The notes beneath the pieces were generated by a model. It searched no databases and had not been told where the DNA came from. It was given only the letters and a program-made list of their open reading frames with translations. Below, in pieces: positions 1-64,000 of a DNA stretch of 64,000 nt. Location of the stretch: assembly GCA_001296005.1 (NCBI GenBank), contig LJHR01000027.1, positions 62,001-126,000 on the forward strand, given 5' to 3'. Position 1 is the first letter of the stretch, and each line of letters begins with the position of its first letter. The DNA comes from an alpha proteobacterium AAP38. GTDB lineage: Bacteria; Pseudomonadota; Alphaproteobacteria; Azospirillales; Azospirillaceae. Made by a program: the position numbers and the translations under genes.

Positions 1-131
1 CCGATCCATGAGATTCTGAAGCCCATGACACCCGCCCATCTGGTTGTGATGATGCCATCATCCACACGGGTATGCATGATGGCAAGGGAAGGCTGCCGAG
101 GCACCATTGATCTGCTTCAGGTGCTTTCCAG

Positions 132-155
132 AACCAGGGCGCAGAAACCCTGGTT
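132..155 (-). terminator. Hairpin downstream of the ABC exporter operon
   Basis: AACCAGGG (132-139) and CCCTGGTT (148-155) form a perfect 8-bp stem around an 8-nt loop. It begins 13 nt beyond the stop codon of the minus-strand ABC gene. No clear T-run follows on the minus strand, so it may be a weak or Rho-assisted terminator. I see nothing else in bases 1-167. Confidence 0.4.
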
Positions 156-167
156 TATGGCGGTGGA

Positions 168-2012
168 TCACAGCGCCGGTATGGCGGTGTTGGCCTCATA
201 CGCCCGGTAAAGCCCCGCATAGGCACCGCCCGCATTGATCAGGGCCGCATGGTTGCCGATTTCCACGACGCGGCCCTGGCGGATGACGGCGATGCGGTCG
301 GCGTCGCGGATGGTGGCCAGACGGTGGGCGATGATGATGCTGGTGCGTCCCTCACACAGGCGGCGCAGCGCCCGCTGAATGCGGCGTTCGGTATGGACAT
401 CCACCGCCGACGTTGCCTCATCCAGCACCAGCACGGCGGGATCGGCGATATAGGCGCGCACCAGACAGACCAATTGCCGTTGTCCCAGGCTGAGATGGCT
501 GCCCATGGGGCCGACCTGGGTATGATAGGCCAGCGGCAGCGCCTCCAGCACCTCATCCGCGCCCAGATCGCGGGCGGCATTGATCAGGTCGGCATCGGTG
601 GCGTCGGGGCGGGCAAGGCGCAGATTGTCCAGGATGGTGCCGCCGAACAGCACATTATCCTGCAACACCACGCCGACATGCCGGCGCAGGCTGCGCTGTG
701 ACAGGCGGCGCACATCGTGACCGTCGATGGTGACGGCCCCGCCATTGGCGTCATAAAAGCGGGTTAACAACTGTACCAGGGTGCTTTTGCCATGGCCGGT
801 GGGGCCGACAATGGCCAGCACCTCGCCCGCCTGGATATGCAGGTCCAGTTCACGGATCACCGGTTCGGGGCGGCGCGGATCATAGGCAAAGCGGACATTA
901 TGAAAGCCGACATCGCCGCGCACGGCGGGCAGATCAATGGCATCATCGGCGTCCACGATGTCGGGCTTGGTATCCAGGGTCAGGAAGATGCGCTGGGCAC
1001 AGGCGGAGCCGTTGGCATAGCGTTCGAACAGGTCGTTCAGTTCCTGCAACGGGCCTAAGAACTGGAAGACGAAGAACAGGCTTTGCGCCAACTGTCCCGG
1101 CGTGATCTCCCCCAGCGCCATGCCGCGCGCGCCGACCACCAGCATGATGGCCATACCTGTCGTGGTCAGCAGGGCGGTGAAGGGGGCGAACCAGCCCGTC
1201 TTGATATTGCCGCTGACCAGGGCCCAGGAGAAATCCCGCACCAGCCAGGAATAACGGTCCCAGTTCTGCTTTTCCCGCACCATCTGCTGGATCAGTCGGA
1301 CACCGGAAACACTTTCGACCAGATGGGCGGTGAAGCGGCTGCGCGCCTCTGCCACCCGTGCCCATCGGCTTTGCGAGATATGCTTGAACAACCAAGTGGC
1401 ACCGACCAATACCGGCACGATGGCGACTAGCGACAGGAACAGGTCATGGCTGATTGACCAGAGCAGCAGGCCGGCCAGACCACAGCGCAGCAGGGCCGAC
1501 AGCAGTTCCGGCGGCCCCTGGATCAGCAGCGGTTCCAGCGTGTCGACATCACGGTCGACACGGGAAATGATGCGGCCCGCCTTGGTCCGGTCGAAATAGC
1601 CGACGCTGAGGCCCTGCACATGGGCGAAGACCTGGATGCGCAAACCGTTCAGGACGCGCAGGGCCGCCGTGCTGGCCAGATAGCGCGACAGGCCGCCCAG
1701 CGCGAAACGCACCGTCCAGGTCGCGAACAGGCCCAGGGCGGCCCAGAGGACGACCTGGGTTTCGGTCTGCCAGTGATCACCGGTTTTGATGAATCCATGG
1801 TCGATGACATAGCCGATGAAGAAGGGGCGCAGGAACACCGCAATGGCCAGCAATGCCTCGATCCCGATTACCGACGCGATGCGGTGGCGGACAGGGGCCA
1901 GCAGGGGCAGCAGGCGTCTGGCCATGGAGCGGTTCAGCGACTGTTTGGCCAGATGTTCCTCAATCTCGATATCGGACATGGCCTTCAGGCTGCGGTTGGG
2001 TGCCATCGTCAT
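168..2012 (-). CDS. ABC exporter half-transporter, consensus-site subunit
   Basis: A 614-residue membrane-ATPase fusion of the multidrug/lipid exporter type. An N-terminal six-helix transmembrane domain (roughly residues 35-330) is followed by a nucleotide-binding domain. The Walker A is GPTGHGKS and the Walker B is [12 protein letters not shown], with the catalytic Glu present. The switch motif is IIAHRLAT, with its His. The signature is LSLGQ rather than LSGGQ. The ATG overlaps the stop of the upstream ABC gene by 4 nt (ATGA), so the two are translationally coupled and very likely form a heterodimer. The odd signature would complete the degenerate ATP site of the partner. The substrate cannot be read from sequence; the family includes drug, lipid and peptide exporters. 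Confidence 0.9.
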
Positions 2013-3796
2013 ATTCCCATCAGATCACGGTAGGCGGCGCTGTTCTGCGAAAGTTCGGCATGGGTGCCGCTGGCCGTGATGCGCCCGCCGGACAGCAGCA
2101 GCACGCGGTCGGCCATCAGAATGGTGGAAAGCTTGGAGGATACGACCAGCAGCGTGACGGGGGCACCCCGGTCCCGCAGGCCCTTGATATTCTCCAGCAC
2201 CCGCCGTTCGGTGGCGGCATCAAGCGCGCTGGTCGCGTCATCCAGGGCCAGGATGGCGGCACCCGACAACAACGCGCGGGCCAGACACAGGCGTTGACGC
2301 TGCCCGCCGGACAGTGTCACACCCCGGTCGCCCAGCTTTGTGTCGAACCCGTCGGGCAGGTGGGACAGGATCTCATCGCCGGCAGCCAGGGAAAGGGCGT
2401 GGTGCAACTGGTCCTCCGTCGCCTCTGGCCGGGCAAAGCGCAGGTTGGCTGCCAGACTGTCGGAGAAAAGGAAACTTTCCTGCGGCACGACATGCACCTG
2501 TCGGCGCAGGGAACCGGTATCCAGGGCGCGGATGTCGGTCCAGCCGCGCGCATCCGTACCGACCAGGATGGAGCCGCCATCAATATCGGCCAGACGCGGC
2601 AGCAGGGACAAAAGCGCGCTTTTGCCCGATCCGGTATTGCCGACAATGGCGACGATCTCCCCCGGTGCGGCCCGGAATGACAGATCGTTCAGGATGTCAC
2701 GCCCGCCACCGGGGGCCGCCAGACGCACCCGTTCCAGGCGCAGGCCCAGCGGGCCGGGGGCCAAAAGCCGGTCGCCGGGTTTGATCGCCGGTTCTTCATC
2801 CAGCAGTTCCCAGATGCGGCCGGCAGAGGCGCGGGCGTCGGCGAAGGTCTGGATGATGGTACCGATGCTTTCGACCCGCAGGACCAGCGTGTTGGCCGCC
2901 AACAGGGCCGCCACCAGACTGCCCACCGTCAACTGATCCGCCCCAACCAGCAGCGCGCCATAGGCCAGCACCCAGACATGGGAAAGGGCGACGATGGTCT
3001 GTGGCAGCGGAATGTTGCGGGTGGCATAGGCAAGGGCGTCGCGGGCGGCATCGGTGAAGCGGGTCACCTGTGCCTGAAACCGGTCGATGCGGGTGGCCTC
3101 CAGCCCGAAGGCCTTGACTACGCGCACGCCATTGATGCCTTCCGACAGGTCCTGGTTCACGGCGTCATAGGCCTCTCCCACCACCCGGTCCAGGGCGACC
3201 AGCCGGTCCGTTTGACGCAGCAGCACCGTCAGGCCCGTCAGCATGGCCAGCAGCGGCACGATGCCGAGCGTCGGCGCGTACCAGAACAGGATGGCGACGG
3301 AGGCGATCAGGACCATGCCCGTCTCCACCACCTGTCGCCAGAAACCGACAAGCGCGTCGCGCACCTTGTCGCTGTCGCGGGTGGTGCGGGTGATCAACTC
3401 GCCGATGCCGTGCCGCCAGTGGTAGGTCAGGTCCAGGCGCTGCACCTGGGCCAGGATGCGTTCGCGGATGATGGTCAGCAGCTCCTGACCAATGATCAGG
3501 GCCAACACGCCCGCCCCGTACTGCACGACGGCTCGCGCCCCGGCCAGCCCGATCAGGGCCGCCAGCCAGAACCAGGCGCGGTCGAAATCCAGGCCGCCAT
3601 CCGCCGTCCGCGCCACCACCTGACCGTTGCGCACCTCGTCCACCGCATGGCCGATCAGCCATTGCTGCCAGGCCAGGGACCCGTTGACGACGGCATAGAG
3701 GAGGGCGGTTGCCGTGAACCGGATCGGCATTTCACGGTAGATGGCGAGCAGGCGCAGCAGGGGCGAGGCGGCCAGGAAGGATTTGGTGGTCGCCAT
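2009..3796 (-). CDS. ABC exporter half-transporter, degenerate-site subunit
   Basis: A 595-residue half-transporter with a transmembrane domain and a nucleotide-binding domain. The start is the ATG at 3796 (MATTKSF), preceded by GGAA at a 7-nt gap; an ATG four codons upstream has no better site. The Walker A is GNTGSGKS and the signature is the normal LSGGQ. The Walker B reads [11 protein letters not shown], with Asp in place of the catalytic Glu. The switch histidine is also lost: VSSKLST replaces the usual AHRLST. This pattern is known from heterodimeric exporters such as TM287/288 and BmrC/BmrD, where one of the two ATP sites is catalytically degenerate. It is the first gene of a two-gene operon with the following ABC gene. 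Confidence 0.9.
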
Positions 3797-3818
3797 GATA
3801 AGTTCCAAAATTCGAGAG

Positions 3819-3919
3819 GCCGTAGGTCAGGTCGCAGCGTCAAGCCGCGCCCTGACATCATCGGATCGAAGGCCTTATTCTGTCAGGGCTCGCACGTCGC
3901 GCTCGACCTGACCTACGGC
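3819..3919. repeat. Long nested inverted repeat (about 100-nt hairpin)
   Basis: A perfect 16-bp inverted repeat (GCCGTAGGTCAGGTCG at 3819-3834, its complement at 3904-3919) continues with AGCG/CGCT after a one-base bulge. It encloses a second perfect 9-bp inverted repeat (GCCCTGACA 3849-3857, TGTCAGGGC 3881-3889). It lies between the flavin monooxygenase stop and the ABC operon start, both on the minus strand. No T-run follows. A transcription terminator, a REP/MITE-like element or a structured leader are all possible. Confidence 0.7.
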
Positions 3920-3930
3920 GTTGATCTGGT

Positions 3931-5091
3931 TTATTCCGCCGCTTCGGCGAACTGGGCCTTGCGGCCACGGACCAGGGGGATCACTTCCTCGCCGATGCGG
4001 TAGGCTTCTTCCAGATGCGGGCTGCCGGCCAGGATGAAGCCTTCGACGCCCAGATTGATCAGCGTGTCGATGCGTTCGGCCGCCGTTTCATAGGAACCGA
4101 CAACGCCCAGCGGCGTGCCTTGACCGCCTAGCACGCCCAGACCCGAGAAGAAGCCGTCGATCTGCAGATCCTTCGGGTCCTTGTCGCGTGACGGGATCAG
4201 GTGCGGGGGCAGAGGCGAGCCGATACCATCGCCTCGACCGCGCGCCTTCAACTGCCGGTCACGTTCGTCCCAATCGACATTGGCCCAGGCGCGGCGCACC
4301 TCGTCCCAGGCTTCCTCTTCGGTCTCGCGGGCCAGGATGTTGAAGCGCACGGCGGGCTTCACCTTGCGGCCTTCCTTCGACGCCAGTTCACGCACCCGGT
4401 CGAACTTGATGCGCAGGTTCTCCAGCGGCTCCATATGGGTCAGGTTGAAATCGGCATGCTTGCCCTGCGCCTCCAATGCGGCGTTTGACGAGCCGGCGAA
4501 ATAGAGGCTGGGGAACGCCTGACCGGCCAAGGGCGCGGGCAGTTGCGCATTGTCGAGCTGGAAGAATTTACCCTGATAGCTGAAGGGCTTGCCTTCCCAC
4601 AGACCCTTGAACACATCTAGGAATTCGGTGGTGCGGTTATAGCGGTCATCATGGGCAATGCGGTCACCCCACCAGAGCTGGGCCGGACCACCGCCGCCGG
4701 TGATGATGTTGAAATTCAGCCGCCCGCCCGACAGGCGCTGCAGGCTGGCCGCCGCCTTGGCCGCATAGGCCGGGTCGATCCAGGCCGGCTGAAATGCGAT
4801 CATGAATTTAAAGGCCTTGGTCCGCCGTGCGATGGCGGCACTGATCACCCAGGGGTCATCGGTATTGGGGAAGGAGGGAACCAGCCCGCCATCAAAGCCC
4901 GCCAGTTCGGCGGCACGCGCAATTTCCAACAGATGATCGTGATAGGGGATGCCGTCCGGCTGCCCCTGCACCAGACCGGGCGCCTGGTTGCCCGCATTCA
5001 GCGGACCCCAGTCGCCACGCGTGTCATGCGGCAGGGAGACATCGGCGCGGTCGCCATGCGTGGGCAGGCGCCAGTGGAACTCAACCATCAT
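3931..5091 (-). CDS. SsuD-like FMNH2-dependent alkanesulfonate/sulfone monooxygenase
   Basis: About 386 residues of the bacterial luciferase-like (LLM) fold, resembling alkanesulfonate monooxygenase SsuD along its whole length. The N-terminus reads FHWRLPTHGD, followed by a TGGGGP segment, an LYFAGSS segment and the C-terminal GSPHLEEAYRIGE motif. These enzymes use reduced FMN from a partner reductase to cleave C-S bonds in sulfonates or sulfones, releasing sulfite. No reductase is visible nearby. I chose the ATG at 5091 because GGAG precedes it at a short gap and homology begins there; a longer in-frame start at 5178 gives an unlikely leader. The context is a divergent TonB receptor and a DszB-like desulfinase, consistent with organosulfur scavenging. 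An SfnG-like dimethylsulfone role is an alternative. Confidence 0.85.
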   Translation of the reverse strand: MMVEFHWRLPTHGDRADVSLPHDTRGDWGPLNAGNQAPGLVQGQPDGIPYHDHLLEIARAAELAGFDGGLVPSFPNTDDPWVISAAIARRTKAFKFMIAFQPAWIDPAYAAKAAASLQRLSGGRLNFNIITGGGGPAQLWWGDRIAHDDRYNRTTEFLDVFKGLWEGKPFSYQGKFFQLDNAQLPAPLAGQAFPSLYFAGSSNAALEAQGKHADFNLTHMEPLENLRIKFDRVRELASKEGRKVKPAVRFNILARETEEEAWDEVRRAWANVDWDERDRQLKARGRGDGIGSPLPPHLIPSRDKDPKDLQIDGFFSGLGVLGGQGTPLGVVGSYETAAERIDTLINLGVEGFILAGSPHLEEAYRIGEEVIPLVRGRKAQFAEAAE

Positions 5092-5663
5092 CCATCTCCA
5101 TCGGATACCGCCGCGGCTCACCAATTCGGCCTTGGCGGTGTCGAGGGAGAGAATGACAACATAACAGATATAATGCAATTATATTGTACATTGCGTGTCC
5201 ATTATAGCAGATGCGCAGCGGCTGCCAAGCGGATGGTGCCCTTGTGTTGTAAGGTGTCTGCCACACAGGGTGGTGATGAGGTGCCAATATGTTGTCGGCG
5301 AAAACCACATATAGAAAATGTTGTTTATGCTAAATTTTTCGCATTTTCCACAAAGATGCTATTGCGGCGCACCATCCAATATATTAGACATGCATCTGTC
5401 ATCCTGTGGTGAGGGTGGCGGGTACGAACCTTCCCCCGGATATCCTCTAGGATGGATGTGATGAACGCCATGGCCCCAAGGGCATTGCACCGCTGTCGAC
5501 CGGGGATCGCCGTTACCGCGCGCTGATTACAGCGCCGCCGCCAGGTCCCCCTGAAACACAGCCCCCCATTCTCTCTGCGCAGCCCGATTTCCGCTGTGGC
5601 GCCCCCTGTCGGCGCCGGCAGGGCGGGTGCGTCCATCGTGACCGAATTCCAAGGATTGATGAA
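5092..5663. other. Divergent control region between the monooxygenase and TonB receptor
   Basis: A 572-nt gene-free stretch, AT-rich from about 5150 to 5400, that must hold promoters for both divergent genes. Visible dyads are GCAAT (5175-5179) with ATTGC (5190-5194), and the palindrome ATCCTCTAGGAT (5442-5453). AAGGA lies 8 nt before the TonB receptor ATG. I recognise no riboswitch or named operator. Confidence 0.5.
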
Positions 5664-8102
5664 ATGACCCGTTCCCGCCGCCTTCTGCACACTGTCAGCG
5701 CCCTGGCCCTGGTGGCCGTTCCCGTCACCGCCCTGGCCCAGGAACAGAAGGTCGAGGCCCAGCAGGTCGCCGATGCCACCGAAGTGGCCGAAGCCGGCTT
5801 CATTGAAGACATCATCGTCTATGCGCAGCGTCGCGGGCAGAAGGCATCGGATGTGCCGCTGGCCCTGTCGGTGCTGACCGGCGATGATCTGTTGAAGGCC
5901 GAACAGATCAAGACGACCAATGATGTGCTGCAGTTCGTGCCCAATGCCCAGGCGCTGCAACCGCATGGGCCATCGCGTGCCCGCTGGTTCGTGCGCGGCA
6001 TCGGCACCAACAATACCGGCAATAACACCGTCAACCCGTTGGGCATCTACTACGACGATGTCTATATTGCCGATATCGCCAACCAGGGTTATCCGCTGTT
6101 CGATCTGGAGCGGGTGGAGGTCCTGAACGGACCGCAGGGCACGCTGTGGGGCAAGAACTCCAACTCCGGTGCTGTCAACTTTGTGTCCAAGGCACCGGGG
6201 TTCGATAAGGATGGCTATGCCAAGCTGGGCTTTGGCAGCTTCAACGAAAAGCAGCTGGAAGCAGTTATTGGTGGCCCCGTCGTGGGGGACAAGGTCGCGG
6301 CACGTGCGGCCTTCTATTATAATGACTGGGACGGCTGGCAGAAGAATAGCTTCACCGGCGGCCACCATCCAGGCGGCCACGACGTGGCGGGGCGTGTCCA
6401 GCTTCTGTTCAAGCCGACAGAGGATTTGTCGATCCAGCTGAACGTTCATGGCCGCGATTTCTCAGGCACGCAGCAGGGTTACCGTTATGTGCCCTCCACC
6501 TTCACCACGACGACCACGCCAGCCTGGCGGTCGGTTTATACGACCGGTTACGTTGTTGGTCAGGAAGATGAGACGCACTGGAGCAATACGACGCCGGAAA
6601 CCCTGAAGGCACGCGGTACCAACGCCAAGATCGTCTGGGACGGTAAGGGTTTCTCCATCACCTCCATCACCGCCTATGAAAATAACAAGCAGAGCGTGGA
6701 AACGGGCGCGGCGCCGATCCCGGCATCCAGCCCCTTTTATAATAATGGCGTGCCGTTCAGCCAGTTGGATACGCAGTATGACAGCTGGCAGGTCAGCGAA
6801 GAGCTGCGGGTCACCTCCACCGATGACGGGCCGCTGACCTGGCTTGGTGGGCTTTATGCCTTCAAGGGCGTGCTGGATAACCGTGTGGTGCAGGCCTATT
6901 ACGTGCGCGGCAATCCGGGATCGGCCACGTCCACCGGCAATGCCTGGGGGGCGGGGCCCCAATTCACCGACAGCACCTATCGCCAGGAAACCAAGAATTT
7001 CGCCGGCTTCGGCAATGTCGGCTACAGCTTTACCGAGGCGTTGAAGCTGTCGGGTGGTGTGCGCTGGTCGCGGGAGACCAGCAGTTTCGATTGGGATTAC
7101 AGCGCCGCCAATATTGCCGGCACCCAGGCCACCTTCATCAGCAACCTGCCGCAGGTGAATTACACCACCTATCTTCCGCGCGATCTGATCTTTGCCGAGC
7201 GCGCGACCCAGAAGACCAGTTCCTGGACCTATGACGTCACGCCCGAGTATATTTTCAATGAACAGTTCCGCACCTATTTCCGCTATGCCCATGGCGTGCT
7301 GCCGGGCGGCTACACGACCACGGGCAATGTGCTGATCCCCAGCACCAGCAAGGGCACATTGACCCTGCCGCTGGCCGCTACCGGTGTGCGCCCCGCTGCC
7401 ATCCGCGCCAACCAGATCTATGTCCTGAACCCGGAGAAGATTGACGCGTACGAGCTTGGGTTTAAGAGCAATTTCTTCGAAAAGCGGCTGTCGGTTGACC
7501 TGACCGGCTTCTATTACGACTATAAAAATCTGGTCGTGAATGTGCCGACACAGATTGACCCGCTGCCCAACAATGCCACGGTCCTGTTCCGCAATGCCGG
7601 TGCGGCGGAGATCAAGGGCGTCGAATTGCGCGTCAACGCCGTACCTTTTGCTGGTTTCCAGCTTTCAGGTTCCGCCGGCATCCTGGATAGCGAATATACC
7701 AAGGATTTCGGCCAGACGGCCACCATCCTGGGTGCCCGGACCCCGCGCACGTCAAAGTATACGGCCAGTTTCGTGGCCAGCTACACCCATGGCCTGCCCG
7801 GTGGCGGTGCGCTGACCTATGGCGTCGATGGCAACTGGCGGTCCCGCTATTACTTCTATCCCACCATCGCGTCGCAGATCACGGCACCCGATCCGGTGCT
7901 GAACCAGAAGGCGTTCGCCCTGTTCAACGCCCATGTCGGCTGGTCGGTGAATGACGAGGATACGCTGTCCTTCCAACTGTCGGTCAATAACCTGACCGAT
8001 GAAGTCTACAAGAACCACGCTCTGCCAGTCACCAGCGGCTATAGCACGCAGCTTTATGGCAAGCCGCGCAGCGTGCTGGCCAGTGTCACCGCCCAGTTCT
8101 GA
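5664..8102 (+). CDS. TonB-dependent outer-membrane receptor (organosulfur locus)
   Basis: An 812-residue TonB-dependent receptor. A signal peptide (about residues 1-25, ending ALAQE) is followed by a short linker, a TonB-box-like EDIIVYAQRR, a plug domain with the VRGIGT and LERVEVLNGPQGTLWGKNS motifs, and a 22-strand-type barrel ending in the terminal aromatic VTAQF. The receptor would take up a substrate across the outer membrane using the TonB-ExbBD energy system. No iron-siderophore neighbours are present. Its place between an SsuD-like monooxygenase and a DszB-like desulfinase suggests an organosulfur ligand, which is an inference from position only. A strong hairpin follows the stop. 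Confidence 0.9.
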   Translation: MTRSRRLLHTVSALALVAVPVTALAQEQKVEAQQVADATEVAEAGFIEDIIVYAQRRGQKASDVPLALSVLTGDDLLKAEQIKTTNDVLQFVPNAQALQPHGPSRARWFVRGIGTNNTGNNTVNPLGIYYDDVYIADIANQGYPLFDLERVEVLNGPQGTLWGKNSNSGAVNFVSKAPGFDKDGYAKLGFGSFNEKQLEAVIGGPVVGDKVAARAAFYYNDWDGWQKNSFTGGHHPGGHDVAGRVQLLFKPTEDLSIQLNVHGRDFSGTQQGYRYVPSTFTTTTTPAWRSVYTTGYVVGQEDETHWSNTTPETLKARGTNAKIVWDGKGFSITSITAYENNKQSVETGAAPIPASSPFYNNGVPFSQLDTQYDSWQVSEELRVTSTDDGPLTWLGGLYAFKGVLDNRVVQAYYVRGNPGSATSTGNAWGAGPQFTDSTYRQETKNFAGFGNVGYSFTEALKLSGGVRWSRETSSFDWDYSAANIAGTQATFISNLPQVNYTTYLPRDLIFAERATQKTSSWTYDVTPEYIFNEQFRTYFRYAHGVLPGGYTTTGNVLIPSTSKGTLTLPLAATGVRPAAIRANQIYVLNPEKIDAYELGFKSNFFEKRLSVDLTGFYYDYKNLVVNVPTQIDPLPNNATVLFRNAGAAEIKGVELRVNAVPFAGFQLSGSAGILDSEYTKDFGQTATILGARTPRTSKYTASFVASYTHGLPGGGALTYGVDGNWRSRYYFYPTIASQITAPDPVLNQKAFALFNAHVGWSVNDEDTLSFQLSVNNLTDEVYKNHALPVTSGYSTQLYGKPRSVLASVTAQF

Positions 8103-8173
8103 TCGTGCTTCTTCAGTTGCCTCAAACGCCGGCGCTGCATCCGCAGCTTGGCTTTACGCGGCAGTCGCCGCCG

Positions 8174-8203
8174 GAGCGGTTTCCGGTCAACCGAAAACCG
8201 CTC
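8174..8203 (+). terminator. Hairpin between TonB receptor and desulfinase gene
   Basis: GAGCGGTTT (8174-8182) pairs with AAACCGCTC (8195-8203). A small inner CGG/CCG stem closes on TCAA. A CTTTTTCT stretch follows about 10 nt later. It probably ends or attenuates transcription of the receptor gene. Confidence 0.6.
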
Positions 8204-8242
8204 TAACCCTGTGCTTTTTCTCCATGATCAAGGAGCAGCACC

Positions 8243-9268
8243 ATGAGCAAGAAACCTGTCGATATCTGGTACACGCGCTGCGGCGGGGCCACCGCCTCCA
8301 CCCTGGCCATTCAGAAGGGATGGCTGGCGGTGGAGTTCGACCCGGCGGAGGTGACGCTGCATTCCCTGCGGGACAGCAATGAACGGTCGGTGCGCGAAAG
8401 CCATTATGACCATTCCATCACCGCCATGTTCCGCGAAGGCGGTAATATCCCGCCCATCTGGGCACGGGCGCGCGGGGCCGATACGGTGGTTCTGGGCATC
8501 ACCTGGGTGGATGAGTTCCAGTCCGTCGTCGTGCGCGCCGACAGCCCCATCCGGGAGTTGTCGCAGTTGCAGGGCAAACGCCTGGCCGTTCCCAACTATG
8601 TCGGCAGCACCATCGACTTTCAGCGCGGCGCCAATTTCCATGGCTTTGCCAATGCCCTGTCGCTGGTGGGGTTGGGGCGCGGTGATGTGGAGTTTGTCGA
8701 TATCGATATCGACCGTGCCGCCGGTGACAATCCGGGTCCGTCCGGTTCAGCGGAACTGGCGGCCCTGGCCACGGGCCGGGTCGATGCCGTGTTCCTGCGT
8801 CAGGCGTCGGGATACAAGCTGGCGGCGGAGCGGGCACCGCATCTGCGCGAACTGATCCGCCTGACCGATGTGCCCGATCCGTTCAAGCGCATCAATAATG
8901 GCACCCCGCGCCCCGTGACGGTGCATCGGCAGTTTCTGGACACGCACCCCGATCTGGTGGTGCGCTACCTGTCAGTTCTGCTGCGCGCATCCGATTGGGC
9001 GGTGGCGAACCCGGATGGTGCCATTGCCGCCATCGCGGAGGAAGATGCCAAGGTCGGTGTTGCCATCACGGCGGCAACCTTCCCCAAACTGGCCACGTCG
9101 CTGCGTCCGCGCCTGTCGGCGGACTATGTCGCCGGGCTGGAGGCGCAGAAGAATTTCCTGCGGGATTGGGGTTTCCTGGCGGGTGATTTCGACATCCAGG
9201 ACTGGGTTGTCGAGGGGCCGCTGGCGGAGGCCGAACGGCTGGTCGCCCGCGCTGTGGCGGCGGAGTAG
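8243..9268 (+). CDS. DszB-like sulfinate desulfinase
   Basis: 341 residues of the periplasmic-binding-protein-like fold shared by SsuA and the desulfinase DszB. No signal peptide is present, which argues for a cytoplasmic enzyme rather than a transporter binding protein. The DszB catalytic set can be aligned: Cys13 (YTRC; Cys27 in DszB), His54 (SHYDH; His60) and Arg64-Glu-Gly-Gly67 followed by NIPP (the RxGG signature, Arg70-Gly73 in DszB). Downstream, LGIT and RADSPI also match DszB. DszB hydrolyses 2'-hydroxybiphenyl-2-sulfinate to hydroxybiphenyl and sulfite. The true substrate here is unknown, but an aryl or alkyl sulfinate fits. AGGAG lies 7 nt before the ATG. A DszA-type remnant follows directly. 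Confidence 0.75.
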   Translation: MSKKPVDIWYTRCGGATASTLAIQKGWLAVEFDPAEVTLHSLRDSNERSVRESHYDHSITAMFREGGNIPPIWARARGADTVVLGITWVDEFQSVVVRADSPIRELSQLQGKRLAVPNYVGSTIDFQRGANFHGFANALSLVGLGRGDVEFVDIDIDRAAGDNPGPSGSAELAALATGRVDAVFLRQASGYKLAAERAPHLRELIRLTDVPDPFKRINNGTPRPVTVHRQFLDTHPDLVVRYLSVLLRASDWAVANPDGAIAAIAEEDAKVGVAITAATFPKLATSLRPRLSADYVAGLEAQKNFLRDWGFLAGDFDIQDWVVEGPLAEAERLVARAVAAE

Positions 9269-9282
9269 GGTCGTAGCGCGGA

Positions 9283-9405
9283 TTAGTGCAGCCGCCACGG
9301 CACGGCATTTTCCGCACCGAGTATGAGGGCACCACCCTGGGCGAGCATCTGAACCTGCCGCGCCCCGCCAATCCCCACACGGGCCGCGCTGTCGCGGCTG
9401 ATTAA
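9283..9405 (+). pseudogene. C-terminal remnant of a DszA/NtaA-type flavin monooxygenase
   Basis: Between the desulfinase stop and the aldolase start, one frame reads HGIFRTEYEGTTLGEHLNL then PRPANPHTG and ends at TAA (9403-9405). This is the typical extreme C-terminus of NtaA/SnaA/DszA(SoxA)-family monooxygenases, which end in a similar R-T-E-Y-x-G-x-TLR-xx-LGLPRP string. The frame is open only from about 9283, has no start codon or ribosome site, and lacks the ~400 upstream residues. A full DszA-like gene probably once stood here and was removed by deletion, leaving about 40 codons beside the DszB-like gene. Confidence 0.65.
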
Positions 9406-9417
9406 CGGAGAAACACG

Positions 9418-10101
9418 ATGTCCAACACCCTGACCGATGTCGAACTGTCCGAATATGTGGCCCAGGCCAAGACGGATGCGGCCTTTGCCTTTGAGTTCCT
9501 GAAGGACAGCGGCACCTTGACCGCCAGCCTGATTTTCAACATTGCCCACCGCATTCCGGGCCATGACACGCTGCTGTCGGTGCGGTTCCCGTCGCCCTGG
9601 ACGCGCGACAAGGAAGTGAAGATCAGCATCTCCAAATTCTCTGACCATAAGGATCATATCCTGTCGGAGGAGCGGCTGGAGGCGGATACGCTGATCCATG
9701 CCCATACTCCGCATTTGGCGGCCTGGTCGCTGTCGCATAAGCCGTTCCCGATCCTTTATGTCGCGGCCCAGCGCCATCTGCTGGCCCGTGAAATCCCCAA
9801 CCATCTGGAACGGACGCGCACGGTTTTGGATGTGGTGCGGGAACGGCTGGACAAACACCCGGAACTGGCCCCGCCGCCCGCGCTGCTGGAAAGCAATGGC
9901 GGTGCCAATTTCTGGGGCACGGGCATCCTGAAGACGGCACAACTGATCCTGCTGATTGAGGAAAGCGCCCGGTTGCAGGCCATCGCCGCACAGATCGGCG
10001 GGGCGCAGGTCTATACACCCGGTGCCCTGGACCTTCAGTGGAAACGCACCGGCCTTCTGGAACGCGCCCGTGCGTTTGCCGGTGACTACGCGCCGGCGTG
10101 A
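9418..10101 (+). CDS. Class II aldolase/adducin family protein
   Basis: 227 residues with the class II aldolase/adducin look: an N-terminal FNIAHRIPGHDTLLS segment, the metal-site-like IHAHTPHLAAW around residues 90-100 and a later YVAAQRHLLA. Family members are zinc-dependent aldolases, epimerases or decarboxylases acting on small hydroxy-acids or sugar phosphates. GGAG lies 8 nt upstream of the ATG. It may be cotranscribed with the desulfinase, but its place in sulfur metabolism is unclear. Some family members sit in flavin-monooxygenase catabolic operons and handle carbonyl products. The substrate cannot be read from sequence. Confidence 0.75.
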   Translation: MSNTLTDVELSEYVAQAKTDAAFAFEFLKDSGTLTASLIFNIAHRIPGHDTLLSVRFPSPWTRDKEVKISISKFSDHKDHILSEERLEADTLIHAHTPHLAAWSLSHKPFPILYVAAQRHLLAREIPNHLERTRTVLDVVRERLDKHPELAPPPALLESNGGANFWGTGILKTAQLILLIEESARLQAIAAQIGGAQVYTPGALDLQWKRTGLLERARAFAGDYAPA

Positions 10102-10262
10102 GGGGGCGGCGATAAGCGCCGATAATGTCCGCAAGTTCGGGCCATATGAATGGCTGCTGGCGGCGTGGTGGGGTGGCACGGCGATGGCATTGCGGAGATG
10201 ACAGTCACTCTGGCCGGCATCACCAGTATCACCAGTGCCGAACTGGTACTGTAGTCATAGGA

Positions 10263-10290
10263 GGGGAGCCGGTGGGTTTATCGGCTCCCC
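10263..10290. terminator. Bidirectional hairpin between convergent genes
   Basis: GGGGAGCCG (10263-10271) pairs with CGGCTCCCC (10282-10290) around a 10-nt loop. It lies between the plus-strand aldolase and the minus-strand DUF4166 gene, so it can serve both. Confidence 0.55.
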
Positions 10291-10328
10291 AACCTACAAC
10301 CGCACCCGCTGGTCAAATCGTGACGGTT

Positions 10329-10877
10329 CTATGCGCCGGCAAGTTCCCCGCGATAATGGATCAGGCGCCCCAGCCACGGCAAATCAATCGGAATATCGAA
10401 GGTGAAATTCCCGTCCTCCTGCCGTTCTGCCACCGCACAACGCGGCGCCAGCCAGCCGGGCATTGGCATGCCTAGGAAACGGCAATGCATCACCGTCAGA
10501 TGCAGGGCGCTCGCAGTCGCCTCGATCCGGAAGATGTTGGTGATCATGCCCATCCGCTCGACCAGCAGGCCCGTTTCGGCCCCTGTGCCGGCGGTGAGTT
10601 CGCTGGCATAAACACGGTCGCCGAAGCGGCGGTGCCAATGTTCAACCGTGGGTGTGCGGTCGAAGATTACCGTGACCGGTACATTGCGTCCGGGCCTGGG
10701 CAATCCCATCAGGGCGCATATAAGCCTGGGCAGCAGTCCCGGCATTATATCGATCTGCGCCAGACCTGACAGTTCCAGACGGCCTTGCCCATCATGGACA
10801 TGACGGACAGCGTCGGGCAACAGATCCATGGTCGGACCCAGCAGGCGGCGGAAGAGGGGAGCATCTTGCGTGGTCAT
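10329..10877 (-). CDS. DUF4166 domain protein
   Basis: 182 residues. A fragment such as FRRLLGPTMDLLPDAVRHVHD at the N-terminus and the central RPGRNVPVTV, DRTPTVEHWHRRFG and ERMGMI strings match DUF4166 as I recall it. In other genomes this domain is often attached to or beside saccharopine-dehydrogenase-like or DoxX/epimerase proteins. The biochemical role is unknown. It is the last gene of a four-gene minus-strand operon, 3 nt after the DUF2269 gene. There is no signal peptide and no obvious transmembrane segment, so it is probably cytoplasmic. Confidence 0.7.
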   Translation of the reverse strand: MTTQDAPLFRRLLGPTMDLLPDAVRHVHDGQGRLELSGLAQIDIMPGLLPRLICALMGLPRPGRNVPVTVIFDRTPTVEHWHRRFGDRVYASELTAGTGAETGLLVERMGMITNIFRIEATASALHLTVMHCRFLGMPMPGWLAPRCAVAERQEDGNFTFDIPIDLPWLGRLIHYRGELAGA

Positions 10878-10880
10878 GGC

Positions 10881-11351
10881 TCACAACTCCGGCTTGGCGA
10901 TCATCAGATAAAAGATGGCGAGTACGCCGATGAAGGCAGGCCAGCCCAGAGCGAACCAGATGGCGGCATAGTGGTGATAGAGCGGCGGCAGCTCTACGCC
11001 GGCGGCCAGTGCGGCCTCGGCCAGGTGCCGCATCCGGATCTGAAGCCAGACCACGGGCAGCCAGCAGGCCCCGACCAGCAGATAGAGCAGGATGGCGGCC
11101 AGCAGCCAGCCGCTATCCATCGGGTATCCCGTGATGTGGGCCAGCCAGACGCCCGTTATCGGCTGCACAATGACGGCGGGTGCCGTGAACAGCCAGTCGG
11201 CCCGGACGACATTGCGATTGACCACGGTGGTGGCCGACAGGTTGCCCGACCGGTTGGCCATCCAGCCATGGAATGCCGTACCCAGGCCCGTGCCGAACAG
11301 CAGCGTCGAGCTGAGGATATGGACATATTTCAGCAGGATATAGTCATCCAT
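10881..11351 (-). CDS. DUF2269 family integral membrane protein
   Basis: 156 residues with about four hydrophobic helices and the N-terminal signature YILLKYVHILSSTLLFGTG typical of DUF2269. A basic, polar turn with TTVVNRNVVRADW follows the first helix. The role of the family is unknown; some related four-helix proteins bind heme or couple to thiol-redox proteins. The start overlaps the end of the upstream SDR-DoxX gene by 8 nt, indicating tight coupling. A DCC thiol-redox-like gene stands in the divergent operon, so a link to membrane redox is possible but only inferred. Confidence 0.75.
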   Translation of the reverse strand: MDDYILLKYVHILSSTLLFGTGLGTAFHGWMANRSGNLSATTVVNRNVVRADWLFTAPAVIVQPITGVWLAHITGYPMDSGWLLAAILLYLLVGACWLPVVWLQIRMRHLAEAALAAGVELPPLYHHYAAIWFALGWPAFIGVLAIFYLMIAKPEL

Positions 11352-12645
11352 TCTCAGCCTCCATCGCCATCATGGCCAGCGTGGCGCCGGCGACGGCCAG
11401 GTTCTTCGTGATCGCCCCGAACGGATGCAGCCACAGGTCAGGCAGATACAGGCTGATCAGGATTGTGTACCCGGCCATCAGGGCCAGTTGCATGGCCCCC
11501 ACCACCACCGGACGCCATCGGCAGAGCAGGGCCAGCCCCAGCGCCAGGTCCAGCACCGCTCCCGTATAGAGCGCCATGCCGGCCGACAACCCTGTCAGCC
11601 CCAGCGGTGCCAGCAGCGCGTAGCTGTCCGCCACGGGGTAGAGTCCCAGCGAGACGATGCCCGTCCAGATCCAGATTGCGGCCAGCAGCAGGCGCAGAGG
11701 CAAGGCCAGCGGCAGCAACCGCGCCCGCCAGCGGTCCGCCGCCATTGCCGGATGCCGGGCCAGCGCCAGGGGCAAGGCGTGTGCCGGCCTGTCCAGGACT
11801 TCGCGCATCGGTCCGTCATCACCGACATTGCCGGCCTTCAGCATGATCAGGCTGTCCCGCGATGCCGGCCCCAGCCCGAACCGATCCCCCAGCACCGCAC
11901 CCAGCTTTAGCAATGCGGCGGGTAGGGCGATGAAGCGGGCGGGGCGCAGGCCCAGCCAGCGGCGCAAGGTCAAGGTGACCTCATCCGTCGTCATCGGTGC
12001 GGGTCCCACCAGATTCAGCCGCCGGGCGAAGGGTTCCGCGCGGTGAAGCAGGTCCAGGATCATTTCGATGACATCGTCAACATGGATCGGTTGCACCCGC
12101 CAGTTGCCGGGACCCAACCGCAGGGGCAGGGGGGTGGCGGCAAGCGCCGCAAACATCTCCGTGCTAGCCCCGCCGCGCCCGATGATCAGCGATGGGCGCA
12201 GGATAGCCCAATCCATGCGGTGGCCGGCAGGGTCCAGGGCCGCCAGATGATCGTCCGCCGCCTTCTTGCTCTGGTGGTACCGGCTGATCCCCGTTTCGTC
12301 GGCACCCAGGGCCGAGAGCTGGATCACACGGCGGACACCGGCAGCCAGGCAGGCATCGAACAGGGCCTTGGCGCCCTGTTCATGCACCGCATCAAAGCCG
12401 CCATTCACATCGCGGATCAGGCCTGCCAGATTGATGACGGTGTCGATGCCGGCCAGCCTTGGATGCCAATCGGCGGTATTGTCGCGGGCCATGTCGCATG
12501 CCAGGACGGGTATGTCGGGAAACAGTCGGCGCAACCGGTCGGGATTGCGGCCCGCCGCGACGACCGTGTCATCCCCCCCTATCAGTCTTGCCAGCAGGTG
12601 CCGGCCGACGAAGCCACCGGCACCGATGATCAGGATGCGCATCAT
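11344..12645 (-). CDS. SDR/NAD-dependent epimerase fused to DoxX-like membrane domain
   Basis: 433 residues. The N-terminal ~290 residues form an extended short-chain dehydrogenase fold: the nucleotide motif is GAGGFVGRH, an atypical YHQSKKAAD stands for the YxxxK motif, and RPSLIIGRGG follows. The C-terminal ~130 residues contain about four transmembrane helices resembling DoxX-like domains. This fused architecture is common beside DUF2269 and DUF4166. The SDR part resembles NmrA/complex-I-assembly type NAD(P)-binding proteins. It may tether a redox or quinone/thiol function to the membrane. Its start overlaps the stop of the upstream small membrane protein by 4 nt (ATGA). Confidence 0.85.
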   Translation of the reverse strand: MMRILIIGAGGFVGRHLLARLIGGDDTVVAAGRNPDRLRRLFPDIPVLACDMARDNTADWHPRLAGIDTVINLAGLIRDVNGGFDAVHEQGAKALFDACLAAGVRRVIQLSALGADETGISRYHQSKKAADDHLAALDPAGHRMDWAILRPSLIIGRGGASTEMFAALAATPLPLRLGPGNWRVQPIHVDDVIEMILDLLHRAEPFARRLNLVGPAPMTTDEVTLTLRRWLGLRPARFIALPAALLKLGAVLGDRFGLGPASRDSLIMLKAGNVGDDGPMREVLDRPAHALPLALARHPAMAADRWRARLLPLALPLRLLLAAIWIWTGIVSLGLYPVADSYALLAPLGLTGLSAGMALYTGAVLDLALGLALLCRWRPVVVGAMQLALMAGYTILISLYLPDLWLHPFGAITKNLAVAGATLAMMAMEAENG

Positions 12646-12986
12646 ATCACCTCCCGCCGTATCGGCAGATCGTTACCGCGCGGCGTGCGCGTCCAGATGG
12701 CATAACCCATGCCCAGCAAGGCCGTCACGATGCCACCCACGGCATAGAAAACCACGCCGCGCAGCACGCGCACGGCATCGCCGTTCAGGTCGACTGCGGA
12801 AACCGCCAGCATTGGTACCAGGATCACCATCGCCACCGACCAGATGGTCCAGAAGCGCGACCGCTGTTCGGTGCCGCACAGATCACCCAGCAACACCAGC
12901 AGCGGTCGCCACAAGGCCGCAGCGGCGATGGAGGAGAGGGTCAGCGTGATGAACCAGCCCATGAGGGTCAGGGAAAGCGATGCCAT
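12642..12986 (-). CDS. Small membrane protein, first gene of the DUF4166 operon
   Basis: 114 residues if translation starts at the ATG at 12986 (MASLSLTLMGWF); the in-frame start 11 codons upstream adds only a basic leader. Three to four hydrophobic segments are evident, with charged loops (LGDLCGTEQRSRFW; DLNGDAVRVL). I do not recognise the family. It heads an operon with an SDR-DoxX fusion, DUF2269 and DUF4166. A sigma54-like promoter lies about 60 nt upstream, divergent from a kinase/sigma54-regulator pair. Confidence 0.7.
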   Translation of the reverse strand: MASLSLTLMGWFITLTLSSIAAAALWRPLLVLLGDLCGTEQRSRFWTIWSVAMVILVPMLAVSAVDLNGDAVRVLRGVVFYAVGGIVTALLGMGYAIWTRTPRGNDLPIRREVI

Positions 12987-13044
12987 AACAAATCTCCGTT
13001 CCATCCGTATCGGCGCCACCGGCAGGTGCGCCTGCGACCCTCAT

Positions 13045-13060
13045 TGCGATTGGCATGCCA
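13045..13060 (-). promoter_or_regulatory. Sigma54-type -24/-12 promoter for the DUF4166 operon
   Basis: On the minus strand TGGCATGCCAATCGCA has GG and GC separated by exactly 10 nt, as sigma54 promoters require. The -24 box is TGGCAT and the -12 box is TCGCA (consensus TGGCAC, TTGCA). The predicted start lies near 13033, leaving a leader of about 45 nt before the ATG at 12986. The adjacent regulator gene is of the sigma54-activating class. Confidence 0.6.
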
Positions 13061-13066
13061 TGTGCT
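13051..13066 (+). promoter_or_regulatory. Sigma54-type -24/-12 promoter for the two-component operon
   Basis: The -24 box sits in the palindrome TGGCATGCCA (13051-13060), so the plus strand also shows TGGCATGCCATGTGCT with GG-N10-GC spacing; the -12 box is GTGCT. It points toward the kinase gene. The two opposed promoters overlap, so RNA polymerase could occupy only one direction at a time. Confidence 0.5.
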
Positions 13067-13154
13067 GTATCGGCGGTGTGAAGGCCGGTTTCCGGCGCTT
13101 TCGGCCCCAACCGGGGCGGCAGCGGCGTTAACGGCGTGAACAGTTCCTGCTAGG

Positions 13155-14999
13155 ATGCTGTCAACGATGTTTACAGAAGCCATGACCCCCACCTTGTTCT
13201 ATGTCGGCGCTCTGCTGCTGTCGGCGCTGGCCGGCATCGGTCTGGCCCTGCTGCTGCTGTTGAAAGCCGCCCCGGTGCCGGGTGCGCGGCTGCTTGCCTT
13301 GTTCCTGACCGGTGTGGCGGTCTGGAGCGGCGGGCAGGCCCTGCCGCCATTGTTCGGCCCGGCCAGCGACGGGGTGGTCGGCAACTTGCTGGCGCTGGCG
13401 CCGCTGCCCTCTGCCGTGTTTGTGCATCTGGTCCTGGCCTTCGTGCGCTGTGGTGCCACGGGGCCACTGGTCCGCGTTGCCTATGGGCTGGCGGTGGCGG
13501 CGACAATGTTGGGCCTGATTGTTGATCCAGGGCAGGTGGTGGCGTGGCGTGACTTCCGTGGTGTCTTCATCCCCAGCGCTGCGGGCTGGGTGGTGATCAG
13601 TGTCTGCGGATTGCTATCGGTTGCGGGGCATCTGCGGCTGTTCAAGGGCTGGCTGGACCTGACGGGACTGCGGCGGCGTCAGGCGGCGGCCATCTGCTGT
13701 TCCAGCCTGATCGGGCTGGTCAGCCTGACGGGTTTCGCCTTTGCACCCCTGGGCATTGATGTCTATCCCTGGCCCATGCTGGGCCTGCCGCTTTATTCGG
13801 TGGCGCTGGTCTATGGCATCCTGCGCTATCAGTTGATGGATGTGAACCTTTGGGCCCGGCGGATGCTGGTCTGGCTGCTGCTGATGGGGTTGATGGCGGC
13901 GGCTGCGACGCTGGTGATGGCATTGCCGCTGGCCGCGGGTACCCCCTTTGCGGGGTTGGAGACGTGGCTGCTGATGACGGCGGTGACCTTTATCACGCTG
14001 GCCATCTGGAAGCCGTTGCGTTTCATTGCCGATCGTCTGGTCTTTCCCGGCGGGGAGGTTTCGGCGGCTGATCTGGGGAGCTGGCGGGAGGCTTTGGCAG
14101 GGCCTGCCGATTGGCCGGCACTGTTGGACCGCGCTTCCGCGCTGATCGGTGGGCGCCTGGGCCTGCCGGTTGCCGTGCGGCGGGCGGAAGCGGACGGGCC
14201 GGTGCCTGCCCTGGCCCTGTCGCGGGATGTGCGGGGCTGGTGCTGCGATCTGGTCGGCTGGGACGATGCCCCGCCTGGGCCCCGTCATGCGGCGGGCCTG
14301 TTTGCCGGCTGCTTGGCCGAGGCGGCGGGACGGCTGGACCGGGCCGAGGCGCTGGCCAGGGCGGAGCGGGAGCGCCAGCGGGAAGCGCGCTTGGCCGAGC
14401 TTGGTCAACTGGCCGCCACGGTGGCCCATGATCTGCGCAACCCGTTGAACATCATCACCATGGCCGCCACCGGTGCCCCCGCGGAGGTGCGCGCGGAGAT
14501 TGCCGAGCAGGTAGGCCGCATGGAAATGCTGGTCCGCGACGTCATGGATTATGCCGGCACTGCCCGGTTGGAACCCAACACCCTGTCGGTGGCGGATGCG
14601 GTTGCGCTGGCCTTGTCCGGGCTGCCGAGCCTGAAGGTGGAGACCGACATCGACCCGGAACTGGTCGTTCAGGCCGATCCCCGCCGGTTGCGTCAAGTTC
14701 TGGTCAATCTTCTGGAGAATGCCGCCGCCCACGGCCAGCGCCTGGCTGTGGTGGCGGAGCGGGTGCGGAACGACGTGCGCATCCATGTCTGTGATGATGG
14801 ACCGGGTGTTCCGCCTGATATCCGCGACAGGCTGTTCCAGCCCTTCGTGTCGCGCCGGCCTGGTGGCACAGGTCTGGGACTGGCCATCGTCGCCCGCATC
14901 ATGGAAGCCCATGGTGGAACGGTCGCGCTGGGCGACCGATCCGGCTGGTCAACCTGCCTCACCCTGACCTTTCCTGATCGTGTGGAGAACCGGGCATGA
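13155..14999 (+). CDS. Membrane sensor histidine kinase (NtrB/PrsK-like)
   Basis: 614 residues. The N-terminal half contains roughly nine hydrophobic helices (a 7TM-type sensor), a variable GAF-like region around residues 290-390, and then the kinase core. The phosphorylation site is AHDLRNPL, the N box NLLENAAAHG, and the G boxes DDGPGVP and GGTGLGLAI. It would phosphorylate the response regulator encoded next, whose start overlaps by 4 nt. Translation could begin at 13155, 13167 or 13182; none has a strong ribosome site, and the hydrophobic domain starts just after the last. The ligand is unknown. The divergent membrane-redox operon is the obvious target. Confidence 0.9.
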   Translation: MLSTMFTEAMTPTLFYVGALLLSALAGIGLALLLLLKAAPVPGARLLALFLTGVAVWSGGQALPPLFGPASDGVVGNLLALAPLPSAVFVHLVLAFVRCGATGPLVRVAYGLAVAATMLGLIVDPGQVVAWRDFRGVFIPSAAGWVVISVCGLLSVAGHLRLFKGWLDLTGLRRRQAAAICCSSLIGLVSLTGFAFAPLGIDVYPWPMLGLPLYSVALVYGILRYQLMDVNLWARRMLVWLLLMGLMAAAATLVMALPLAAGTPFAGLETWLLMTAVTFITLAIWKPLRFIADRLVFPGGEVSAADLGSWREALAGPADWPALLDRASALIGGRLGLPVAVRRAEADGPVPALALSRDVRGWCCDLVGWDDAPPGPRHAAGLFAGCLAEAAGRLDRAEALARAERERQREARLAELGQLAATVAHDLRNPLNIITMAATGAPAEVRAEIAEQVGRMEMLVRDVMDYAGTARLEPNTLSVADAVALALSGLPSLKVETDIDPELVVQADPRRLRQVLVNLLENAAAHGQRLAVVAERVRNDVRIHVCDDGPGVPPDIRDRLFQPFVSRRPGGTGLGLAIVARIMEAHGGTVALGDRSGWSTCLTLTFPDRVENRA

Positions 15000-16363
15000 A
15001 CCCGTCGCGCATTCTTCTGGTCGATGACGAGCCGGCCTTTCAGCGCCTGGGTTCCGCCTGGCTGCGTGGTGCCGGCCATGAGGTAGAGGTGGCGGGCGAC
15101 GGGGAGACGGCGCTGGTCGCCTTCCGTCGGCAGCCGGCTGATCTGGTTCTGCTGGACCTGTCCATGCCGCCGCACCATGATCCCGTGGCGGGATTGGAAT
15201 TGATCTCCGGCTTCTCGCCGGCACCCGTGGTGGTGATCACCGGTCATGCCGACCATGCGCTGGCCCTGAAGGCGGTGGAGCGCGGTGCGTGGGATTTTCT
15301 GGGCAAGCCGCTGGACCCCGACCTGCTGCGCGTTGTAGTCGCGCGGGGTCTGGAACGCGGGAGGTTGGCGGCGGAACTGCGACGCCTGCGTGCGGTGGCA
15401 GGGGCGACCGATGATCTGGGCATCGTCGGGACCAGCACCGCCCTGGCCCGCCTGCGTGATCTGGTCCGCCGCATTGCGCCGACGCAGCTTCCTGTTTTGG
15501 TGCTGGGGCCTAGCGGGACCGGCAAGGAGCTGGTGGCGCGGGCCCTGCACGATGGCGGTTCGCGGCGCGATCAGCCCTTTGTCACCGTTCATTGCGGCGC
15601 CATTCCCGCCGAATTGCTGGAAAGTGAGCTGTTCGGCCATCTGAAGGGCAGCTTCACCGGCGCCCATGCCGACCGGCCGGGCCTAGTGGAAACCGCCCAT
15701 CGCGGTACCCTGTTTCTGGACGAGGTGGGGGAGATGCCGCCACCCATGCAGGTAAAGCTACTGCGCTTCCTCCAGGAAGGCACCTATCAGCCGGTGGGTG
15801 GACGCGAGATGCGCAAGGCCGATGTCCGCACCGTGGCCGCCACCCATCGCGACCTGGAGGCGATGGTGGGGGAGGGCACCTTCCGTGAGGATCTCTATTA
15901 CCGGCTGAAAGGCATGGTGCTGCGCACCCCGCCTTTGTCGGAACGACCGGAGGATGTGCCGGTGCTGGCCACGCTGTTCCTGCGTCGAGCATCGGGGGGA
16001 GGGGGCCGTTTCACCCAGAATGCGCTGGACTGGCTGGTCGACCGTGACTGGCGCGGCAATGTGCGCGAGTTGCGGGCCTTGGTGGAATGCGCCGCCGCCC
16101 TGGCAGGTCCGGGAGAGGCCGGAGAGCGATTGCTGGACGAGGCTGATTTGGCTTTCGCGGCGAACGGGGAGATGGCGGTCCCGGTCATGGATAATGGTGC
16201 GACGGGCCGCCGCACGCTGGAGCAGGAGGTGGCGGTGCTGGAACGTCGGCTGATCATTCAAGCGCTTGAAGAAACGGGGCATAACCACACCCATGCGGCC
16301 AGGCTTCTGGGGCTGTCGCGGGTGGGCCTGTTGAAGAAAATGGACAGGATGGGCCTGCGATGA
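14996..16363 (+). CDS. Sigma54-dependent response regulator (NtrC family)
   Basis: 455 residues. A receiver domain (residues 1-125, acidic VDDE, phospho-acceptor Asp in LVLLDLSMP, conserved Lys in GKPLD) is followed by an AAA+ domain with Walker A GPSGTGKE, the sigma54-contact loop GSFTGA (GAFTGA in most), Walker B TLFLDEVGEM and a REDLYYRL segment. A Fis-type helix-turn-helix (NHTHAARLLGLSRVGLLKKM) ends the protein. It is coupled by 4-nt overlaps to the kinase before and the DCC gene after. It should activate the sigma54-like promoters in the 13.05-kb divergent region, probably including its own. Confidence 0.95.
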   Translation: MNPSRILLVDDEPAFQRLGSAWLRGAGHEVEVAGDGETALVAFRRQPADLVLLDLSMPPHHDPVAGLELISGFSPAPVVVITGHADHALALKAVERGAWDFLGKPLDPDLLRVVVARGLERGRLAAELRRLRAVAGATDDLGIVGTSTALARLRDLVRRIAPTQLPVLVLGPSGTGKELVARALHDGGSRRDQPFVTVHCGAIPAELLESELFGHLKGSFTGAHADRPGLVETAHRGTLFLDEVGEMPPPMQVKLLRFLQEGTYQPVGGREMRKADVRTVAATHRDLEAMVGEGTFREDLYYRLKGMVLRTPPLSERPEDVPVLATLFLRRASGGGGRFTQNALDWLVDRDWRGNVRELRALVECAAALAGPGEAGERLLDEADLAFAANGEMAVPVMDNGATGRRTLEQEVAVLERRLIIQALEETGHNHTHAARLLGLSRVGLLKKMDRMGLR

Positions 16364-16806
16364 GCGATGCGAACCATGCCATGCCCGACCCCGCCATTCT
16401 TGAGCGGCTGTTGAGTGGGCCGACCTGTCTGTTCGATGGGGTATGCAACCTGTGTAACGGGTCGGTGCGCTTCATCCTGGCGACGGAGGCTGACCATGAG
16501 ATCCTGTTCACGGCCATTCAGTCACCGCTGGGCAGGGCAGTGCTGGACGCCGTTGGTATGCCGCACCTGACCAACAGTTTCGTCTATATCGACGAGGGCG
16601 TGGTTTCCCTGCGGTTGGTGGCGGCGTTCCGTCTGGCCCGACGATTACGGGCACCCTGGTCGTGGGTGAGGCTGTTTGGCCTGTTGCCGACAAGACTGAC
16701 TGATTGGCTCTATGATCGGCTTGCTGACAATCGTTACCGCCTGTTCGGCAAGCGTGACCTCTGTCTGGTGCCATCGCCAAGCCAGTCGCGGCGTTTCCTC
16801 AGCTAA
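16360..16806 (+). CDS. DCC family (DUF393) thiol-redox-like protein
   Basis: 148 residues with the family signature LFDGVCNLCNGSVRF near residue 28, which holds the D-x-x-C-x-x-C pair giving the DCC family its name. The FGLLP and RLADNRYRLFGK strings near the C-terminus are also typical. The family is annotated as predicted thiol-disulfide oxidoreductase; a precise substrate has not been established as far as I know. The ATG overlaps the regulator stop by 4 nt. DCC genes often travel with DoxX and DUF2269-type membrane proteins, which are present in the divergent operon. Confidence 0.85.
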   Translation: MSDANHAMPDPAILERLLSGPTCLFDGVCNLCNGSVRFILATEADHEILFTAIQSPLGRAVLDAVGMPHLTNSFVYIDEGVVSLRLVAAFRLARRLRAPWSWVRLFGLLPTRLTDWLYDRLADNRYRLFGKRDLCLVPSPSQSRRFLS

Positions 16807-16890
16807 GGCAGTGGGTTATCTGATCCGACAATTTGCCAGCATGTCCGGGCATGGATAAAGAACACCCCAAGCCCAACGCACTTTTCCGTT

Positions 16891-16921
16891 GAAGCCCTGC
16901 TGAACTATCCAGCAGGGCTTC
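16891..16921. terminator. Strong hairpin downstream of the two-component operon
   Basis: GAAGCCCTGCTG (16891-16902) pairs perfectly with CAGCAGGGCTTC (16910-16921) around a 7-nt loop. It lies between the DCC gene (plus) and a DUF3237 gene (minus), so it probably serves both convergent operons. Confidence 0.7.
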
Positions 16922-17028
16922 TGGTTTCCAGATGTGGTCGATTGCGCGACATTTCAATGCGCTTTTACGGTTCCCGGTCGGGTGACGTTGTCGCGGAAAT
17001 GTCGTGATTTGGGACGGATCGACCGATT

Positions 17029-17511
17029 TTATAAAAGCTTGAAGTAATGGATGCGGTTGGCGCCGGGGATTTTTTCGGCAACCCCGACAAAGACATGTTT
17101 GGCCAGCCAGTCATAGGGGCCTGCCGGCACGTCGAATTTCGGGCAGACGCGCATGTAATATTCCGACGGGTCCACCGGTTCGTTGCGGGACATGCGTTCC
17201 GCCACCTCAGGCGTATAGGCCCAGCGATAGCCACGGTTCTGGAGATAGATGATCGTGCCATCATCCAGTTCCAGCAGATAGCGGGCATCGAAATCGATCA
17301 CACCGTCGGGGCGCAGCAGCGGCCAGTCGCCGCCGCTCATCGGTACGACGCGTCCCTTGATGCCCGGCCCCTCAACCGTGCCGTCGGCGGCATAGATGGC
17401 CGCACGCGTCGCCCCCATCGTGGTGGGACGCAGCCAATGGGGCTTGGTCAGCGTGATGCCGATGGAGAAGGCGAATTCAAAGCGCGGGGCGAAGGGATGG
17501 GGTTCGGTCAT
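17029..17511 (-). CDS. DUF3237 domain protein (first copy)
   Basis: 160 residues matching the DUF3237 pattern: an N-terminal PRFEFAFSIGITL strand, a G-P-x-IKGRVVPMSGGDWPLLRPDGVIDFDARYLLELDDG core, a Y-I/M-R-V-CPKFDVPAGPYDWLAKHVFVG segment, and a final aromatic strand. The fold is thought to be a small beta-barrel; activity is unestablished. GGAAAC stands just before the ATG. It lies 49 nt after the CocE-type hydrolase gene in the same operon. A second DUF3237 gene (19383) begins the divergent operon, so paired paralogs flank one control region with palindromic operators. Confidence 0.85.
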   Translation of the reverse strand: MTEPHPFAPRFEFAFSIGITLTKPHWLRPTTMGATRAAIYAADGTVEGPGIKGRVVPMSGGDWPLLRPDGVIDFDARYLLELDDGTIIYLQNRGYRWAYTPEVAERMSRNEPVDPSEYYMRVCPKFDVPAGPYDWLAKHVFVGVAEKIPGANRIHYFKLL

Positions 17512-17560
17512 GTTGTTTCCTTGTCAGACATAGGTGCCGTGGTAACGGCGGTAGCGGCAT

Positions 17561-19225
17561 TCATTCAACGGGGATGAGGGGCACCAGAAGGTGTGAATCA
17601 CAGGCACCCCCGGTTTTCACGACATGCTGTCCGCGATTGCGCAGATCCTCATGCCGCGCAAAGGCCAGGCTGTAGCGGTCCTGGTCATAGATGTCGCGCC
17701 CCTGCACCGTGAGGCGCAGCCCCTCACCCGCCGCGAAGCGCACGGATGTGGGCCAGATCTCGATCTCCACCGGTACCGGGGCGCCTGCTGGCAGGGGCAC
17801 TTCCCGGTCATGGCGGTGAACGGGCTGCCAGGGGGTGGACCTGTCCATATCCAGTTCCCGATGGGAAACACGCAGCCAGCCCAGCGCCAGCGGCCCATCA
17901 TCGTAAAGCGCGTAGAAGGTGAAGGGCACGCGGTTGCCCGAATGGTCGATCTTGTCCAGCCCGATGAACAGGTCCATGTCGTCGGCCCCATCCGGTTGCA
18001 CCCACAGGCGCAGCTTGAAATGGCCGGTCAGCTCCGTTTCCCTGTCGAATACGATGTCGAAGCTGGCGCACCCGGTCAGGGCATCGTACCGCGTTTCCGC
18101 CTCCTGCACGGGAGGGGAGGGATCAAGCGTGCCGTCGGTCGCATCCAGGTAGAACGGCTGATACTGCGTCCGGGCCAGGGGCCATTCGGCTTCATTCCGG
18201 AAAGCCCCGTCGCTGCCGGCCTCCCGCACCTGGAGACGTACGCGAGGCCATTGCAGGACGCCCGCATCCTGTCCCTTCAGGAACTGGTCGAAGAACTGGC
18301 GCTGCAAGGCCACATTTTCCGGCGTGTAATAATGCCGCCACTTCTTCTGGCCATGCACCAGCAACCATTTCTGATCCGACGATATCTGCTTGTACGCCTC
18401 CAACGTGCCGCGCGTGTGCAGGCCGTGATCGGACCAGCTGGCCACGATGAAGGTGGGCAGGTCGATGGCCGCCAGATCCAGTTCCTTGCTGCGCCAATAG
18501 GCATCGATCAGGGGATGCGCCTTCACATTGCCCGCCGTATCCTCGGTGCGGGTGGTAGACCAGTTCAGGCTCATGGTCGCGCGTTCGACAAAGTTGGTTT
18601 CCCGGATGCCGCCATGGAAAGCGAATTCCCGGTACCAGTCGGAAAACCCCTCCCACGGGTTCAATGCGGCCAGATGCGGTGGCTTCAGCGGTGCGACCAG
18701 ATATTGGATGCAGGCGAGGTAGGACACGCCTGTCATGCCGACCTTGCCGTTGCACCAGGGTTGCACGCCCAGCCATTCGATCAGGTCGTAACAATCCTCC
18801 CCCTCGCCAATGCCATTATGGCGAAGCTCTCCTTCGGAAAGCCAGGCGCCGCGCGGGTCGGGATAGCAGATTGCGTAGCCCTGGCGGCACCAATAGGCGG
18901 GGTCCGGCGCCTCAAACGCCGTGTGGCGGGAGTTCCAGCCATCTTCAATCCCAGCCGGCGGCCAGAGATTGGCGGCCTTGCCATGCTTGCCATAGGGGCT
19001 CCAGGCCAGAAGCACAGGCAGGTCACGCTCCCCCACCGCCCCTTCCGGGCGGTAGAGATCGACATAGATGGTCACGCCGTCGCGCATCCTGACCGGCAGG
19101 TTGCGTTCGAAGACCAGCCCATCTTCCACGATCCGCGCATAATCCTTTGGCGGCAGGGGCGGCTTATAAGGGTTCGTCGCCGGGTCGCGGCCCGGCAGCA
19201 TCTTCAATTCGAAACTATCGGGCAT
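17561..19225 (-). CDS. CocE/NonD family (X-Pro dipeptidyl-peptidase-like) hydrolase
   Basis: 554 residues. The N-terminal alpha/beta-hydrolase part begins with VFERNLPVRMRDGVTIYVDLYRP and contains GVSYLACIQY at the nucleophile elbow (G-x-S-x-x; Ser in MTGVSYLA). A jelly-roll C-terminal domain contains LWVQPDGADDMDLFIGL. The CocE cocaine esterase and related S15 peptidase-like enzymes hydrolyse esters or amides. No signal peptide is seen. The ATG at 19225 has GGAG at a 7-nt gap. It is divergent from the 19383 operon across palindromic sites at 19292 and 19349. An ester of a lignin-derived aromatic is a reasonable but unproven substrate. Confidence 0.85.
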   Translation of the reverse strand: MPDSFELKMLPGRDPATNPYKPPLPPKDYARIVEDGLVFERNLPVRMRDGVTIYVDLYRPEGAVGERDLPVLLAWSPYGKHGKAANLWPPAGIEDGWNSRHTAFEAPDPAYWCRQGYAICYPDPRGAWLSEGELRHNGIGEGEDCYDLIEWLGVQPWCNGKVGMTGVSYLACIQYLVAPLKPPHLAALNPWEGFSDWYREFAFHGGIRETNFVERATMSLNWSTTRTEDTAGNVKAHPLIDAYWRSKELDLAAIDLPTFIVASWSDHGLHTRGTLEAYKQISSDQKWLLVHGQKKWRHYYTPENVALQRQFFDQFLKGQDAGVLQWPRVRLQVREAGSDGAFRNEAEWPLARTQYQPFYLDATDGTLDPSPPVQEAETRYDALTGCASFDIVFDRETELTGHFKLRLWVQPDGADDMDLFIGLDKIDHSGNRVPFTFYALYDDGPLALGWLRVSHRELDMDRSTPWQPVHRHDREVPLPAGAPVPVEIEIWPTSVRFAAGEGLRLTVQGRDIYDQDRYSLAFARHEDLRNRGQHVVKTGGACDSHLLVPLIPVE

Positions 19226-19291
19226 GCCCGTCTCCGTCCCTTGTTTTTCGGCCTTGTCCGGTGGTCATCTGACCGCATGGCCCTTCATTCA

Positions 19292-19303
19292 TTGATTAAT
19301 CAT
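19292..19303. promoter_or_regulatory. Imperfect TTGA-N4-TCAA site before the CocE gene
   Basis: TTGATTAATCAT departs from the eight perfect sites by its last base. It contains the palindrome TGATTAATCA and lies 67 nt upstream of the CocE-type hydrolase ATG. A second, perfect site is 57 nt away. Confidence 0.45.
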
Positions 19304-19348
19304 CATAATTCAAAATCACCCTCTTGCAAGGGCCGATCGACCGGAATA

Positions 19349-19360
19349 TTGATTTCTCAA
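19349..19360. promoter_or_regulatory. MarR-type operator candidate before DUF3237 operon
   Basis: TTGATTTCTCAA, extended to ATTGATTTCTCAAT (19348-19361). It ends 22 nt before the DUF3237 ATG, where a bound repressor would block initiation. Confidence 0.7.
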
Positions 19361-19382
19361 TGAATCATGGGAGGACAAGATC

Positions 19383-19871
19383 ATGAATGACGATCATCCG
19401 CTGGCCCTGCGGCACGAGCATGTGTTCGATATCCGCATCAATTTCGACCGTCGCTGGATGACGGGGCCGATCCATCCGGGCGGTCCCAATCATGGCTATA
19501 CCTCGGTCGGAGAGGGATGCACCGTTAGCGGCCCGCGCCTGAACGGCAAACTGGTCGATCACAGCGGCGCCGATTGGCCCGCGGTCCGCGCCGACGGCGT
19601 GGTCGAACTGAACGCGCATTACATGATCCAGGCCGATGACGGGGCGCTGATCTATATCCGCAACCTGGGTTATGTGCATGGCCCCCTGCAACGGCCCGGC
19701 TACCCGCCGCTGACATCCTACTTCCGCTGCACCCCCTATTTCCGCGCACCCGATGGGCCGCATGAATGGCTGAACCGCACCGTGATCGTCGGCGTGGGCC
19801 AGCGCCGGCCAAAGGTGAAGCCGGAGGATGATCCCGACCATTCGCTGTTCCGTTATTACGCGGTGCTGTGA
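19383..19871 (+). CDS. DUF3237 domain protein (second copy)
   Basis: 162 residues, clearly paralogous to the 17029-17511 product. Shared strings include an N-terminal HVFDIRINFDRRWM, GPRLNGKLVDHSGADWPAVRADGVVELNAHYMIQADDG, an IYIRNLGY strand and PYFRAPDGPHEWLNRTVIVGVG. The two copies differ in loops and C-terminus, so they may act on different stereoisomers or as a hetero-oligomer; this is an inference. GGGAGGA lies 7 nt before the ATG. It is the first gene of an operon with two NTF2-like proteins and an acyl-CoA dehydrogenase, preceded by a palindromic operator. Confidence 0.88.
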   Translation: MNDDHPLALRHEHVFDIRINFDRRWMTGPIHPGGPNHGYTSVGEGCTVSGPRLNGKLVDHSGADWPAVRADGVVELNAHYMIQADDGALIYIRNLGYVHGPLQRPGYPPLTSYFRCTPYFRAPDGPHEWLNRTVIVGVGQRRPKVKPEDDPDHSLFRYYAVL

Positions 19872-19893
19872 CCCGTGCGGCGGAGCAGCGGCC

Positions 19894-20262
19894 ATGAATG
19901 ATTTCAGCCAGCGCCAGCGGTTCGACTTCTATGTCGACGCCCTTAACCGTGACGATATGGAGGGTGTGGCCGCCTGCTATGCCCCTGACCTGCACATGAC
20001 CGACGATCAGGTGGATCTACGGTCGGGCGAAGCGGCGATGGCATTCCATCGCCGCTTCGCATCCCGTCTGGAATTGTTGAACTATGTTGACCGTCCGGGC
20101 CGGATCGCAGCGGAAATCCGTTGGACCCTGCGCGCGCGGGAGCATCCGACCGATCCCCTGGCGACGGGGGAGACGCGGACCTGGGCCAGTTTCACCATGA
20201 TCGACATCGCCGACGGTCGCTTCAAGCGTATCCGTTCGGCCCCGTGCAGGGCCGCCCCATGA
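19894..20262 (+). CDS. NTF2-like protein A (SnoaL-type)
   Basis: 122 residues from the ATG at 19894 (MNDFSQRQ); a longer reading frame starting inside the previous gene is unlikely. It has the cone-shaped NTF2/SnoaL pattern: RFDFYVDALNRDDMEGVAACYAPDLHMTDD at the N-terminus and a terminal RTWASFTMIDIADGRFKRIRS strand. The fold hosts isomerases, dehydratases and cyclases as well as non-catalytic proteins. No specific activity can be assigned. Its stop overlaps the next NTF2-like start by 4 nt, which suggests a heteromer or sequential steps. Confidence 0.8.
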   Translation: MNDFSQRQRFDFYVDALNRDDMEGVAACYAPDLHMTDDQVDLRSGEAAMAFHRRFASRLELLNYVDRPGRIAAEIRWTLRAREHPTDPLATGETRTWASFTMIDIADGRFKRIRSAPCRAAP

Positions 20263-20690
20263 CACAGCCATCCACAAGCCCAGCCGATGCTGCCACTGCC
20301 TTCGCCCGCTATATCGCCGCCTTTAACGCGGGTGATTTTGAAACGGCCTGTTCCTACTATGCCGACGATATCCGCCTGACCATTGGCAATGGCCGTGAAT
20401 TGCGGGGGCGGTCGGAAATTGTCAGCTTCTATACCGGTGTGCGCAGCGTCACCCGGCGTACCATCACGGTTCTGGATTGCTTTGCCAGTGAGACCTTGCT
20501 GGCCGCCGAACTGGAATCCGAGTTCCTGGCGGTGACTGATGTGCCGGACTTTACCTCCGGACCGATGCGCCAGGGCGACCGGATGTACATCAACAGCTTT
20601 GCTTTCTACGATATCGACCAGGGCCGGTTCAGCCGTATCCGTGCGACCGTGTTCCGGCGTGTCTGGAAGCGGCACGCAGATCGTATCTGA
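20259..20690 (+). CDS. NTF2-like protein B (SnoaL-type)
   Basis: 143 residues starting at the ATG overlapping the previous stop (ATGA at 20259). The N-terminal FARYIAAFNAGDFETACSYY and the final INSFAFYDIDQGRFSRIRATVFR show the NTF2-like fold. The GRSEIVSFYTGVR segment is typical of polyketide-cyclase-like members. The paired organisation with the preceding NTF2-like gene resembles two-subunit dehydratase/isomerase arrangements, but a function is not readable. It probably works on the product of the DUF3237 or dehydrogenase steps. Confidence 0.8.
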   Translation: MTQPSTSPADAATAFARYIAAFNAGDFETACSYYADDIRLTIGNGRELRGRSEIVSFYTGVRSVTRRTITVLDCFASETLLAAELESEFLAVTDVPDFTSGPMRQGDRMYINSFAFYDIDQGRFSRIRATVFRRVWKRHADRI

Positions 20691-20733
20691 ACGCCGGCGC
20701 AAAGCACTGGAACCCTATCCTGGAAGGGAAAGA

Positions 20734-22458
20734 ATGATGGATTTCCGGATCGCGCAGCAGGACATGCTGTTCGCTCTGCGGGTCGCAGGCGCGCCGGCGG
20801 AGGATCAAGCCTTGCTGTGCGATCTGCTTCCCCCGGTGGCCCGGCTGGCGGAAACGGAACTGGGTCCGCTTGATCCCGTCGGGGACCGGATCGGTGCTGC
20901 CTTTGCCGATGGAACGGTGACGATGCCACCGGGCTTCGTGGCTTTCTATCGCCAATGGGTCGAAGGCGGCTGGAACCTTGTCGATGTTCCGGAACGATGG
21001 GGCGGTCTTGGCCTTCCATTGTCGGTTGCCGCGCCCTTGATGGAGACCTGGACATCGGCCTGCATGGCGTTCGGGTTGGCGCCTGTGCTGACCCAGGGCG
21101 CCATGGAGGTGCTGCTTACCCATGGCGATGAGGCCTTGCAGGCCGCCTGGATACCATCGCTGACGGCGGGTACCTGCATGGCCACCATGGCCCTGACGGA
21201 GCCGATGGCCGGATCGGACCTGAACCTGATCCGCACGCGGGCGGAACGGGCCGGTGATGGCCGCTACCGCCTGTTCGGACAGAAGATGTTCATCACCTAT
21301 GGCGACCATGATCTGACCGACAATATCGCGCATCTGGTGCTGGCGCGCCTGCCCGATGGGGCGCCCGGCAGCAGGGGGCTTTCGCTGTTCCTGGTTCCCA
21401 AATGGCTGCCGGATGCGGCAGGCGACCTGCGGCAACGCAATGATGTCCATTGCCTGGGCATCGAACATAAGATGGGCCTGCACGCGTCACCCACCTGTAC
21501 CATGGGCTTTGGGGAGCATGGGGGTGCCGTCGGCTGGCTGATCGGTCGGGAGCATCAGGGGCTTTCCTGCATGTTCACCATGATGAACCGCGCCCGCCTT
21601 GCCACCGGCCTGCAGGGTGTGGCGGTGGCGGCGCGCGCCACGCAGGCCGCCGAAACCTACGCACGGCAACGGGTTCAGGGCAGTGCAAGCCGTGGCGGTG
21701 CGCCGGCCCCGATCCTGGCCCACCCGGATGTGCGCCGCATGCTGACCGATATGCGCGCCCGGACCACGGCCATCCGGCTGATCGCCTACAGCGCTGCGGT
21801 CGCCATCGACCGCTCACATAATGCCGGCGATGCCGACCAGCGTCAGGCCGCGCTTGACCGCGCATCGCTGCTGACGCCCATCGTGAAGGCGTTTTGCAGC
21901 GATACGGCCATCGATATCGCCTCCACCTGCATCCAGGTGCATGGCGGTGCCGGCTATGTGGAGGAGACGGGCGTGGCCCGGCACCTTCGCGATGTTCGCA
22001 TCACCGCCATCTATGAGGGGACGAACGGCATCCAGGCCATCGACCTTGTCCAGCGCAAGATCGTGCAGGCCGGTGGATCGGCCATCCGGGCCCTGCTGGC
22101 GGAACTGCGCATGGAGGCAGGCGCGGCGACCGCCATAGATGAACCTGCCCTGCGCGATTGCGCGCCGCTGCTGACCGATGCGCTGGATGCCATTGCGGGC
22201 ACGGTCGACTGGCTGCTGGAAAAGCAACGGACGGATGCCGACCGGCTGGCCGGTGCCACGCCTTTCCTGGACATGCTGGGCCGGACGTTGGGGGCGGCCC
22301 TGTTGCTGCGGGGGGCCATGATGAATCCGACCCCGGAAACGCCCATTGATATAAACTGGCTTGCCCGCCATTTCTGCTGGACATATCTGGCCCCTGTCCC
22401 GGCCATTGCCCGGCGGGTCCGTCAGGGTGCGGCGCTGCTGCCGCCTGTATCCGCATAG
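20734..22458 (+). CDS. Acyl-CoA dehydrogenase, long (DmdC-like) subfamily
   Basis: 574 residues from ATG 20734, preceded by GGAAGGGAAAGA. It has the flavin-binding MATMALTEPMAGSDL motif, the FITYGDHD substrate-region loop and the catalytic IYEGTNGIQAIDL string, where the Glu acts as base in this long subfamily. About 200 residues longer than classical acyl-CoA dehydrogenases, it resembles the 3-methylmercaptopropionyl-CoA dehydrogenase (DmdC) group, whose members also desaturate aryl-propanoyl-CoA-type substrates. In a cluster with stilbene and ring-decarboxylating enzymes, side-chain oxidation of a phenylpropanoid-CoA is plausible. A terminator-like hairpin follows at 22484. Confidence 0.85.
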   Translation: MMDFRIAQQDMLFALRVAGAPAEDQALLCDLLPPVARLAETELGPLDPVGDRIGAAFADGTVTMPPGFVAFYRQWVEGGWNLVDVPERWGGLGLPLSVAAPLMETWTSACMAFGLAPVLTQGAMEVLLTHGDEALQAAWIPSLTAGTCMATMALTEPMAGSDLNLIRTRAERAGDGRYRLFGQKMFITYGDHDLTDNIAHLVLARLPDGAPGSRGLSLFLVPKWLPDAAGDLRQRNDVHCLGIEHKMGLHASPTCTMGFGEHGGAVGWLIGREHQGLSCMFTMMNRARLATGLQGVAVAARATQAAETYARQRVQGSASRGGAPAPILAHPDVRRMLTDMRARTTAIRLIAYSAAVAIDRSHNAGDADQRQAALDRASLLTPIVKAFCSDTAIDIASTCIQVHGGAGYVEETGVARHLRDVRITAIYEGTNGIQAIDLVQRKIVQAGGSAIRALLAELRMEAGAATAIDEPALRDCAPLLTDALDAIAGTVDWLLEKQRTDADRLAGATPFLDMLGRTLGAALLLRGAMMNPTPETPIDINWLARHFCWTYLAPVPAIARRVRQGAALLPPVSA

Positions 22459-22483
22459 GCACCGTCTTTTCCGCCATCGCCGA

Positions 22484-22515
22484 TGTCCCCTATAAGGGGG
22501 ACAGATGTTTTTCTT
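22484..22515 (+). terminator. Rho-independent-like terminator after the acyl-CoA dehydrogenase gene
   Basis: TGTCCCC (22484-22490) pairs with GGGGACA (22497-22503), followed by GATGTTTTTCTT. It separates the DUF3237-NTF2-dehydrogenase genes from the FAD monooxygenase group, perhaps allowing partial read-through. Confidence 0.65.
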
Positions 22516-22579
22516 CCCCATCCGCATAGTTGGCCCATCGAACCGGGGAAACACCCGGCGCCAAAATCGGGAGGGGGAC

Positions 22580-24181
22580 GTGAGCGGATTGTCACCCACG
22601 GGCTATGACCTGCCCATCTATGATTATGAAACGCCACCGGAACTGTCGGGAACGGGCCGGGGCCGGTATCCCGTGGTCATCGTCGGTGCCGGTCTAGCCG
22701 GCCTTACGCTGGCCTGTGATCTTGCCAGCCGGGGCGTTTCGGCCATTATCCTGGACGAGGATGACACGGTGGGCGTGCGCGGCGCGTCCAGCCGGGGCAT
22801 CTGCTACGCCCAGAAAAGCCTGGAGATTTTTGACCGGCTGGGCATCTACCCGCGCATCCGCGACAAGGGTGTCACCTGGTCCGTCGGCAAGGTGCTGCGC
22901 GGCCAGGACGCGCTGTACCGGTTCGATCTGGCCGTGGGCAGCCGGTCGGCGCAGCCGCCCTTCATCAATATCCAGCAATTCTATGTCGAATGGTTCCTGG
23001 TGGATCGTATCCGGGAATTGGGCCGCACGGATTTGCGCTGGAAGAACCGGGTGACCGGCATCCGACAGGATGAAGATGGCGCTGTGCTGACCGTGGAAAC
23101 GCCCGACGGTTCCTACAGTCTGCATGCCGACTGGGTGATCGACGCCTCGGGCCATGCCAGCATCGTCCGGCATGCCCTGGGTCTGCATACCAAGGGGGAG
23201 CTGGGGGAGGATCGCTGGTGCATCTCCGACGTGCGGTTCCGCAAGGACCTGCCGGTGGAACGCTGGACCTGGGTCGAAGCGCCGTTCAATGAGAACCGGG
23301 CCGTGTGGCAGCATCTGATGGCCGATGGTGTCTGGCGCATGGATTACCAGATGCTGCCCAATACCGATCCGCATGAGGCCAGCCGGCCGGAGGTGGCCGC
23401 AGCCCGGCTGCGTGACCAGTTGGGACCCGATGTGGAATTCGATCTGGTCTGGGTTGGTGCCTATGCCTACCGAACGCAGCTGATGGATGATTTCCGGCAT
23501 GGACGGGTATTCTTCATCGGCGATGCCGCCCATGTGAAAAGCCCATTCGGGGCGCGCGGTGGCAATAGCGGCATTCAGGATGCGGAAAACCTGGCCTGGA
23601 AGCTGACCCTGGTCCTGAACGGTCAGGCACCGCAGGGACTGCTGGACAGCTACAACGCCGAACGCCGCCCGGCGGCGGTGGAGAATATTGCCGTCACCCG
23701 AAGGTCGGGCCGGTTCCTGGCCCCGCGCACGAAGGTTGAGCGGATGTTCCGTACCGCCGTGATGGATCTGGCGGTCCATCATCCCTTCGCCCGGCTGCTG
23801 CTGAATACCGGGCGGATGTGCGTGCCCCATCATTATGGGCCCTCCCCCCTGACGACGGGCGATGCAGGACAGGCCATGCCCAATCTCGCCCTGGATAGCC
23901 GGTCGCTGGGCGGGATGCTGCGGGGGCAGGGGGCGGGCTTCCTGGCCCTCTGGTGTCCGCGTGATGGGGAGGACGGGTTGGGCCGTGCCCTGTCGCACCT
24001 GTCGCATGAGGGCTGGCCCCTGCATGTCCAGGGTGTTGGTGCCGATGACCGGCGGGTGCTGGGCATGGCGCCGGGGGAGGTGATGCTGATCCGCCCCGAC
24101 CTGCACCTTGCCGCCCGTCTGAACGACGCGGATGTGGATCAGGTGCGCCGGGCCCTGGCGCGGGCCATTTGCCGGATATGA
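22580..24181 (+). CDS. FAD-dependent aromatic-ring hydroxylase family monooxygenase
   Basis: About 533 residues from the GTG at 22580, chosen because GGGAGGGG stands 3-9 nt upstream; the earlier in-frame ATG at 22505 has no ribosome site. The N-terminal FAD fold reads VVIVGAGLAGLTLACDLASRG. The second FAD motif is FIGDAAHVKSPFGARGGNSGIQDAENLAWKL. The C-terminal thioredoxin-like tail is present. It resembles MhpA-type 3-(3-hydroxyphenyl)propanoate hydroxylases and similar group A flavoproteins. The following DUF2783 and MBL-fold genes commonly accompany this subtype. Expected reaction: ortho-hydroxylation of a phenolic substrate with NAD(P)H and O2. Confidence 0.88.
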   Translation: MSGLSPTGYDLPIYDYETPPELSGTGRGRYPVVIVGAGLAGLTLACDLASRGVSAIILDEDDTVGVRGASSRGICYAQKSLEIFDRLGIYPRIRDKGVTWSVGKVLRGQDALYRFDLAVGSRSAQPPFINIQQFYVEWFLVDRIRELGRTDLRWKNRVTGIRQDEDGAVLTVETPDGSYSLHADWVIDASGHASIVRHALGLHTKGELGEDRWCISDVRFRKDLPVERWTWVEAPFNENRAVWQHLMADGVWRMDYQMLPNTDPHEASRPEVAAARLRDQLGPDVEFDLVWVGAYAYRTQLMDDFRHGRVFFIGDAAHVKSPFGARGGNSGIQDAENLAWKLTLVLNGQAPQGLLDSYNAERRPAAVENIAVTRRSGRFLAPRTKVERMFRTAVMDLAVHHPFARLLLNTGRMCVPHHYGPSPLTTGDAGQAMPNLALDSRSLGGMLRGQGAGFLALWCPRDGEDGLGRALSHLSHEGWPLHVQGVGADDRRVLGMAPGEVMLIRPDLHLAARLNDADVDQVRRALARAICRI

Positions 24182-24201
24182 AACAGGGAGGAAACGATAA
24201 C

Positions 24202-24408
24202 ATGCGCACCACCCCCAACATTCCCGACCCAGATGCCTTTTACGAGGCCTTGCTGGACACGCATGCCGGGCTGCCGGCGACGGAAAGCCACGCGCTGAAC
24301 GCGCGCCTTGTCCTGCTGCTGGCCAATCAGATCGGTGACCAGGGCGTGTTGCTGTCCTGTCTTGAAACGGCGCGGGATACCGCCGCCCACCGGAGGAATG
24401 ATCCGTGA
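24202..24408 (+). CDS. DUF2783 small protein
   Basis: 68 residues starting at ATG 24202 with AGGAGG about 10 nt upstream. It reads PDPDAFYEALLDTHAGL then SHALNARLVLLLANQIGD, the standard DUF2783 pattern. This short helical family is found almost exclusively between a group A flavin monooxygenase and an MBL-fold hydrolase, exactly as here. It may be an accessory or assembly subunit; no activity is known to me. Its stop overlaps the next ATG by 4 nt. Confidence 0.85.
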   Translation: MRTTPNIPDPDAFYEALLDTHAGLPATESHALNARLVLLLANQIGDQGVLLSCLETARDTAAHRRNDP

Positions 24409-25355
24409 CCAAATCCTTTGCGTCCGCCGCCGACAATATGCAGCAGACCCCGCAACTGGTCGAACTGGCCAGCGGCGTCTATGGCTTTATCAGCGATTTC
24501 GACCCGAATTGCGGCTTCGTGGTCGGCCCGGACTATGTCGTTGCCATTGACACGCGGGCCACGCCCGCCCTGGCGCGGGAAATGCTGGCCGCCATCCGCA
24601 CCGTGACGGACAAGCCGGTACGTTATGTGTTCCTGTCCCATTACCACGCGGTGCGGGTCATGGGGGCGTCGGCGTTCGGCGGCGCGGCCCTGATCGCCAG
24701 TCAGGCCACGCTGGACCTGGTTAGCGAACGCGGGCCGGATGATTTTGAATCCGAGGTGCGGCGTTTCCCCCGCCTGTTCCGGGGCGTGGAGGAAATTCCC
24801 GGCCTGACCTGGCCCGATTTGGTTTTCGATCAGGGGCTGACCCTGCGTCTGGGGGATCGGGACCTGCATTTCCGGCATCTGGGGCGCGGGCATACGGCGG
24901 GGGATTCCATCTGCTGGATACCGGATTGCGGGGTGCTGTTCTCCGGCGATCTGGTGGAAAACCGCTGCGGCGTCTATGCTGGCGACGGCTATGTTGCCGA
25001 CTGGATCGACACCCTGGCGAGGCTGCGCGACCTGCCGGCCACGACCATGGTGCCGGGCCGGGGGGCCGCCCTGCGGTCGCGCAGTGCGGTGGAGGATGCC
25101 ATCGCGGCCACCCAGGGCTTCCTCACCATTCTGCGCGATGTGGTCGCCAATGCCCACGCGCGGGGAGCGGATCTGAAAGCCTGTTTCCAGTCGGCGGAAA
25201 AGGTCATGACCCCACTTTATGGCGACTGGCCGGTCTTTGCCCATGTGCTGCCCTTCGATGTGGCGCGCATGCTGGAACAGTTGCAGGGCGGGGAGCATCC
25301 CACCCCCTGGACCGCAGAGCGTGATCAGGCCCTTTGGGCCTTGCTGCGGGGCTGA
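24405..25355 (+). CDS. MBL-fold metallo-hydrolase with altered HxHxDH motif
   Basis: 316 residues of the metallo-beta-lactamase superfamily. The first metal motif reads SHYHAVRVMG: the two His of HxH remain but the Asp-His pair of HxHxDH is replaced by Val-Arg. The later ligands are present (GHTAGDS and SGDLVENR). This variant recurs in MBL proteins of aromatic-catabolic operons, sometimes labelled SoxH-like. Retention of only part of the site suggests a mononuclear metal centre or a non-hydrolytic role. It is translationally coupled to DUF2783 and probably acts on the monooxygenase product. Confidence 0.85.
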   Translation: MTKSFASAADNMQQTPQLVELASGVYGFISDFDPNCGFVVGPDYVVAIDTRATPALAREMLAAIRTVTDKPVRYVFLSHYHAVRVMGASAFGGAALIASQATLDLVSERGPDDFESEVRRFPRLFRGVEEIPGLTWPDLVFDQGLTLRLGDRDLHFRHLGRGHTAGDSICWIPDCGVLFSGDLVENRCGVYAGDGYVADWIDTLARLRDLPATTMVPGRGAALRSRSAVEDAIAATQGFLTILRDVVANAHARGADLKACFQSAEKVMTPLYGDWPVFAHVLPFDVARMLEQLQGGEHPTPWTAERDQALWALLRG

Positions 25356-25369
25356 TACGGATGCCGGGA

Positions 25370-26167
25370 TCAGACGGGGCGCATCAGGCGCGGCAGGTTA
25401 CGCAGGCAGAGCGCGAACAGTTCCGCCTGCGACGCGATGCCCAGCTTGTGATAGGCGCGCTTGCGCAGGGTGATCACCGTCGATGGGCGCACGCCCAGGT
25501 CGGCGGCGATCCCGTCCGTCTGATAGCCCAACACGATCCGGCAGCACACGGCCAGTTCCCGCGTGCTCAAGGTTTCGTCGGCCAGTTCGACCAGCCGTTC
25601 GACAAAGGGCAGGGTCCGTCCGGCATTGATGTCCGACTGCACGATGTAATGGGCGCAGTGCTGTCGCACGATGCTGGTCAGCAGGGGCGTGATGGCGGAC
25701 AGGAGATCGACCTCCGCGTCCGTGAACGTCCCGGCGCGGAGCGAGCGATAGAAGTTCAGGTAGAAGGCCATGTCCGACGTACGCCAGATATAGGACACCT
25801 TATCGACGATGCCGACGGTCGTATAGAAACGGCGCAGGTAATCCTGCATGGCCACACGGGCCGGGTCGTGCCGGCGGAAGATCACCCTGCGGCTGCTGGA
25901 TATGCGCGACAGTTCTTCGAAATTCGGGTCGAACGCGTGCAGGCCGGCGACATAGTCGCGCCCCAGCGACAGCACCGTCGCCCTGTCCTGCAGGCTGGCC
26001 CCGCCCACCTGTTTCAGCCCCGCCGCCTGCGAGTAGCAGAGGATGGTGCAATGGTCGACAGGGATCAGCCTTGCCACAGCCGCCAGCAGCGCATCGTCGA
26101 AACGAGGCCGGCCAATGGCGGCTACCGCGTCGGACAGGGCGCAAAGCCTGACTGCAATATCCGTCAT
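25370..26167 (-). CDS. LuxR-type transcriptional regulator
   Basis: 265 residues from the ATG at 26167; the longer frame adds an arginine-rich leader unlikely to be translated. The C-terminal ~65 residues carry a LuxR-type helix-turn-helix: LSTRELAVCCRIVLGYQTDGIAADLGVRPSTVITLRKRAYHKLGI. The N-terminal ~190 residues form a ligand-sensing, GAF/autoinducer-domain-like region without a motif I can name. It is convergent with the MBL gene (14-nt gap) and divergent from the alpha/beta-hydrolase at 26221 (53-nt gap), so that hydrolase gene is its likeliest target. No TTGA-N4-TCAA palindrome occurs in this gap, so control here may be separate. Confidence 0.85.
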   Translation of the reverse strand: MTDIAVRLCALSDAVAAIGRPRFDDALLAAVARLIPVDHCTILCYSQAAGLKQVGGASLQDRATVLSLGRDYVAGLHAFDPNFEELSRISSSRRVIFRRHDPARVAMQDYLRRFYTTVGIVDKVSYIWRTSDMAFYLNFYRSLRAGTFTDAEVDLLSAITPLLTSIVRQHCAHYIVQSDINAGRTLPFVERLVELADETLSTRELAVCCRIVLGYQTDGIAADLGVRPSTVITLRKRAYHKLGIASQAELFALCLRNLPRLMRPV

Positions 26168-26220
26168 CGCCGGGCCTCCCGGTGCGGCAGAACCATAAAC
26201 CGATAAAGCCAGAGGGGGAG

Positions 26221-27342
26221 ATGATGACACTGGAACTGGTGGTGATCGATGTGCGGCCCGGTGCGGCGATGGAAAGCCAGTCGGGGTTGCAGATGCTGCG
26301 CCCCCGTATCTACGGCGCCTTCGCCCGGCCACCGGGTGCGCGCACCGCCGCCCTGATCATGCATCCGACCAGCAATTTCATGGGCCATTACCTGTTGGCC
26401 CCGCTTGCGGCGCGCGGCATCGCCACCCTGGCGCTGAACTCCCGCTATATGGGCAATGATGCGGTACTGCTGCTGGAACGGGTGATCCAGGATATGGGGG
26501 CGGGCGTCGCCTGGCTGCGCCGGCAGGGGTTCGACCGCGTGGTCCTGATCGGCAATTCCGGCGGTGCGGCCCTGTCGGCCTTTTATCAGGCACAGGCGGA
26601 GAAGCTCACCATCACCGATACGCCGGCTGGCGACCCGGTCGATTTGCGGCCAGATGACCTGCCGCCGGCCAACGGCATCGTGCTGGCCGCCGCCCATCTG
26701 GGCCGGTCGCGCCTGATGGATACATGGATCGATCCTGCCGTGGTTGACGAGCATGATCCGATGCCGTCCTGTGCGCAGCTGGACATGTTCAACCCGGATA
26801 ATGGCCCGCCTTACAGCGCCGCCTTTCTGGAGCGCTACCGCACCGCGCAGCGCGCCCGCAATGCCGGGATCGAGGCCTGGGCGCGTGACCGGTTGAGCCA
26901 GTTGCGCGCACGGCCCGATGGCATGCGTGACGAAGCCTTCGTCATCCACCGCACCCTGGCCGATCCGCGCTGCCTGGACCCGTCCATCGACCCTAATGAC
27001 CGCATTCCCGGCACCACCGTCTGGGGGCCGCCGCATGCGCAGAACTACGCCGCCAACAGCATGGGGCGCTACAGCTCGTTGACGGGATATCTCAGCCAAT
27101 GGTCGCCCAGCAGCCGGGGCGACGGCCCCGCCAATCTGGCGCGCACCCGCGTGCCGGTGCTGCTGCTGGAATATACCGCCGATCCGTCGGTCTTCCCGTC
27201 TGACAATGCCATTTGGGCGGAGGCCGCGAAGGGCAGGGTGCAGCGCCATGCCATCAAGGGCGGCAACCATTATCTCAGCGGCCAGCCGCATCTGGTGGAT
27301 GAGGTGGCCGACCATATCGCCGGCTGGTGCAACCGGCTTTGA
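26221..27342 (+). CDS. Alpha/beta-hydrolase family protein
   Basis: About 373 residues from the first ATG of an ATGATG pair, with GAGGGGGAG directly before. The fold markers are LIMHPTSNFMGHYLLAPLAARG (strand plus oxyanion region), the nucleophile elbow LIGNSGGAAL (Ser in GNSGG) and a C-terminal GGNHYL with the catalytic His. A PVLLLEYTADPSVFPSDN string carries the acid residue. The family hydrolyses esters, lactones or C-C bonds; the substrate is unknown. It is followed at 15 nt by a VOC protein, so the two form one short operon divergent from a LuxR gene. Confidence 0.8.
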   Translation: MMTLELVVIDVRPGAAMESQSGLQMLRPRIYGAFARPPGARTAALIMHPTSNFMGHYLLAPLAARGIATLALNSRYMGNDAVLLLERVIQDMGAGVAWLRRQGFDRVVLIGNSGGAALSAFYQAQAEKLTITDTPAGDPVDLRPDDLPPANGIVLAAAHLGRSRLMDTWIDPAVVDEHDPMPSCAQLDMFNPDNGPPYSAAFLERYRTAQRARNAGIEAWARDRLSQLRARPDGMRDEAFVIHRTLADPRCLDPSIDPNDRIPGTTVWGPPHAQNYAANSMGRYSSLTGYLSQWSPSSRGDGPANLARTRVPVLLLEYTADPSVFPSDNAIWAEAAKGRVQRHAIKGGNHYLSGQPHLVDEVADHIAGWCNRL

Positions 27343-27357
27343 CACAGGAGACAGCGC

Positions 27358-27906
27358 ATGCAGCCCCCCGTTCCCATCCAAGGCCTTCACCATTTCGCCT
27401 GGCGTTGCCGCGATGCGGAGGAGACGCGGCATTTCTATGAGGATTTGCTGGGCCTGCCGCTGGTGCATATCGTGCGCAGCGACCATGTGCCCAGCACGGG
27501 CGAATATTGCCCCTATGTTCATATCTTCTTTCAGATGCGCGACGGCTCCTACATCGCCTTTTTTGATCTGGGGGACGATGTGGCGGCGGCGCCGTCGCCC
27601 AACACGCCGGCCTGGGTCAACCATATCGCCCTGCGTGTCGGCACGGTGGCGGAAGTGGAACAGGCCATGGCCCGCCTGAAGGCGGCGGGGGTGGAGGTTG
27701 TCGGCATCACCGATCATCACATCATCCAGTCCCTCTATTTCTTCGATCCCAACGGCCTGCGTGTCGAACTGACGGCACAGAGCGTGTCGGACGAATACAT
27801 GCAGGCGGCGGTCAAGACCGCCCATGGCGAACTGGCCCGCTGGGTCATCGAAAAGGCAACCCTATCCCACTACCCGCGCAACGAAGCGGGCCAGGACGGG
27901 ACCTAG
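27358..27906 (+). CDS. VOC (glyoxalase/extradiol dioxygenase fold) protein
   Basis: 182 residues with the paired beta-alpha-beta-beta-beta modules of the vicinal oxygen chelate fold. Likely metal ligands are His in GLHHFAWR near residue 12, His in VNHIALRV near residue 88 and Glu in GLRVELTA near residue 138, the usual 2-His-1-Glu arrangement. FFDPNGLRVEL is a strong VOC signature. CAGGAGA precedes the ATG at 6-7 nt. A dioxygenase or glyoxalase/lyase role fits. The last 45 nt overlap the 3' end of the convergent hydrolase gene at 27862. Confidence 0.8.
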   Translation: MQPPVPIQGLHHFAWRCRDAEETRHFYEDLLGLPLVHIVRSDHVPSTGEYCPYVHIFFQMRDGSYIAFFDLGDDVAAAPSPNTPAWVNHIALRVGTVAEVEQAMARLKAAGVEVVGITDHHIIQSLYFFDPNGLRVELTAQSVSDEYMQAAVKTAHGELARWVIEKATLSHYPRNEAGQDGT

Positions 27907-28731
27907 CGCATCGACGGGTGAATGGATCTGGTGGACGGGGCTGATATGGTTATGCCCCTCCAGCCAATGGAAATCCGGCCACTTGCCCGTGGCAGCCACC
28001 CGGCGGGAGACCAGCAGGGCCGCCTGACGCTGGAAATCCGCCGGGTCATTCTCCGATACGGTGAACAGGCAGGGCACGCTGGTCTCCACCAGACCGTCGA
28101 TGCTGGATTGGGCAGCGAACCGGGTCGGGTCCGTCCCGAAATAGGCGTCCTGATAGGGATTGCGGGCCGCACTGGGCACATCATAGAGGCCCGACAGCAT
28201 GATGGCCCCCGCGATGGATGTGGCCGCCATTTCCGCAAAGCCCTGCCCACCGACATAGGAGGCGACATGTGCCGCGCCTGCCGATTGCCCCATCAGGATG
28301 ATGCGGTCCGGATCGCCGCCATGGTTTGCGGCCTCCGCCTTCAGCCAGTCCACCAGCCGCGCCACATCCTGCGCGCCCGCCGGCCAGGGATGGGCAGGGG
28401 CAAGCCGGTAGGTGGCGGTGACGCCCAGCCAGCCCTGCGCCGCCGCCCAGGCGCCGACATTGTTGTAGAAAGGCGCACCGGGCGCCCCCTTGTCACCGCC
28501 GATAAAACCACCGCCATGCAGGAAGACCAGCACCGGGCGCCTTGCGTCACCACCGCCGCCGAACAGGTCCAGCCGGTGACGCGCGTCCGGGCCATAGGAC
28601 AGGTCGCGTTGAACCAGGGCTTCATCGACAGGGGGCTGTAAGGGGGCGAACAGCGCCATGGAACCCTGGATTTGTGCCACCGAGAACGCTGTGCCCAGGG
28701 CGCGGATACGGTCATGGAAGGAGGTTTGCAT
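27862..28731 (-). CDS. Alpha/beta-hydrolase (HSL/carboxylesterase-like)
   Basis: 289 residues from the ATG at 28731, which shares one base with the TGA of the preceding SnoaL-like gene (TGATG coupling). It has the hormone-sensitive-lipase-type HGGGFIGG oxyanion motif in LVFLHGGGFIGGD, the nucleophile GQSAGAAHV, an acid in SENDPADF and His in EGHNHISPVH. These enzymes cleave short-chain or aromatic esters. It is the second gene of a minus-strand pair preceded by two palindromic operators. The 3' end overlaps the VOC gene by 45 nt on the other strand. Confidence 0.87.
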   Translation of the reverse strand: MQTSFHDRIRALGTAFSVAQIQGSMALFAPLQPPVDEALVQRDLSYGPDARHRLDLFGGGGDARRPVLVFLHGGGFIGGDKGAPGAPFYNNVGAWAAAQGWLGVTATYRLAPAHPWPAGAQDVARLVDWLKAEAANHGGDPDRIILMGQSAGAAHVASYVGGQGFAEMAATSIAGAIMLSGLYDVPSAARNPYQDAYFGTDPTRFAAQSSIDGLVETSVPCLFTVSENDPADFQRQAALLVSRRVAATGKWPDFHWLEGHNHISPVHQIHSPVDALGPVLARFVARVVG

Positions 28732-29285
28732 CACCAGGGGTCCTGCGACTGCACGCTGAAAGGCCGGCAATCGACGGGGGCCGGGGCATTGAAAGGGCGC
28801 GGGACCATCGTCCGTTCGCCCTTCCAGGGCACCTGATCCGCTTTTGTCCAGGCATTGACGTGCAGGCGATGGAATTTCCAGCGGCCATCGCGTTTCACCA
28901 GCCGGTCATCGCGCGTGCCGATGCCGAAGATGAAATTGGTGCCGTAATCGGCATTGAACTGGATGATCTGGAAGAAGCAGCGTACGCGCGCCCCTTCCGG
29001 ACGCGGGTCCATGATGAAATGGTTGAACAGATGCTGCCGCCCGAACCACCAATGCTGCCGGTCGTACCACAGGCCGCGCAGATGGGCGCGGATGGCGTCG
29101 CGGCCCTGGGCCTTGCCCTGCCAGAGGTGATCGAACTCCCCATCCTCGGCGAAAGTGTCCAGCACCTGCTCCTCGTCGGCCAGATCCAGGCCCCAGGCAT
29201 AGCGTGCGAAAAGCTCGGTGATTTCGGCGCGATCCTCAGCAGGCATCAAAGCCGGGACACCGCCCGGCCAGCAGACCTCGACCAT
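28731..29285 (-). CDS. SnoaL/NTF2-like protein C
   Basis: 184 residues with AEDRAEITELFARYAWGLDLADEEQVLDTFAEDGEFDH at the N-terminus, the classical SnoaL-like bile-acid-7-alpha-dehydratase/ring-hydroxylating-subunit pattern, and an RDDRLVKRDGRWKFHRLHVN strand. Asp and His residues in these segments could be catalytic, as in scytalone-dehydratase-like members. AGGAGAG stands 7 nt before the ATG. Two perfect TTGA-N4-TCAA sites lie 79-114 nt upstream. It is coupled to the downstream esterase-like hydrolase. Confidence 0.82.
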   Translation of the reverse strand: MVEVCWPGGVPALMPAEDRAEITELFARYAWGLDLADEEQVLDTFAEDGEFDHLWQGKAQGRDAIRAHLRGLWYDRQHWWFGRQHLFNHFIMDPRPEGARVRCFFQIIQFNADYGTNFIFGIGTRDDRLVKRDGRWKFHRLHVNAWTKADQVPWKGERTMVPRPFNAPAPVDCRPFSVQSQDPW

Positions 29286-29363
29286 CGATATCTCTCCTGG
29301 AAACGGCCCGCGCGCGCATCCAAGGCGCCGGGCGGAACAGAAGCCAGGGGTATCATCGATTTA

Positions 29364-29375
29364 TTGATAGTTCAA
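29364..29375. promoter_or_regulatory. MarR-type operator candidate, SnoaL operon, proximal
   Basis: TTGATAGTTCAA within the perfect 14-bp palindrome arms ATTGA/TCAAT (29363-29376), 79 nt upstream of the SnoaL-like gene ATG. Confidence 0.7.
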
Positions 29376-29387
29376 TGAACTTTTATA

Positions 29388-29399
29388 TTGAGGGATCAA
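29388..29399. promoter_or_regulatory. MarR-type operator candidate, SnoaL operon, distal
   Basis: TTGAGGGATCAA with outer A and T (29387-29400). Its centre is 24 bp from the proximal site, close to two helical turns, which would favour side-by-side dimers. Confidence 0.7.
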
Positions 29400-29429
29400 T
29401 GATGTTTGAAATTCCCACTTCGATCCATC

Positions 29430-29987
29430 TCACGTCTTGACCAGATGAGCCAGCCGTTCGCCGATGCGGGACAGAAGCTCATCCAGCACTACGCGTTCCT
29501 CCGGCGATAGATCGACCAGCAGCGATTCATGGAAGGCAACACGTTCCTTCAGCGTCGCCTTGTACAGCTTCTGTCCGGTCTTGGTCAGATAGAGGATGGG
29601 CGTGCGCAGGTCGTTGGGATTCTCCCGCCGCCGCGTATATCCCCGTTCCTCCAGCGAGCGGGCGGCCCGGCTGACCTCTGCGCGGTCAACCCAGGCAAGA
29701 TCGGCAACCTGTCCCACGGTGCCACCGTCGGGCATGGTACCCAGCCGCGCCAGGACACGCCATTCCGCGTATGTCAGTTCCCCCCGCTCCGCCAACCGCC
29801 TGATCGTCAGACGGTCGATCACCTTGGCGATCAAGGTCACCCGGAAGGTGGAGAACTGAAGATTGGAGACATTCCATCCCGGCAGCTCAAGCTTGGCGCG
29901 GGCCGGCACTGCGTTTTCCGCGCCGGGCACCTCGCCCTCCACTTCGCCGCTGGCCGGGCTCGCGTCCGATCTGGCCTGCCGTTTCAT
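29430..29987 (-). CDS. MarR family transcriptional regulator
   Basis: 185 residues. After a variable, acidic N-terminal extension of about 40 residues comes a winged helix-turn-helix: ELTYAEWRVLARLGTMPDGGTVGQVADLAWVDRAEVSRAARSLEERGYTRRREN, then a wing and LTKTGQKLY. MarR proteins bind short palindromes as dimers and release them on binding an aromatic acid or acyl-CoA. Eight perfect TTGA-N4-TCAA palindromes lie in control regions from 19 to 34 kb, one of them 57 nt before this gene's own ATG. It is therefore the best candidate for the shared repressor and for autoregulation. The ligand is unknown. Confidence 0.9.
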   Translation of the reverse strand: MKRQARSDASPASGEVEGEVPGAENAVPARAKLELPGWNVSNLQFSTFRVTLIAKVIDRLTIRRLAERGELTYAEWRVLARLGTMPDGGTVGQVADLAWVDRAEVSRAARSLEERGYTRRRENPNDLRTPILYLTKTGQKLYKATLKERVAFHESLLVDLSPEERVVLDELLSRIGERLAHLVKT

Positions 29988-30043
29988 ATGTCTTCTTTCA
30001 TCCCGATCAAGTGTCAGCGATAGCTGATCTGATCCATTGTTAG

Positions 30044-30055
30044 TTGATCATTCAA
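30044..30055. promoter_or_regulatory. MarR-type operator candidate before the MarR gene
   Basis: TTGATCATTCAA, 57 nt upstream of the MarR ATG. The position suggests autoregulation of the regulator gene. Confidence 0.7.
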
Positions 30056-30163
30056 TGTTATTCCAGCGTTCTGGCAGCGCGCCAGCGCCATTGGACTGCA
30101 ACGCCGACATTTTGATGCTACATGCTCAAGAGGGCTGGCGCGAAACCGGGACAGGCGATATTA

Positions 30164-30175
30164 TTGATTCCTCAA
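30164..30175. promoter_or_regulatory. MarR-type operator candidate before the AAHS transporter gene
   Basis: TTGATTCCTCAA, 111 nt upstream of the transporter ATG at 30287. It may govern transporter transcription from the divergent MarR/transporter region. The rest of this 299-nt region shows no other feature I recognise. Confidence 0.65.
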
Positions 30176-30286
30176 AGACTGGTCGGAGCGGGCGGTCCCT
30201 GGACCGCGCGTATACAGGCCGGCATCCCCATCATAAAACCTTGCCGGATCAAGGTCCGGCGCCCTTGAGGGAGGGAGCGCAGCTTC

Positions 30287-31633
30287 ATGTCGGCGTTCGA
30301 CGTCCAAAACTTCATCGACCAGCGCAAGATCGGGTTTCCGCAATGCCTTGTGCTGGCGCTGACCACGCTGGCCATGTTCATCGACGGGTTCGACATCTTC
30401 ATGGTGGGCAAGATCGCCCCCGCCATCGCCGGAAATTTCGGTGTCACGCCTGCCAGCATGACCATCGTTTTCGTCCTGCAACAGACCGGGCTGGCCATCG
30501 GCGCCTTCGTCATCAGTCCGTTGTCGGACTATTACGGGCGCAAGCGGATGCTGATCATCGCCTTCATCATTTTCGGCGTGCTGACGACGATCACCGTCTT
30601 CTCCACGTCGCTGATGATGGTGGCCATCCTGCGCGGCCTGTCGGGCCTGTTCCTGGCCAGCGTCGTGCCCACCACCATGGCGCTGCTGGCGGAATTCACG
30701 CCCAAGCGCTGGCGCTCGCTGTTCATCGCCATCGGTATCGCGGGCTACAGCGCCGGCAGTGCGGCCGGTGCCGCCATTGCTCTGCTGGTCCCGCATTATG
30801 GCTGGGAAAGCGGCTTCTGGGTGGGCGGGCTGATGCCGCTGGTCATGGTGCCGGTTCTGTTGCTGTTCCTGCCGGAATCGCTGACCTACCGCGTGGGCCG
30901 TGACCCCAGCCATCCCGCCATCGCCCGCACCATCCGCTGGATGGACCGCAGCCTCGTCCTGACAGGGGAGGAGCGGTTCGTGACGGCGGAAACCGGCGGC
31001 AAGAAGGTGAAGGCCCATGTCATCGACGTGTTCCGCGATGGGCGTGCGCGCACCAGCGCCATCCTGTTTGCGGCCTGTGTCCTGTCCATGGGCAATATCG
31101 CGCTGCTGGCCGCGTGGCTGCCCACCTTCTTCCAGGAAATGGGCGGCATCACGATCCAGCGCTTTGCCATCGTTTCCATGACGGGCTTCATCGGCGGCAT
31201 GATCGGTACCGTCACCATCGGTTTCCTGATGGACCGGATCGGGGCCACGCGTCTGATCCCGCTCTATTATATCGGGATTGCGGCGACGCTGATCCTGATG
31301 GGCCATGTGCCATTTGGCACCGTGGGCTTCGTGCTGCTGCTGGTCTGCTGGAGCTTCTGTCAGTCGGGCGGACAGGCGGGGCTGAACATGCTGATGACCC
31401 AGATCTATCCGACGGCCCTGCGCAGCACGGGCGTGGGCTGGGCCGGTGGTGCGGGCCGTATCGGCGGGATCATCGCCCCGCTGTTCGGCGGCATGGCGCT
31501 GGCATCCTCCTTCACGCTGGAGGTGACGCTGGCCATGATCGCCATCCCGCCGGTTGCGGTCGCCCTGCTGGTATTACTGCTGAAGCCGATCCGCCGCGAC
31601 GGCGCGCCGGCCGCAAAGCCCGCCGTGGCGTGA
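30287..31633 (+). CDS. MFS aromatic acid:H+ symporter (AAHS family)
   Basis: 448 residues, about twelve transmembrane helices. The first helix carries FIDGFDIFMVGKIAPAIA, the AAHS hallmark (D-G-F/Y-D) shared with PcaK, BenK, VanK-type carriers. A SPLSDYYGRKRMLI motif follows helix 2, and the usual long central cytoplasmic loop lies near residues 190-240. It would import a lignin-derived aromatic acid. GGGAGGGAG stands upstream of the ATG. A perfect TTGA-N4-TCAA site lies 111 nt before the start. It is convergent with the LSD-like gene across a strong two-way terminator. Confidence 0.9.
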   Translation: MSAFDVQNFIDQRKIGFPQCLVLALTTLAMFIDGFDIFMVGKIAPAIAGNFGVTPASMTIVFVLQQTGLAIGAFVISPLSDYYGRKRMLIIAFIIFGVLTTITVFSTSLMMVAILRGLSGLFLASVVPTTMALLAEFTPKRWRSLFIAIGIAGYSAGSAAGAAIALLVPHYGWESGFWVGGLMPLVMVPVLLLFLPESLTYRVGRDPSHPAIARTIRWMDRSLVLTGEERFVTAETGGKKVKAHVIDVFRDGRARTSAILFAACVLSMGNIALLAAWLPTFFQEMGGITIQRFAIVSMTGFIGGMIGTVTIGFLMDRIGATRLIPLYYIGIAATLILMGHVPFGTVGFVLLLVCWSFCQSGGQAGLNMLMTQIYPTALRSTGVGWAGGAGRIGGIIAPLFGGMALASSFTLEVTLAMIAIPPVAVALLVLLLKPIRRDGAPAAKPAVA

Positions 31634-31637
31634 CATT

Positions 31638-31671
31638 CCCCGGTCTGGCGGTATCCGCCGCCAGACCGGGG
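31638..31671. terminator. Bidirectional terminator
   Basis: CCCCGGTCTGGCGG (31638-31651) and CCGCCAGACCGGGG (31658-31671) make a perfect 14-bp stem with a 6-nt loop. It separates the convergent AAHS transporter and LSD-like genes. Confidence 0.85.
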
Positions 31672-31678
31672 TAAACCT

Positions 31679-33100
31679 TCAACGGCTGCGCAACCGTTCC
31701 CCCGGCACCCAGGTGCCATGGAAGGTGGTCCGTACCCGCATCGGCATGTACAGCCGGGCCACCGGCCCCGCCGCCACATCCTGTGCATCCAGGATCGCCA
31801 GTTCGCTGAGGTTGGTTTCCAGCCGGTTGACGATGACCAGCAGCCAGCCATCCCCCTCCGGTGCGCCTGGATAACGGGCCACGAACTGTGGTTCATGGAC
31901 GGAGGCACCGGGACCGGGATGCCAGCGCGTGACCTCCCCGCTGCGCAGGTCGATGCGGCCGATGGCCGATGACCCGTCCGGGCCACGCCCCACGATCAGG
32001 AAGCCGTGGCGGCATTCATGTCCCTGGTAGCGGTCATCGGTGCGCGGCATCTCACCCGGTGTGTTGATGATGCGCCGCCGCGCGAACCCGTCCCCGTTGC
32101 TGGTCAGATCGAAGCTGAGGCGCGACAGGAAGGGTGGGCAGCCTTCGACATGCTGTCCATCAGGCGTGGGGAAAAACGGGAAACAGTTGCCATCATAGTA
32201 GCAGGTATCCAGATGGACTGTGCTGCCGTCTTCCCAGGCGTTCATCATGTGGCTGAGGCAGCCGGCGGGGCCCCGGAACCAGCGTATATCCTCCTTCGTG
32301 CCGCCCCGCTTCACTAGGGCCACCACGACCTGTTCATCGGGATGCCATTCATAGAAGGTGCCGCCGCGTTTCAGGTTTTCCACATCCGTGATCAGCGGCA
32401 TGAAGGGGAAGATGGCCCAATTTGGCGTCACTGCGAAATCATGGACCAGGGAGGCATAGGGCATCTCAAACCAGATTTCGTCCAGGATACGGCCCTGGTC
32501 ATCGATATCGTAGAAGACGATATCCCGCGTGCCGTCGCCGCGCGCCTGATAGGAATAAGTTAGCAGGCGGCCATCGTCGGGATACCATTTCGGATGCGCC
32601 GTCAGGGATGTGGCCCGAACCTTGCCGCCGAAATCATAGCGTCCGATAGGGTCCAGCGTGTCGCGGTCCACCTCGAACGGCAGGTCATCCTCCTTCAGCA
32701 CCAGAAGGCGTCCATCATGGAAGATCATATTCGTGTTGGCCGTGCCGCCGCTGACATCCTTGACCGACGGGTCATCGGTGAAGCGGTTGCGATAGAGGCC
32801 GAACAGCGATCGTCCAGCCTTGGCCTGCGCCATGTAACGTTCATTGCGGACCCAGCGGCTGCGGTAGGAAACAACGCCGTCCTTGATGCGGAACATGTGC
32901 GCCATGCCCTCGCCATCGATGAAGATGTCGGTGCCCAGCATGGGGGGATATTGCCGGTCGGGCCCGGCGCGGTACCAGGTGCCGTCCAGGCCGGCGGGTA
33001 CCGCGCCTTCGATCAGTTCCAGCCCCTCGACGGTTGATTCAAGGCGCAGCGGCTTTGCCCAGCCGTGATAGGCCGGGATATCGGGAAAACGGACTTCCAT
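31679..33100 (-). CDS. Carotenoid-oxygenase family, lignostilbene-dioxygenase-like paralog
   Basis: 473 residues from the ATG at 33100 (GGGGAG at a 6-nt gap); the upstream in-frame extension is unlikely. A seven-bladed propeller non-heme iron dioxygenase. All four iron-ligand His are present: His169 (TAHP), His220 (LVHDF), His284 (LSHMMNAW) and His461 (FHGTWVP). Tyr103 (GLYRN) and Lys136 (VLKED) match the LSD residues Tyr101 and Lys134 that hold the 4-hydroxyl of lignostilbene. The LSD Phe59 position is Ile61 here, so substrate preference may differ. The expected reaction is O2-dependent cleavage of a stilbene-type double bond to two aldehydes. A palindromic operator lies 126 nt upstream. Confidence 0.85.
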   Translation of the reverse strand: MEVRFPDIPAYHGWAKPLRLESTVEGLELIEGAVPAGLDGTWYRAGPDRQYPPMLGTDIFIDGEGMAHMFRIKDGVVSYRSRWVRNERYMAQAKAGRSLFGLYRNRFTDDPSVKDVSGGTANTNMIFHDGRLLVLKEDDLPFEVDRDTLDPIGRYDFGGKVRATSLTAHPKWYPDDGRLLTYSYQARGDGTRDIVFYDIDDQGRILDEIWFEMPYASLVHDFAVTPNWAIFPFMPLITDVENLKRGGTFYEWHPDEQVVVALVKRGGTKEDIRWFRGPAGCLSHMMNAWEDGSTVHLDTCYYDGNCFPFFPTPDGQHVEGCPPFLSRLSFDLTSNGDGFARRRIINTPGEMPRTDDRYQGHECRHGFLIVGRGPDGSSAIGRIDLRSGEVTRWHPGPGASVHEPQFVARYPGAPEGDGWLLVIVNRLETNLSELAILDAQDVAAGPVARLYMPMRVRTTFHGTWVPGERLRSR

Positions 33101-33225
33101 TGTTTTCTCCCCTGGGGGCAACCGCGGGTTCACGAGTGACCGTGATTGGTACGGGATTGCGACCAGCAGTAGCCCAGGGATATCCCCGGACACAACGCGA
33201 CTCGCGGCCCCAATGTGATTGGTCA

Positions 33226-33237
33226 TTGAATGATCAA
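33226..33237. promoter_or_regulatory. MarR-type operator candidate, LSD-like paralog
   Basis: TTGAATGATCAA, with flanking A and T (33225-33238), 126 nt upstream of the LSD-like gene ATG at 33100. Confidence 0.7.
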
Positions 33238-33582
33238 TATTATTGTCCCGCTGTCAATGCGCAAAGCGCGGAATTTAAGACCATCGGTGGCAAAGCCGGA
33301 AAGGCCGGACATAACTGGCAGCGTTTCTAAGCTGGAAGCCGAACTTCCACGGTCCCAATGTCCGGAGAGCCTTTAATTTAGTGGCAGGCAAAGGCGGGAT
33401 CGCATACCATTGGATGTGATGACGCGATGGGGAATTCGATAAAATATCAAGTTAATACAATGTGTTGATTGCGGCGGTTCAATCCACCTGTACCCGCAGC
33501 CCATCCTGAAAAGCCAGCCCCACACAGAACCATGCAGGTGTGAGCAATTTACCCGATCAACCACTTGCCAAGGCCTACATCA

Positions 33583-33594
33583 TTGAGCTATCAA
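33583..33594. promoter_or_regulatory. MarR-type operator candidate, TonB operon, distal
   Basis: TTGAGCTATCAA with flanking A and T (33582-33595), 82 nt before the TonB receptor ATG. Confidence 0.7.
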
Positions 33595-33602
33595 TAATCT
33601 CA

Positions 33603-33614
33603 TTGATAAATCAA
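33603..33614. promoter_or_regulatory. MarR-type operator candidate, TonB operon, proximal
   Basis: TTGATAAATCAA, 62 nt before the TonB receptor ATG. Its centre is 20 bp from the distal site, close to two helical turns. Confidence 0.7.
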
Positions 33615-33675
33615 CAAGCGCTCGCGCCGCCGTGTCCCGTGTCTATCCGGCGCAGCGCAGGGGGAGGAAATCCAC

Positions 33676-36549
33676 ATGAGGCATTCAACGGCGCACCGGC
33701 TGACCGGCGCCAGCATCCTGGCCGTCCTTACCGCCCTGGCCAATCCCGCCACCGCACAGGACGCGGCCGGCGCGCCGCAGACGCTGGACTCTCTGGAAGA
33801 GATCATTGTGACCGGCACGCGCCTGCCTGTGACCGGTTTTGCGGCCCCGACGCCGGTGACGGTGGTGGGCGAGGTGGAGTTGCAGCGCCAGGGCGTCTCC
33901 AATGTCGCCGACATGCTGAACACCCTGCCTTCCTTCCGTCCGCAATCCACGCCGGCCACCGTCGGCATCTTCTCCAGCAATGCCGGCGCCAATCTGGCCG
34001 ACCTGCGCGGTCTGGGCGCGCAGCGCACGCTCGTCCTGGTCAATGGCCGTCGCTTTGTCGCCAGCACCATCGCCGGCAGCGGCAATTCCCCGTCGGGTTC
34101 CGTCGACCTGAACCTGATCCCGACCGTCCTGATCGAACGCAGCGAAGTGGTCACTGGCGGTGCCTCTGCGGCCTATGGCTCTGACGCGGTGGCCGGTGTC
34201 GTCAACGTCATCCTGAATACCAGCCTGCAAGGCGTGCGCGGCAGCGTGCAGTATGGCCTGTCGCAGGAAGATGACAATCGTGAAGTCTATGCCACCCTGG
34301 CTGGCGGCACCGACTTTGCCGATGGTCGCGGCCATGTCGTGATCGGCGGCGAATATTCCAACAATAAGGGCATGGGTGACTGTTACAGCCGGTCCTGGTG
34401 CGCCGAAAGCTACAATACCATTTCCAATCCGACGCCGCAGACCAATGGTCTGGCGCGTCAGATCCTGCTGCCCAATGCCCGCACGGCAACCGCATCCTTC
34501 AACGGCCTGATCACCACGGGCGTGCTGCGCGGGATCGAGTTCCGGCCCGACGGCAGCTATTTCAACCATGATTACGGCACCTATTACGCCACCGGCCCCG
34601 CCTTCTCCAATGGCGGCCTGTTCCAGTCGGGTGGCAGCGCCGATCCAGTTAATGGCTTCTACAATAACTTCCCGCTGGTGGCGCCGGTTGAGCGTTATTC
34701 CGGCATGATGCATGCCAAGTATCAGGCCACGGACAGTGTCGAACTGTTCATGGAAGCCTCCTATGGCCGCGCCAACGCGGAAACCATCGGCGCTTCGGCC
34801 CGCAATACCGGCAACATCACCATCCAGCGTGACAATGCCTATCTGCCGGCGGCCCTGCGCGCGCAACTGGTGACGGCCAACCAGACCAGCTTCTCCTTCG
34901 GTCGGGTGTCCAACGATATCGGCCCGCCAGTGGCGGAGGTGGAGCGCGAGACCTATCGCCTCGTCTCCGGCGCCCGTGGTGATTTCAGTGATGGCTGGCA
35001 GTGGGATGCCTATTATCAGTATGGCCGCACGAATTACGAACAGGAAACCCGCAACACCCAGATCACCGACAATTTCGCCCGCGCGGTGGATGCGGTTGAC
35101 CAGGGCCTGTTCCAGAATGGTGTCGCCAACGGCAATATCGTCTGCCGGTCGACCCTGACCACGCCGACCAACCCGCTGGTGGCGGGGTGCAAGCCGCTGA
35201 ACCTGTTCGGTGAGAATCGCTTCTCGCCCGAGGCCGTCGCTTATGCCTATGGCACGGCCTGGCAGAAGACGCACCTGATCCAGCAGGTGGCGTCGGCTAA
35301 TATTTCCGGCACAGTTGCCGAACTGCCCGCCGGCCCGGTCTCTTTCGCGACGGGTGCGGAATACCGTGTGGAAAGCGTGGCTGGCAGCGCCGACCAGATT
35401 TCATCGGCTCTGCGCTTCATCACCAGCTCCGGCCAGGCCATCTCCGGCCCGAACATCAAGGTCAAGGAAGGCTACGCCGAACTGGGCGTGCCGTTGCTGA
35501 AATCGGTGCCGTTCGCCGAAAGCCTGTCGGTCAATGGCGGCGTCCGCCTGACCGACTATTCGACCAGCGGTTCGGTCTGGAGCTGGAAGGCCGGGCTGTC
35601 CTGGGAACCGACGGATTTCCTGCGGGTGCGCGGCACCCGGTCGCGTGACATCCGTGCGCCCAACTTCTTCGAACTGAACGCCCCGGCCAGCACCAGCTTC
35701 CAGTTCCTGACAGACCCGCGCACCGGCGGCAGCGCCCTGACCTCCGTTGTGTTGAGCGGCAATACCAAGCTGCGCCCGGAAATCGCCAAGACCTGGACGG
35801 GCGGTGCTGTGGTCACCCCCATCGATGATCTGCAATTCTCCGCTGATTATTTCGACATCAGCCTGGATGGTGCCATCACCACCCTGGGCGGGCAGATCAT
35901 CATCAATCGCTGCAATGCCGGCGCCACCGATCTCTGTTCCCTGATCACCCGCAATGCGGCGGGCACCATCACCAGCGTCAACAACGCCAACCTGAACCTG
36001 AACACGCTGAAGACGCGCGGCGTGGATGTCGAGGCCCGTTACAAGATCGCGCTGGGGGAGGGGGACCTGACCCTGCGCGCGCTCGGCACCTATCTGTTCG
36101 ACCTGATCACCATCGATGCCACCGGCGCCTCGGTCAACCGGGCCGGCATGAACGGTTCGCCCACGTCACAGCCGTCGGGCCTGCCGACCTTCACCGGCAC
36201 GCTGAGCGCCACCTACGCACAGGGTGATTTCAGCGGCACTTTGACATCACGCTATATCTCGCGCGGTGTGTACAACGCCACGCTGATCGGCCCGCACCAG
36301 TCGGGTTACAGCGCGACCGCGGCCAACAGCATCAGCGACAATTATGTCGGCGATTACTGGCTGTTCAACCTGAATGCCCAGTACGACCTGACCTTCAACG
36401 ACACCAAGGTGCAACTGTTCGGCATCGTGAACAACCTGTTCGACCGCGATCCACCGAACGACCTGCCGTCCAGCTTCGGTGTGACCAACCCGGTCCTCTA
36501 TGACAGCATCGGTCGTACCTTCAAGGCCGGCTTCCGCTTCTCCTTCTGA
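33676..36549 (+). CDS. TonB-dependent receptor of the stilbene/lignin cluster
   Basis: 957 residues. A signal peptide (about 1-27, ending NPATAQD) precedes a TonB box (LEEIIVTGTRLPV), a plug with AVAGVVNVILN, and a long barrel with many aromatic-ended strands. The C-terminus KAGFRFSF ends in Phe as outer-membrane porins do. GGGGGAGGA stands 7 nt before the ATG. Extracellular loops contain Cys pairs (for example GDCYSRSWCAES). In Sphingobium SYK-6 a TonB receptor imports the lignin biphenyl DDVA, so uptake of a lignin-derived dimer is a fair guess here. It leads an operon with an MFS carrier, LSD, aldehyde dehydrogenase and LigW-like genes. Confidence 0.9.
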   Translation: MRHSTAHRLTGASILAVLTALANPATAQDAAGAPQTLDSLEEIIVTGTRLPVTGFAAPTPVTVVGEVELQRQGVSNVADMLNTLPSFRPQSTPATVGIFSSNAGANLADLRGLGAQRTLVLVNGRRFVASTIAGSGNSPSGSVDLNLIPTVLIERSEVVTGGASAAYGSDAVAGVVNVILNTSLQGVRGSVQYGLSQEDDNREVYATLAGGTDFADGRGHVVIGGEYSNNKGMGDCYSRSWCAESYNTISNPTPQTNGLARQILLPNARTATASFNGLITTGVLRGIEFRPDGSYFNHDYGTYYATGPAFSNGGLFQSGGSADPVNGFYNNFPLVAPVERYSGMMHAKYQATDSVELFMEASYGRANAETIGASARNTGNITIQRDNAYLPAALRAQLVTANQTSFSFGRVSNDIGPPVAEVERETYRLVSGARGDFSDGWQWDAYYQYGRTNYEQETRNTQITDNFARAVDAVDQGLFQNGVANGNIVCRSTLTTPTNPLVAGCKPLNLFGENRFSPEAVAYAYGTAWQKTHLIQQVASANISGTVAELPAGPVSFATGAEYRVESVAGSADQISSALRFITSSGQAISGPNIKVKEGYAELGVPLLKSVPFAESLSVNGGVRLTDYSTSGSVWSWKAGLSWEPTDFLRVRGTRSRDIRAPNFFELNAPASTSFQFLTDPRTGGSALTSVVLSGNTKLRPEIAKTWTGGAVVTPIDDLQFSADYFDISLDGAITTLGGQIIINRCNAGATDLCSLITRNAAGTITSVNNANLNLNTLKTRGVDVEARYKIALGEGDLTLRALGTYLFDLITIDATGASVNRAGMNGSPTSQPSGLPTFTGTLSATYAQGDFSGTLTSRYISRGVYNATLIGPHQSGYSATAANSISDNYVGDYWLFNLNAQYDLTFNDTKVQLFGIVNNLFDRDPPNDLPSSFGVTNPVLYDSIGRTFKAGFRFSF

Positions 36550-36558
36550 TCCAGCCAG

Positions 36559-36581
36559 GGGGAGGTCGAATGGACCTCCCC
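36559..36581 (+). terminator. Intra-operon hairpin after TonB receptor gene
   Basis: GGGGAGGTC (36559-36567) pairs with GACCTCCCC (36573-36581) around a 5-nt loop. There is no T-run, so it more likely stabilises mRNA or causes partial termination, setting receptor versus enzyme dosage. Confidence 0.55.
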
Positions 36582-36610
36582 TCACTTCCGGTTAAGAAAG
36601 TGGAGCCGAT

Positions 36611-37939
36611 ATGACCTCTCCGGTACAGAAGGCGACCGATGATCCGCTGTTCGGACGCGGCTATCGCGCGACCCTGCTGGTGTTGATCCTGCTGGTATCG
36701 GCCTTTGCCTATGTCGACAGGGTCATCGTTCAGACATTGGCGGAACCGATCAAGAAGGATCTGGGGCTGACCGATTTCCAGTTCGGGTTGCTGGGCGGTC
36801 TGGCTTTCGCCATTCTTTATTCCACGCTGGGCCTGCCCATTGCGCGGCTGGCCGAACGGCGTGACCGCGTCACCATCATTTCCGTGTCCGTCGCCGTCTT
36901 TTCGGTGATGAGCCTGCTGTGCGGAATGGCGACCAATATCTGGACGCTGTTCCTGTGCCGCATCGGCGTCGGCATCGGGGAGGCGGGGGTGCAGGCACCC
37001 AGCACGTCGCTGATCGGTGATCATTTTCCGCCACACCGCAGGGGTTTCGCCCTGACCGTGATGCGGCTGGGTGCCCCGGTGGGGGCCTTGCTGGGCTCCG
37101 TCGTGGCGGCCTGGCTGGCGCGGGATTATGGCTGGCGCGTGGCCCTGATGCTGGTCTGCGCACCGGGCATTGTGGTGGCAATACTGTTCCGTTTGCTGCT
37201 GCGTGACCCGCCGCGCGGTCACAGCGACCGGCTGGCCGGGGGCAATGTCGCCGCGCCCGCCGCCAGCCCGCCCCGCACACGGGAAGTGTTCGCGCAGATG
37301 TTCCGCCGCCCGGCCTTCCGCCATATGCTGGCCGGTCTGGCGCTGGCCAGCATGGCGCTGTTTGCAGGTGGAGCCTTTACCGCACCCTTCTTCATGCGCG
37401 TTCATGAATTGCCGCTGACCACCACCGCCTTCTACGTCGCGATCATCAGCACCACGGCATCGACGGCGGGCATGAGCCTGGGTGGCTTCGGCATCGATTT
37501 CATCGCAAGGCGCGGCAAGCGCTGGTACGCGCTGCTGCCCTGCCTGGGCATCGCCATCAGCGTGCCGCTCTATCTGGCCGGTTATGGGCTGGACAATCAT
37601 GTCGCGGCGGTCACCCTGATCACCATTGCCGGGGTGTTCCTGTTCTTCCATTCGGTGCCCACGCTGGTCGCCTTTCAGAACATGGTGGCGCCGCAGCAAC
37701 GGACCACGGCGGCCTTCGTCTATTTCTTCGTCTCCACCATGGTGGGCGTGGGTTTCGGTCCGCCCTTACTGGGCCTGCTCAGCGATCTGTTTGCAGGCGC
37801 GTCGGGCATTGCTGATCCCGCCGCCGCGTCGGCCATCGGGGTGCGCAGCGCGCTTCTGGCCAGTATCGGCCTCTATGCCTGGGCTGCCCTGCATTACGGG
37901 CTGGCCGCCCGCGCCATCGCGGCGGAGGATCGCCCATGA
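36611..37939 (+). CDS. MFS transporter, Spinster-like type
   Basis: 442 residues with about twelve helices. The N-terminus reads YVDRVIVQTLAEPIKKDLGL, then LGLPIARLAERRDRVTII, the pattern of the Spinster-like MFS group abundant in sphingomonads. GTGGAG stands 7 nt before the ATG. It is 61 nt after the TonB receptor and 37 nt before the LSD gene. It probably carries the imported dimer across the inner membrane or exports a product. Confidence 0.87.
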   Translation: MTSPVQKATDDPLFGRGYRATLLVLILLVSAFAYVDRVIVQTLAEPIKKDLGLTDFQFGLLGGLAFAILYSTLGLPIARLAERRDRVTIISVSVAVFSVMSLLCGMATNIWTLFLCRIGVGIGEAGVQAPSTSLIGDHFPPHRRGFALTVMRLGAPVGALLGSVVAAWLARDYGWRVALMLVCAPGIVVAILFRLLLRDPPRGHSDRLAGGNVAAPAASPPRTREVFAQMFRRPAFRHMLAGLALASMALFAGGAFTAPFFMRVHELPLTTTAFYVAIISTTASTAGMSLGGFGIDFIARRGKRWYALLPCLGIAISVPLYLAGYGLDNHVAAVTLITIAGVFLFFHSVPTLVAFQNMVAPQQRTTAAFVYFFVSTMVGVGFGPPLLGLLSDLFAGASGIADPAAASAIGVRSALLASIGLYAWAALHYGLAARAIAAEDRP

Positions 37940-37976
37940 CCATCCGTCCTGACATTTTGCATGCAAGGGGCACATT

Positions 37977-39437
37977 ATGAAGTTTCCCAACACCCCCAAC
38001 TTCACCGGCTTCTTCGCCCCGTCTGGTGTGGAGGCGGAGGTCGGCCATCTGCCCGTGCTGGACGGTGCCGTTCCCGCAGACCTGGATGGCAGCTTCTACC
38101 GCGTAGCGCCGGACCCGCAATTCCCGCCGCTGGCCGGCGACGATATCTGGTTCAACGGCGATGGCATGGTGACGCGGTTCCGCTTCAAGGACGGCAATGT
38201 TGCCCTGCAGCAGCGTTGGGTCCGTACCGACAAGTTCACGCGGGAACGCGAGGCGGGCCGCGCCCTGTTCGGCGCCTACCGCAATCCCCTGACCGATGAT
38301 GACAGTGTGCAGGGGGAGGTGCGCGGCACCGCCAACACCAATGTTGTCGTCCATGCCGGCAAGCTGTTCGCCCTGAAGGAGGACAGCCCGCCCGTGGTCA
38401 TGGACCCGGAAACGCTGGAGACACTGGACCCGACCTATGATTTCGGCGGGGCCATGATTTCACAGACCTTCTCCGCCCATCCCAAGATCGACCCGCGCAC
38501 GGGCGAGATGCTGAGCTTCGGCTACGCCGCCAAGGGCCTGTGTACCCGCGACATGGTCTATTATACGATCAGCGCGGAGGGGCAGATCACGAATGAGGTT
38601 TGGTTCGAAATCCCCTATTACTGCATGATGCATGATTTCGGGTTCACCGAGAATTATGTCGTTTTCCATGTGGTGCCCATTGTCGGTTCCTGGGAACGTC
38701 TGAAGGCCGGCCTGCCGCATTTCGGCTTTGATCGCGGACGCCCCGTGCATCTGGGCGTGCTGCCGCGCAATGGCAAGGCGGCGGATATCCGCTGGTTCTC
38801 CGCCCCCACCTGCTTTGCCAGCCACGTCATGAATGCGCATGAGGATGGCAGCAAGGTGCACTTCGATGTGCCGATGGCGAAGGGCAACATGTTCCCCTTC
38901 TTCCCCGATACCGAAGGGGCGCCGTTCCAGCCCCACGAAGCCGCCGCGACCATGACGCGCTGGACCGTCGACATGAGCGCCAACAGCGACGACATCCATA
39001 TGGCGCCGCTGGCCAATCTGGTCGGCGAGTTTCCCCGCATCGATGACCGTTTCGCGGGGGTGAAGAACCGCTATGGCTGGCAGCTGGTCCAGGACATGAC
39101 CAAGCCCGTGGACCTGCCGGGCGGGCGCAGCGCGTCGGGCCTGATGATGAACACGCTGGGTCGCATCGACCTGGAAACGGGGCAGACCGATACCTGGTGG
39201 ATCGGCTCCACCTCCTCCTTCCAGGAACCGGCCTTCATTCCGCGCCCCGGCTCCGATGCTGAGGGCGACGGCTATATCGTGGTGATCGAGAACCGGCTGG
39301 TGGAGCACGCCTCCCGCCTGCTGCTGTTCAACGCCCTTAATCTGGCAGCCGGCCCCATCGCGACCATCGGCCTGCCTTTCCGCATCCGTCAGGGACTGCA
39401 TGGCAACTGGGTACCGGCCCAGGCCAGCGCCGCCTGA
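37977..39437 (+). CDS. lsdA: Lignostilbene-alpha,beta-dioxygenase (LSD)
   Basis: 486 residues that align almost end to end with Sphingomonas LsdA as I recall it, including the FPxTPxFTG start, LFGAYRNPLTDD and HGNW near the end. The iron ligands are His168 (SAHPK), His219 (MMHDF), His283 (SHVMN) and His475 (LHGNW). The substrate-binding Phe59, Tyr101 and Lys134 fall at the same numbers as in LSD. The enzyme cleaves the interphenyl double bond of 4-hydroxystilbenes with O2, giving two benzaldehydes; with a phenylcoumaran-derived stilbene the products would be vanillin and 5-formylferulate. AAGGGG lies 8 nt before the ATG. Aldehyde dehydrogenase and LigW-like genes follow. Confidence 0.85.
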   Translation: MKFPNTPNFTGFFAPSGVEAEVGHLPVLDGAVPADLDGSFYRVAPDPQFPPLAGDDIWFNGDGMVTRFRFKDGNVALQQRWVRTDKFTREREAGRALFGAYRNPLTDDDSVQGEVRGTANTNVVVHAGKLFALKEDSPPVVMDPETLETLDPTYDFGGAMISQTFSAHPKIDPRTGEMLSFGYAAKGLCTRDMVYYTISAEGQITNEVWFEIPYYCMMHDFGFTENYVVFHVVPIVGSWERLKAGLPHFGFDRGRPVHLGVLPRNGKAADIRWFSAPTCFASHVMNAHEDGSKVHFDVPMAKGNMFPFFPDTEGAPFQPHEAAATMTRWTVDMSANSDDIHMAPLANLVGEFPRIDDRFAGVKNRYGWQLVQDMTKPVDLPGGRSASGLMMNTLGRIDLETGQTDTWWIGSTSSFQEPAFIPRPGSDAEGDGYIVVIENRLVEHASRLLLFNALNLAAGPIATIGLPFRIRQGLHGNWVPAQASAA

Positions 39438-39444
39438 TCTCCCC

Positions 39445-39478
39445 TTTGCGCGACCTAAAGGTTTGCGCGACCGAAAGG
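39445..39478 (+). repeat. 17-bp tandem duplication carrying the ribosome site
   Basis: TTTGCGCGACCTAAAGG (39445-39461) is repeated directly as the same string with one base changed (39462-39478). Both copies contain AAAGG; the second sits 7 nt before the TTG start of the aldehyde dehydrogenase gene. Confidence 0.75.
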
Positions 39479-39485
39479 ATCAATT

Positions 39486-40928
39486 TTGGTTGACCAGACT
39501 TCCGCCGACTATCCCAAACTCGGCATGTATATCGACGGCGAATGGATCATGCGGGCTGACCGCACCCATGCCGTCATCAACCCGGCCAATGGTGAGACGC
39601 TGGGCGAATTGCCGCTGGCCGGTGCCGCCGATCTTGACCGGGCGCTGGCCGCCGCCGACCGCGGTTTTCGTAGTTGGAGCAAGACATCCGTCGATGAACG
39701 GGCGCGCGTGCTGCGTGATGCCGCCCGGCTGCTGCGGGAACGTGTCGAAATTATCGCCCGCAATGCCACGCGGGAGGAAGGCAAGACACTGGCCGAGACG
39801 CGGATCGAGACCATCGCCTGCGCCGGTCTGTTCGATTTCTATGCGGAGGAGGCCCGCCGGGTCTATGGCCGCGTGCTTGTCCGCCCGGCTGGCCAGCGCT
39901 CGCTGGTCATGAAGGTGCCGGTGGGACCGGTGGCGGCTTTCGCCCCCTGGAACTTCCCCGTCCATAATCCGGGCCGCAAGCTGGGGGCACCCATTGCCGC
40001 CGGTTGCTCGGTGATCCTGAAACCGGCGGAGGAGGCCCCGGCCTCGGCCATGGCCGTGGTGCAGGCGTTGATCGATGCCGGCTGCCCGTCCGATGTCGTG
40101 CAGCTTGTCTTCGGTGTCCCGGATGAGGTGTCGCGCCACCTGCTGGCCAGCCCGATCATCCGCAAGCTGAGCTTCACGGGATCGACGACCGTCGGCAAGC
40201 ATCTGATGCGGCTATGCGCCGACACGATGAAGGTGACGACGCTGGAACTGGGCGGCCACGCGCCCGTGATCATCTTTGATGATTGCGATTTCGACCGGAC
40301 GGTGGAGATGCTGGCCAACAGCAAGGTCCGCAATGCCGGCCAGGTCTGCGTCTCCCCCACCCGGTTCTATGTCCAGGAGGGCATCTATGACCGGTTCGTG
40401 GCGGCCTATGCGCAGCGCATGGCGAAGATGAAGGTTGGCGACGGTCTGGCCCCCGACACCAATATGGGGCCGATGGCCAACGCCCGCCGCCCCGCCGCCA
40501 TTGCCGACCTGATAAAGGATGCCGTCGGCCATGGCGCCCGCATCCGCACAGGTGGGGAGGCCATCGACGGCAAGGGCTTCTTCTGGCAGCCGACGGTATT
40601 GTCGGACGTTCCCAATACGGCCCGCATCATGAATGACGAACCGTTCGGCCCCGTGGTCGTCGCCACGCCCTTCGCCACGCTGGACGAGGCGGTGGAACAG
40701 GCGAACCGTCTGCCCTATGGGCTGGCTTCCTTCGCCTTCACGGAGAATGCGCGCCGCGCCAACCTGATCGGTGACGCCATCGAGGCGGGCATGGTGGGCA
40801 TCAACACCACCGCGCTGGCCGCGTCCGACGCGCCCTTTGGCGGGGTGAAGGAAAGCGGCCACGGGTCGGAAGACGGGCCGGAAGGCCTTGCCGCATGCCT
40901 TGTCACCAAGACCATCCATCAGCATTGA
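39486..40928 (+). CDS. NAD(P)-dependent aldehyde dehydrogenase (aromatic aldehyde)
   Basis: 480 residues if translation starts with TTG at 39486 (AAAGGA at a 6-nt gap); the first ATG, 13 codons later, would also leave an intact N-terminus (MYIDGEW). It has the Rossmann entry APWNFP, the base in LELGGHAPVI, the catalytic Cys in NAGQVCVSP and EPFGPVV. It resembles the vanillin/succinate-semialdehyde dehydrogenase branch. The preceding dioxygenase makes benzaldehydes and the following LigW-like enzyme acts on 5-carboxyvanillate, so vanillin, 5-formylferulate or 5-carboxyvanillin are the obvious substrates. Confidence 0.87.
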   Translation: MVDQTSADYPKLGMYIDGEWIMRADRTHAVINPANGETLGELPLAGAADLDRALAAADRGFRSWSKTSVDERARVLRDAARLLRERVEIIARNATREEGKTLAETRIETIACAGLFDFYAEEARRVYGRVLVRPAGQRSLVMKVPVGPVAAFAPWNFPVHNPGRKLGAPIAAGCSVILKPAEEAPASAMAVVQALIDAGCPSDVVQLVFGVPDEVSRHLLASPIIRKLSFTGSTTVGKHLMRLCADTMKVTTLELGGHAPVIIFDDCDFDRTVEMLANSKVRNAGQVCVSPTRFYVQEGIYDRFVAAYAQRMAKMKVGDGLAPDTNMGPMANARRPAAIADLIKDAVGHGARIRTGGEAIDGKGFFWQPTVLSDVPNTARIMNDEPFGPVVVATPFATLDEAVEQANRLPYGLASFAFTENARRANLIGDAIEAGMVGINTTALAASDAPFGGVKESGHGSEDGPEGLAACLVTKTIHQH

Positions 40929-40942
40929 AGACAGGGGTCATC

Positions 40943-42028
40943 ATGACCATGCCCAAGACCGGCGGCGCCCAGGGCTATCTGCGCATCGCGACCGAGGAAG
41001 CCTTCACCACGCCCGAACTGATCGCGGCCTTTCGCGAGGAACTGGCGGCACCGGATGTCGATCCCGGCTTCCTCAGCCTGATCGGCTATTATCTGGACCA
41101 CCCGGCGGAACGGCCACGCTTCGTTGCAAACGCCCTGATGGATCTGGGCGAACAGCGCATCGCGCATATGGATGAACGCGGCATTGACCGCCAGATCCTG
41201 GGCCTGACCGCGCCCGGCACCAACGTCATCCGTAATGCCGACCGCGCCACCATGGTGGCGGAAACCGCCAATGACCGGCTGGCCGAAGCCATCGCCAAAT
41301 ATCCCACGCGTTTTAGCGGCATGGCTGCCTGCGCCCCGCAGAACCCGACGGCGGCGGCACGGGAGATCGAACGTGCCATCAGCAAGCTGGGCCTGTCCGG
41401 CGTGTTGATCAACAGCCACATCCTGGGTGAGTATCTGGACAATCCCAAGTTCAACGAGGTTCTGGAAGCCATCGAGGCGATGGATGTCCCCCTCTATATC
41501 CACCCCAATACGCCACCCGCCACTATGATCGGCCCGCTGCTGGAGGCCGGGCTGGATGGGGCGATTTTCGGTTTCGGTGTGGAGACGGGCATGCACGCGC
41601 TGCGCATGATCACGTCAGGCGCGCTGGACCGGTTCCCCAAGCTTCAGATCGTGATCGGCCATATGGGCGAGGCGTTGCCCTTCTGGCTTTACCGACTGGA
41701 TTTCATGCATGGGGCCGGCGTGCGCACGGGCCGTTATGAAAGCATGAAGCCGCTGAAGAAGGGCAAGGTCTCCACCTATCTGCGTGAACATTTCCACATC
41801 ACCAATTCCGGCATGGCCTGGGAAGATGCGATCAAGTTCACGCAGAAGGTGATGGGCGATGACCGCGTGCTCTATGCCATGGATTATCCCTATCAGTGCC
41901 CGGTGGAAGAGGTGATAGCCATGGATGCGATGGACATGCCGCTGGAGGTGAAGCGGAAATTCTTCCAGACCAACGCGGAAAGGCTCTTCAAGATCAATCC
42001 GTCGCCGGCGGCAACGGCGCACCTCTGA
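40943..42028 (+). CDS. ligW: 5-carboxyvanillate decarboxylase-like amidohydrolase (LigW-like)
   Basis: 361 residues from the ATG at 40943. It matches LigW from Sphingomonas as I recall it from the first residues (GGxQGYLRIATEEAF) to the end (AMDAMDM, then KKFFQTNAE-like). The metal and catalytic positions fall almost exactly at LigW numbering: Glu19, His187 (YIHP), His240 (GHMGEALPFWLYRLD) and Asp314 (YAMDYPYQ). LigW removes CO2 from 5-carboxyvanillate to form vanillate, an O-demethylation substrate. This activity ends the dehydrodivanillate branch and would also finish a 5-formylferulate branch. The gamma-resorcylate decarboxylase is the nearest alternative. It closes the TonB-led operon, followed by a strong terminator. 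Confidence 0.85.
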   Translation: MTMPKTGGAQGYLRIATEEAFTTPELIAAFREELAAPDVDPGFLSLIGYYLDHPAERPRFVANALMDLGEQRIAHMDERGIDRQILGLTAPGTNVIRNADRATMVAETANDRLAEAIAKYPTRFSGMAACAPQNPTAAAREIERAISKLGLSGVLINSHILGEYLDNPKFNEVLEAIEAMDVPLYIHPNTPPATMIGPLLEAGLDGAIFGFGVETGMHALRMITSGALDRFPKLQIVIGHMGEALPFWLYRLDFMHGAGVRTGRYESMKPLKKGKVSTYLREHFHITNSGMAWEDAIKFTQKVMGDDRVLYAMDYPYQCPVEEVIAMDAMDMPLEVKRKFFQTNAERLFKINPSPAATAHL

Positions 42029-42036
42029 CATTCTAT

Positions 42037-42073
42037 CCCCGCCCAGGGCGTATCGGAGAGGCCCTGGGCGGGG
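42037..42073. terminator. Bidirectional terminator after the LigW-like gene
   Basis: CCCCGCCCAGGGC (42037-42049) pairs perfectly with GCCCTGGGCGGGG (42061-42073) around an 11-nt loop, between the convergent LigW-like and LysR genes. Confidence 0.8.
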
Positions 42074-42167
42074 ACCCATTTTCATGGCGTCCGCGATGAC
42101 CGCGACCCTATCGCGGTCCGGCACATTAAGCCTCTCCGGTCGGGTACTGCCGACATGCGGTTCTCTG

Positions 42168-43088
42168 TCAGCCGTTTGCCGTGGGGGTCAGCCAGGGGGG
42201 CGAGGCCAATGCCTCCCTGAGCGATTGAAGGAAGACGTTGGCGCGGCTGCTCCGGCCACGGCGCGCATGCACCAGTGCGACCACGTCGGCGGGGGGCAGG
42301 GACCATTGGGGGAGAACCCGATGCAGCTTTTCCGTTGCAAGGTCCCTGGCCACATCCCACTCGCTTCTCACGATGATGCCGGCCCCTGACAGAGCCCAGT
42401 CACGAATGACCTCGCCATCATTGGTCGACATGGTTGGGTTGATCCGCACCGTTGCACCGCCCAGCGTCGGGTGTGCAAATCGCCACAACGTGACATCTTC
42501 ATTGTTTTCCCGCAGGGCCAGACAGCGGTGCAGGCCAAGATCTTCAGGCCTTTCAATGGGCGGGTGGTTCGCCAGATAGTCCGGTGCCGCGCATAGGAAG
42601 CGGCGATTGGGGGCCAGGGTTGTCACCAGCCGGTCACTTTCCGGCAAGGCTCCGATATGGACCACGATATCCCAGCTTTCCGACATCTGCCGTATCGGGC
42701 TGTCCGATAATTCGAGTGTGACGATGGCGGCAGGGTGACGCTGTGCGAACGCCTGCACGATGGGGGCGACATATCGCCGACCAAAGCCGTGGGGGGCCGC
42801 AATCCGCAAATGCCCCCGGACCTGCGTCGTTCGCCGGGCGAGGCGTTCGGAAAGATCATCCATCGCCTCAATGATTGCCCGCCCCTCCGACGCAAGCAAC
42901 TCGCCCTCGTCGGTGAGGTTCAGTCCGCGCGAGGTGCGGTCGACCAGATTGACCCCGACGCGCAGTTCCAGGGCGCGCAGCCGCTGGGTCACCGCCGGTG
43001 CGGTGACATTCAACCGCCGCGCCGCCTCCGCCAAAGATGGGGAGGCGGCGATCATGGCGAAGAAGGTCAGATCCTCGGTGGAGATCAT
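42168..43088 (-). CDS. LysR-type regulator
   Basis: 306 residues from the ATG at 43088 (MISTEDLTFF); the reading frame extends six codons further to a TTG that is less likely. An N-terminal winged helix-turn-helix (LAEAARRLNVTAPAVTQRLRALELRVGVNLVDRTSRGLNLTDEG) leads into a type 2 periplasmic-binding effector domain with LRIAAPHGFGRRYVAPIV. It is divergent from an aldehyde dehydrogenase and separated by an inverted repeat at 43105-43141. The likely targets are the dehydrogenase, PLP enzyme, RidA and DAO genes. Confidence 0.9.
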   Translation of the reverse strand: MISTEDLTFFAMIAASPSLAEAARRLNVTAPAVTQRLRALELRVGVNLVDRTSRGLNLTDEGELLASEGRAIIEAMDDLSERLARRTTQVRGHLRIAAPHGFGRRYVAPIVQAFAQRHPAAIVTLELSDSPIRQMSESWDIVVHIGALPESDRLVTTLAPNRRFLCAAPDYLANHPPIERPEDLGLHRCLALRENNEDVTLWRFAHPTLGGATVRINPTMSTNDGEVIRDWALSGAGIIVRSEWDVARDLATEKLHRVLPQWSLPPADVVALVHARRGRSSRANVFLQSLREALASPPWLTPTANG

Positions 43089-43104
43089 AAGATCGGCCTT
43101 AATC

Positions 43105-43141
43105 AAACATGAAGTGATAGTTAATTGCTGAGTTCATGTTT
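43105..43141. promoter_or_regulatory. Inverted repeat in the LysR/ALDH divergent region
   Basis: AAACATGAA (43105-43113) is exactly repeated in inverse as TTCATGTTT (43133-43141), with 19 nt between. Its place before both divergent genes suits a LysR-type operator. It supports the later LysR start at 43088. Confidence 0.55.
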
Positions 43142-43219
43142 TTGCATGATCCTCTGGTTGACGCAATGCCTCCGGAACCAGTGGTTCCGTTCGCCGGCAT
43201 TGGTATGAAAAGGTGGATT

Positions 43220-44659
43220 ATGGCGTTTATGGTCTGCGATCAGCATTACATCGGGGGACGCTGGACGGTTCCGTCCAAAGCCGGGAATGCGATGCCGGTC
43301 ATCAATCCGGCAACGCAGAAGGAGATCGGACTGGTCACGTCCGGTCACGCCGATGACGTCGATCTTGCCGTCGCCGCAGCGCGTGCCGCCTTTCCCGCAT
43401 TCTCTGTCAGTCCGGTGGCAGAGCGTGCAGCGCTGCTGGGCAGGATCCTGGCGCTGATGGAGGCGCGGGCTGAGGAACTGGCCCAGGCGATCAGCACCGA
43501 AATGGGTGCGGCGATCAGCTTTTCACGGGCCTCTCAGGTTCCCTTCGGCATCGCGCATGTGCGTGCCGCCATTGAGGTGCTGGGGACCTATGATTTCATC
43601 CGCCGGCAGGGAACGACGGCGATCATCAAGGAGGCCATTGGCGTCTGCGGACTGATCACGCCATGGAACTGGCCGCTATATCAGGTCACGGCGAAGGTGG
43701 CACCGGCCATGGCGGCGGGATGCACGATCGTGCTGAAGCCCAGCGAGATGTCGCCGCTCAGCGCCGATTTGTTTGCCCGGATCATGCATGATGCCGGGAC
43801 GCCGCCGGGCGTCTTCAACCTTGTCCATGGCACGGGACCGCAGGTGGGCGCCCCGCTGGCTGCGCACCCGGATGTGGACATGATCTCGATCACGGGGTCG
43901 ACGCGTGCCGGCATTCTGGTCGCGCAAGCCGCAGCCCCGACCGTGAAGCGCGTCACCCAGGAACTGGGCGGCAAGTCCCCCAACATCCTGCTGGATGATG
44001 CCGATTTCGAGCGTGTCGTGCCGTTGGGTGTGGCGTCGGCCTTCCGCAATGTCGGGCAGTCCTGCAGCGCTCCCACCCGCATGCTGGTTCCGGCCAGCCG
44101 GTTGGCGCAGGTTGAGGAATTGGCGGCTAAGGCCGCTGCCGCAATGACGGTGGGTGATCCGATGCAGGATGAGACGGTGCTGGGGCCTGTCTCCACCCCG
44201 GCGCAGTTCGACAAGGTGCAGGCCATGATCGCCATCGGCGTGGCGGAAGGGGCGAAACTTGTCTGCGGCGGGCCGGGGCGGCCTGAAGGGCTGGAGCAGG
44301 GCTATTTTGTGCGGCCGACCATCTTCTCGCAGGTGCGGTCGGACATGCGTATCGCCCAGGACGAGATATTCGGCCCGGTCCTCTGCCTGATCCCCTATCC
44401 CGACGAGGAAGAGGCGGTGAGCATCGCTAATGATACGGTCTACGGCCTGGGCGCGCATGTTCAGTCCGCCGATCTGGACCGTGCCCGGCGGGTCGCGTCG
44501 CATATCCGGGCCGGGCAGGTCCATATCAACCATCCAGCCTGGGACGCCCATGCCGCCTTCGGTGGCTACAAACAGTCCGGAAATGGCCGGGAATATGGGG
44601 CGTTCGGCATGGAGGAGTATCTGGAGACCAAGGCCGTACTGGGCTATTTCCTGCAATGA
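43220..44659 (+). CDS. Aldehyde dehydrogenase family protein (D-amino-acid locus)
   Basis: About 479 residues from the ATG at 43220 (AAAAGGTGG just upstream); ATGs at 43205 and 43229 are alternatives. Landmarks: ITPWNWPLYQ, TGSTRAGIL, the base in QELGGKSPNI, the catalytic Cys in VGQSCSAPTRM and EIFGPVLC. The C-terminus GNGREYGAFGMEEYLETKAVLGY is a standard ALDH ending. It is closest in style to the general ALDH used for small aliphatic aldehydes. Its operon partner, a D-threonine-aldolase-like enzyme, would make acetaldehyde or glycolaldehyde, suitable substrates. The gap to the next gene is about 100 nt. Confidence 0.87.
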   Translation: MAFMVCDQHYIGGRWTVPSKAGNAMPVINPATQKEIGLVTSGHADDVDLAVAAARAAFPAFSVSPVAERAALLGRILALMEARAEELAQAISTEMGAAISFSRASQVPFGIAHVRAAIEVLGTYDFIRRQGTTAIIKEAIGVCGLITPWNWPLYQVTAKVAPAMAAGCTIVLKPSEMSPLSADLFARIMHDAGTPPGVFNLVHGTGPQVGAPLAAHPDVDMISITGSTRAGILVAQAAAPTVKRVTQELGGKSPNILLDDADFERVVPLGVASAFRNVGQSCSAPTRMLVPASRLAQVEELAAKAAAAMTVGDPMQDETVLGPVSTPAQFDKVQAMIAIGVAEGAKLVCGGPGRPEGLEQGYFVRPTIFSQVRSDMRIAQDEIFGPVLCLIPYPDEEEAVSIANDTVYGLGAHVQSADLDRARRVASHIRAGQVHINHPAWDAHAAFGGYKQSGNGREYGAFGMEEYLETKAVLGYFLQ

Positions 44660-44766
44660 ATGGCGGCATTAAGTCCAGCCTTATCCAATCATGCAGAAGC
44701 CGTTAATTGCGCCGCGTTGATCGCGCGAGCACCATTGAAATCACCCTATCTGCGAGGACTTATCCT

Positions 44767-45948
44767 GTGACGCACGCGGACACAATGACGAACCCTGACA
44801 CGGCCTCGGCGCCAGTGCGGTTGGCGGACCTTGAAACGCCCTGTCTGATCCTGGACGCCGACCGCATGGATCGCAATATTGCCCGCCTGCGGCAGCGGCT
44901 TGCATCCCTTGGCGTTTCGCTGCGCCCGCATCTGAAGACTGCCAAGTCGGTCGATGTGGCGCGCCAGGTGATGACGAGTGCGGAAGGTCCGGCGACAGTC
45001 TCCACCCTGAAGGAGGCGGCGTATTTCGCGGCAGCCGGCGTCAAGGACATGATCTATGCCGTCGGCATCGCGCCGGCCAAGCTTGCCAAGGTGCAGCAGC
45101 TTCGTCAGGACGGCGTCGATATCGCGGTCGTGCTGGACACCGTTGAACAGGCCGAAGCCGTGGCGGCGGCGTCGCGGGCGGCGGGCCATGCCATCCCGGC
45201 GCTGATCGAGATCGATTGCGATGGCCACCGGTCGGGTGTCCTTCCCGATGATGCCGACCGTCTGCTGGCCATCGGGCGGGCGCTGGTGCAGGGGGGGGAG
45301 CTTCGTGGCGTCCTGACCCATGCCGGCGCCAGCTATGGTGCCCGCACCGAACAGGCCCTGGTCGATGCGGCATCCCAGGAACGCCGCGCGGTGGTGCAGG
45401 CGGCGCAGATACTGCGCGATGCTGGCTTGCCATGCCCGAAGGTGAGCCTGGGTTCCACGCCCACCGCCCATTTCGCCACCGATCTTTCCGGTGTCACGGA
45501 AGTGCGGGCCGGTGTGTTCGTCTTCTTCGATCTGGTGATGATGGGCATCGGTATCTGCAAGGTCGATGATATCGCCCTGTCGGTCCTGGCCACCGTGATC
45601 GGGCATCAGCAGGAAAAGGGCTGGGTGCTTGTCGATGCCGGCTGGATGGCAATGTCGCAGGATCGCGGCACCTCCAAACAGCCCGTCAGCCAGGGCTATG
45701 GTCTGGTCTGTGACAGCAGCGGCAAACCCTTTGCCGATATCATCCTGGCCGATGCCAACCAGGAGCATGGGATTGTCACTGTTCGGCCCGGTTCCGGGGC
45801 GACCTTGCCCGATCTGAAGATCGGTGACCGCGTGCGTATCCTGCCCAACCATGCCTGCGCCACGGGGGCCCAGCATGCCGGCTACAAGGTCGTGCGCGGC
45901 GCGTCGGATATTGTCGAGGCCAGCTGGCCGCGTTTCGGAGGCTGGTAA
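44767..45948 (+). CDS. D-threonine aldolase / D-serine dehydratase-like PLP enzyme
   Basis: 393 residues from the GTG at 44767, preceded by GAGGA at an 8-nt gap; an internal ATG at 44785 is an alternative. It belongs to fold type III (alanine-racemase-like). The PLP Lys is in LRPHLKTAKS, and the metal-site NHACAT at the C-terminus is the hallmark of the DSD1/D-threonine aldolase family. Members cleave D-threonine to glycine and acetaldehyde, or dehydrate D-serine or 3-hydroxyaspartate. The stop and the RidA start overlap by one base (TAATG). A neighbouring imine deaminase and DAO flavoenzyme fit this chemistry. Confidence 0.85.
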   Translation: MTHADTMTNPDTASAPVRLADLETPCLILDADRMDRNIARLRQRLASLGVSLRPHLKTAKSVDVARQVMTSAEGPATVSTLKEAAYFAAAGVKDMIYAVGIAPAKLAKVQQLRQDGVDIAVVLDTVEQAEAVAAASRAAGHAIPALIEIDCDGHRSGVLPDDADRLLAIGRALVQGGELRGVLTHAGASYGARTEQALVDAASQERRAVVQAAQILRDAGLPCPKVSLGSTPTAHFATDLSGVTEVRAGVFVFFDLVMMGIGICKVDDIALSVLATVIGHQQEKGWVLVDAGWMAMSQDRGTSKQPVSQGYGLVCDSSGKPFADIILADANQEHGIVTVRPGSGATLPDLKIGDRVRILPNHACATGAQHAGYKVVRGASDIVEASWPRFGGW

Positions 45949-46349
45949 TGTCCGGTATTGAAACCATCCTGACCGATACCGCACCCGCGCCCGCTGGCCA
46001 TTATGTGCAGGCGACGCGGGCCGATGACACGATCTATATCTCCGGGCAATTGCCGATCCGTGCGGATCGCCAGCCGCTTCCCGATGCCAGCTTTGAGACG
46101 CAGGCCCGTCAGGCCGTGACCAACATGCTGGAAATCCTCAAGGCGGCGGGTGGCACACCGGCGCAGCTGGCGCGCGTGACTGCCTATATCGTTGGCGTCG
46201 CCAACTGGCCGGAATTCAACCGCATCTATGCGGAGATGCTGCCCGATGCGCGACCGGCGCGGACCGTGGTGCCCGTGCCCGAACTTCATTACGGGTTTTT
46301 GGTGGAGGTTGACGCCGTCGCGTATCTTCCCACGATTACAACGGCCTAA
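45948..46349 (+). CDS. RidA family imine deaminase
   Basis: 133 residues, start overlapping the previous stop. It has PAPAGHYVQATRADDTIYISGQLPI at the N-terminus, DASFETQARQAVTNMLEILKAAGG in the middle and RPARTVVPVPELHYGFLVEVDAVAY at the end. The conserved Arg in P-A-R-T-V is the carboxylate-binding residue of RidA proteins. RidA hydrolyses enamine/imine intermediates made by PLP dehydratases and by amino-acid oxidases, which matches both its neighbours. Confidence 0.9.
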   Translation: MSGIETILTDTAPAPAGHYVQATRADDTIYISGQLPIRADRQPLPDASFETQARQAVTNMLEILKAAGGTPAQLARVTAYIVGVANWPEFNRIYAEMLPDARPARTVVPVPELHYGFLVEVDAVAYLPTITTA

Positions 46350-46398
46350 TCGCATCTGCGCGCCGGTACTCCGAACTCAACCTCGCCGAGGTTTCACG

Positions 46399-47721
46399 AT
46401 GCTTCCCGCTGTTCGATCCGTTGCCAGTGACGAAACCCTGCCCCAGTCCGTTGATGTCGTGGTGATCGGCGGTGGCATTGTCGGCACTGCGTCGGCCTAT
46501 TATCTGGCCAAGCGCGGCCTGTCCATGGCCCTGCTGGAGAAGGGCCATATCGCCTGTGAACAGTCGAGCCGGACCTGGGGCTGGTGTCGGCAGCAGAACC
46601 GCGACCCGCGTGAAATGCCCCTGTCGCTTCTGTCCATGTCATTGTGGGACGGGCTGGCGGCGGAGATCGGTCAGGATCTGGGTTTCCGCCGCACGGGTCT
46701 GGTCTATGCGACCGACGATGCCGCCATGCTGGCCGGGTGGGAGGCATGGGGGCCGACGGCGCGGACGTTCGGTGTTGAAACCTACATGCTGACAGGGGCG
46801 CAGGCCGCACAGCGCATTCCCGAAACCCGCCGCAAATGGGTGGGCGGTTTGCACTCTGTCGCGGATGGTAAGGCGGAACCCGCCTGGGCGGCGCCGGCCC
46901 TGGCCGAAGGGGCGCGTGCGCGCGGCGCCACCATCCATCAGAACTGTGCCGTGCGCGGCCTGGACATCACCAATGGCCGTGTGACGGGTGTGCATACCGA
47001 AAAGGGCAGCATCCGGGCGGATGCGGTCCTGTGTGCTGCCGGGGCCTGGGCCTCCACCTTCCTGGCCCGCCATGGCGTGGTGTTTCCCCAGGCCAGCGTG
47101 CGGCAGACGGCGTTGCGCACGAAGCCGACCCGCGATGTCGGCGACGTGGTCTATTGCCCCGACTTGGCGATGACGCGGCGCCTGGATGGCAGCTACACCC
47201 TGGCGATCAGCGGGCGGGCGACGCTGGAACTGACGGCGCAGGGCATGCGGTTCGCCCGCGAATTCCTGCCGCAATTTATCAAGCGCCTGAAGGCGGTACA
47301 GATCGGGGTTGGCAAATCCCTGTTCGCTGGGCCGGAATCCCTTCCATCCTGGCTGGGCAGCGATGATAAGATGTTCGAGCGTCAGCGCGTGCTGGACCCG
47401 GCCCCCAACCGGCGGCTGGTTGAGGCCATCATGGATAATGTGAAGGGCACCTTCCCCGAACTGGCCGGGATCGAGATCGACCATGTCTGGGGCGCCTATG
47501 TCGATTGCACGCCGGATGCCGTGCCGGTTGCGTCTGGCATCGATGCGATCGGTGGGCTGTTCCTGGCGGCCGGCTGTTCGGGGCATGGTTTCGGCCTTGG
47601 ACCGGGCATCGGCTACCTGATGGCGCAACTGATCGCCAATGAAACGCCATCCGTCGACCCCACACATTTCAACCTGTCGCGGCTGGTTGACGGGTCGACC
47701 ATCAAAGTCGGCTCGCTTTAG
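46399..47721 (+). CDS. FAD-dependent amino-acid/amine oxidoreductase (DAO family)
   Basis: 440 residues from the ATG at 46399; an upstream in-frame extension overlaps RidA and is unlikely. The FAD motif is VDVVVIGGGIVGTASAYYLAKRG. The region CEQSSRTWGWCRQQNRDPREMPL is a signature of a DAO subgroup found beside RidA and ALDH genes in proteobacteria. The C-terminal AGCSGHGFGLGPGIGYL closes the FAD site. It would oxidise a D-amino acid, glycine-like or secondary amine substrate to an imine, passing electrons to O2 or the respiratory chain. RidA would then hydrolyse that imine. Confidence 0.87.
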   Translation: MLPAVRSVASDETLPQSVDVVVIGGGIVGTASAYYLAKRGLSMALLEKGHIACEQSSRTWGWCRQQNRDPREMPLSLLSMSLWDGLAAEIGQDLGFRRTGLVYATDDAAMLAGWEAWGPTARTFGVETYMLTGAQAAQRIPETRRKWVGGLHSVADGKAEPAWAAPALAEGARARGATIHQNCAVRGLDITNGRVTGVHTEKGSIRADAVLCAAGAWASTFLARHGVVFPQASVRQTALRTKPTRDVGDVVYCPDLAMTRRLDGSYTLAISGRATLELTAQGMRFAREFLPQFIKRLKAVQIGVGKSLFAGPESLPSWLGSDDKMFERQRVLDPAPNRRLVEAIMDNVKGTFPELAGIEIDHVWGAYVDCTPDAVPVASGIDAIGGLFLAAGCSGHGFGLGPGIGYLMAQLIANETPSVDPTHFNLSRLVDGSTIKVGSL

Positions 47722-47760
47722 GACTTTCCACAACAAACAGACAAATCCAGGGGGCACAAC

Positions 47761-48963
47761 ATGGGCACGATCGCTATGGCCGCTTCCGGACAAAAGCCAT
47801 CCGGCATCATCGGAACGGCTGTCAAATCGGCGGGGTCACGTCTGCGCGGTATTGATGCGCTGCGTGGTTTCGTCATGGTGGTGATGCTGCTGGACCATGT
47901 CCGGGAGACGTGGTTCCTGCATGTCGACATTACCGATCCGGTGGATGCAAGGACCATCATGCCGGCCCTGTTCTTCGCCCGGCTGGCCGCCAGCCTGTGC
48001 GCGCCGATCTTTGTGGCGCTGACGGGACTTGGCGTCTTTCTCTATGCCCGCAACCACACGGCCCAGGAAACGACCTCCTACCTGCTGAAGCGCGGCCTGC
48101 TGCTGATGGCGATTGAGGTGCTTTTCCTGTCGCCGCTTTACTGGGGGATCGCACAGCCAACATTGTGGTTGCAGGTCATTTGGTGCATTGGGGTGTGCAT
48201 GATCGTGCTGGCCGGTCTGTTCCGGCTGCCGCTGGCTACGCTGATCGTGCTGGGGATGGTGATCGTTGCGGGCCACAATCTGCTTGATCCCATCCGTCTG
48301 GCCCCGGATGCGCCGTTTCACTGGCTCTGGGCCGTGCTGCACCAGCGTGACCTTCTTGTCCTGCCTTTCGGGCTGGTGGCCAAGACCAGCTATCCTGTGC
48401 TGGCCTGGATCGGTGTGATCCTGCTTGGCTTCGGGATCGGGCCCTGGTTCCTGCCGCATGTCTCGGCCCAAGTGCGTCAGCGCCGGCTGCTGCTGCTGGG
48501 TGTCGGCATGATCGCCCTGTTCATTGGTCTGCGACTTCTCAACATCTATGGCGACAAGCCGTGGTTTGTCGTTGATGGTGATCCGGCCCGGACGATGATG
48601 AGCTTCATGTCGCTCACCAAATATCCGCCATCGCTGGATTTCCTGCTGTTTACCCTGGGTGTTGGATCGCTGCTGCTGGCCTTTTTCGAACGTATCCGCG
48701 ACGCTGGTATCACCAGCGCGCTGTCAGTGTTCGGCGGTGCCCCGATGTTCTTCTACATCTTCCACTTGGCCATGCTGCGCGTGCTGTACCACACGGCGCT
48801 GGCCATCTGGGGCCCCAACCATGGGGTTTTGTTTGGGTTTGATAATTATGGCTGGGTGTTCGCCTGGTACCTGGGCCTGATCATTCCCTTCTACATTCCG
48901 ACGGCCTGGTTCTCGCGGTTGAAGGCGCGGCGCAAGGATATCACCTGGCTGAGATATTTCTGA
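47761..48963 (+). CDS. DUF1624 / heparan-N-acetyltransferase-like membrane protein
   Basis: 400 residues with about ten helices. It opens with RLRGIDALRGFVMVVMLLDHVRETWF, the pattern of the DUF1624 membrane acyltransferase-like family, in which a DH/DHxR element is common. The ATG follows GGGGGCAC. About 40 nt separate it from the DAO gene, so it may be the last gene of that operon. Role and substrate are unknown; related proteins move acyl groups across membranes. Confidence 0.8.
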   Translation: MGTIAMAASGQKPSGIIGTAVKSAGSRLRGIDALRGFVMVVMLLDHVRETWFLHVDITDPVDARTIMPALFFARLAASLCAPIFVALTGLGVFLYARNHTAQETTSYLLKRGLLLMAIEVLFLSPLYWGIAQPTLWLQVIWCIGVCMIVLAGLFRLPLATLIVLGMVIVAGHNLLDPIRLAPDAPFHWLWAVLHQRDLLVLPFGLVAKTSYPVLAWIGVILLGFGIGPWFLPHVSAQVRQRRLLLLGVGMIALFIGLRLLNIYGDKPWFVVDGDPARTMMSFMSLTKYPPSLDFLLFTLGVGSLLLAFFERIRDAGITSALSVFGGAPMFFYIFHLAMLRVLYHTALAIWGPNHGVLFGFDNYGWVFAWYLGLIIPFYIPTAWFSRLKARRKDITWLRYF

Positions 48964-49011
48964 CCGGTCGCGTTTTCCCTGGGACGGCAGGCGGGGCCGA
49001 TGTCGTTGCCG

Positions 49012-49230
49012 TCAGGGTGCATGCTGAATGCTGGTGGATAATGTCGTCACAATGACGTCCAGGTCCGCGTTCGTCAGCAAGGGGGAATTCCCGAGGAGCA
49101 GGCTGGTCCGTGCCAGCCTGCGCTGCCACTCCAGAACGCGGTTTGCCGGCAAAAGTTCCGCCGCTGTCCGCGCCAGTGCGGCCGGCATGGCGGGATCGCG
49201 GGCATGCAGCAATCCGCCCTTCGCGGGCTT
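49012..49230 (-). pseudogene. Truncated C-terminal fragment of an unrecognised protein
   Basis: One minus-strand frame from about 49230 down to 49012 reads GGLLHARDPAMPAALART then a mixed helical string ending LSTSIQHAP and a stop. Its composition and codon use look like a real protein's C-terminus. No start codon with a ribosome site exists, and the frame is closed upstream by a TGA at 49231-49233. I do not recognise the family. It abuts a plus-strand fragment, suggesting both were cut by the same rearrangement. Confidence 0.4.
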
Positions 49231-49620
49231 TCAGGACCTGACGCCTGTCTTCGCCGACTGGCTGGACCGGCATTTCAGGCCGACGGTGGCGGCCGAATGA
49301 CGGAACTGGGGACACCATCGCGCGTGCGCTGCCTTGTCCTGGATCTCAATGGATCGCTGACCGGGCAGGCGGGGTTGCGGCGACGGATTGATGACGGGTC
49401 TGCCGTGCTGCTTCCGGCCCGCGATTGCAGCCAAGCTGCGTTTTGGCAGCAGCCTGGAAGCCTCCGTCAATCTGGTCCGCAGCCACAATTTATTGCTGAA
49501 CTTGTTGCTGCGCCTTGTTTCCCCCTGGCTGAGCTTTGACCGGCAGGACCCTGATCTGGGGACCGCGCGGGAGAAAGGCACGCCATGATTGCGGATGCCG
49601 TTGGGGCAGCCGCTGCTTAA
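49206..49620 (+). pseudogene. Gene fragments with a frameshift, unrecognised
   Basis: A plus-strand frame ends in GFQDLTPVFADWLDRHFRP and TVAAE at 49300. Its TGA overlaps an ATG (ATGA at 49297) that opens a second frame (MTELGTPSRVRCLVLDLNG). That frame continues sensibly only after a shift near 49440 into LRFGSSLEASVNLVRSHNL. The second gene would have about 100 residues. I recognise neither product. The region from 48964 to 49713 holds no intact gene. Confidence 0.4.
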
Positions 49621-49713
49621 GATGTTCGACGGGCCACGGGCCCAGGGTTTATCCCTTGCCGCTGACAATGGTGTCACCAGCATCGGCCACTCACGGCATT
49701 GTGGAGACAAGGC

Positions 49714-50610
49714 ATGCCCCGCCGTAAGGATATCTGGAGATGCGGGCTGATCGCCCGGCCTGCGGCGGAACTTCTGTCCGGCGGGCTGGCCGATGCAGCG
49801 GTGCATTGGCTACCCGAGGAACCTGCTTTCGCCTTTCTGGCCGATCCCTTTGCGTGGCGTGAACCGGGAGGGCGGCTTCATGTCTTTGTGGAAAGCTATG
49901 ATTATGCGACACGGCACGGGATCATCGAACTGCTGACGCTGGGCGATGATTACCGGCTGGTGGCGCGCCGCCCCTGCCTGCGGGAACCTTGGCACCTCTC
50001 TTATCCGCAGGTTTTCGATGCCGATGGGGCCACCTGGATGTTGCCGGAGGCGTACCGGTCGGGGGGCTTGCATCTCTATCGCATGGGGGAGGGGCCGGCG
50101 GATTGGAGGCGTGAGGCGGAAATCCGTCTGGACTGCGTGCCCGTGGACGCCACGCCGCTTTGGCATGAAGGTCGCTGGTGGCTGTTCTATTCGCCGGCTA
50201 CAGCCAAGGCCACCAAGCTGGGGCATCTGCATGTGGCCTGGGCAGACCGGTTGACGGGGCCGTGGACCCCGCATCCCGGCAATCCCGTCCGCATCGACCG
50301 TGGTTCATCCCGCCCCGGCGGTACGGCCCTGGTCATTGATGGCCGGATCATGTTGCCCGTTCAGGATTGCCGCCGCACCTATGGCGGCGCGCTGCGCCCG
50401 CTCTGGATCGACAGGCTGGAAGAGAGGGGGTTTGCGGCGGTGGCGGGGGCGCCGCTGGACCTGCCGGGATCAGCAGGGGCCTATCGTGATGGGATGCACA
50501 CGTTGAGCAGCGGCGGCGGCGTCACCCTGATCGATGTGAAGCGCATTGACCGGTCGCTCTCCGGTCTTTGGCTGGATATCAAACGGAGATGGGGGCGATC
50601 CGCCGCATGA
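49714..50610 (+). CDS. GINT1-N/GH43-like propeller protein of the polysaccharide locus
   Basis: 298 residues from ATG 49714 (GGAG at a 7-nt gap). It starts with RRKDIWRCGLIARPAAELL and contains FLADPFAWREPGGRLHVFVE, SYPQVFDADGATWMLPEA and LFYSPATAKATKLGHLHVAW. This repeating blade pattern is what I know from the N-terminal propeller of glucosamine-inositolphosphorylceramide transferase-like proteins and some GH43-type sequences in bacterial capsule loci. It probably modifies or recognises a glycan. Its 3' end overlaps the convergent GT4 gene by 32 nt. Confidence 0.65.
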   Translation: MPRRKDIWRCGLIARPAAELLSGGLADAAVHWLPEEPAFAFLADPFAWREPGGRLHVFVESYDYATRHGIIELLTLGDDYRLVARRPCLREPWHLSYPQVFDADGATWMLPEAYRSGGLHLYRMGEGPADWRREAEIRLDCVPVDATPLWHEGRWWLFYSPATAKATKLGHLHVAWADRLTGPWTPHPGNPVRIDRGSSRPGGTALVIDGRIMLPVQDCRRTYGGALRPLWIDRLEERGFAAVAGAPLDLPGSAGAYRDGMHTLSSGGGVTLIDVKRIDRSLSGLWLDIKRRWGRSAA

Positions 50611-51676
50611 TGGCGGTGCCGGCTTCCCGGAACCGGGTCTGAGAGAACTGATCCTGTATAAGGGTTCGCGCCGCCATTCCCATGGCATGCAGTCCGCCGG
50701 GATTGGACAATAGTTTCGCCAGCTGTGTGGCCAGCGTCGCAACATCACCGGGCGGAACAGTGTGACCAGTCGCACCCTCCATGATGCTATGCGGGATTTC
50801 CCCCACGGCGGATGCCAGCACGGGCAGGCCGGCTGCCATCGCCTCATGCGCTGCGATGCAGAAACCCTCGGACCGGGAGGGTTGCAGATAGAGATGCAGG
50901 TCCGCCAGGAACCTGTCGGGGCGGTCCGTATAGCCGGGCAGGATCACGTCGGCAATGCCGACGTCCGCCGCCAGGGCGGCCAGCCGCGCCCGTTCGTCCC
51001 CCTCGCCGGCCAGTGTCAGGCTGATGGGGCAGGGCGGGCGGAACCCTTGGCGATGCAGGGCCACCAGTGCCATCAGCAAGACGTCATAGCCCTTGACCGG
51101 GTGCAACCGGCCCAGGCTGCCCAGACGCAGCGTCTCTCCGGTTTGCCAGGGCTGTGCGGTGGGCTGGTCGGGATTGGCGGCGAAGATGGGCCAAGTCGTC
51201 AGCCTGTCGGGCGTCACGCCCAGCCGTTGCCGTGTCAGGGTGGTGACCAAGGCGGAATCCCCGACCCATAGCAGGGCGCGTGATTGCAGCAGCCGCATCA
51301 GCCGCCGGTTCCACGGCTTCAGGAAGGCCGCATGCTGCCAGCAGACGACCGGCAATCCAAGCCTGGGGCCGATCAGCAGTCCCAGGATGGTGGCGCGGCT
51401 GAGCGATGTCCAGAGATGGGTGGCCCCCCATTTCCGCAGTTCCGCGTGCAGCCAGCGGGCGGCCTGCCAATGGTCGCCGGTTCCGCCATCGCGCACCAGG
51501 GGATTAAGCCCGGCCTCCACCATGGGGGGCAGGGCACGGCCATCCCGGCGGGTCAGGGCAAAGACCCGGACAACGGCCCCGGCATCGCGCATGACGCGGG
51601 TGACGGCAGGCACGGGCAGGGCGGCCCCGCCACCCTCCACGGAATTGATGACATAAGCGATACGCACGGGCTTCAC
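50579..51676 (-). CDS. Glycosyltransferase family 4 protein
   Basis: 365 residues from the GTG at 51676, which overlaps the flippase TGA (GTGA). GGAG lies about 10 nt upstream. A GT-B fold: N-terminal YVINSVEGGGA, and a C-terminal sugar-nucleotide domain with GRLHPVKGYDVLLMAL, LAGEGDERARLAALAADVGI and PSRSEGFCIAAHEAMAAGLPVLASAVGEIP, where the E-x7-E motif sits. It should add a sugar to a lipid-linked glycan. The last gene of a four-gene polysaccharide operon. Confidence 0.9.
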   Translation of the reverse strand: MKPVRIAYVINSVEGGGAALPVPAVTRVMRDAGAVVRVFALTRRDGRALPPMVEAGLNPLVRDGGTGDHWQAARWLHAELRKWGATHLWTSLSRATILGLLIGPRLGLPVVCWQHAAFLKPWNRRLMRLLQSRALLWVGDSALVTTLTRQRLGVTPDRLTTWPIFAANPDQPTAQPWQTGETLRLGSLGRLHPVKGYDVLLMALVALHRQGFRPPCPISLTLAGEGDERARLAALAADVGIADVILPGYTDRPDRFLADLHLYLQPSRSEGFCIAAHEAMAAGLPVLASAVGEIPHSIMEGATGHTVPPGDVATLATQLAKLLSNPGGLHAMGMAARTLIQDQFSQTRFREAGTAIMRRIAPISV

Positions 51677-52995
51677 GCCGCCCCACTCCTTTTCCAGGTG
51701 AGGACCAGCAGCAGCAGGCTGGCGGTCAACGCCTGTCCCACGGCCTGAATGCCGGCGCCTGCCAGCCCGAACTGATCCAGCAAGATGGGCAGGGCCGGCA
51801 GGAACAGCAGGCTGGCGGTCAGGTTGGCGCCCATCGACCAGCCGGGCCGTCCCAGCGCTGTCAAGGCGGCGGTGCAAGGCGGTCCCGCCATCGCCAGGGC
51901 ACGGGCCAAGACCAGCACCACCATCAACTGCGCCGCATCGGCGAAGGCCGGACCGGCGATCAATTCCACGATCTGCGCATTGAACAGCCAGACGATGGCG
52001 ACGATGGGGATGCAGGCGCCCAGCGCGATGGCCGCCACCCGGCCAACGGTCTGGCGCAGGGCCCGCCCGCCATGGCCGCTGGCTGCCAGGCGTGCCAATT
52101 CCGGATATGCAGTGTTGCCCAGGATCTGTGCCGGTTGCGCGATCAGCATGGTCGCACGCTGCGCCACGGAGAACAGGCCTGCCGCCGCCGGCCCCAGCAT
52201 CCAGCCCACCACCAGCGGTGCCACGCGCCCGGCCAATTCGGTCAAGGTCACGTCGGCATTGCTGGCCAGAAGGAACCGCCAGATGCCGGGATTGTCGGCA
52301 ACCGGGTCGCCGGGTTCCGGTCGGCGCAGGTCCGGCCCCAGATGGCGGCGGGCCAGCCATAAGCCCATGGCCCACAGGCCGATGAACTCGCACAGCGCCG
52401 CCAGCAGCCAGGCGACCAGGAAGCCCTTCAGTCCCCAGTCGGCCAGGGCCGCGATGCCGGCGCCTGCCAGCCGCACCATCGGTGCCACCAGATTGTGCAG
52501 GCCCAGCAGGTCGAAGCGGTTGACCAGCTGCAGATATCCCGCTGGCGTGGAGCGGACCGAACCCAGCACAGCCAGACTGTAGGGCAGGGCCAGAACCATG
52601 GCCGTTTCCGGCCAGCCCAGATGCGGCCCCACCAGTGGCGCACACAGCGCCGCCGCCAGGATGGCCGCCAGCCCGCCCAGCAATTCCACCCGCGCTCCAA
52701 AGCGCAGCAGGCGCGACAGGCGATGACCGTCAGCCGCGCGCTGCGCCTCCGCGCCATAGCGGACGACGGCCTGCCAGGCGGGGAATTCCACGATGCCGCA
52801 GACGGTTGTCACATAGGTGTGGATCAGCACCAGCACGCCATAATCATGCGGTCCCAGCGCGCGTGTGGCGATGACCAGATAGGCGAGGCTGATCAGCCCG
52901 GCCCCGGCCTTGCCGCCCAGCACCAGTCCCAGCCCGCCGAAGATACGGCGCAGCGCGCCCGCCGGTGCGCCCGGTGGCACCATGCTCAGGGACAT
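51673..52995 (-). CDS. Polysaccharide flippase (Wzx/MATE-like)
   Basis: About 440 residues from the ATG at 52995; a TTG at 53001 and an ATG at 52983 are alternatives. Roughly 12-14 hydrophobic helices are visible, with the early GLISLAYLVIATRALGPHDYGVLVLIHTY typical of O-antigen or exopolysaccharide flippases. It would move undecaprenyl-linked repeat units across the inner membrane. The 5' end overlaps the GT2 stop and its 3' end the GT4 start, so the operon is tightly coupled. Confidence 0.87.
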   Translation of the reverse strand: MSLSMVPPGAPAGALRRIFGGLGLVLGGKAGAGLISLAYLVIATRALGPHDYGVLVLIHTYVTTVCGIVEFPAWQAVVRYGAEAQRAADGHRLSRLLRFGARVELLGGLAAILAAALCAPLVGPHLGWPETAMVLALPYSLAVLGSVRSTPAGYLQLVNRFDLLGLHNLVAPMVRLAGAGIAALADWGLKGFLVAWLLAALCEFIGLWAMGLWLARRHLGPDLRRPEPGDPVADNPGIWRFLLASNADVTLTELAGRVAPLVVGWMLGPAAAGLFSVAQRATMLIAQPAQILGNTAYPELARLAASGHGGRALRQTVGRVAAIALGACIPIVAIVWLFNAQIVELIAGPAFADAAQLMVVLVLARALAMAGPPCTAALTALGRPGWSMGANLTASLLFLPALPILLDQFGLAGAGIQAVGQALTASLLLLVLTWKRSGAA

Positions 52996-53774
52996 GTCCA
53001 ATCCTTGGCTCTCAAGGCGGTGGAATAGGCATTGCGACGGGCCAAACGGTGGCCCAGGAAATCATAGAAGAACCAGTCCATCCGCTTACGCGGCATATGA
53101 CGGTACAGCAATCTTTCCCACCATGTCCAACTGACGCGGCGGCGGTCGCTGCGGCGTTGCGAAGGGAAGCAATGATGGCCGTGATCATAGATGACCGTGC
53201 CGAACCGCATCACCCGATGGACGATCTCGTGATCCTCCAGCACGAAGGGCCATCGCCGCAGGTCGAAGCCGCCGGCAGCCACCAGCGCCTCGGTGCGGTA
53301 AGACTGGGCATAGCCGCCCGCATGGCATTGGTTACGGAACCGGCGCACCTTGCGCAGGATGCGGTCGATCCGGCGCGTGGCGGCCCGTGAGTGCGCCGGG
53401 TGATAGAGATCGATAGCCATCACCGCTGCCGCTTCCGGGTGGGCGGTGAACATGGCGAGGCAGTTCGCGACATACTCAGGCGGGTACGTCGTGTCGGCGT
53501 CGCAGATGGCGACAAAGGGTGTGCGGACCATGGCCAGACCGGCGGCCAGCGCGTTCACCTTGCCCGGCGTGGGCACGGATAGGATGTCAGCCGTGATGTC
53601 CGGCAATGCGGCGAGGTGGCGGCGTGCCTCGTCCCGGCCCCGGTCGGTGGAGCCGTTATCCAGCAGCAGCAGACAGAAGCGCCGGTCGTTCTGCGCGGCC
53701 AGGCTGTCCAGTGTGGTGCCGATCCATCCTTCCTCGTTGAAGAAGGGCAGCAGGATTGTGATCAGCGCGCTCAT
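52986..53774 (-). CDS. Glycosyltransferase family 2 protein
   Basis: 262 residues. A GT-A fold with TILLPFFNEEGWIGTTLDSL at the start, LLLDNGSTD, the DxD-type metal motif in VAICDADTTYPPEYV and a later FVLEDHEIVHRV acceptor-side motif. The C-terminus ends with RRVSWTWWERLLYRHMPRKRMDWFFYD. Its ATG overlaps the preceding gene's stop by 4 nt. It is probably an inverting transferase in repeat-unit assembly. Confidence 0.9.
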   Translation of the reverse strand: MSALITILLPFFNEEGWIGTTLDSLAAQNDRRFCLLLLDNGSTDRGRDEARRHLAALPDITADILSVPTPGKVNALAAGLAMVRTPFVAICDADTTYPPEYVANCLAMFTAHPEAAAVMAIDLYHPAHSRAATRRIDRILRKVRRFRNQCHAGGYAQSYRTEALVAAGGFDLRRWPFVLEDHEIVHRVMRFGTVIYDHGHHCFPSQRRSDRRRVSWTWWERLLYRHMPRKRMDWFFYDFLGHRLARRNAYSTALRAKDWTCP

Positions 53775-54958
53775 GCGGACAGACTGGCCCGCTGGTTCCA
53801 GCCCGTGTCGCCCAGCAGCGCGGCCAGCACCTCGGCAGCACGCTGTGACGATGGCTTGTCCGTCAGGTCGAAGCTGCTGGCGAACATCTGCTGCTGCACC
53901 GGTCGATAGGCTTCCTCATGGCTGGCCAAGGCGCGCTTCAGCCCATCGGCCAGTTCGGCGGGTGTATCGATGACGGGGCCTGCGCGCCAATGGCCATAGT
54001 TGGGATCCTCGCGCCAGTTGGCCTTGTGACTGTTCAGGAACAGGCAGGGGCGGGGATGCAGGAGAAATTCGTAAATCTGGCTGCTGACGTCGCCCAGATA
54101 GAGATCGGCCATCATCGTGTAGCTCATGTCCGTGGAGGCACGGCTGCCAAGGTCGATATGGATATTGGGTGCGCGCAGATAGCGCTCTTCGATATGGCCC
54201 GGCCGGTCGATACGCAGCTTGTCAATGGTCAGCACGAATTTGCGTTCGAACAGCATGACATGCGGGGCGAAGATCAGTTGGTAGTTGGGATTGTCCAGGA
54301 AGAAATCTAGCACCTGCCGGCCCTGTTTGAACCAGGATGACAGGTGGGCCGAGCAATGGGGATTGTACAGCACGATGGGAGCCCGCGACCTTACCGGAAA
54401 CATGGTCACAGATGGGTCGAGCATATCGAACTTCGGATAGCCCACCATGCTGATCTTCTCCTGCGGCACCTTGGCTTCGGCGATCAGCCGTTCGCGCACC
54501 TTCGGGCCGGAGCAGAATACATGATCGAAACCCGCCGAAGCCTTATCAAAGCCGATGGCCCGGTCCCCGGCCCCATGCCGTGTGTGAACGATCTTGAGGT
54601 TCTTTAGTCCGTAGAGCGTTTTCAGGACCAGGGAGGTCTTTTCCGCCACGACCAGCATGTCCAGGCTGCGGAAGAAATCCAGATTGTCGCCATAGACCAG
54701 CAGCTTGCGCGAGGGAACCAGGCCTTCCAGAGGGCGTGATAACACCAATGACCGGGCACGCAGACCCAGGTCGATATGGGTTATATGTCGGCCAATCTCA
54801 TCACCGCCCAGCCGCAGCACCTCCCGGCGGGTGCGCTCGTTCGTCGTGGCGACAAAAATCTCGCCCGCAAAGCCGCCCTTGGCCAGGGCCAGTGCGATGG
54901 GCAGGCTGTGTGCGACCTGATGGATCTGATCATGGTTGAAAAGAAAGCCGATGCGCAT
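53771..54958 (-). CDS. CDP-glycerol glycerophosphotransferase-like protein
   Basis: 395 residues from the ATG at 54958 (MRIGFLFNHDQIHQVAHSLPIA); an ATG at 55018 is an alternative. The C-terminal half has YNPHCSAHLSSWFKQG, FAPHVMLFER and DLYLGDVSSQIYEFLLHPRPCLFLNSH, the pattern of the CDP-glycerol poly(glycerophosphate) transferase family (as in TagB/TagF), with conserved His and Asp residues. In gram-negative bacteria such proteins add glycerol-phosphate or ribitol-phosphate type groups to capsules. It is the first gene of the GT/flippase operon and is preceded by a sigma54-like promoter. Confidence 0.75.
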   Translation of the reverse strand: MRIGFLFNHDQIHQVAHSLPIALALAKGGFAGEIFVATTNERTRREVLRLGGDEIGRHITHIDLGLRARSLVLSRPLEGLVPSRKLLVYGDNLDFFRSLDMLVVAEKTSLVLKTLYGLKNLKIVHTRHGAGDRAIGFDKASAGFDHVFCSGPKVRERLIAEAKVPQEKISMVGYPKFDMLDPSVTMFPVRSRAPIVLYNPHCSAHLSSWFKQGRQVLDFFLDNPNYQLIFAPHVMLFERKFVLTIDKLRIDRPGHIEERYLRAPNIHIDLGSRASTDMSYTMMADLYLGDVSSQIYEFLLHPRPCLFLNSHKANWREDPNYGHWRAGPVIDTPAELADGLKRALASHEEAYRPVQQQMFASSFDLTDKPSSQRAAEVLAALLGDTGWNQRASLSA

Positions 54959-55109
54959 GGGACCCCGCGCTACTGATCGTGGATTGTATCCGCCCGGTTC
55001 CCGTGATGGCTTAATCATGATCCTGCACCTTCGGTTGTAAATAAAGCTATTTGAACGCCCATATCTTGAATGCCGGATACCGATCCACGGACAGACTCCC
55101 TGGGTAATT

Positions 55110-55125
55110 TGCACCCGCCATGCCA
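55110..55125 (-). promoter_or_regulatory. Sigma54-type promoter for the GT/flippase operon
   Basis: The minus strand reads TGGCATGGCGGGTGCA with GG-N10-GC spacing and a preceding T. The -12 box is GTGCA. The predicted start is near 55098, about 140 nt before the first ATG at 54958. Confidence 0.65.
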
Positions 55126-55218
55126 AGGGCCGTGTTAGGTGCTGGGCCTGCGATCTCTTGGAATTTCCAGGGATTCCAGCCCTTATCCATCTGCGCGCTG
55201 ACCCTGCATTTTTTTGGA

Positions 55219-55237
55219 AGCTACAAATTTTGTAGCT
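55219..55237. promoter_or_regulatory. Perfect 19-bp palindrome, candidate enhancer site
   Basis: AGCTACAAATTTTGTAGCT, nine-base arms around one central T. Its centre is about 104 bp from the minus -24 element and about 95 bp from the plus one, the distance used by NtrC-type activators. Confidence 0.65.
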
Positions 55238-55321
55238 CGACATGACTATCTTTGGACCGCGGTGTTGATGCAGATCGGGTTTTCGGGCCGGTTCTCCGAT
55301 CTTCGTCTGTGTCTGTCCCGC

Positions 55322-55337
55322 TGGCATACCGTTTGCC
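55322..55337 (+). promoter_or_regulatory. Sigma54-type promoter for the kinase pseudogene
   Basis: TGGCATACCGTTTGCC, GG-N10-GC spacing with -24 TGGCAT and -12 TTGCC. The predicted start is near 55349, about 120 nt before the kinase ATG at 55472. Confidence 0.6.
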
Positions 55338-55471
55338 TTTGTCGAACTCCATCTCTGGTCGGTGAATAAATTGTTTCACGCCCCAGGCCGGCCCCTGTCA
55401 CAGTCGGGATCATTCGCATGATGCAATCACTGGGTCACGAACAGTCGGACCCGTCCCGAACAGGAGGTCTG

Positions 55472-56872
55472 ATGGTGATGAAACGGTGGAGCGGCCCTGT
55501 CCCACCGATAGTGTCCGGCATGCGGCTGCGCTGGCGGCTGGTCATCGCATTCCTGTCGGTCAGCGTCCTGCCCGTGCTGACGGCAAGCTATATCGCCGCC
55601 GACATCATCTCCGGTGCCTTTGCGTCCAACATGGAACGGTGGCTGCAGGAGGCGGCGATGCTGTTCGCGGAACGGTCCGTCGAGGATGAGGTGGAGGCCC
55701 GCCAGGCCGTAAGCATCGTCGCCTCCTCCCTTCGCGAAAGCACCGACAACCTGGACCGGGGCCAGATCGACCTTTCAGCGCATCTATTGACGTCCGTCGG
55801 GTATCAGACCGTGGCCATCTATGATGCCGATGGCCGTGTGCTGTTCGCCAACGGCCCCATCGGTGATGTGGGCTGCCAAACGGTTCGAAAGCAAGGGAAG
55901 GAGCTTGTACGCCTTCGTCGCCAACCGCTGGGACGGAATCATGGTCAACATGGCCGACAGCATGCCGGGCCTGGTGGTGGAGGCCTATGTCGTGACGGAG
56001 GGCAAGGCGGCCTCGCTTGACGGTACTGCTGTCAGTCTGCCACCGGGTGTGGTGGAGGCGCTGGCCGGCGGGATGCCCAGCTTGATCGCGCATACGGTTG
56101 GGCCTGGGAATCTCGCGGCTGGTTTTGCCGCCCTCCGCGATCTTGATGGTCATCTGGTGGGTATCGTCACCTGCCGGCTGACCAATAACCTGTCTCTGTT
56201 GTCGCATGTACGTACGCTGGAACTGTTCTTGATGCTATCGGCTTTGGCCGGCCTGTTCTCGCTTGCCGTCGCCTTGTCACTTTCCAAATTGATCTCCCGC
56301 CCGTTGACAGGCCTGAGCCGGGGTTGCAGCGTGTGCGTGAGGGCGATTTCAAGACGTGTATCCCAGAGATGGGCGGTGGTGAGTTGACGGAGCTGGCTGT
56401 CGGCTTCAACGAGATGGCAACGCGTCTGGAGGCTATGCGCGCACGTGAAACGGAGATGCGGCAGCGCGAGCAACTGGCGACGCTGGGCGAGGCGGCGGCG
56501 GTAATGGCACATGAAATCCGCAACCCGCTGGGCATCATTGAGACCTCTACCGAGGTCCTGCGCATGAAATCCACCGTCTCCCCGGAAGGGGAGGAGATGG
56601 TGAATTTCGTGCCGGATGAGGTGGGGCGCATCGACCATCTGCTGCATGAGCTGCTGGATTACGCGCGTCCCCGTACGCTGGCCCCCGAACAGGTCTTCAC
56701 CGGCAACCTGAACGAGGAGTTGGAGCGCATTGAACCGGAGATCGTCACCCATGCGCTGCGTGACTGCGGTGGTATCCAGGCGCGGGCGGCTGAACGCCTG
56801 GAGATTACCGAACGCAGCCTCTGGCACCGGGTCAAGAAGCTGGGCATCCGCATTACACGGGGTGCCGAGTAA
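55472..56872 (+). pseudogene. Broken sensor kinase fused to an NtrC-type DNA-binding tail
   Basis: A good start (ATG 55472, AGGAGGT upstream) opens a membrane sensor (RWRLVIAFLSVSVLPVLTASYIA and so on). The frame shifts near 55870, and again within the HAMP segment near 56315. It then reads ELTELAVGFNEMATRLEA and the His box MAHEIRNPLGIIETSTEVLRM. After LLDYARP the sequence turns directly into FTGNLNEELERIEPEIVTHALRDCGGIQARAAERLEITERSLWHRVKKLGI, the Fis-type helix-turn-helix end of a sigma54 response regulator. The ATPase domain of the kinase and the receiver plus AAA+ parts of the regulator are missing. Internal deletion fused the two genes. Confidence 0.75.
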
Positions 56873-56929
56873 ATTGGCGCGGCCTCACCCGTTCTTCACC
56901 CGCCTACGGACCATATTATTAAAATAAAA

Positions 56930-58275
56930 TCAGTCTATTACAGAACATTCCTCGCGCAGGTTCTTAATAACGCTGCCCCAGTCGCCAAGGTCGGGTTGCC
57001 GATGAATGCGGTGATTGGGGTACCAGGGGAAACTGGTGGAGCCAATCTCCCACCGCCAATCAACAGAGTGGGCCAGCAGCAGTGAGACCGGCTTGCCCAT
57101 TGACCCGGCCAGATGGGCGACGCCGGTATCCACCGCCACAATATGATCCAGCAGCTTGTCGCTGATATCATGCAGCCGCCCACGGAAAGTCAGCGCATCG
57201 CCCGCTCGGTTACCGACCTGCAGCGATATCCACTGCGCGTCGGGAACGGCGTCCAGCACGGACCCATCAGGGCGAGCGGCATGGAGCGGTGGGCATCCTC
57301 GGAATGCTGCGGCCGTCCGGCCCAAACCACGCCGATGCGCCGCTTGCCCGGTTCTGCGCGGGGCAGAAGGGTGGCACCACGCGCCACCACTTCCTCCGCT
57401 GATATCTTCAGCCAGCCGGGCAGCAGCGGCAGGTCCGGCACCCGCAGCGACAGGAAGTGCGGCGGGCTCAGCAATGGAATGTGATAGTCGAAACCTTCAT
57501 CCACGCCGAACCGGTGCGGGTTGTCGGTGCGTGAAATCACCCGCATACCCGGACGGTCCAGAACAGCGGACAGAAGTCGGACCAGCGGGCTTGACAGTTC
57601 CAGCACAATTTCCGCCGGGCCGTGACGATCCGCCAGGATCTGTGCCAGGGGCGTGAATTGCAGGATGTCGCCGAAACCCTGTTCCCCCCAGACATAAATC
57701 CGCTTGCCGACCAGATCCTCCCCACGCCATTGCGGAGCACCCAGCATGCGGCGCGGCTCCGGGAACTGATCCCAGACCCAGCGCCATTCATAATCGGCCC
57801 AACCCTGGGCGTAATCCCCCCGCGCCAGGCAGGACAGCGAATGGTTCCAGCGGGCCAGCGCATTGCCCGGCGCCAGTTTCAGGGCAACGGTCAGGGAGGC
57901 GGCGGCGGCGTCGATAAAGCCCACCGTCCGCAATGCCTTGTCCAGCGTTTACAGCACCTCTTCCAGCCGCCCATCCGGTGCCCGTCGGGCAGAATGGCCA
58001 GGGCCGCCGTCAGTTCCGGCAGGCGATCCCCGATGTCGCTCAACAACTGTTCGCCCAGTTCCCGCGCTTCGGGCAGGAAGCGGCCAAACAGGATGACGCC
58101 GATGATCAGCGGCACAATGGCTTCACGGGAACGGTTTTCATCCAAGCAAGGCGCGTGCCCATATTGACCCAGGCCGAGTAATCCAGCGGCGACAGATGCA
58201 GAATGCGGCGATAAAGCGGGATCGCGTCATCATGCTCGTCCCCGCCCGCGCCGCTGACAAGGATCGGCTGTGCCT
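56930..58275 (-). pseudogene. Frameshifted TPR protein with glycosyltransferase-9-like domain
   Basis: Four minus-strand pieces in different frames make one protein. They are: AIPLYRRILHLSPLDYSAWVNMG (TPR); EAIVPLIIGVILFGRFLPEAREL; the stretch with LKLAPGNALARWNHSLSCLARGDYAQGWADYEWRW, GEQGFGDILQFTPL and RIGVVWAGRPQHSEDAHRSMPL; and SLQVGNRAGDALTFRG with DHIVAVDTGVAHLAGSMGKPV. This is the layout of TPR proteins with a heptosyltransferase-like tail, known in export and polysaccharide loci. Frames change near 58140, 57950 and 57260. Its 5' end merges into the MBG adhesin remnant, so the true start is lost. Confidence 0.7.
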
Positions 58276-59110
58276 CTCCGGACACGCTGCCTCCCTCAGT
58301 GCCACCGGATGTCTTGGTACTATCCGTGGTCGTGGTAGATCCACCCGCGCTGCCACCACCGCCATTGCTGTCGGTGCTGCAGGAGGAGGTGGTGGAAGTG
58401 GAAGAGCCGGTGGAGGCCGTGCCACAATCACCCGAACGGCCTGTCGATGCCGACGCAGATGGCGTTGTTGTGGTGGTGATGGCCGTCGACGCGGCGGCGG
58501 GAGCAGCAATGGTGGTCGGCGCCACGTTGGTGGTGATGGAGACGGTGGGTATCACGGCGGCTACTACGATGCACTGAATGGCGCTGGTGTTCAGCGTGGA
58601 CGGAGCCGGCGTGACGGTGAGCTGACCTTGCTCGTAACGGATGGTGTAGTTACCCAGCCCCTTGCCGGCTGGCATTACTGGCGCTGATCGCATAGGTGCC
58701 GGCGGTCGCGCTGGCCGGCGTGCCGCTGCTGGCCAGTGTGACCAAGCCGACGCTGTCACCATTTACCAGACCGTTGGCGCTGAAGCCTGTCAATGAAAGT
58801 TCAGTGCCGCCCACCTTTGTGGCATTGGCGGCTGTGATGCTCAGCGCCGCCGACATAGGTTACGGCATAGTTCGACAGGCCCGAACCCGTCGCACCCGAG
58901 GCGGCGACCGTATAACTGCCCGCCGATTCCGATGCGCCCAACTCACCAGCAGCCAAGCTCACCGCCGAGATGGTGTCACCATTGACTAGGCCGGCCACGC
59001 TATAGCCTGGAACGGTCGCTGTTGTGCCATAGGTCTTGTTCAGTGAGCCGGCGGTGATGGTCAGGGTCGCGGGTGTCACCGTCACCTTGCCGTCAGCATA
59101 GGTTTTGCCC
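58276..59110 (-). pseudogene. MBG-repeat adhesin remnant with frameshifts
   Basis: Minus-strand frames show at least two MBG/YDG-type repeats: GKVTVTPATLTITAG, then LNKTYGTTATVPGYSVAGLVNGDTISAVSL and SLTGFSANGLVNGDSVGLVTLASSG, each ending in LxNYxxxY. A third begins GLGNYTIRYEQGQLTVTPA. A Ser/Thr/Gly-rich tail follows (about 58540-58290). Such repeats fill the C-terminal halves of filamentous-hemagglutinin-type adhesins. The sequence lacks its upstream (N-terminal) part beyond about 59105, and frames shift near 58850 and 58680. At the other end it runs straight into the TPR gene. Decay or assembly errors in repetitive DNA are both possible. Confidence 0.65.
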
Positions 59111-59251
59111 TCCCTTCAGGAAGTCATCCTCAGACAGGGGCGGCGTAAGATCAGGCACAGAGGGTGTCGGGGGAGGGGACTTGGGATATTGCGCTCCACA
59201 TCGCGCCCCCGGTCAGCGCAAATCCGGAGCAGTTCAGTTGCGCGGGCGGCG

Positions 59252-60142
59252 TCAAACAGCGGACTCCATGATCGTCCGCAACCGATTCAGCAGGGGACTC
59301 GGCTTCATGTTCTTTCTTAGCTTGTAACCGATGCAGCGGAACCCCGCCCCTTCAAGGGTGACGACCTTGAAGTCGCTCTTCTGCTCGGTTATCTGCACCT
59401 GCGACACCACGGTGACGCAGCCGGAAAACCGTACCAGACTTTCCAGGACGGGCAGGGAATTGGCCAGGATACAGTTCTGTGGCCATGCGATACCCGCCGT
59501 CATGAACAGCGCTTCTACATGACGGCGATAGGTGCTGCCGGGACGGGGCAGCACCCATTTGGCATCGGCCAGTTCGGCCAGTGACACTTTGTCCCGGTCG
59601 AAGAATGCGCTGCCTGGTCCCACCGCGATGGCAAACGGGTCCCGCATCAGGACATGTTCAAGAATGTCCGGGGGACTGCCGAACATCTCCGCCACCGGCC
59701 CGATGATGATATCAATGGCGCCCGACCGCAGCATCGGCACCAGCGTATCATCAAGCCCGTCCACGATCTCGATATCCACCGGGCCGGCATCCGCCAGCAG
59801 CAGGCGCAGCGCCTTGGGTAGCAGCGTCGATAACACGCTGGGCGTGGCCCCGATACGTAGCGGCCCATCGACCCCGGCCGACCGGCGCTTCACCTCTGTT
59901 TCCGCGTCGGTTAGCAGCGATAGAACGCCCTCTGCCCGGCGTACCAGGATTTCACCATAGGGTGTCAGGGTCGATCCGCGTCGCGTGCGTTCCAGCACAC
60001 GAACGCCCAGCCGCTGCTCCAGCAGCGCGATGCTGTTGGACAGCGCCGGCTGCGATATCCCCTTCTCCTCCGCCGCGCGGGTGAACGAGCCGTATTTCGC
60101 GATGGCCAGCAGATTGGCGATCTGACTTGCTTCGACAGCCAT
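59252..60142 (-). CDS. LysR-type regulator of the AAHS/GH3 operon
   Basis: 296 residues. The helix-turn-helix reads ASQIANLLAIAKYGSFTRAAEEKGISQPALSNSIALLEQRLGVRVLERTRRGSTLTPYGEI, followed by a standard co-inducer domain with GPLRIGATPSVLSTLLP. It is divergent from the AAHS transporter at 60249. A dyad at 60154-60173 in the gap is a natural binding site. It probably senses the aromatic substrate carried by that transporter. Confidence 0.92.
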   Translation of the reverse strand: MAVEASQIANLLAIAKYGSFTRAAEEKGISQPALSNSIALLEQRLGVRVLERTRRGSTLTPYGEILVRRAEGVLSLLTDAETEVKRRSAGVDGPLRIGATPSVLSTLLPKALRLLLADAGPVDIEIVDGLDDTLVPMLRSGAIDIIIGPVAEMFGSPPDILEHVLMRDPFAIAVGPGSAFFDRDKVSLAELADAKWVLPRPGSTYRRHVEALFMTAGIAWPQNCILANSLPVLESLVRFSGCVTVVSQVQITEQKSDFKVVTLEGAGFRCIGYKLRKNMKPSPLLNRLRTIMESAV

Positions 60143-60153
60143 AACCCAAACCT

Positions 60154-60173
60154 ATGACAATGCCCTTTATCAT
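60154..60173. promoter_or_regulatory. LysR-type operator candidate
   Basis: ATGACAATGCCCTTTATCAT has ATGA/TCAT arms with a T-N11-A-like core. It lies 12 nt upstream of the LysR ATG and 76 nt before the transporter ATG. Confidence 0.45.
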
Positions 60174-60248
60174 TATTTGACAGGGGGTACTGAACGGTGT
60201 CAACGCTGAACCGTGAAGCTGGCGAAGTCCGGCACCGGGAGGGAAAGA

Positions 60249-61595
60249 ATGTCTGATCGTGCGATCAACGTGGCCCAGGAACTGGGCGATATGCGCCTTG
60301 GGCCCTTCCATGTCCGGTTCGCGCTGCTGATGGGCGCCATCCTGTTCATCGACGGGTACGACCTGTTCAATGCCGCCTATGTCGCGCCCTATGTGAAGGC
60401 GCAATGGGCGCTCAGCCCGTTTCAGATCGGTCTGATGCTGTCCATCGGTCTGGCCGGTCTGGCGTCTGGTGCGCTTTTGCAGGGGCCTCTGGCCGACCGC
60501 TGGGGCCGGCGCCGCGTGCTGCTGGCTGCTGTCGCGGGGTTGGGGCTGGCCAGTCTGGCGCTTTGGCTGTGGGCGCCCAGCTTTGTGATCTTCTGCGCCC
60601 TGCGTGCCGTTCTGGGCGTGTGCCTGGGCATGATCTCGCCCCTGGCCTTCGTCTATATCAATGAATGGGCGCCGGCGCGTTGTGCGAACCGATACGCCAC
60701 GCTGGCCTTTGTTCTGCCCTTCTCCCTGGGCGGGATTGCCGCCGGTCTGGCCGGCATCGCCATCGCGCCGACTTGGGGCTGGCACGGGCTGTACGCTGTC
60801 GGGGCACTGGCCCTGCCGATGGCCCTGATCGGGCATTGGCTGCTGCCGGAATCCGTGCGGTTCCTGGTGGCGCGCGGGCGCCATGCCGATGTTGCCGCCA
60901 TCCTGTCGCGCGCCCGGCCCGAACGGGCCGACGCCTATGCCCAAGCCACGACGTTCCTGTCGGGGGAAAATGCATCGGGAAAGGCGCGAGTGGCCGATCT
61001 GCTGGGACCCCGGTATCGTGGCGTGACGCTGACCATCTGGGTGGGGGGCGCCCTCAGCCTGTTTTGCATCCATGGCCTGACGGGCTGGTTGCCCAGCATC
61101 ATCCTGGAACAGGGAGCGCCGGTGCAGGCCGCCTTTGCCTATGGCTCACTGCTGATGGCGATGCAGATCGTGGGCGGTGGGCTGTCCGGATGGCTGGCCG
61201 ACCGGCATGGGCAGATCAATGCCATGGCCACCGGCTTCATTGGTGGCATGCTCACCCTGCTGCTGTTGATCCCTGCCATCGGCACCAACGCCGCCTGGGT
61301 TGCGGTGGCGCTGGTCGGCGCCTGTGTCTTCGGCGCGCAGGCCGTGATGAACAATTTGATCGCCATGAGCTATGAAACCGGCCTGCGCAGCACCGCCGTG
61401 GGCGTTGCGGTCGGCGTCAACCGCGTCGGCGGTGTCATGGGTCCCCTGCTTATCGGTGTGGCGCAGCAGCAATCGGGAGCGCTGTGGATCACCCTGTCCA
61501 TGCTGGCCCTGGCGCAGCTTTGTGCCGCCCTGATCTTCCTTTCCCGCCGCCATTCCCTACAACCGGCGCTGACCGACGCGCCCAGGGGCGTTTGA
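60249..61595 (+). CDS. MFS aromatic acid:H+ symporter (AAHS type)
   Basis: 448 residues from the ATG at 60249, preceded by GGGAGGGAAAGA. The first helix carries FIDGYDLFNAAYVAP (the D-G-Y-D motif of the AAHS family), followed by LQGPLADRWGRRRVLLAA after helix 2 and a PESVRFLVARGRHADVAAIL loop. It is about 12 helices long and would import an aromatic carboxylate. Eight nucleotides separate it from the GH3 gene, so the two are cotranscribed. Confidence 0.9.
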   Translation: MSDRAINVAQELGDMRLGPFHVRFALLMGAILFIDGYDLFNAAYVAPYVKAQWALSPFQIGLMLSIGLAGLASGALLQGPLADRWGRRRVLLAAVAGLGLASLALWLWAPSFVIFCALRAVLGVCLGMISPLAFVYINEWAPARCANRYATLAFVLPFSLGGIAAGLAGIAIAPTWGWHGLYAVGALALPMALIGHWLLPESVRFLVARGRHADVAAILSRARPERADAYAQATTFLSGENASGKARVADLLGPRYRGVTLTIWVGGALSLFCIHGLTGWLPSIILEQGAPVQAAFAYGSLLMAMQIVGGGLSGWLADRHGQINAMATGFIGGMLTLLLLIPAIGTNAAWVAVALVGACVFGAQAVMNNLIAMSYETGLRSTAVGVAVGVNRVGGVMGPLLIGVAQQQSGALWITLSMLALAQLCAALIFLSRRHSLQPALTDAPRGV

Positions 61596-61603
61596 GGGTT
61601 ATA

Positions 61604-63556
61604 ATGAAAAAGCATCTGAGCCTTTCTGTCGCCGCCATCCTGGCGGTGGCCGCCGCCGCCCATGCCGGCACCCCGGCCCAACCCGCACTGGGTTACCGCA
61701 CCACGCCGGTGATCCGGGTCGACGGCCTGTCCTTCAAGGACCTGAACCGCAATGGCCGCCTGGACCTTTACGAGGATTGGCGGCAGACGCCTGGCGCCCG
61801 CGCCGCCGATCTGACGGGCCGCATGGGGCTGGCGGAGAAGGCGGGATTGCTGATGCATGGCAATCCGCCGGGTCTGGATGGGGGCTTGCGCAATCCCTGG
61901 GACATGGCGGCCATCGCGCCGCAGATCCGGGATCGGCATATCCGCTTCTACATCAATCGGGTATCCGTTGCCCCACGTTCCATGGCCAGCATGGCCAATG
62001 CCGCGCAGAAACTGGCGGAGGAAAGCAAGCTGGGCATCCCGCTGGTCATCAGTTCCGACCCGCGCAACCATTTCCAGGCCACGTTCGGGCTGACGGTCAG
62101 TGCCGGAAAATCCACGCAATGGCCGGAACCGCCGGGCATGGCCGCCACGGGCAATCCCGATCTGGTGCGCGAATTCGGACGCATCGCGGCGCGGGAATAT
62201 CGCGCCATGGGTATCACCATGGCCCTGTCGCCCATGGCCGATCTGGCCAGCGAGCCGCGCTGGCCGCGCACCAATGGCACTTTCGGCGATGATCCGGCAA
62301 AGGTTGAACGTTTCGTTCAGGCCTATGTGGAAGGGTTCCAAGGGGCGGCGGATGGGCTGGCGCCGGGCGGTGTGGCCACGGTCGTGAAACATTGGGCCGG
62401 CTATGGCGCGCAGCCCGAAGGCTATGACGCACATAACCCCTACGGCCGCGACATCGCCTTTCCTGGTGGTTGGTTCGACCGGCATGTGGCCCCGTTCAAG
62501 GGGGCCTTCCGCGCCCGGACGACCGGTGTCATGCCCACCTATGGCAAGCTGCCGACCGATGTCACCATTAATGGCCGCCCCGCCGAGCCTGTGGCCGCCG
62601 GGTTCAGCCGGCAGATGCTGACCGAGCTGTTGCGCGATACCTACCGTTTCGACGGGTTCGTGCTGACTGACTGGAAGATCACCGATGATTGCCTGACGCC
62701 CTGCCTGCAGGGCACTTTGAAGCATGACGAGGTCGGCATGCCCTGGGGCGTTGAAGACCTGAGCAAGGCGGAGCGGTTCGCCAAGGCCTTGGATGCCGGG
62801 GTGGATCAGTTTGGCGGGGTTATGGACCCGGATATCCTGGTCCGGCTGGTGGAAAGCGGACGCATCACGACTGACCGGATCGACCTGTCGGTGCGCCGCA
62901 TGCTGGTGGTGATGTTCCAATTGGGACTGTTCGAAAACCCTTATGTCGATGCCGATGCGGCGGAAGCCATCGTCGGTGCCCCGACAGACCGGGAAAAGGC
63001 CATGGAGGCACAGCGCCGGTCGCTGGTCCTGCTGGAGGCGGCATCCGGTACATTACCCCTGGACCCGAAGGCGAAGCCGCGTGTCTGGCTTTGGAAGATG
63101 GATGCGGCCAGCGTTGCCGCGCGCGGCTTCACCGTGGTGGACAGCCCCGAACAGGCTGATATCGCCCTGCTGCGCATTGCGACGCCCTTCACCACGCGGC
63201 CCGCCTTTTTCTTCGGTTCCCGCCATCATGAGGGATCGCTGGCCTTTGCATCGGATAATCCCGACCGTCTGGCCGTGGAGCGTGCGGCGGCGGCGGATCT
63301 GCCTGTAATCGTCAGCACCTATCTGGACCGGCCTGCCATCCTTGGCCCCGTCAAGGATAAGGCCAGTGTCCTGATCGGCGATTTCGGCGCCTCTGATGAC
63401 GCACTGCTGGACCTGTTGACCGGGAAGGCCCGGTTCCAGGGGCGGTTACCGTTTGAACTGCCCTCGTCTATGCAGGCGGTGGAAAAGCAGTTGCCGGACG
63501 TGTCTGCGGACAGTGAGAAGCCGCTATACCCATCCGGTTTTGGCCGGGACGGTTGA
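61604..63556 (+). CDS. Secreted glycoside hydrolase family 3 (beta-glucosidase-like)
   Basis: 650 residues from the ATG at 61604 with a signal peptide (MKKHLSLSVAAILAVAAAAHAG). The GH3 N-terminal barrel includes VVKHWAGYGAQPEGYDAHNPYGRD, the sugar-binding lysine-histidine motif, and FDGFVLTDWKI, in which Asp is the nucleophile. The C-terminal domain ends PLYPSGFGRDG, typical of GH3 enzymes. An unusual early segment (SFKDLNRNGRLDLYEDWRQ) precedes the barrel, as in exo-1,3/1,4-beta-glucosidase-like relatives. Together with the aromatic-acid transporter it could deglycosylate a phenolic glucoside in the periplasm. Confidence 0.88.
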   Translation: MKKHLSLSVAAILAVAAAAHAGTPAQPALGYRTTPVIRVDGLSFKDLNRNGRLDLYEDWRQTPGARAADLTGRMGLAEKAGLLMHGNPPGLDGGLRNPWDMAAIAPQIRDRHIRFYINRVSVAPRSMASMANAAQKLAEESKLGIPLVISSDPRNHFQATFGLTVSAGKSTQWPEPPGMAATGNPDLVREFGRIAAREYRAMGITMALSPMADLASEPRWPRTNGTFGDDPAKVERFVQAYVEGFQGAADGLAPGGVATVVKHWAGYGAQPEGYDAHNPYGRDIAFPGGWFDRHVAPFKGAFRARTTGVMPTYGKLPTDVTINGRPAEPVAAGFSRQMLTELLRDTYRFDGFVLTDWKITDDCLTPCLQGTLKHDEVGMPWGVEDLSKAERFAKALDAGVDQFGGVMDPDILVRLVESGRITTDRIDLSVRRMLVVMFQLGLFENPYVDADAAEAIVGAPTDREKAMEAQRRSLVLLEAASGTLPLDPKAKPRVWLWKMDAASVAARGFTVVDSPEQADIALLRIATPFTTRPAFFFGSRHHEGSLAFASDNPDRLAVERAAAADLPVIVSTYLDRPAILGPVKDKASVLIGDFGASDDALLDLLTGKARFQGRLPFELPSSMQAVEKQLPDVSADSEKPLYPSGFGRDG

Positions 63557-63576
63557 TCATTACGAAAACGGATCAG

Positions 63577-63610
63577 AAAAAGGAGGGCGGAATTTCCGCC
63601 CCCCTTTTTT
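63577..63610. terminator. Bidirectional terminator between GH3 and FAH-family genes
   Basis: GGGCGGA (63585-63591) pairs with TCCGCCC (63595-63601). An outer A-rich/T-rich stem follows, with AAAAAGG on the left and CCTTTTTT on the right. Both convergent genes can use it. Confidence 0.8.
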
Positions 63611-63611
63611 G

Positions 63612-64000
63612 TTACGTTTCATCAACGATTTCGTTCCGCAGAAGCCCGACGCCGGAGATATCCACCTCCACCACGTCGCCCGGCTTCATCCATAGCGGGG
63701 GTTCCCGCTTGGCACCCACCCCACCCGGCGTGCCGGTCAGGATCACATCGCCCGGCGACAGGGGGGAGAAGCTGGACAGATAGGACACGATCACCGGCAG
63801 CGGGAAGATCAGATCGGCCATCGGCGCATGCTGCACCACCTGTCCATTCAGGCGCGTGGTCACTGTGACGGCGGGCAGGTCCGTAATCTCGTCCGGCGTG
63901 ACCAACCAGGGTCCAAGCGCACCGGTGGACGGGAAATTCTTCCCCGGCGTGAATTGCTGCGTATGCCATTGCCAATCGCGCACAGAGGCATCATTGGCGC
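63612..64000 (-). CDS. Fumarylacetoacetate hydrolase family protein (partial, 3' part)
   Basis: The gene enters from beyond the window; about 129 C-terminal codons are visible, and the frame stays open to the last base. It reads NDASVRDWQWHTQQFTPGKNFPSTGALGPWLVTPDEI, then LTGTPGGVGAKREPPLWMKPGDVVEVDISGVG, the metal- and substrate-binding segments of FAH-type hydrolases and decarboxylase/isomerases of aromatic degradation. The substrate is not readable. Convergent with the GH3 gene across a terminator. Confidence 0.9.
   Translation of the reverse strand, partial: ANDASVRDWQWHTQQFTPGKNFPSTGALGPWLVTPDEITDLPAVTVTTRLNGQVVQHAPMADLIFPLPVIVSYLSSFSPLSPGDVILTGTPGGVGAKREPPLWMKPGDVVEVDISGVGLLRNEIVDET

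Follow-up and report, generated by a model that had tools for sequence, protein, structure and literature searches.

The window analysed here is a 64,000-nucleotide stretch of alpha proteobacterium AAP38 (contig LJHR01000027.1, positions 62,001 to 126,000). It carries a catabolic gene block whose genes and candidate operator sites are collected in Table 1; the PDB, NCBIfam and Pfam searches covered selected genes of the window. Two plus-strand runs are proposed from gene order to be single operons, namely DUF3237-SnoaL-SnoaL-acyl-CoA dehydrogenase-FAD monooxygenase-MBL, which extends to 25355, and TonB-MFS-LSD2-ALDH-LigW-like. The best solved sequence relatives of LSD2 are dioxygenases of the carotenoid-oxygenase/LSD kind. 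The start of LSD1 is likely at 33100, because the longer ORF shows homology only from about residues 35-46 onwards; if the longest ORF were used, the 33226 site would have its first base in coding sequence.

Table 1. Genes and candidate operator sites of the block (window coordinates)
Feature	Position	Strand	Evidence or remark
DUF3237 protein	17029..17511	-	Pfam PF11578
CocE/NonD-type hydrolase	17561..19225	-	TIGR00976, 263.5 bits (cut-off 66.3)
S1b (one mismatch)	19292..19303	.	precedes the CocE/NonD hydrolase-DUF3237 operon (-)
S1	19349..19360	.	22 bp ahead of the DUF3237b start (+)
DUF3237 protein (DUF3237b)	19383..19871	+	opens plus-strand run; profile searches
LuxR-type regulator	25370..26332	-	
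alpha/beta hydrolase	27862..28770	-	Pfam
SnoaL_4 protein	28731..29285	-	Pfam
S2	29364..29375	.	SnoaL_4-hydrolase operon (-); 24 bp pair with S3
S3	29388..29399	.	SnoaL_4-hydrolase operon (-); N4 takes four forms in six genomes
MarR-family regulator, 185 aa	29430..29987	-	Pfam, AF2 model, fold matches
S4	30044..30055	.	56 bp ahead of the marR start (-)
S5	30164..30175	.	AAHS transporter promoter (+)
AAHS-type MFS transporter (aromatic acid/H+ symport like)	30287..31633	+	TIGR00895, 277 bits (below cut-off 418.55)
LSD1, lignostilbene-dioxygenase-like	31679..33100	-	homology
S6	33226..33237	.	ahead of LSD1 (-)
S7	33583..33594	.	TonB receptor operon (+); 20 bp pair with S8
S8	33603..33614	.	TonB receptor operon (+)
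TonB-dependent receptor	33676..36549	+	opens run; profile searches
second MFS transporter	36611..37939	+	profile search
LSD2	37977..39437	+	lignostilbene dioxygenase equivalog NF053778 nearly reached (765.8 bits, under the curated cut-off of 800); best PDB match 6xm6, E 1.4e-197
aldehyde dehydrogenase	39486..40928	+	profile search
LigW/LigW2-like 5-carboxyvanillate decarboxylase	40895..42028	+	PDB 4inf, E 7.7e-133; 4qs5, E 3.8e-132

Perfect copies of TTGA-N4-TCAA occur eight times in the window (S1 to S8), each where the original prediction had placed it, and there are no others. The prediction had reckoned with about one chance copy per 64 kb; the computed expectation is lower, 0.3-0.4, and 100 dinucleotide shuffles of the window averaged 0.29 copies and never exceeded three. 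Among 3,328 gapped palindromes (256 half-sites with 13 spacers), this one is the most enriched (Poisson p 1.0e-8, first-order Markov expectation 0.395), and the same arms occur at most twice with any other spacer from 0 to 12. As had been claimed of their placement in control regions, all eight copies are wholly intergenic, in a block where intergenic DNA makes up 1,809 of 25,000 bases with gene starts of our own choosing. A reading of the palindromes as the product of chance or of the composition of AT-rich intergenic DNA could appeal to the four site-bearing gaps, which have 48-55% GC against 60-64% in the surrounding stretches, but resampling of intergenic segments (5,000 rounds) gave a mean of 0.03 palindromes and never more than two, and the arms are kept across genomes; this reading is already contradicted, and its probability is negligible. 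FNR half-sites are TTGAT/ATCAA, and in the FNR box TTGA and TCAA stand six bases apart. The likeness of the half-sites would allow the palindromes to be FNR/CRP-type sites, but TTGA-N6-TCAA is absent from the window while the N4 form occurs eight times; such boxes are ruled out by this spacing, and an FNR/CRP reading deserves hardly any credence.

The predicted one-mismatch copy at 19292 (TTGATTAATCAT) is also present, and it is the same in the own genome and in five relatives; it overlaps the end of a promoter-like match, TTGCAA-16-TATGAT. The claim that one site precedes the MarR gene holds for 30044, which very probably indicates autoregulation by its place at the marR promoter; the pair at 29364 and 29388 instead lies beyond the marR 3' end, ahead of the SnoaL_4-hydrolase operon, and the site at 30164 faces the AAHS gene. 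Both tandem spacings, 20 and 24 bp as first described, are fixed in all six genomes. No copy of the motif was found beside the ABH1-VOC genes or the LuxR gene of the block.

Comparison with the related genomes showed that the same promoters keep their sites, the N4 shifting while the arms stay fixed. Across the eight sites in six genomes, all but one of the 48 orthologous copies are perfect, the exception being S5 in one relative (G069), and variable columns number 1 of 64 in the arms, 14 of 32 in N4 and 53 of 112 in the outer flanks; since orthologous sites share descent, these counts are not independent draws. The relatives' sites give an approximate consensus of WYATTGA-DNNH-TCAATRW, in which D excludes C and H excludes G. 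When the window was scanned with a matrix based on 34 sites from the relatives, out of 39, that were picked by exact pattern (missing were S1 of G073 and S1 and S6-S8 of G072), the eight sites and 19292 ranked on top with scores of 22.8-31.5, 19292 having 22.8; the next matches, at 13.5, 8.2 and 4.2, overlap these sites, and the best non-overlapping match scored 3.7. In G075, where all eight sites are perfect, the TonB-LSD2-LigW run and marR are on different contigs (C40 and C63, respectively), at least 70 kb apart as judged from the contig ends, and both contigs retain sites, so that unlinked targets keep the motif. G074 has a cluster with relatives of LSD, DUF3237 and acyl-CoA dehydrogenase at 37-46%; this cluster contains no perfect site, and the family search found no MarR orthologue in that genome.

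The MarR product scores 39.2 bits against MarR_2 (cut-off 27) and 35 bits against MarR (cut-off 24.6). Its AF2 model (mean pLDDT 79.6, with a low-confidence N-terminal tail at residues 1-28) predicts a winged helix-turn-helix with a recognition helix at 102-114 and a wing at 118-134, and the best 50 matches listed in a fold search with the model were all MarR-type proteins, several of them bound to DNA. Both the Pfam scores and the model thus give it the winged-helix domain of the MarR family, and palindromes at its own and at target promoters, likewise a family trait, are found in six genomes at the level of sequence. Orthologues at 86-97% are present in five other Niveispirillum genomes; Niveispirillum irakense DSM 11586 has the orthologue. 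The regulator and LSD2 co-occur in the same 6 of 11 Niveispirillum genomes, and LSD2 reaches 95% or more in precisely these six; among the other 76 of the 82 genomes in the family search, no MarR match exceeded 34%, and in a class sample of 385 genomes, with up to eight candidates scored in each of the 384 others, a single 36% protein (E 1e-18) was obtained. A contig scan with two MarR peptide patterns, which detects close relatives only, returned five loci, none on new contigs. In G072 the MarR match is split over two frames with an internal stop, and the sites are intact. Stretches of 3.4-3.6 kb around the six MarR orthologues have three to four perfect sites each, against one in total around 28 other MarR genes.

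The LuxR-type regulator of the block, or a regulator encoded elsewhere, might be the reader of the palindromes instead. Five of the six MarR genomes do carry the LuxR gene, and the five genomes without this MarR all lack it, but G075 has no LuxR match at E <= 1e-20 and yet keeps all eight sites, by which LuxR is ruled out as their reader; moreover, stops interrupt the LuxR matches of G069 and G071, and no site adjoins the LuxR gene. Against any regulator other than MarR stands the finding that marR is flanked by sites in all six genomes, and we regard a different reader as very improbable. The predicted MarR regulon is supported by a motif that tracks the MarR gene across genomes and persists on unlinked targets. 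Because it is enriched, conserved, co-occurring with the MarR gene and kept on the unlinked targets of G075, the palindrome is very probably the operator of the MarR protein encoded in the block.

A scan of the own genome (5.78 Mb) found 19 copies of TTGA-N4-TCAA, eight of them within the 14 kb that hold the sites, and 14 of a reversed control pattern. Eight of the 11 copies outside the block were inspected with a crude ORF call (the rest are one on contig C32 and two on C62): five lie in called ORFs, one straddles the end of an ORF, and the other two are intergenic, with neighbour genes that look unrelated by eye. One of the five, on C7, forms the very first bases of its called ORF and may really be upstream of the gene. 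Coding DNA in general does not carry the motif: for RTTGANNNNTCAAY, three copies lie outside the block in the own genome. In the six MarR genomes, 27 of 68 copies fall outside the block (reversed control, 4); the five Niveispirillum genomes without this MarR have 0-8 copies per genome, 24 altogether (control, 7). That RTTGANNNNTCAAY outnumbers its reversed control both there and outside the block of the MarR genomes speaks against the MarR reading. With 27 outside copies in the former and 24 in the latter, the scan gives no sign of more targets and hence of a genome-wide regulon, although single additional targets are possible. The regulon is very probably local and autoregulated, with 19292 included.

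We propose that a MarR dimer would bind each palindrome and that the bound protein would repress its own gene together with six units, i.e. the DUF3237-FAD-monooxygenase run, CocE hydrolase-DUF3237, SnoaL_4-hydrolase, AAHS, LSD1 and TonB-MFS-LSD2-ALDH-LigW, until a pathway substrate or intermediate releases it. Taken jointly, MarR operators, repression of these units and release by a pathway ligand are the best explanation, and one that we hold with considerable confidence; binding by this MarR, repression over activation, the ligand and the substrate are what we infer. The gene content (LSD, ALDH, LigW-like decarboxylase, TonB receptor) suggests that the pathway is most likely one of lignin-derived stilbene uptake and cleavage, in which the stilbene would be taken up and its side chain cleaved, after which an aldehyde would be oxidised and a 5-carboxyvanillate-like acid decarboxylated. 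The sites overlap or abut the core promoter, a judgement made by eye because promoter-like matches in the region (4 found, 4.8 expected) are not above chance.

MarR could also read the sites and activate some promoters, or the main role of the sites could be to place it so that it binds cooperatively or by looping. Certain MarR proteins do activate (PMC4737184), the tandem pairs have their fixed spacings, and S6 stays 352-364 bp from S7 even in the two genomes that lack LSD1 (G071 and G075). S1, S5 and S7, however, occupy the expected -10 position by eye, so repression is favoured, and the closest precedents, CouR, DdvR and DesR, are described as repressors; activation or positioning is unlikely, though less so than a different reader. 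In G071 and G075, S6 persists with flanks only about half identical, and no LSD1 remnant was found there; a site that simply occluded the LSD1 promoter would not explain this retention. Tentatively, S6 may be a remote operator: some 350 bp ahead of the TonB operon, it would act on this operon as well as on LSD1, either by looping with S7/S8 to repress it or as a gate on a distal promoter.

As far as the cited accounts describe them, CouR, DdvR and Saro_0803 come close to the present system as precedents. In Rhodococcus jostii RHA1 the CouR box reads cATTGA..TCAATg (PMC4737184). CouR, a repressor of the MarR type, controls a regulon for p-hydroxycinnamate catabolism and has its box at several promoters plus its own gene, and the half-site ATTGA/TCAAT is common to both systems; in contrast, the CouR spacer is 5 bp (4 here), its ligand is p-coumaroyl-CoA and the gene sets differ (PMC4737184). 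A PDB chain named CouR (6c28) matches our MarR weakly (E 0.0049). DdvR of Sphingobium sp. SYK-6 is likewise MarR-type and represses a TonB-dependent receptor gene and a lignin-dimer pathway enzyme gene, which cluster with an inner-membrane transporter; its substrate is a biphenyl (DDVA), not a stilbene (PMC6874591). Saro_0803 of Novosphingobium aromaticivorans is a MarR-like regulator of the stilbene-cleaving dioxygenase gene nov1 with an inverted repeat over the predicted -10 box, but that repeat is GCAATA-N6-TATTGC (PMC10046596), and our MarR, at 34.1 bits, misses the cut-off of 200 for the Saro_0803 family (NF053777). DesR, also from SYK-6, is a MarR-type repressor, and similar inverted repeats mark its own promoter among several of lignin catabolism; those repeats are 15 bp long, such as GTTTGTGTCACATAC, and lack TTGA arms, and the targets of DesR are desB, ligM and desR (PMC6888825). 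The MarR family has been reviewed (PMC5487221). A literature search by the exact motif string gave no match, which carries little weight because papers write motifs in widely varying forms, and searches on Niveispirillum listed no report of such regulation, only a paper on Skermanella genomes.

The kind of system is ordinary, while the support that sequence comparison lends to the present case is unusually good. For what is probably a lignin-stilbene pathway of Niveispirillum, it provides a sharply defined candidate pair of regulator and operator; the operator would serve as a ready sensor part, and co-regulation would place two DUF3237 genes, three SnoaL-type genes and one CocE-type hydrolase gene in one pathway.

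The eight perfect TTGA-N4-TCAA palindromes (S1-S8) that the original prediction had described were confirmed by a scan of the window, with exact agreement in position and in the spacing of the two tandem pairs; dinucleotide shuffles gave an expectation of 0.29 copies. Because the pattern had been picked after the sequence was viewed, the test took in all 256 four-base half-sites with spacers of 0-12 (3,328 patterns). TTGA-N4-TCAA ranked first, with a Poisson p of 1.0e-8 (about 3.5e-5 after Bonferroni correction), and the same arms at any other spacer in this range occurred at most twice each in the window. The sites had also been placed in control regions, and all eight are intergenic in a 25-kb block of which intergenic DNA makes up 7.2%, given the gene starts we chose. 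The whole genome holds 19 copies, eight of them in the block, against 14 of the reversed control pattern; the genome-wide scan proposed as a check, using the wider pattern with outer bases, RTTGANNNNTCAAY, returned 10 copies, seven in the block, against one for its reversed control. Genus-wide, RTTGANNNNTCAAY is somewhat commoner than this control with or without an orthologue of this MarR, which counts against the tidy picture. By eye, S1, S5, S7 and, on the minus strand, S6 cover the likely -10 region; a promoter scan of the region gave matches at chance level only.

Palindromic sites and regulator genes of the catabolic block
Feature	Position	Strand	Location or product
S1	19349		gap separating the DUF3237b run from the divergent CocE-type hydrolase operon, shared with S1b
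S1b (imperfect copy)	19292		same gap as S1
S2/S3 (24 bp apart)	29364/29388		before the minus-strand SnoaL_4-hydrolase operon; behind marR, not in front
S4	30044		marR/AAHS gap, with S5
S5	30164		marR/AAHS gap, with S4
S6	33226-33237		before LSD1 (true start probably 33100)
S7/S8 (20 bp apart)	33583/33603		before the TonB receptor operon
marR	29430..29987	-	MarR-family protein
LuxR-type gene	25370-26332	-	no adjoining operator copy

Orthologous contigs assign the strain to Niveispirillum; they were found in N. irakense DSM 11586, strain SYP-B3756, two Niveispirillum MAGs and an Azospirillum sp. RU38E record. The MarR is present in six of the 11 genus genomes (its own and five at 86-97% identity), and LSD2, a lignostilbene-dioxygenase-like gene, occurs at 95% or more in exactly these six. 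When the same promoters were compared across them, as the original prediction had suggested, 47 of 48 orthologous sites were perfect, the single miss being S5 in genome G069; most were located by looking for the exact motif at the corresponding position, and every position entered the count. S1b is unchanged in all six. Variable columns number 1/64 in the arms, 14/32 in N4 and 53/112 in the outer flanks (arms versus N4, Fisher 2e-7 with columns treated as independent). With nearly invariant arms around a variable middle, the alignments argue that selection constrains the arms more than N4, which is what the two half-sites of a dimer should show. Stretches surrounding the six orthologues contain three to four copies each; those surrounding 28 other MarR genes (four in this genome and 24 in its relatives) contain a single copy altogether. 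The marR of the G072 MAG (L058:3088-3647) gave two overlapping match pieces in its N-terminal part with an internal stop, from a sequencing error or a real frameshift. In G071, about 9 kb separates the acyl-CoA dehydrogenase and FAD-monooxygenase genes (L054:5866-14791), which are adjacent in the window.

The marR product was assigned to its family by a Pfam domain match. Its structure model shows a winged helix-turn-helix, with a mean pLDDT of 79.6 and values below 50 for residues 1-28, and the fold matches listed are MarR-type proteins, several of them DNA-bound. It passed no NCBIfam equivalog cut-off, the best being BilQ (36 bits versus 125), with Saro_0803 at 34.1 versus 200.

Two regulators encoded in the block could be considered as readers of the palindromes. 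In genome G075 the block is split between contig C63 with the marR, AAHS, SnoaL_4, S15 and DUF3237 genes and contig C40 with the TonB-MFS-LSD2-ALDH-LigW run, and distances to the contig ends put marR at least 70 kb from the TonB promoter. Both parts keep their sites, and the LuxR-type gene has no match there at E 1e-20, leaving the MarR encoded in the block as clearly the strongest candidate for reading them. In G075 the regulon would act in trans, on a TonB run that is not linked to marR. With the sites conserved alongside MarR in six genomes, the MarR-regulon interpretation is supported at the sequence level. The LuxR-type gene occurs in five of the six MarR genomes, its G069 and G071 matches containing stops, and may govern the neighbouring hydrolase-VOC genes.

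No LSD1 orthologue was found in whole-genome searches of G071 and G075, where only LSD2 matched, nor any remnant at the corresponding spot. Both genomes keep S6 (L055:3975-3986; L091:13885-13896) some 350 bp ahead of the TonB operon, with S6-S7 distances of 354 and 352 bp respectively (357-364 elsewhere). Compared with each other, the two share 17 of the 20 bp of S6, with both arms intact, but 179/336 positions of the S6-S7 spacer and 33/72 of the outer flank. Because its arms are kept between strongly diverged flanks in two genomes lacking LSD1, S6 seems to serve something other than LSD1 as well, perhaps the TonB operon; recent, separate losses of LSD1 in the two genomes would weaken this argument.

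Just outside the conserved block, a histidine kinase with a 7TM sensor region adjoins a sigma-54-dependent response regulator (13155-16363). Beyond the block lie a LysR-type regulator and oxidative genes (ALDH, an alanine-racemase/serine-dehydratase-fold protein and a DAO oxidase; 42168-48963), which gave no tblastn matches in the orthologous stretches compared except ALDH at 35-37% in G074. That genome carries another cluster (L092:8692-14707), in which relatives of the LSD, DUF3237 and acyl-CoA dehydrogenase genes share 37-46% identity and no perfect palindrome is present; DUF3237 and LSD genes therefore travel together more than once.

Published functional relatives include the repressor CouR with its box cATTGA..TCAATg (PMC4737184), DdvR, which in a lignin-dimer system represses the genes of a TonB receptor and an enzyme (PMC6874591), Saro_0803, which binds the nov1 promoter and is released by resveratrol (PMC10046596), and the repressor DesR (PMC6888825). 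LSD2 is similar to lignostilbene dioxygenases by family profile and PDB search, and the gene that ends its run very closely resembles the 5-carboxyvanillate decarboxylases LigW/LigW2 (E 7.7e-133). Lignin-derived stilbenes arise, for example, from beta-5 dimers. The dioxygenase would cleave a stilbene to two aldehydes, with the aldehyde dehydrogenase and 5-carboxyvanillate decarboxylase acting beside it, and the LSD2/ALDH/LigW-like set would fit the breakdown of such stilbenes. The kind of system is already well known; judged from its sequence, the present case is an exceptionally clean predicted regulon with one oddity.
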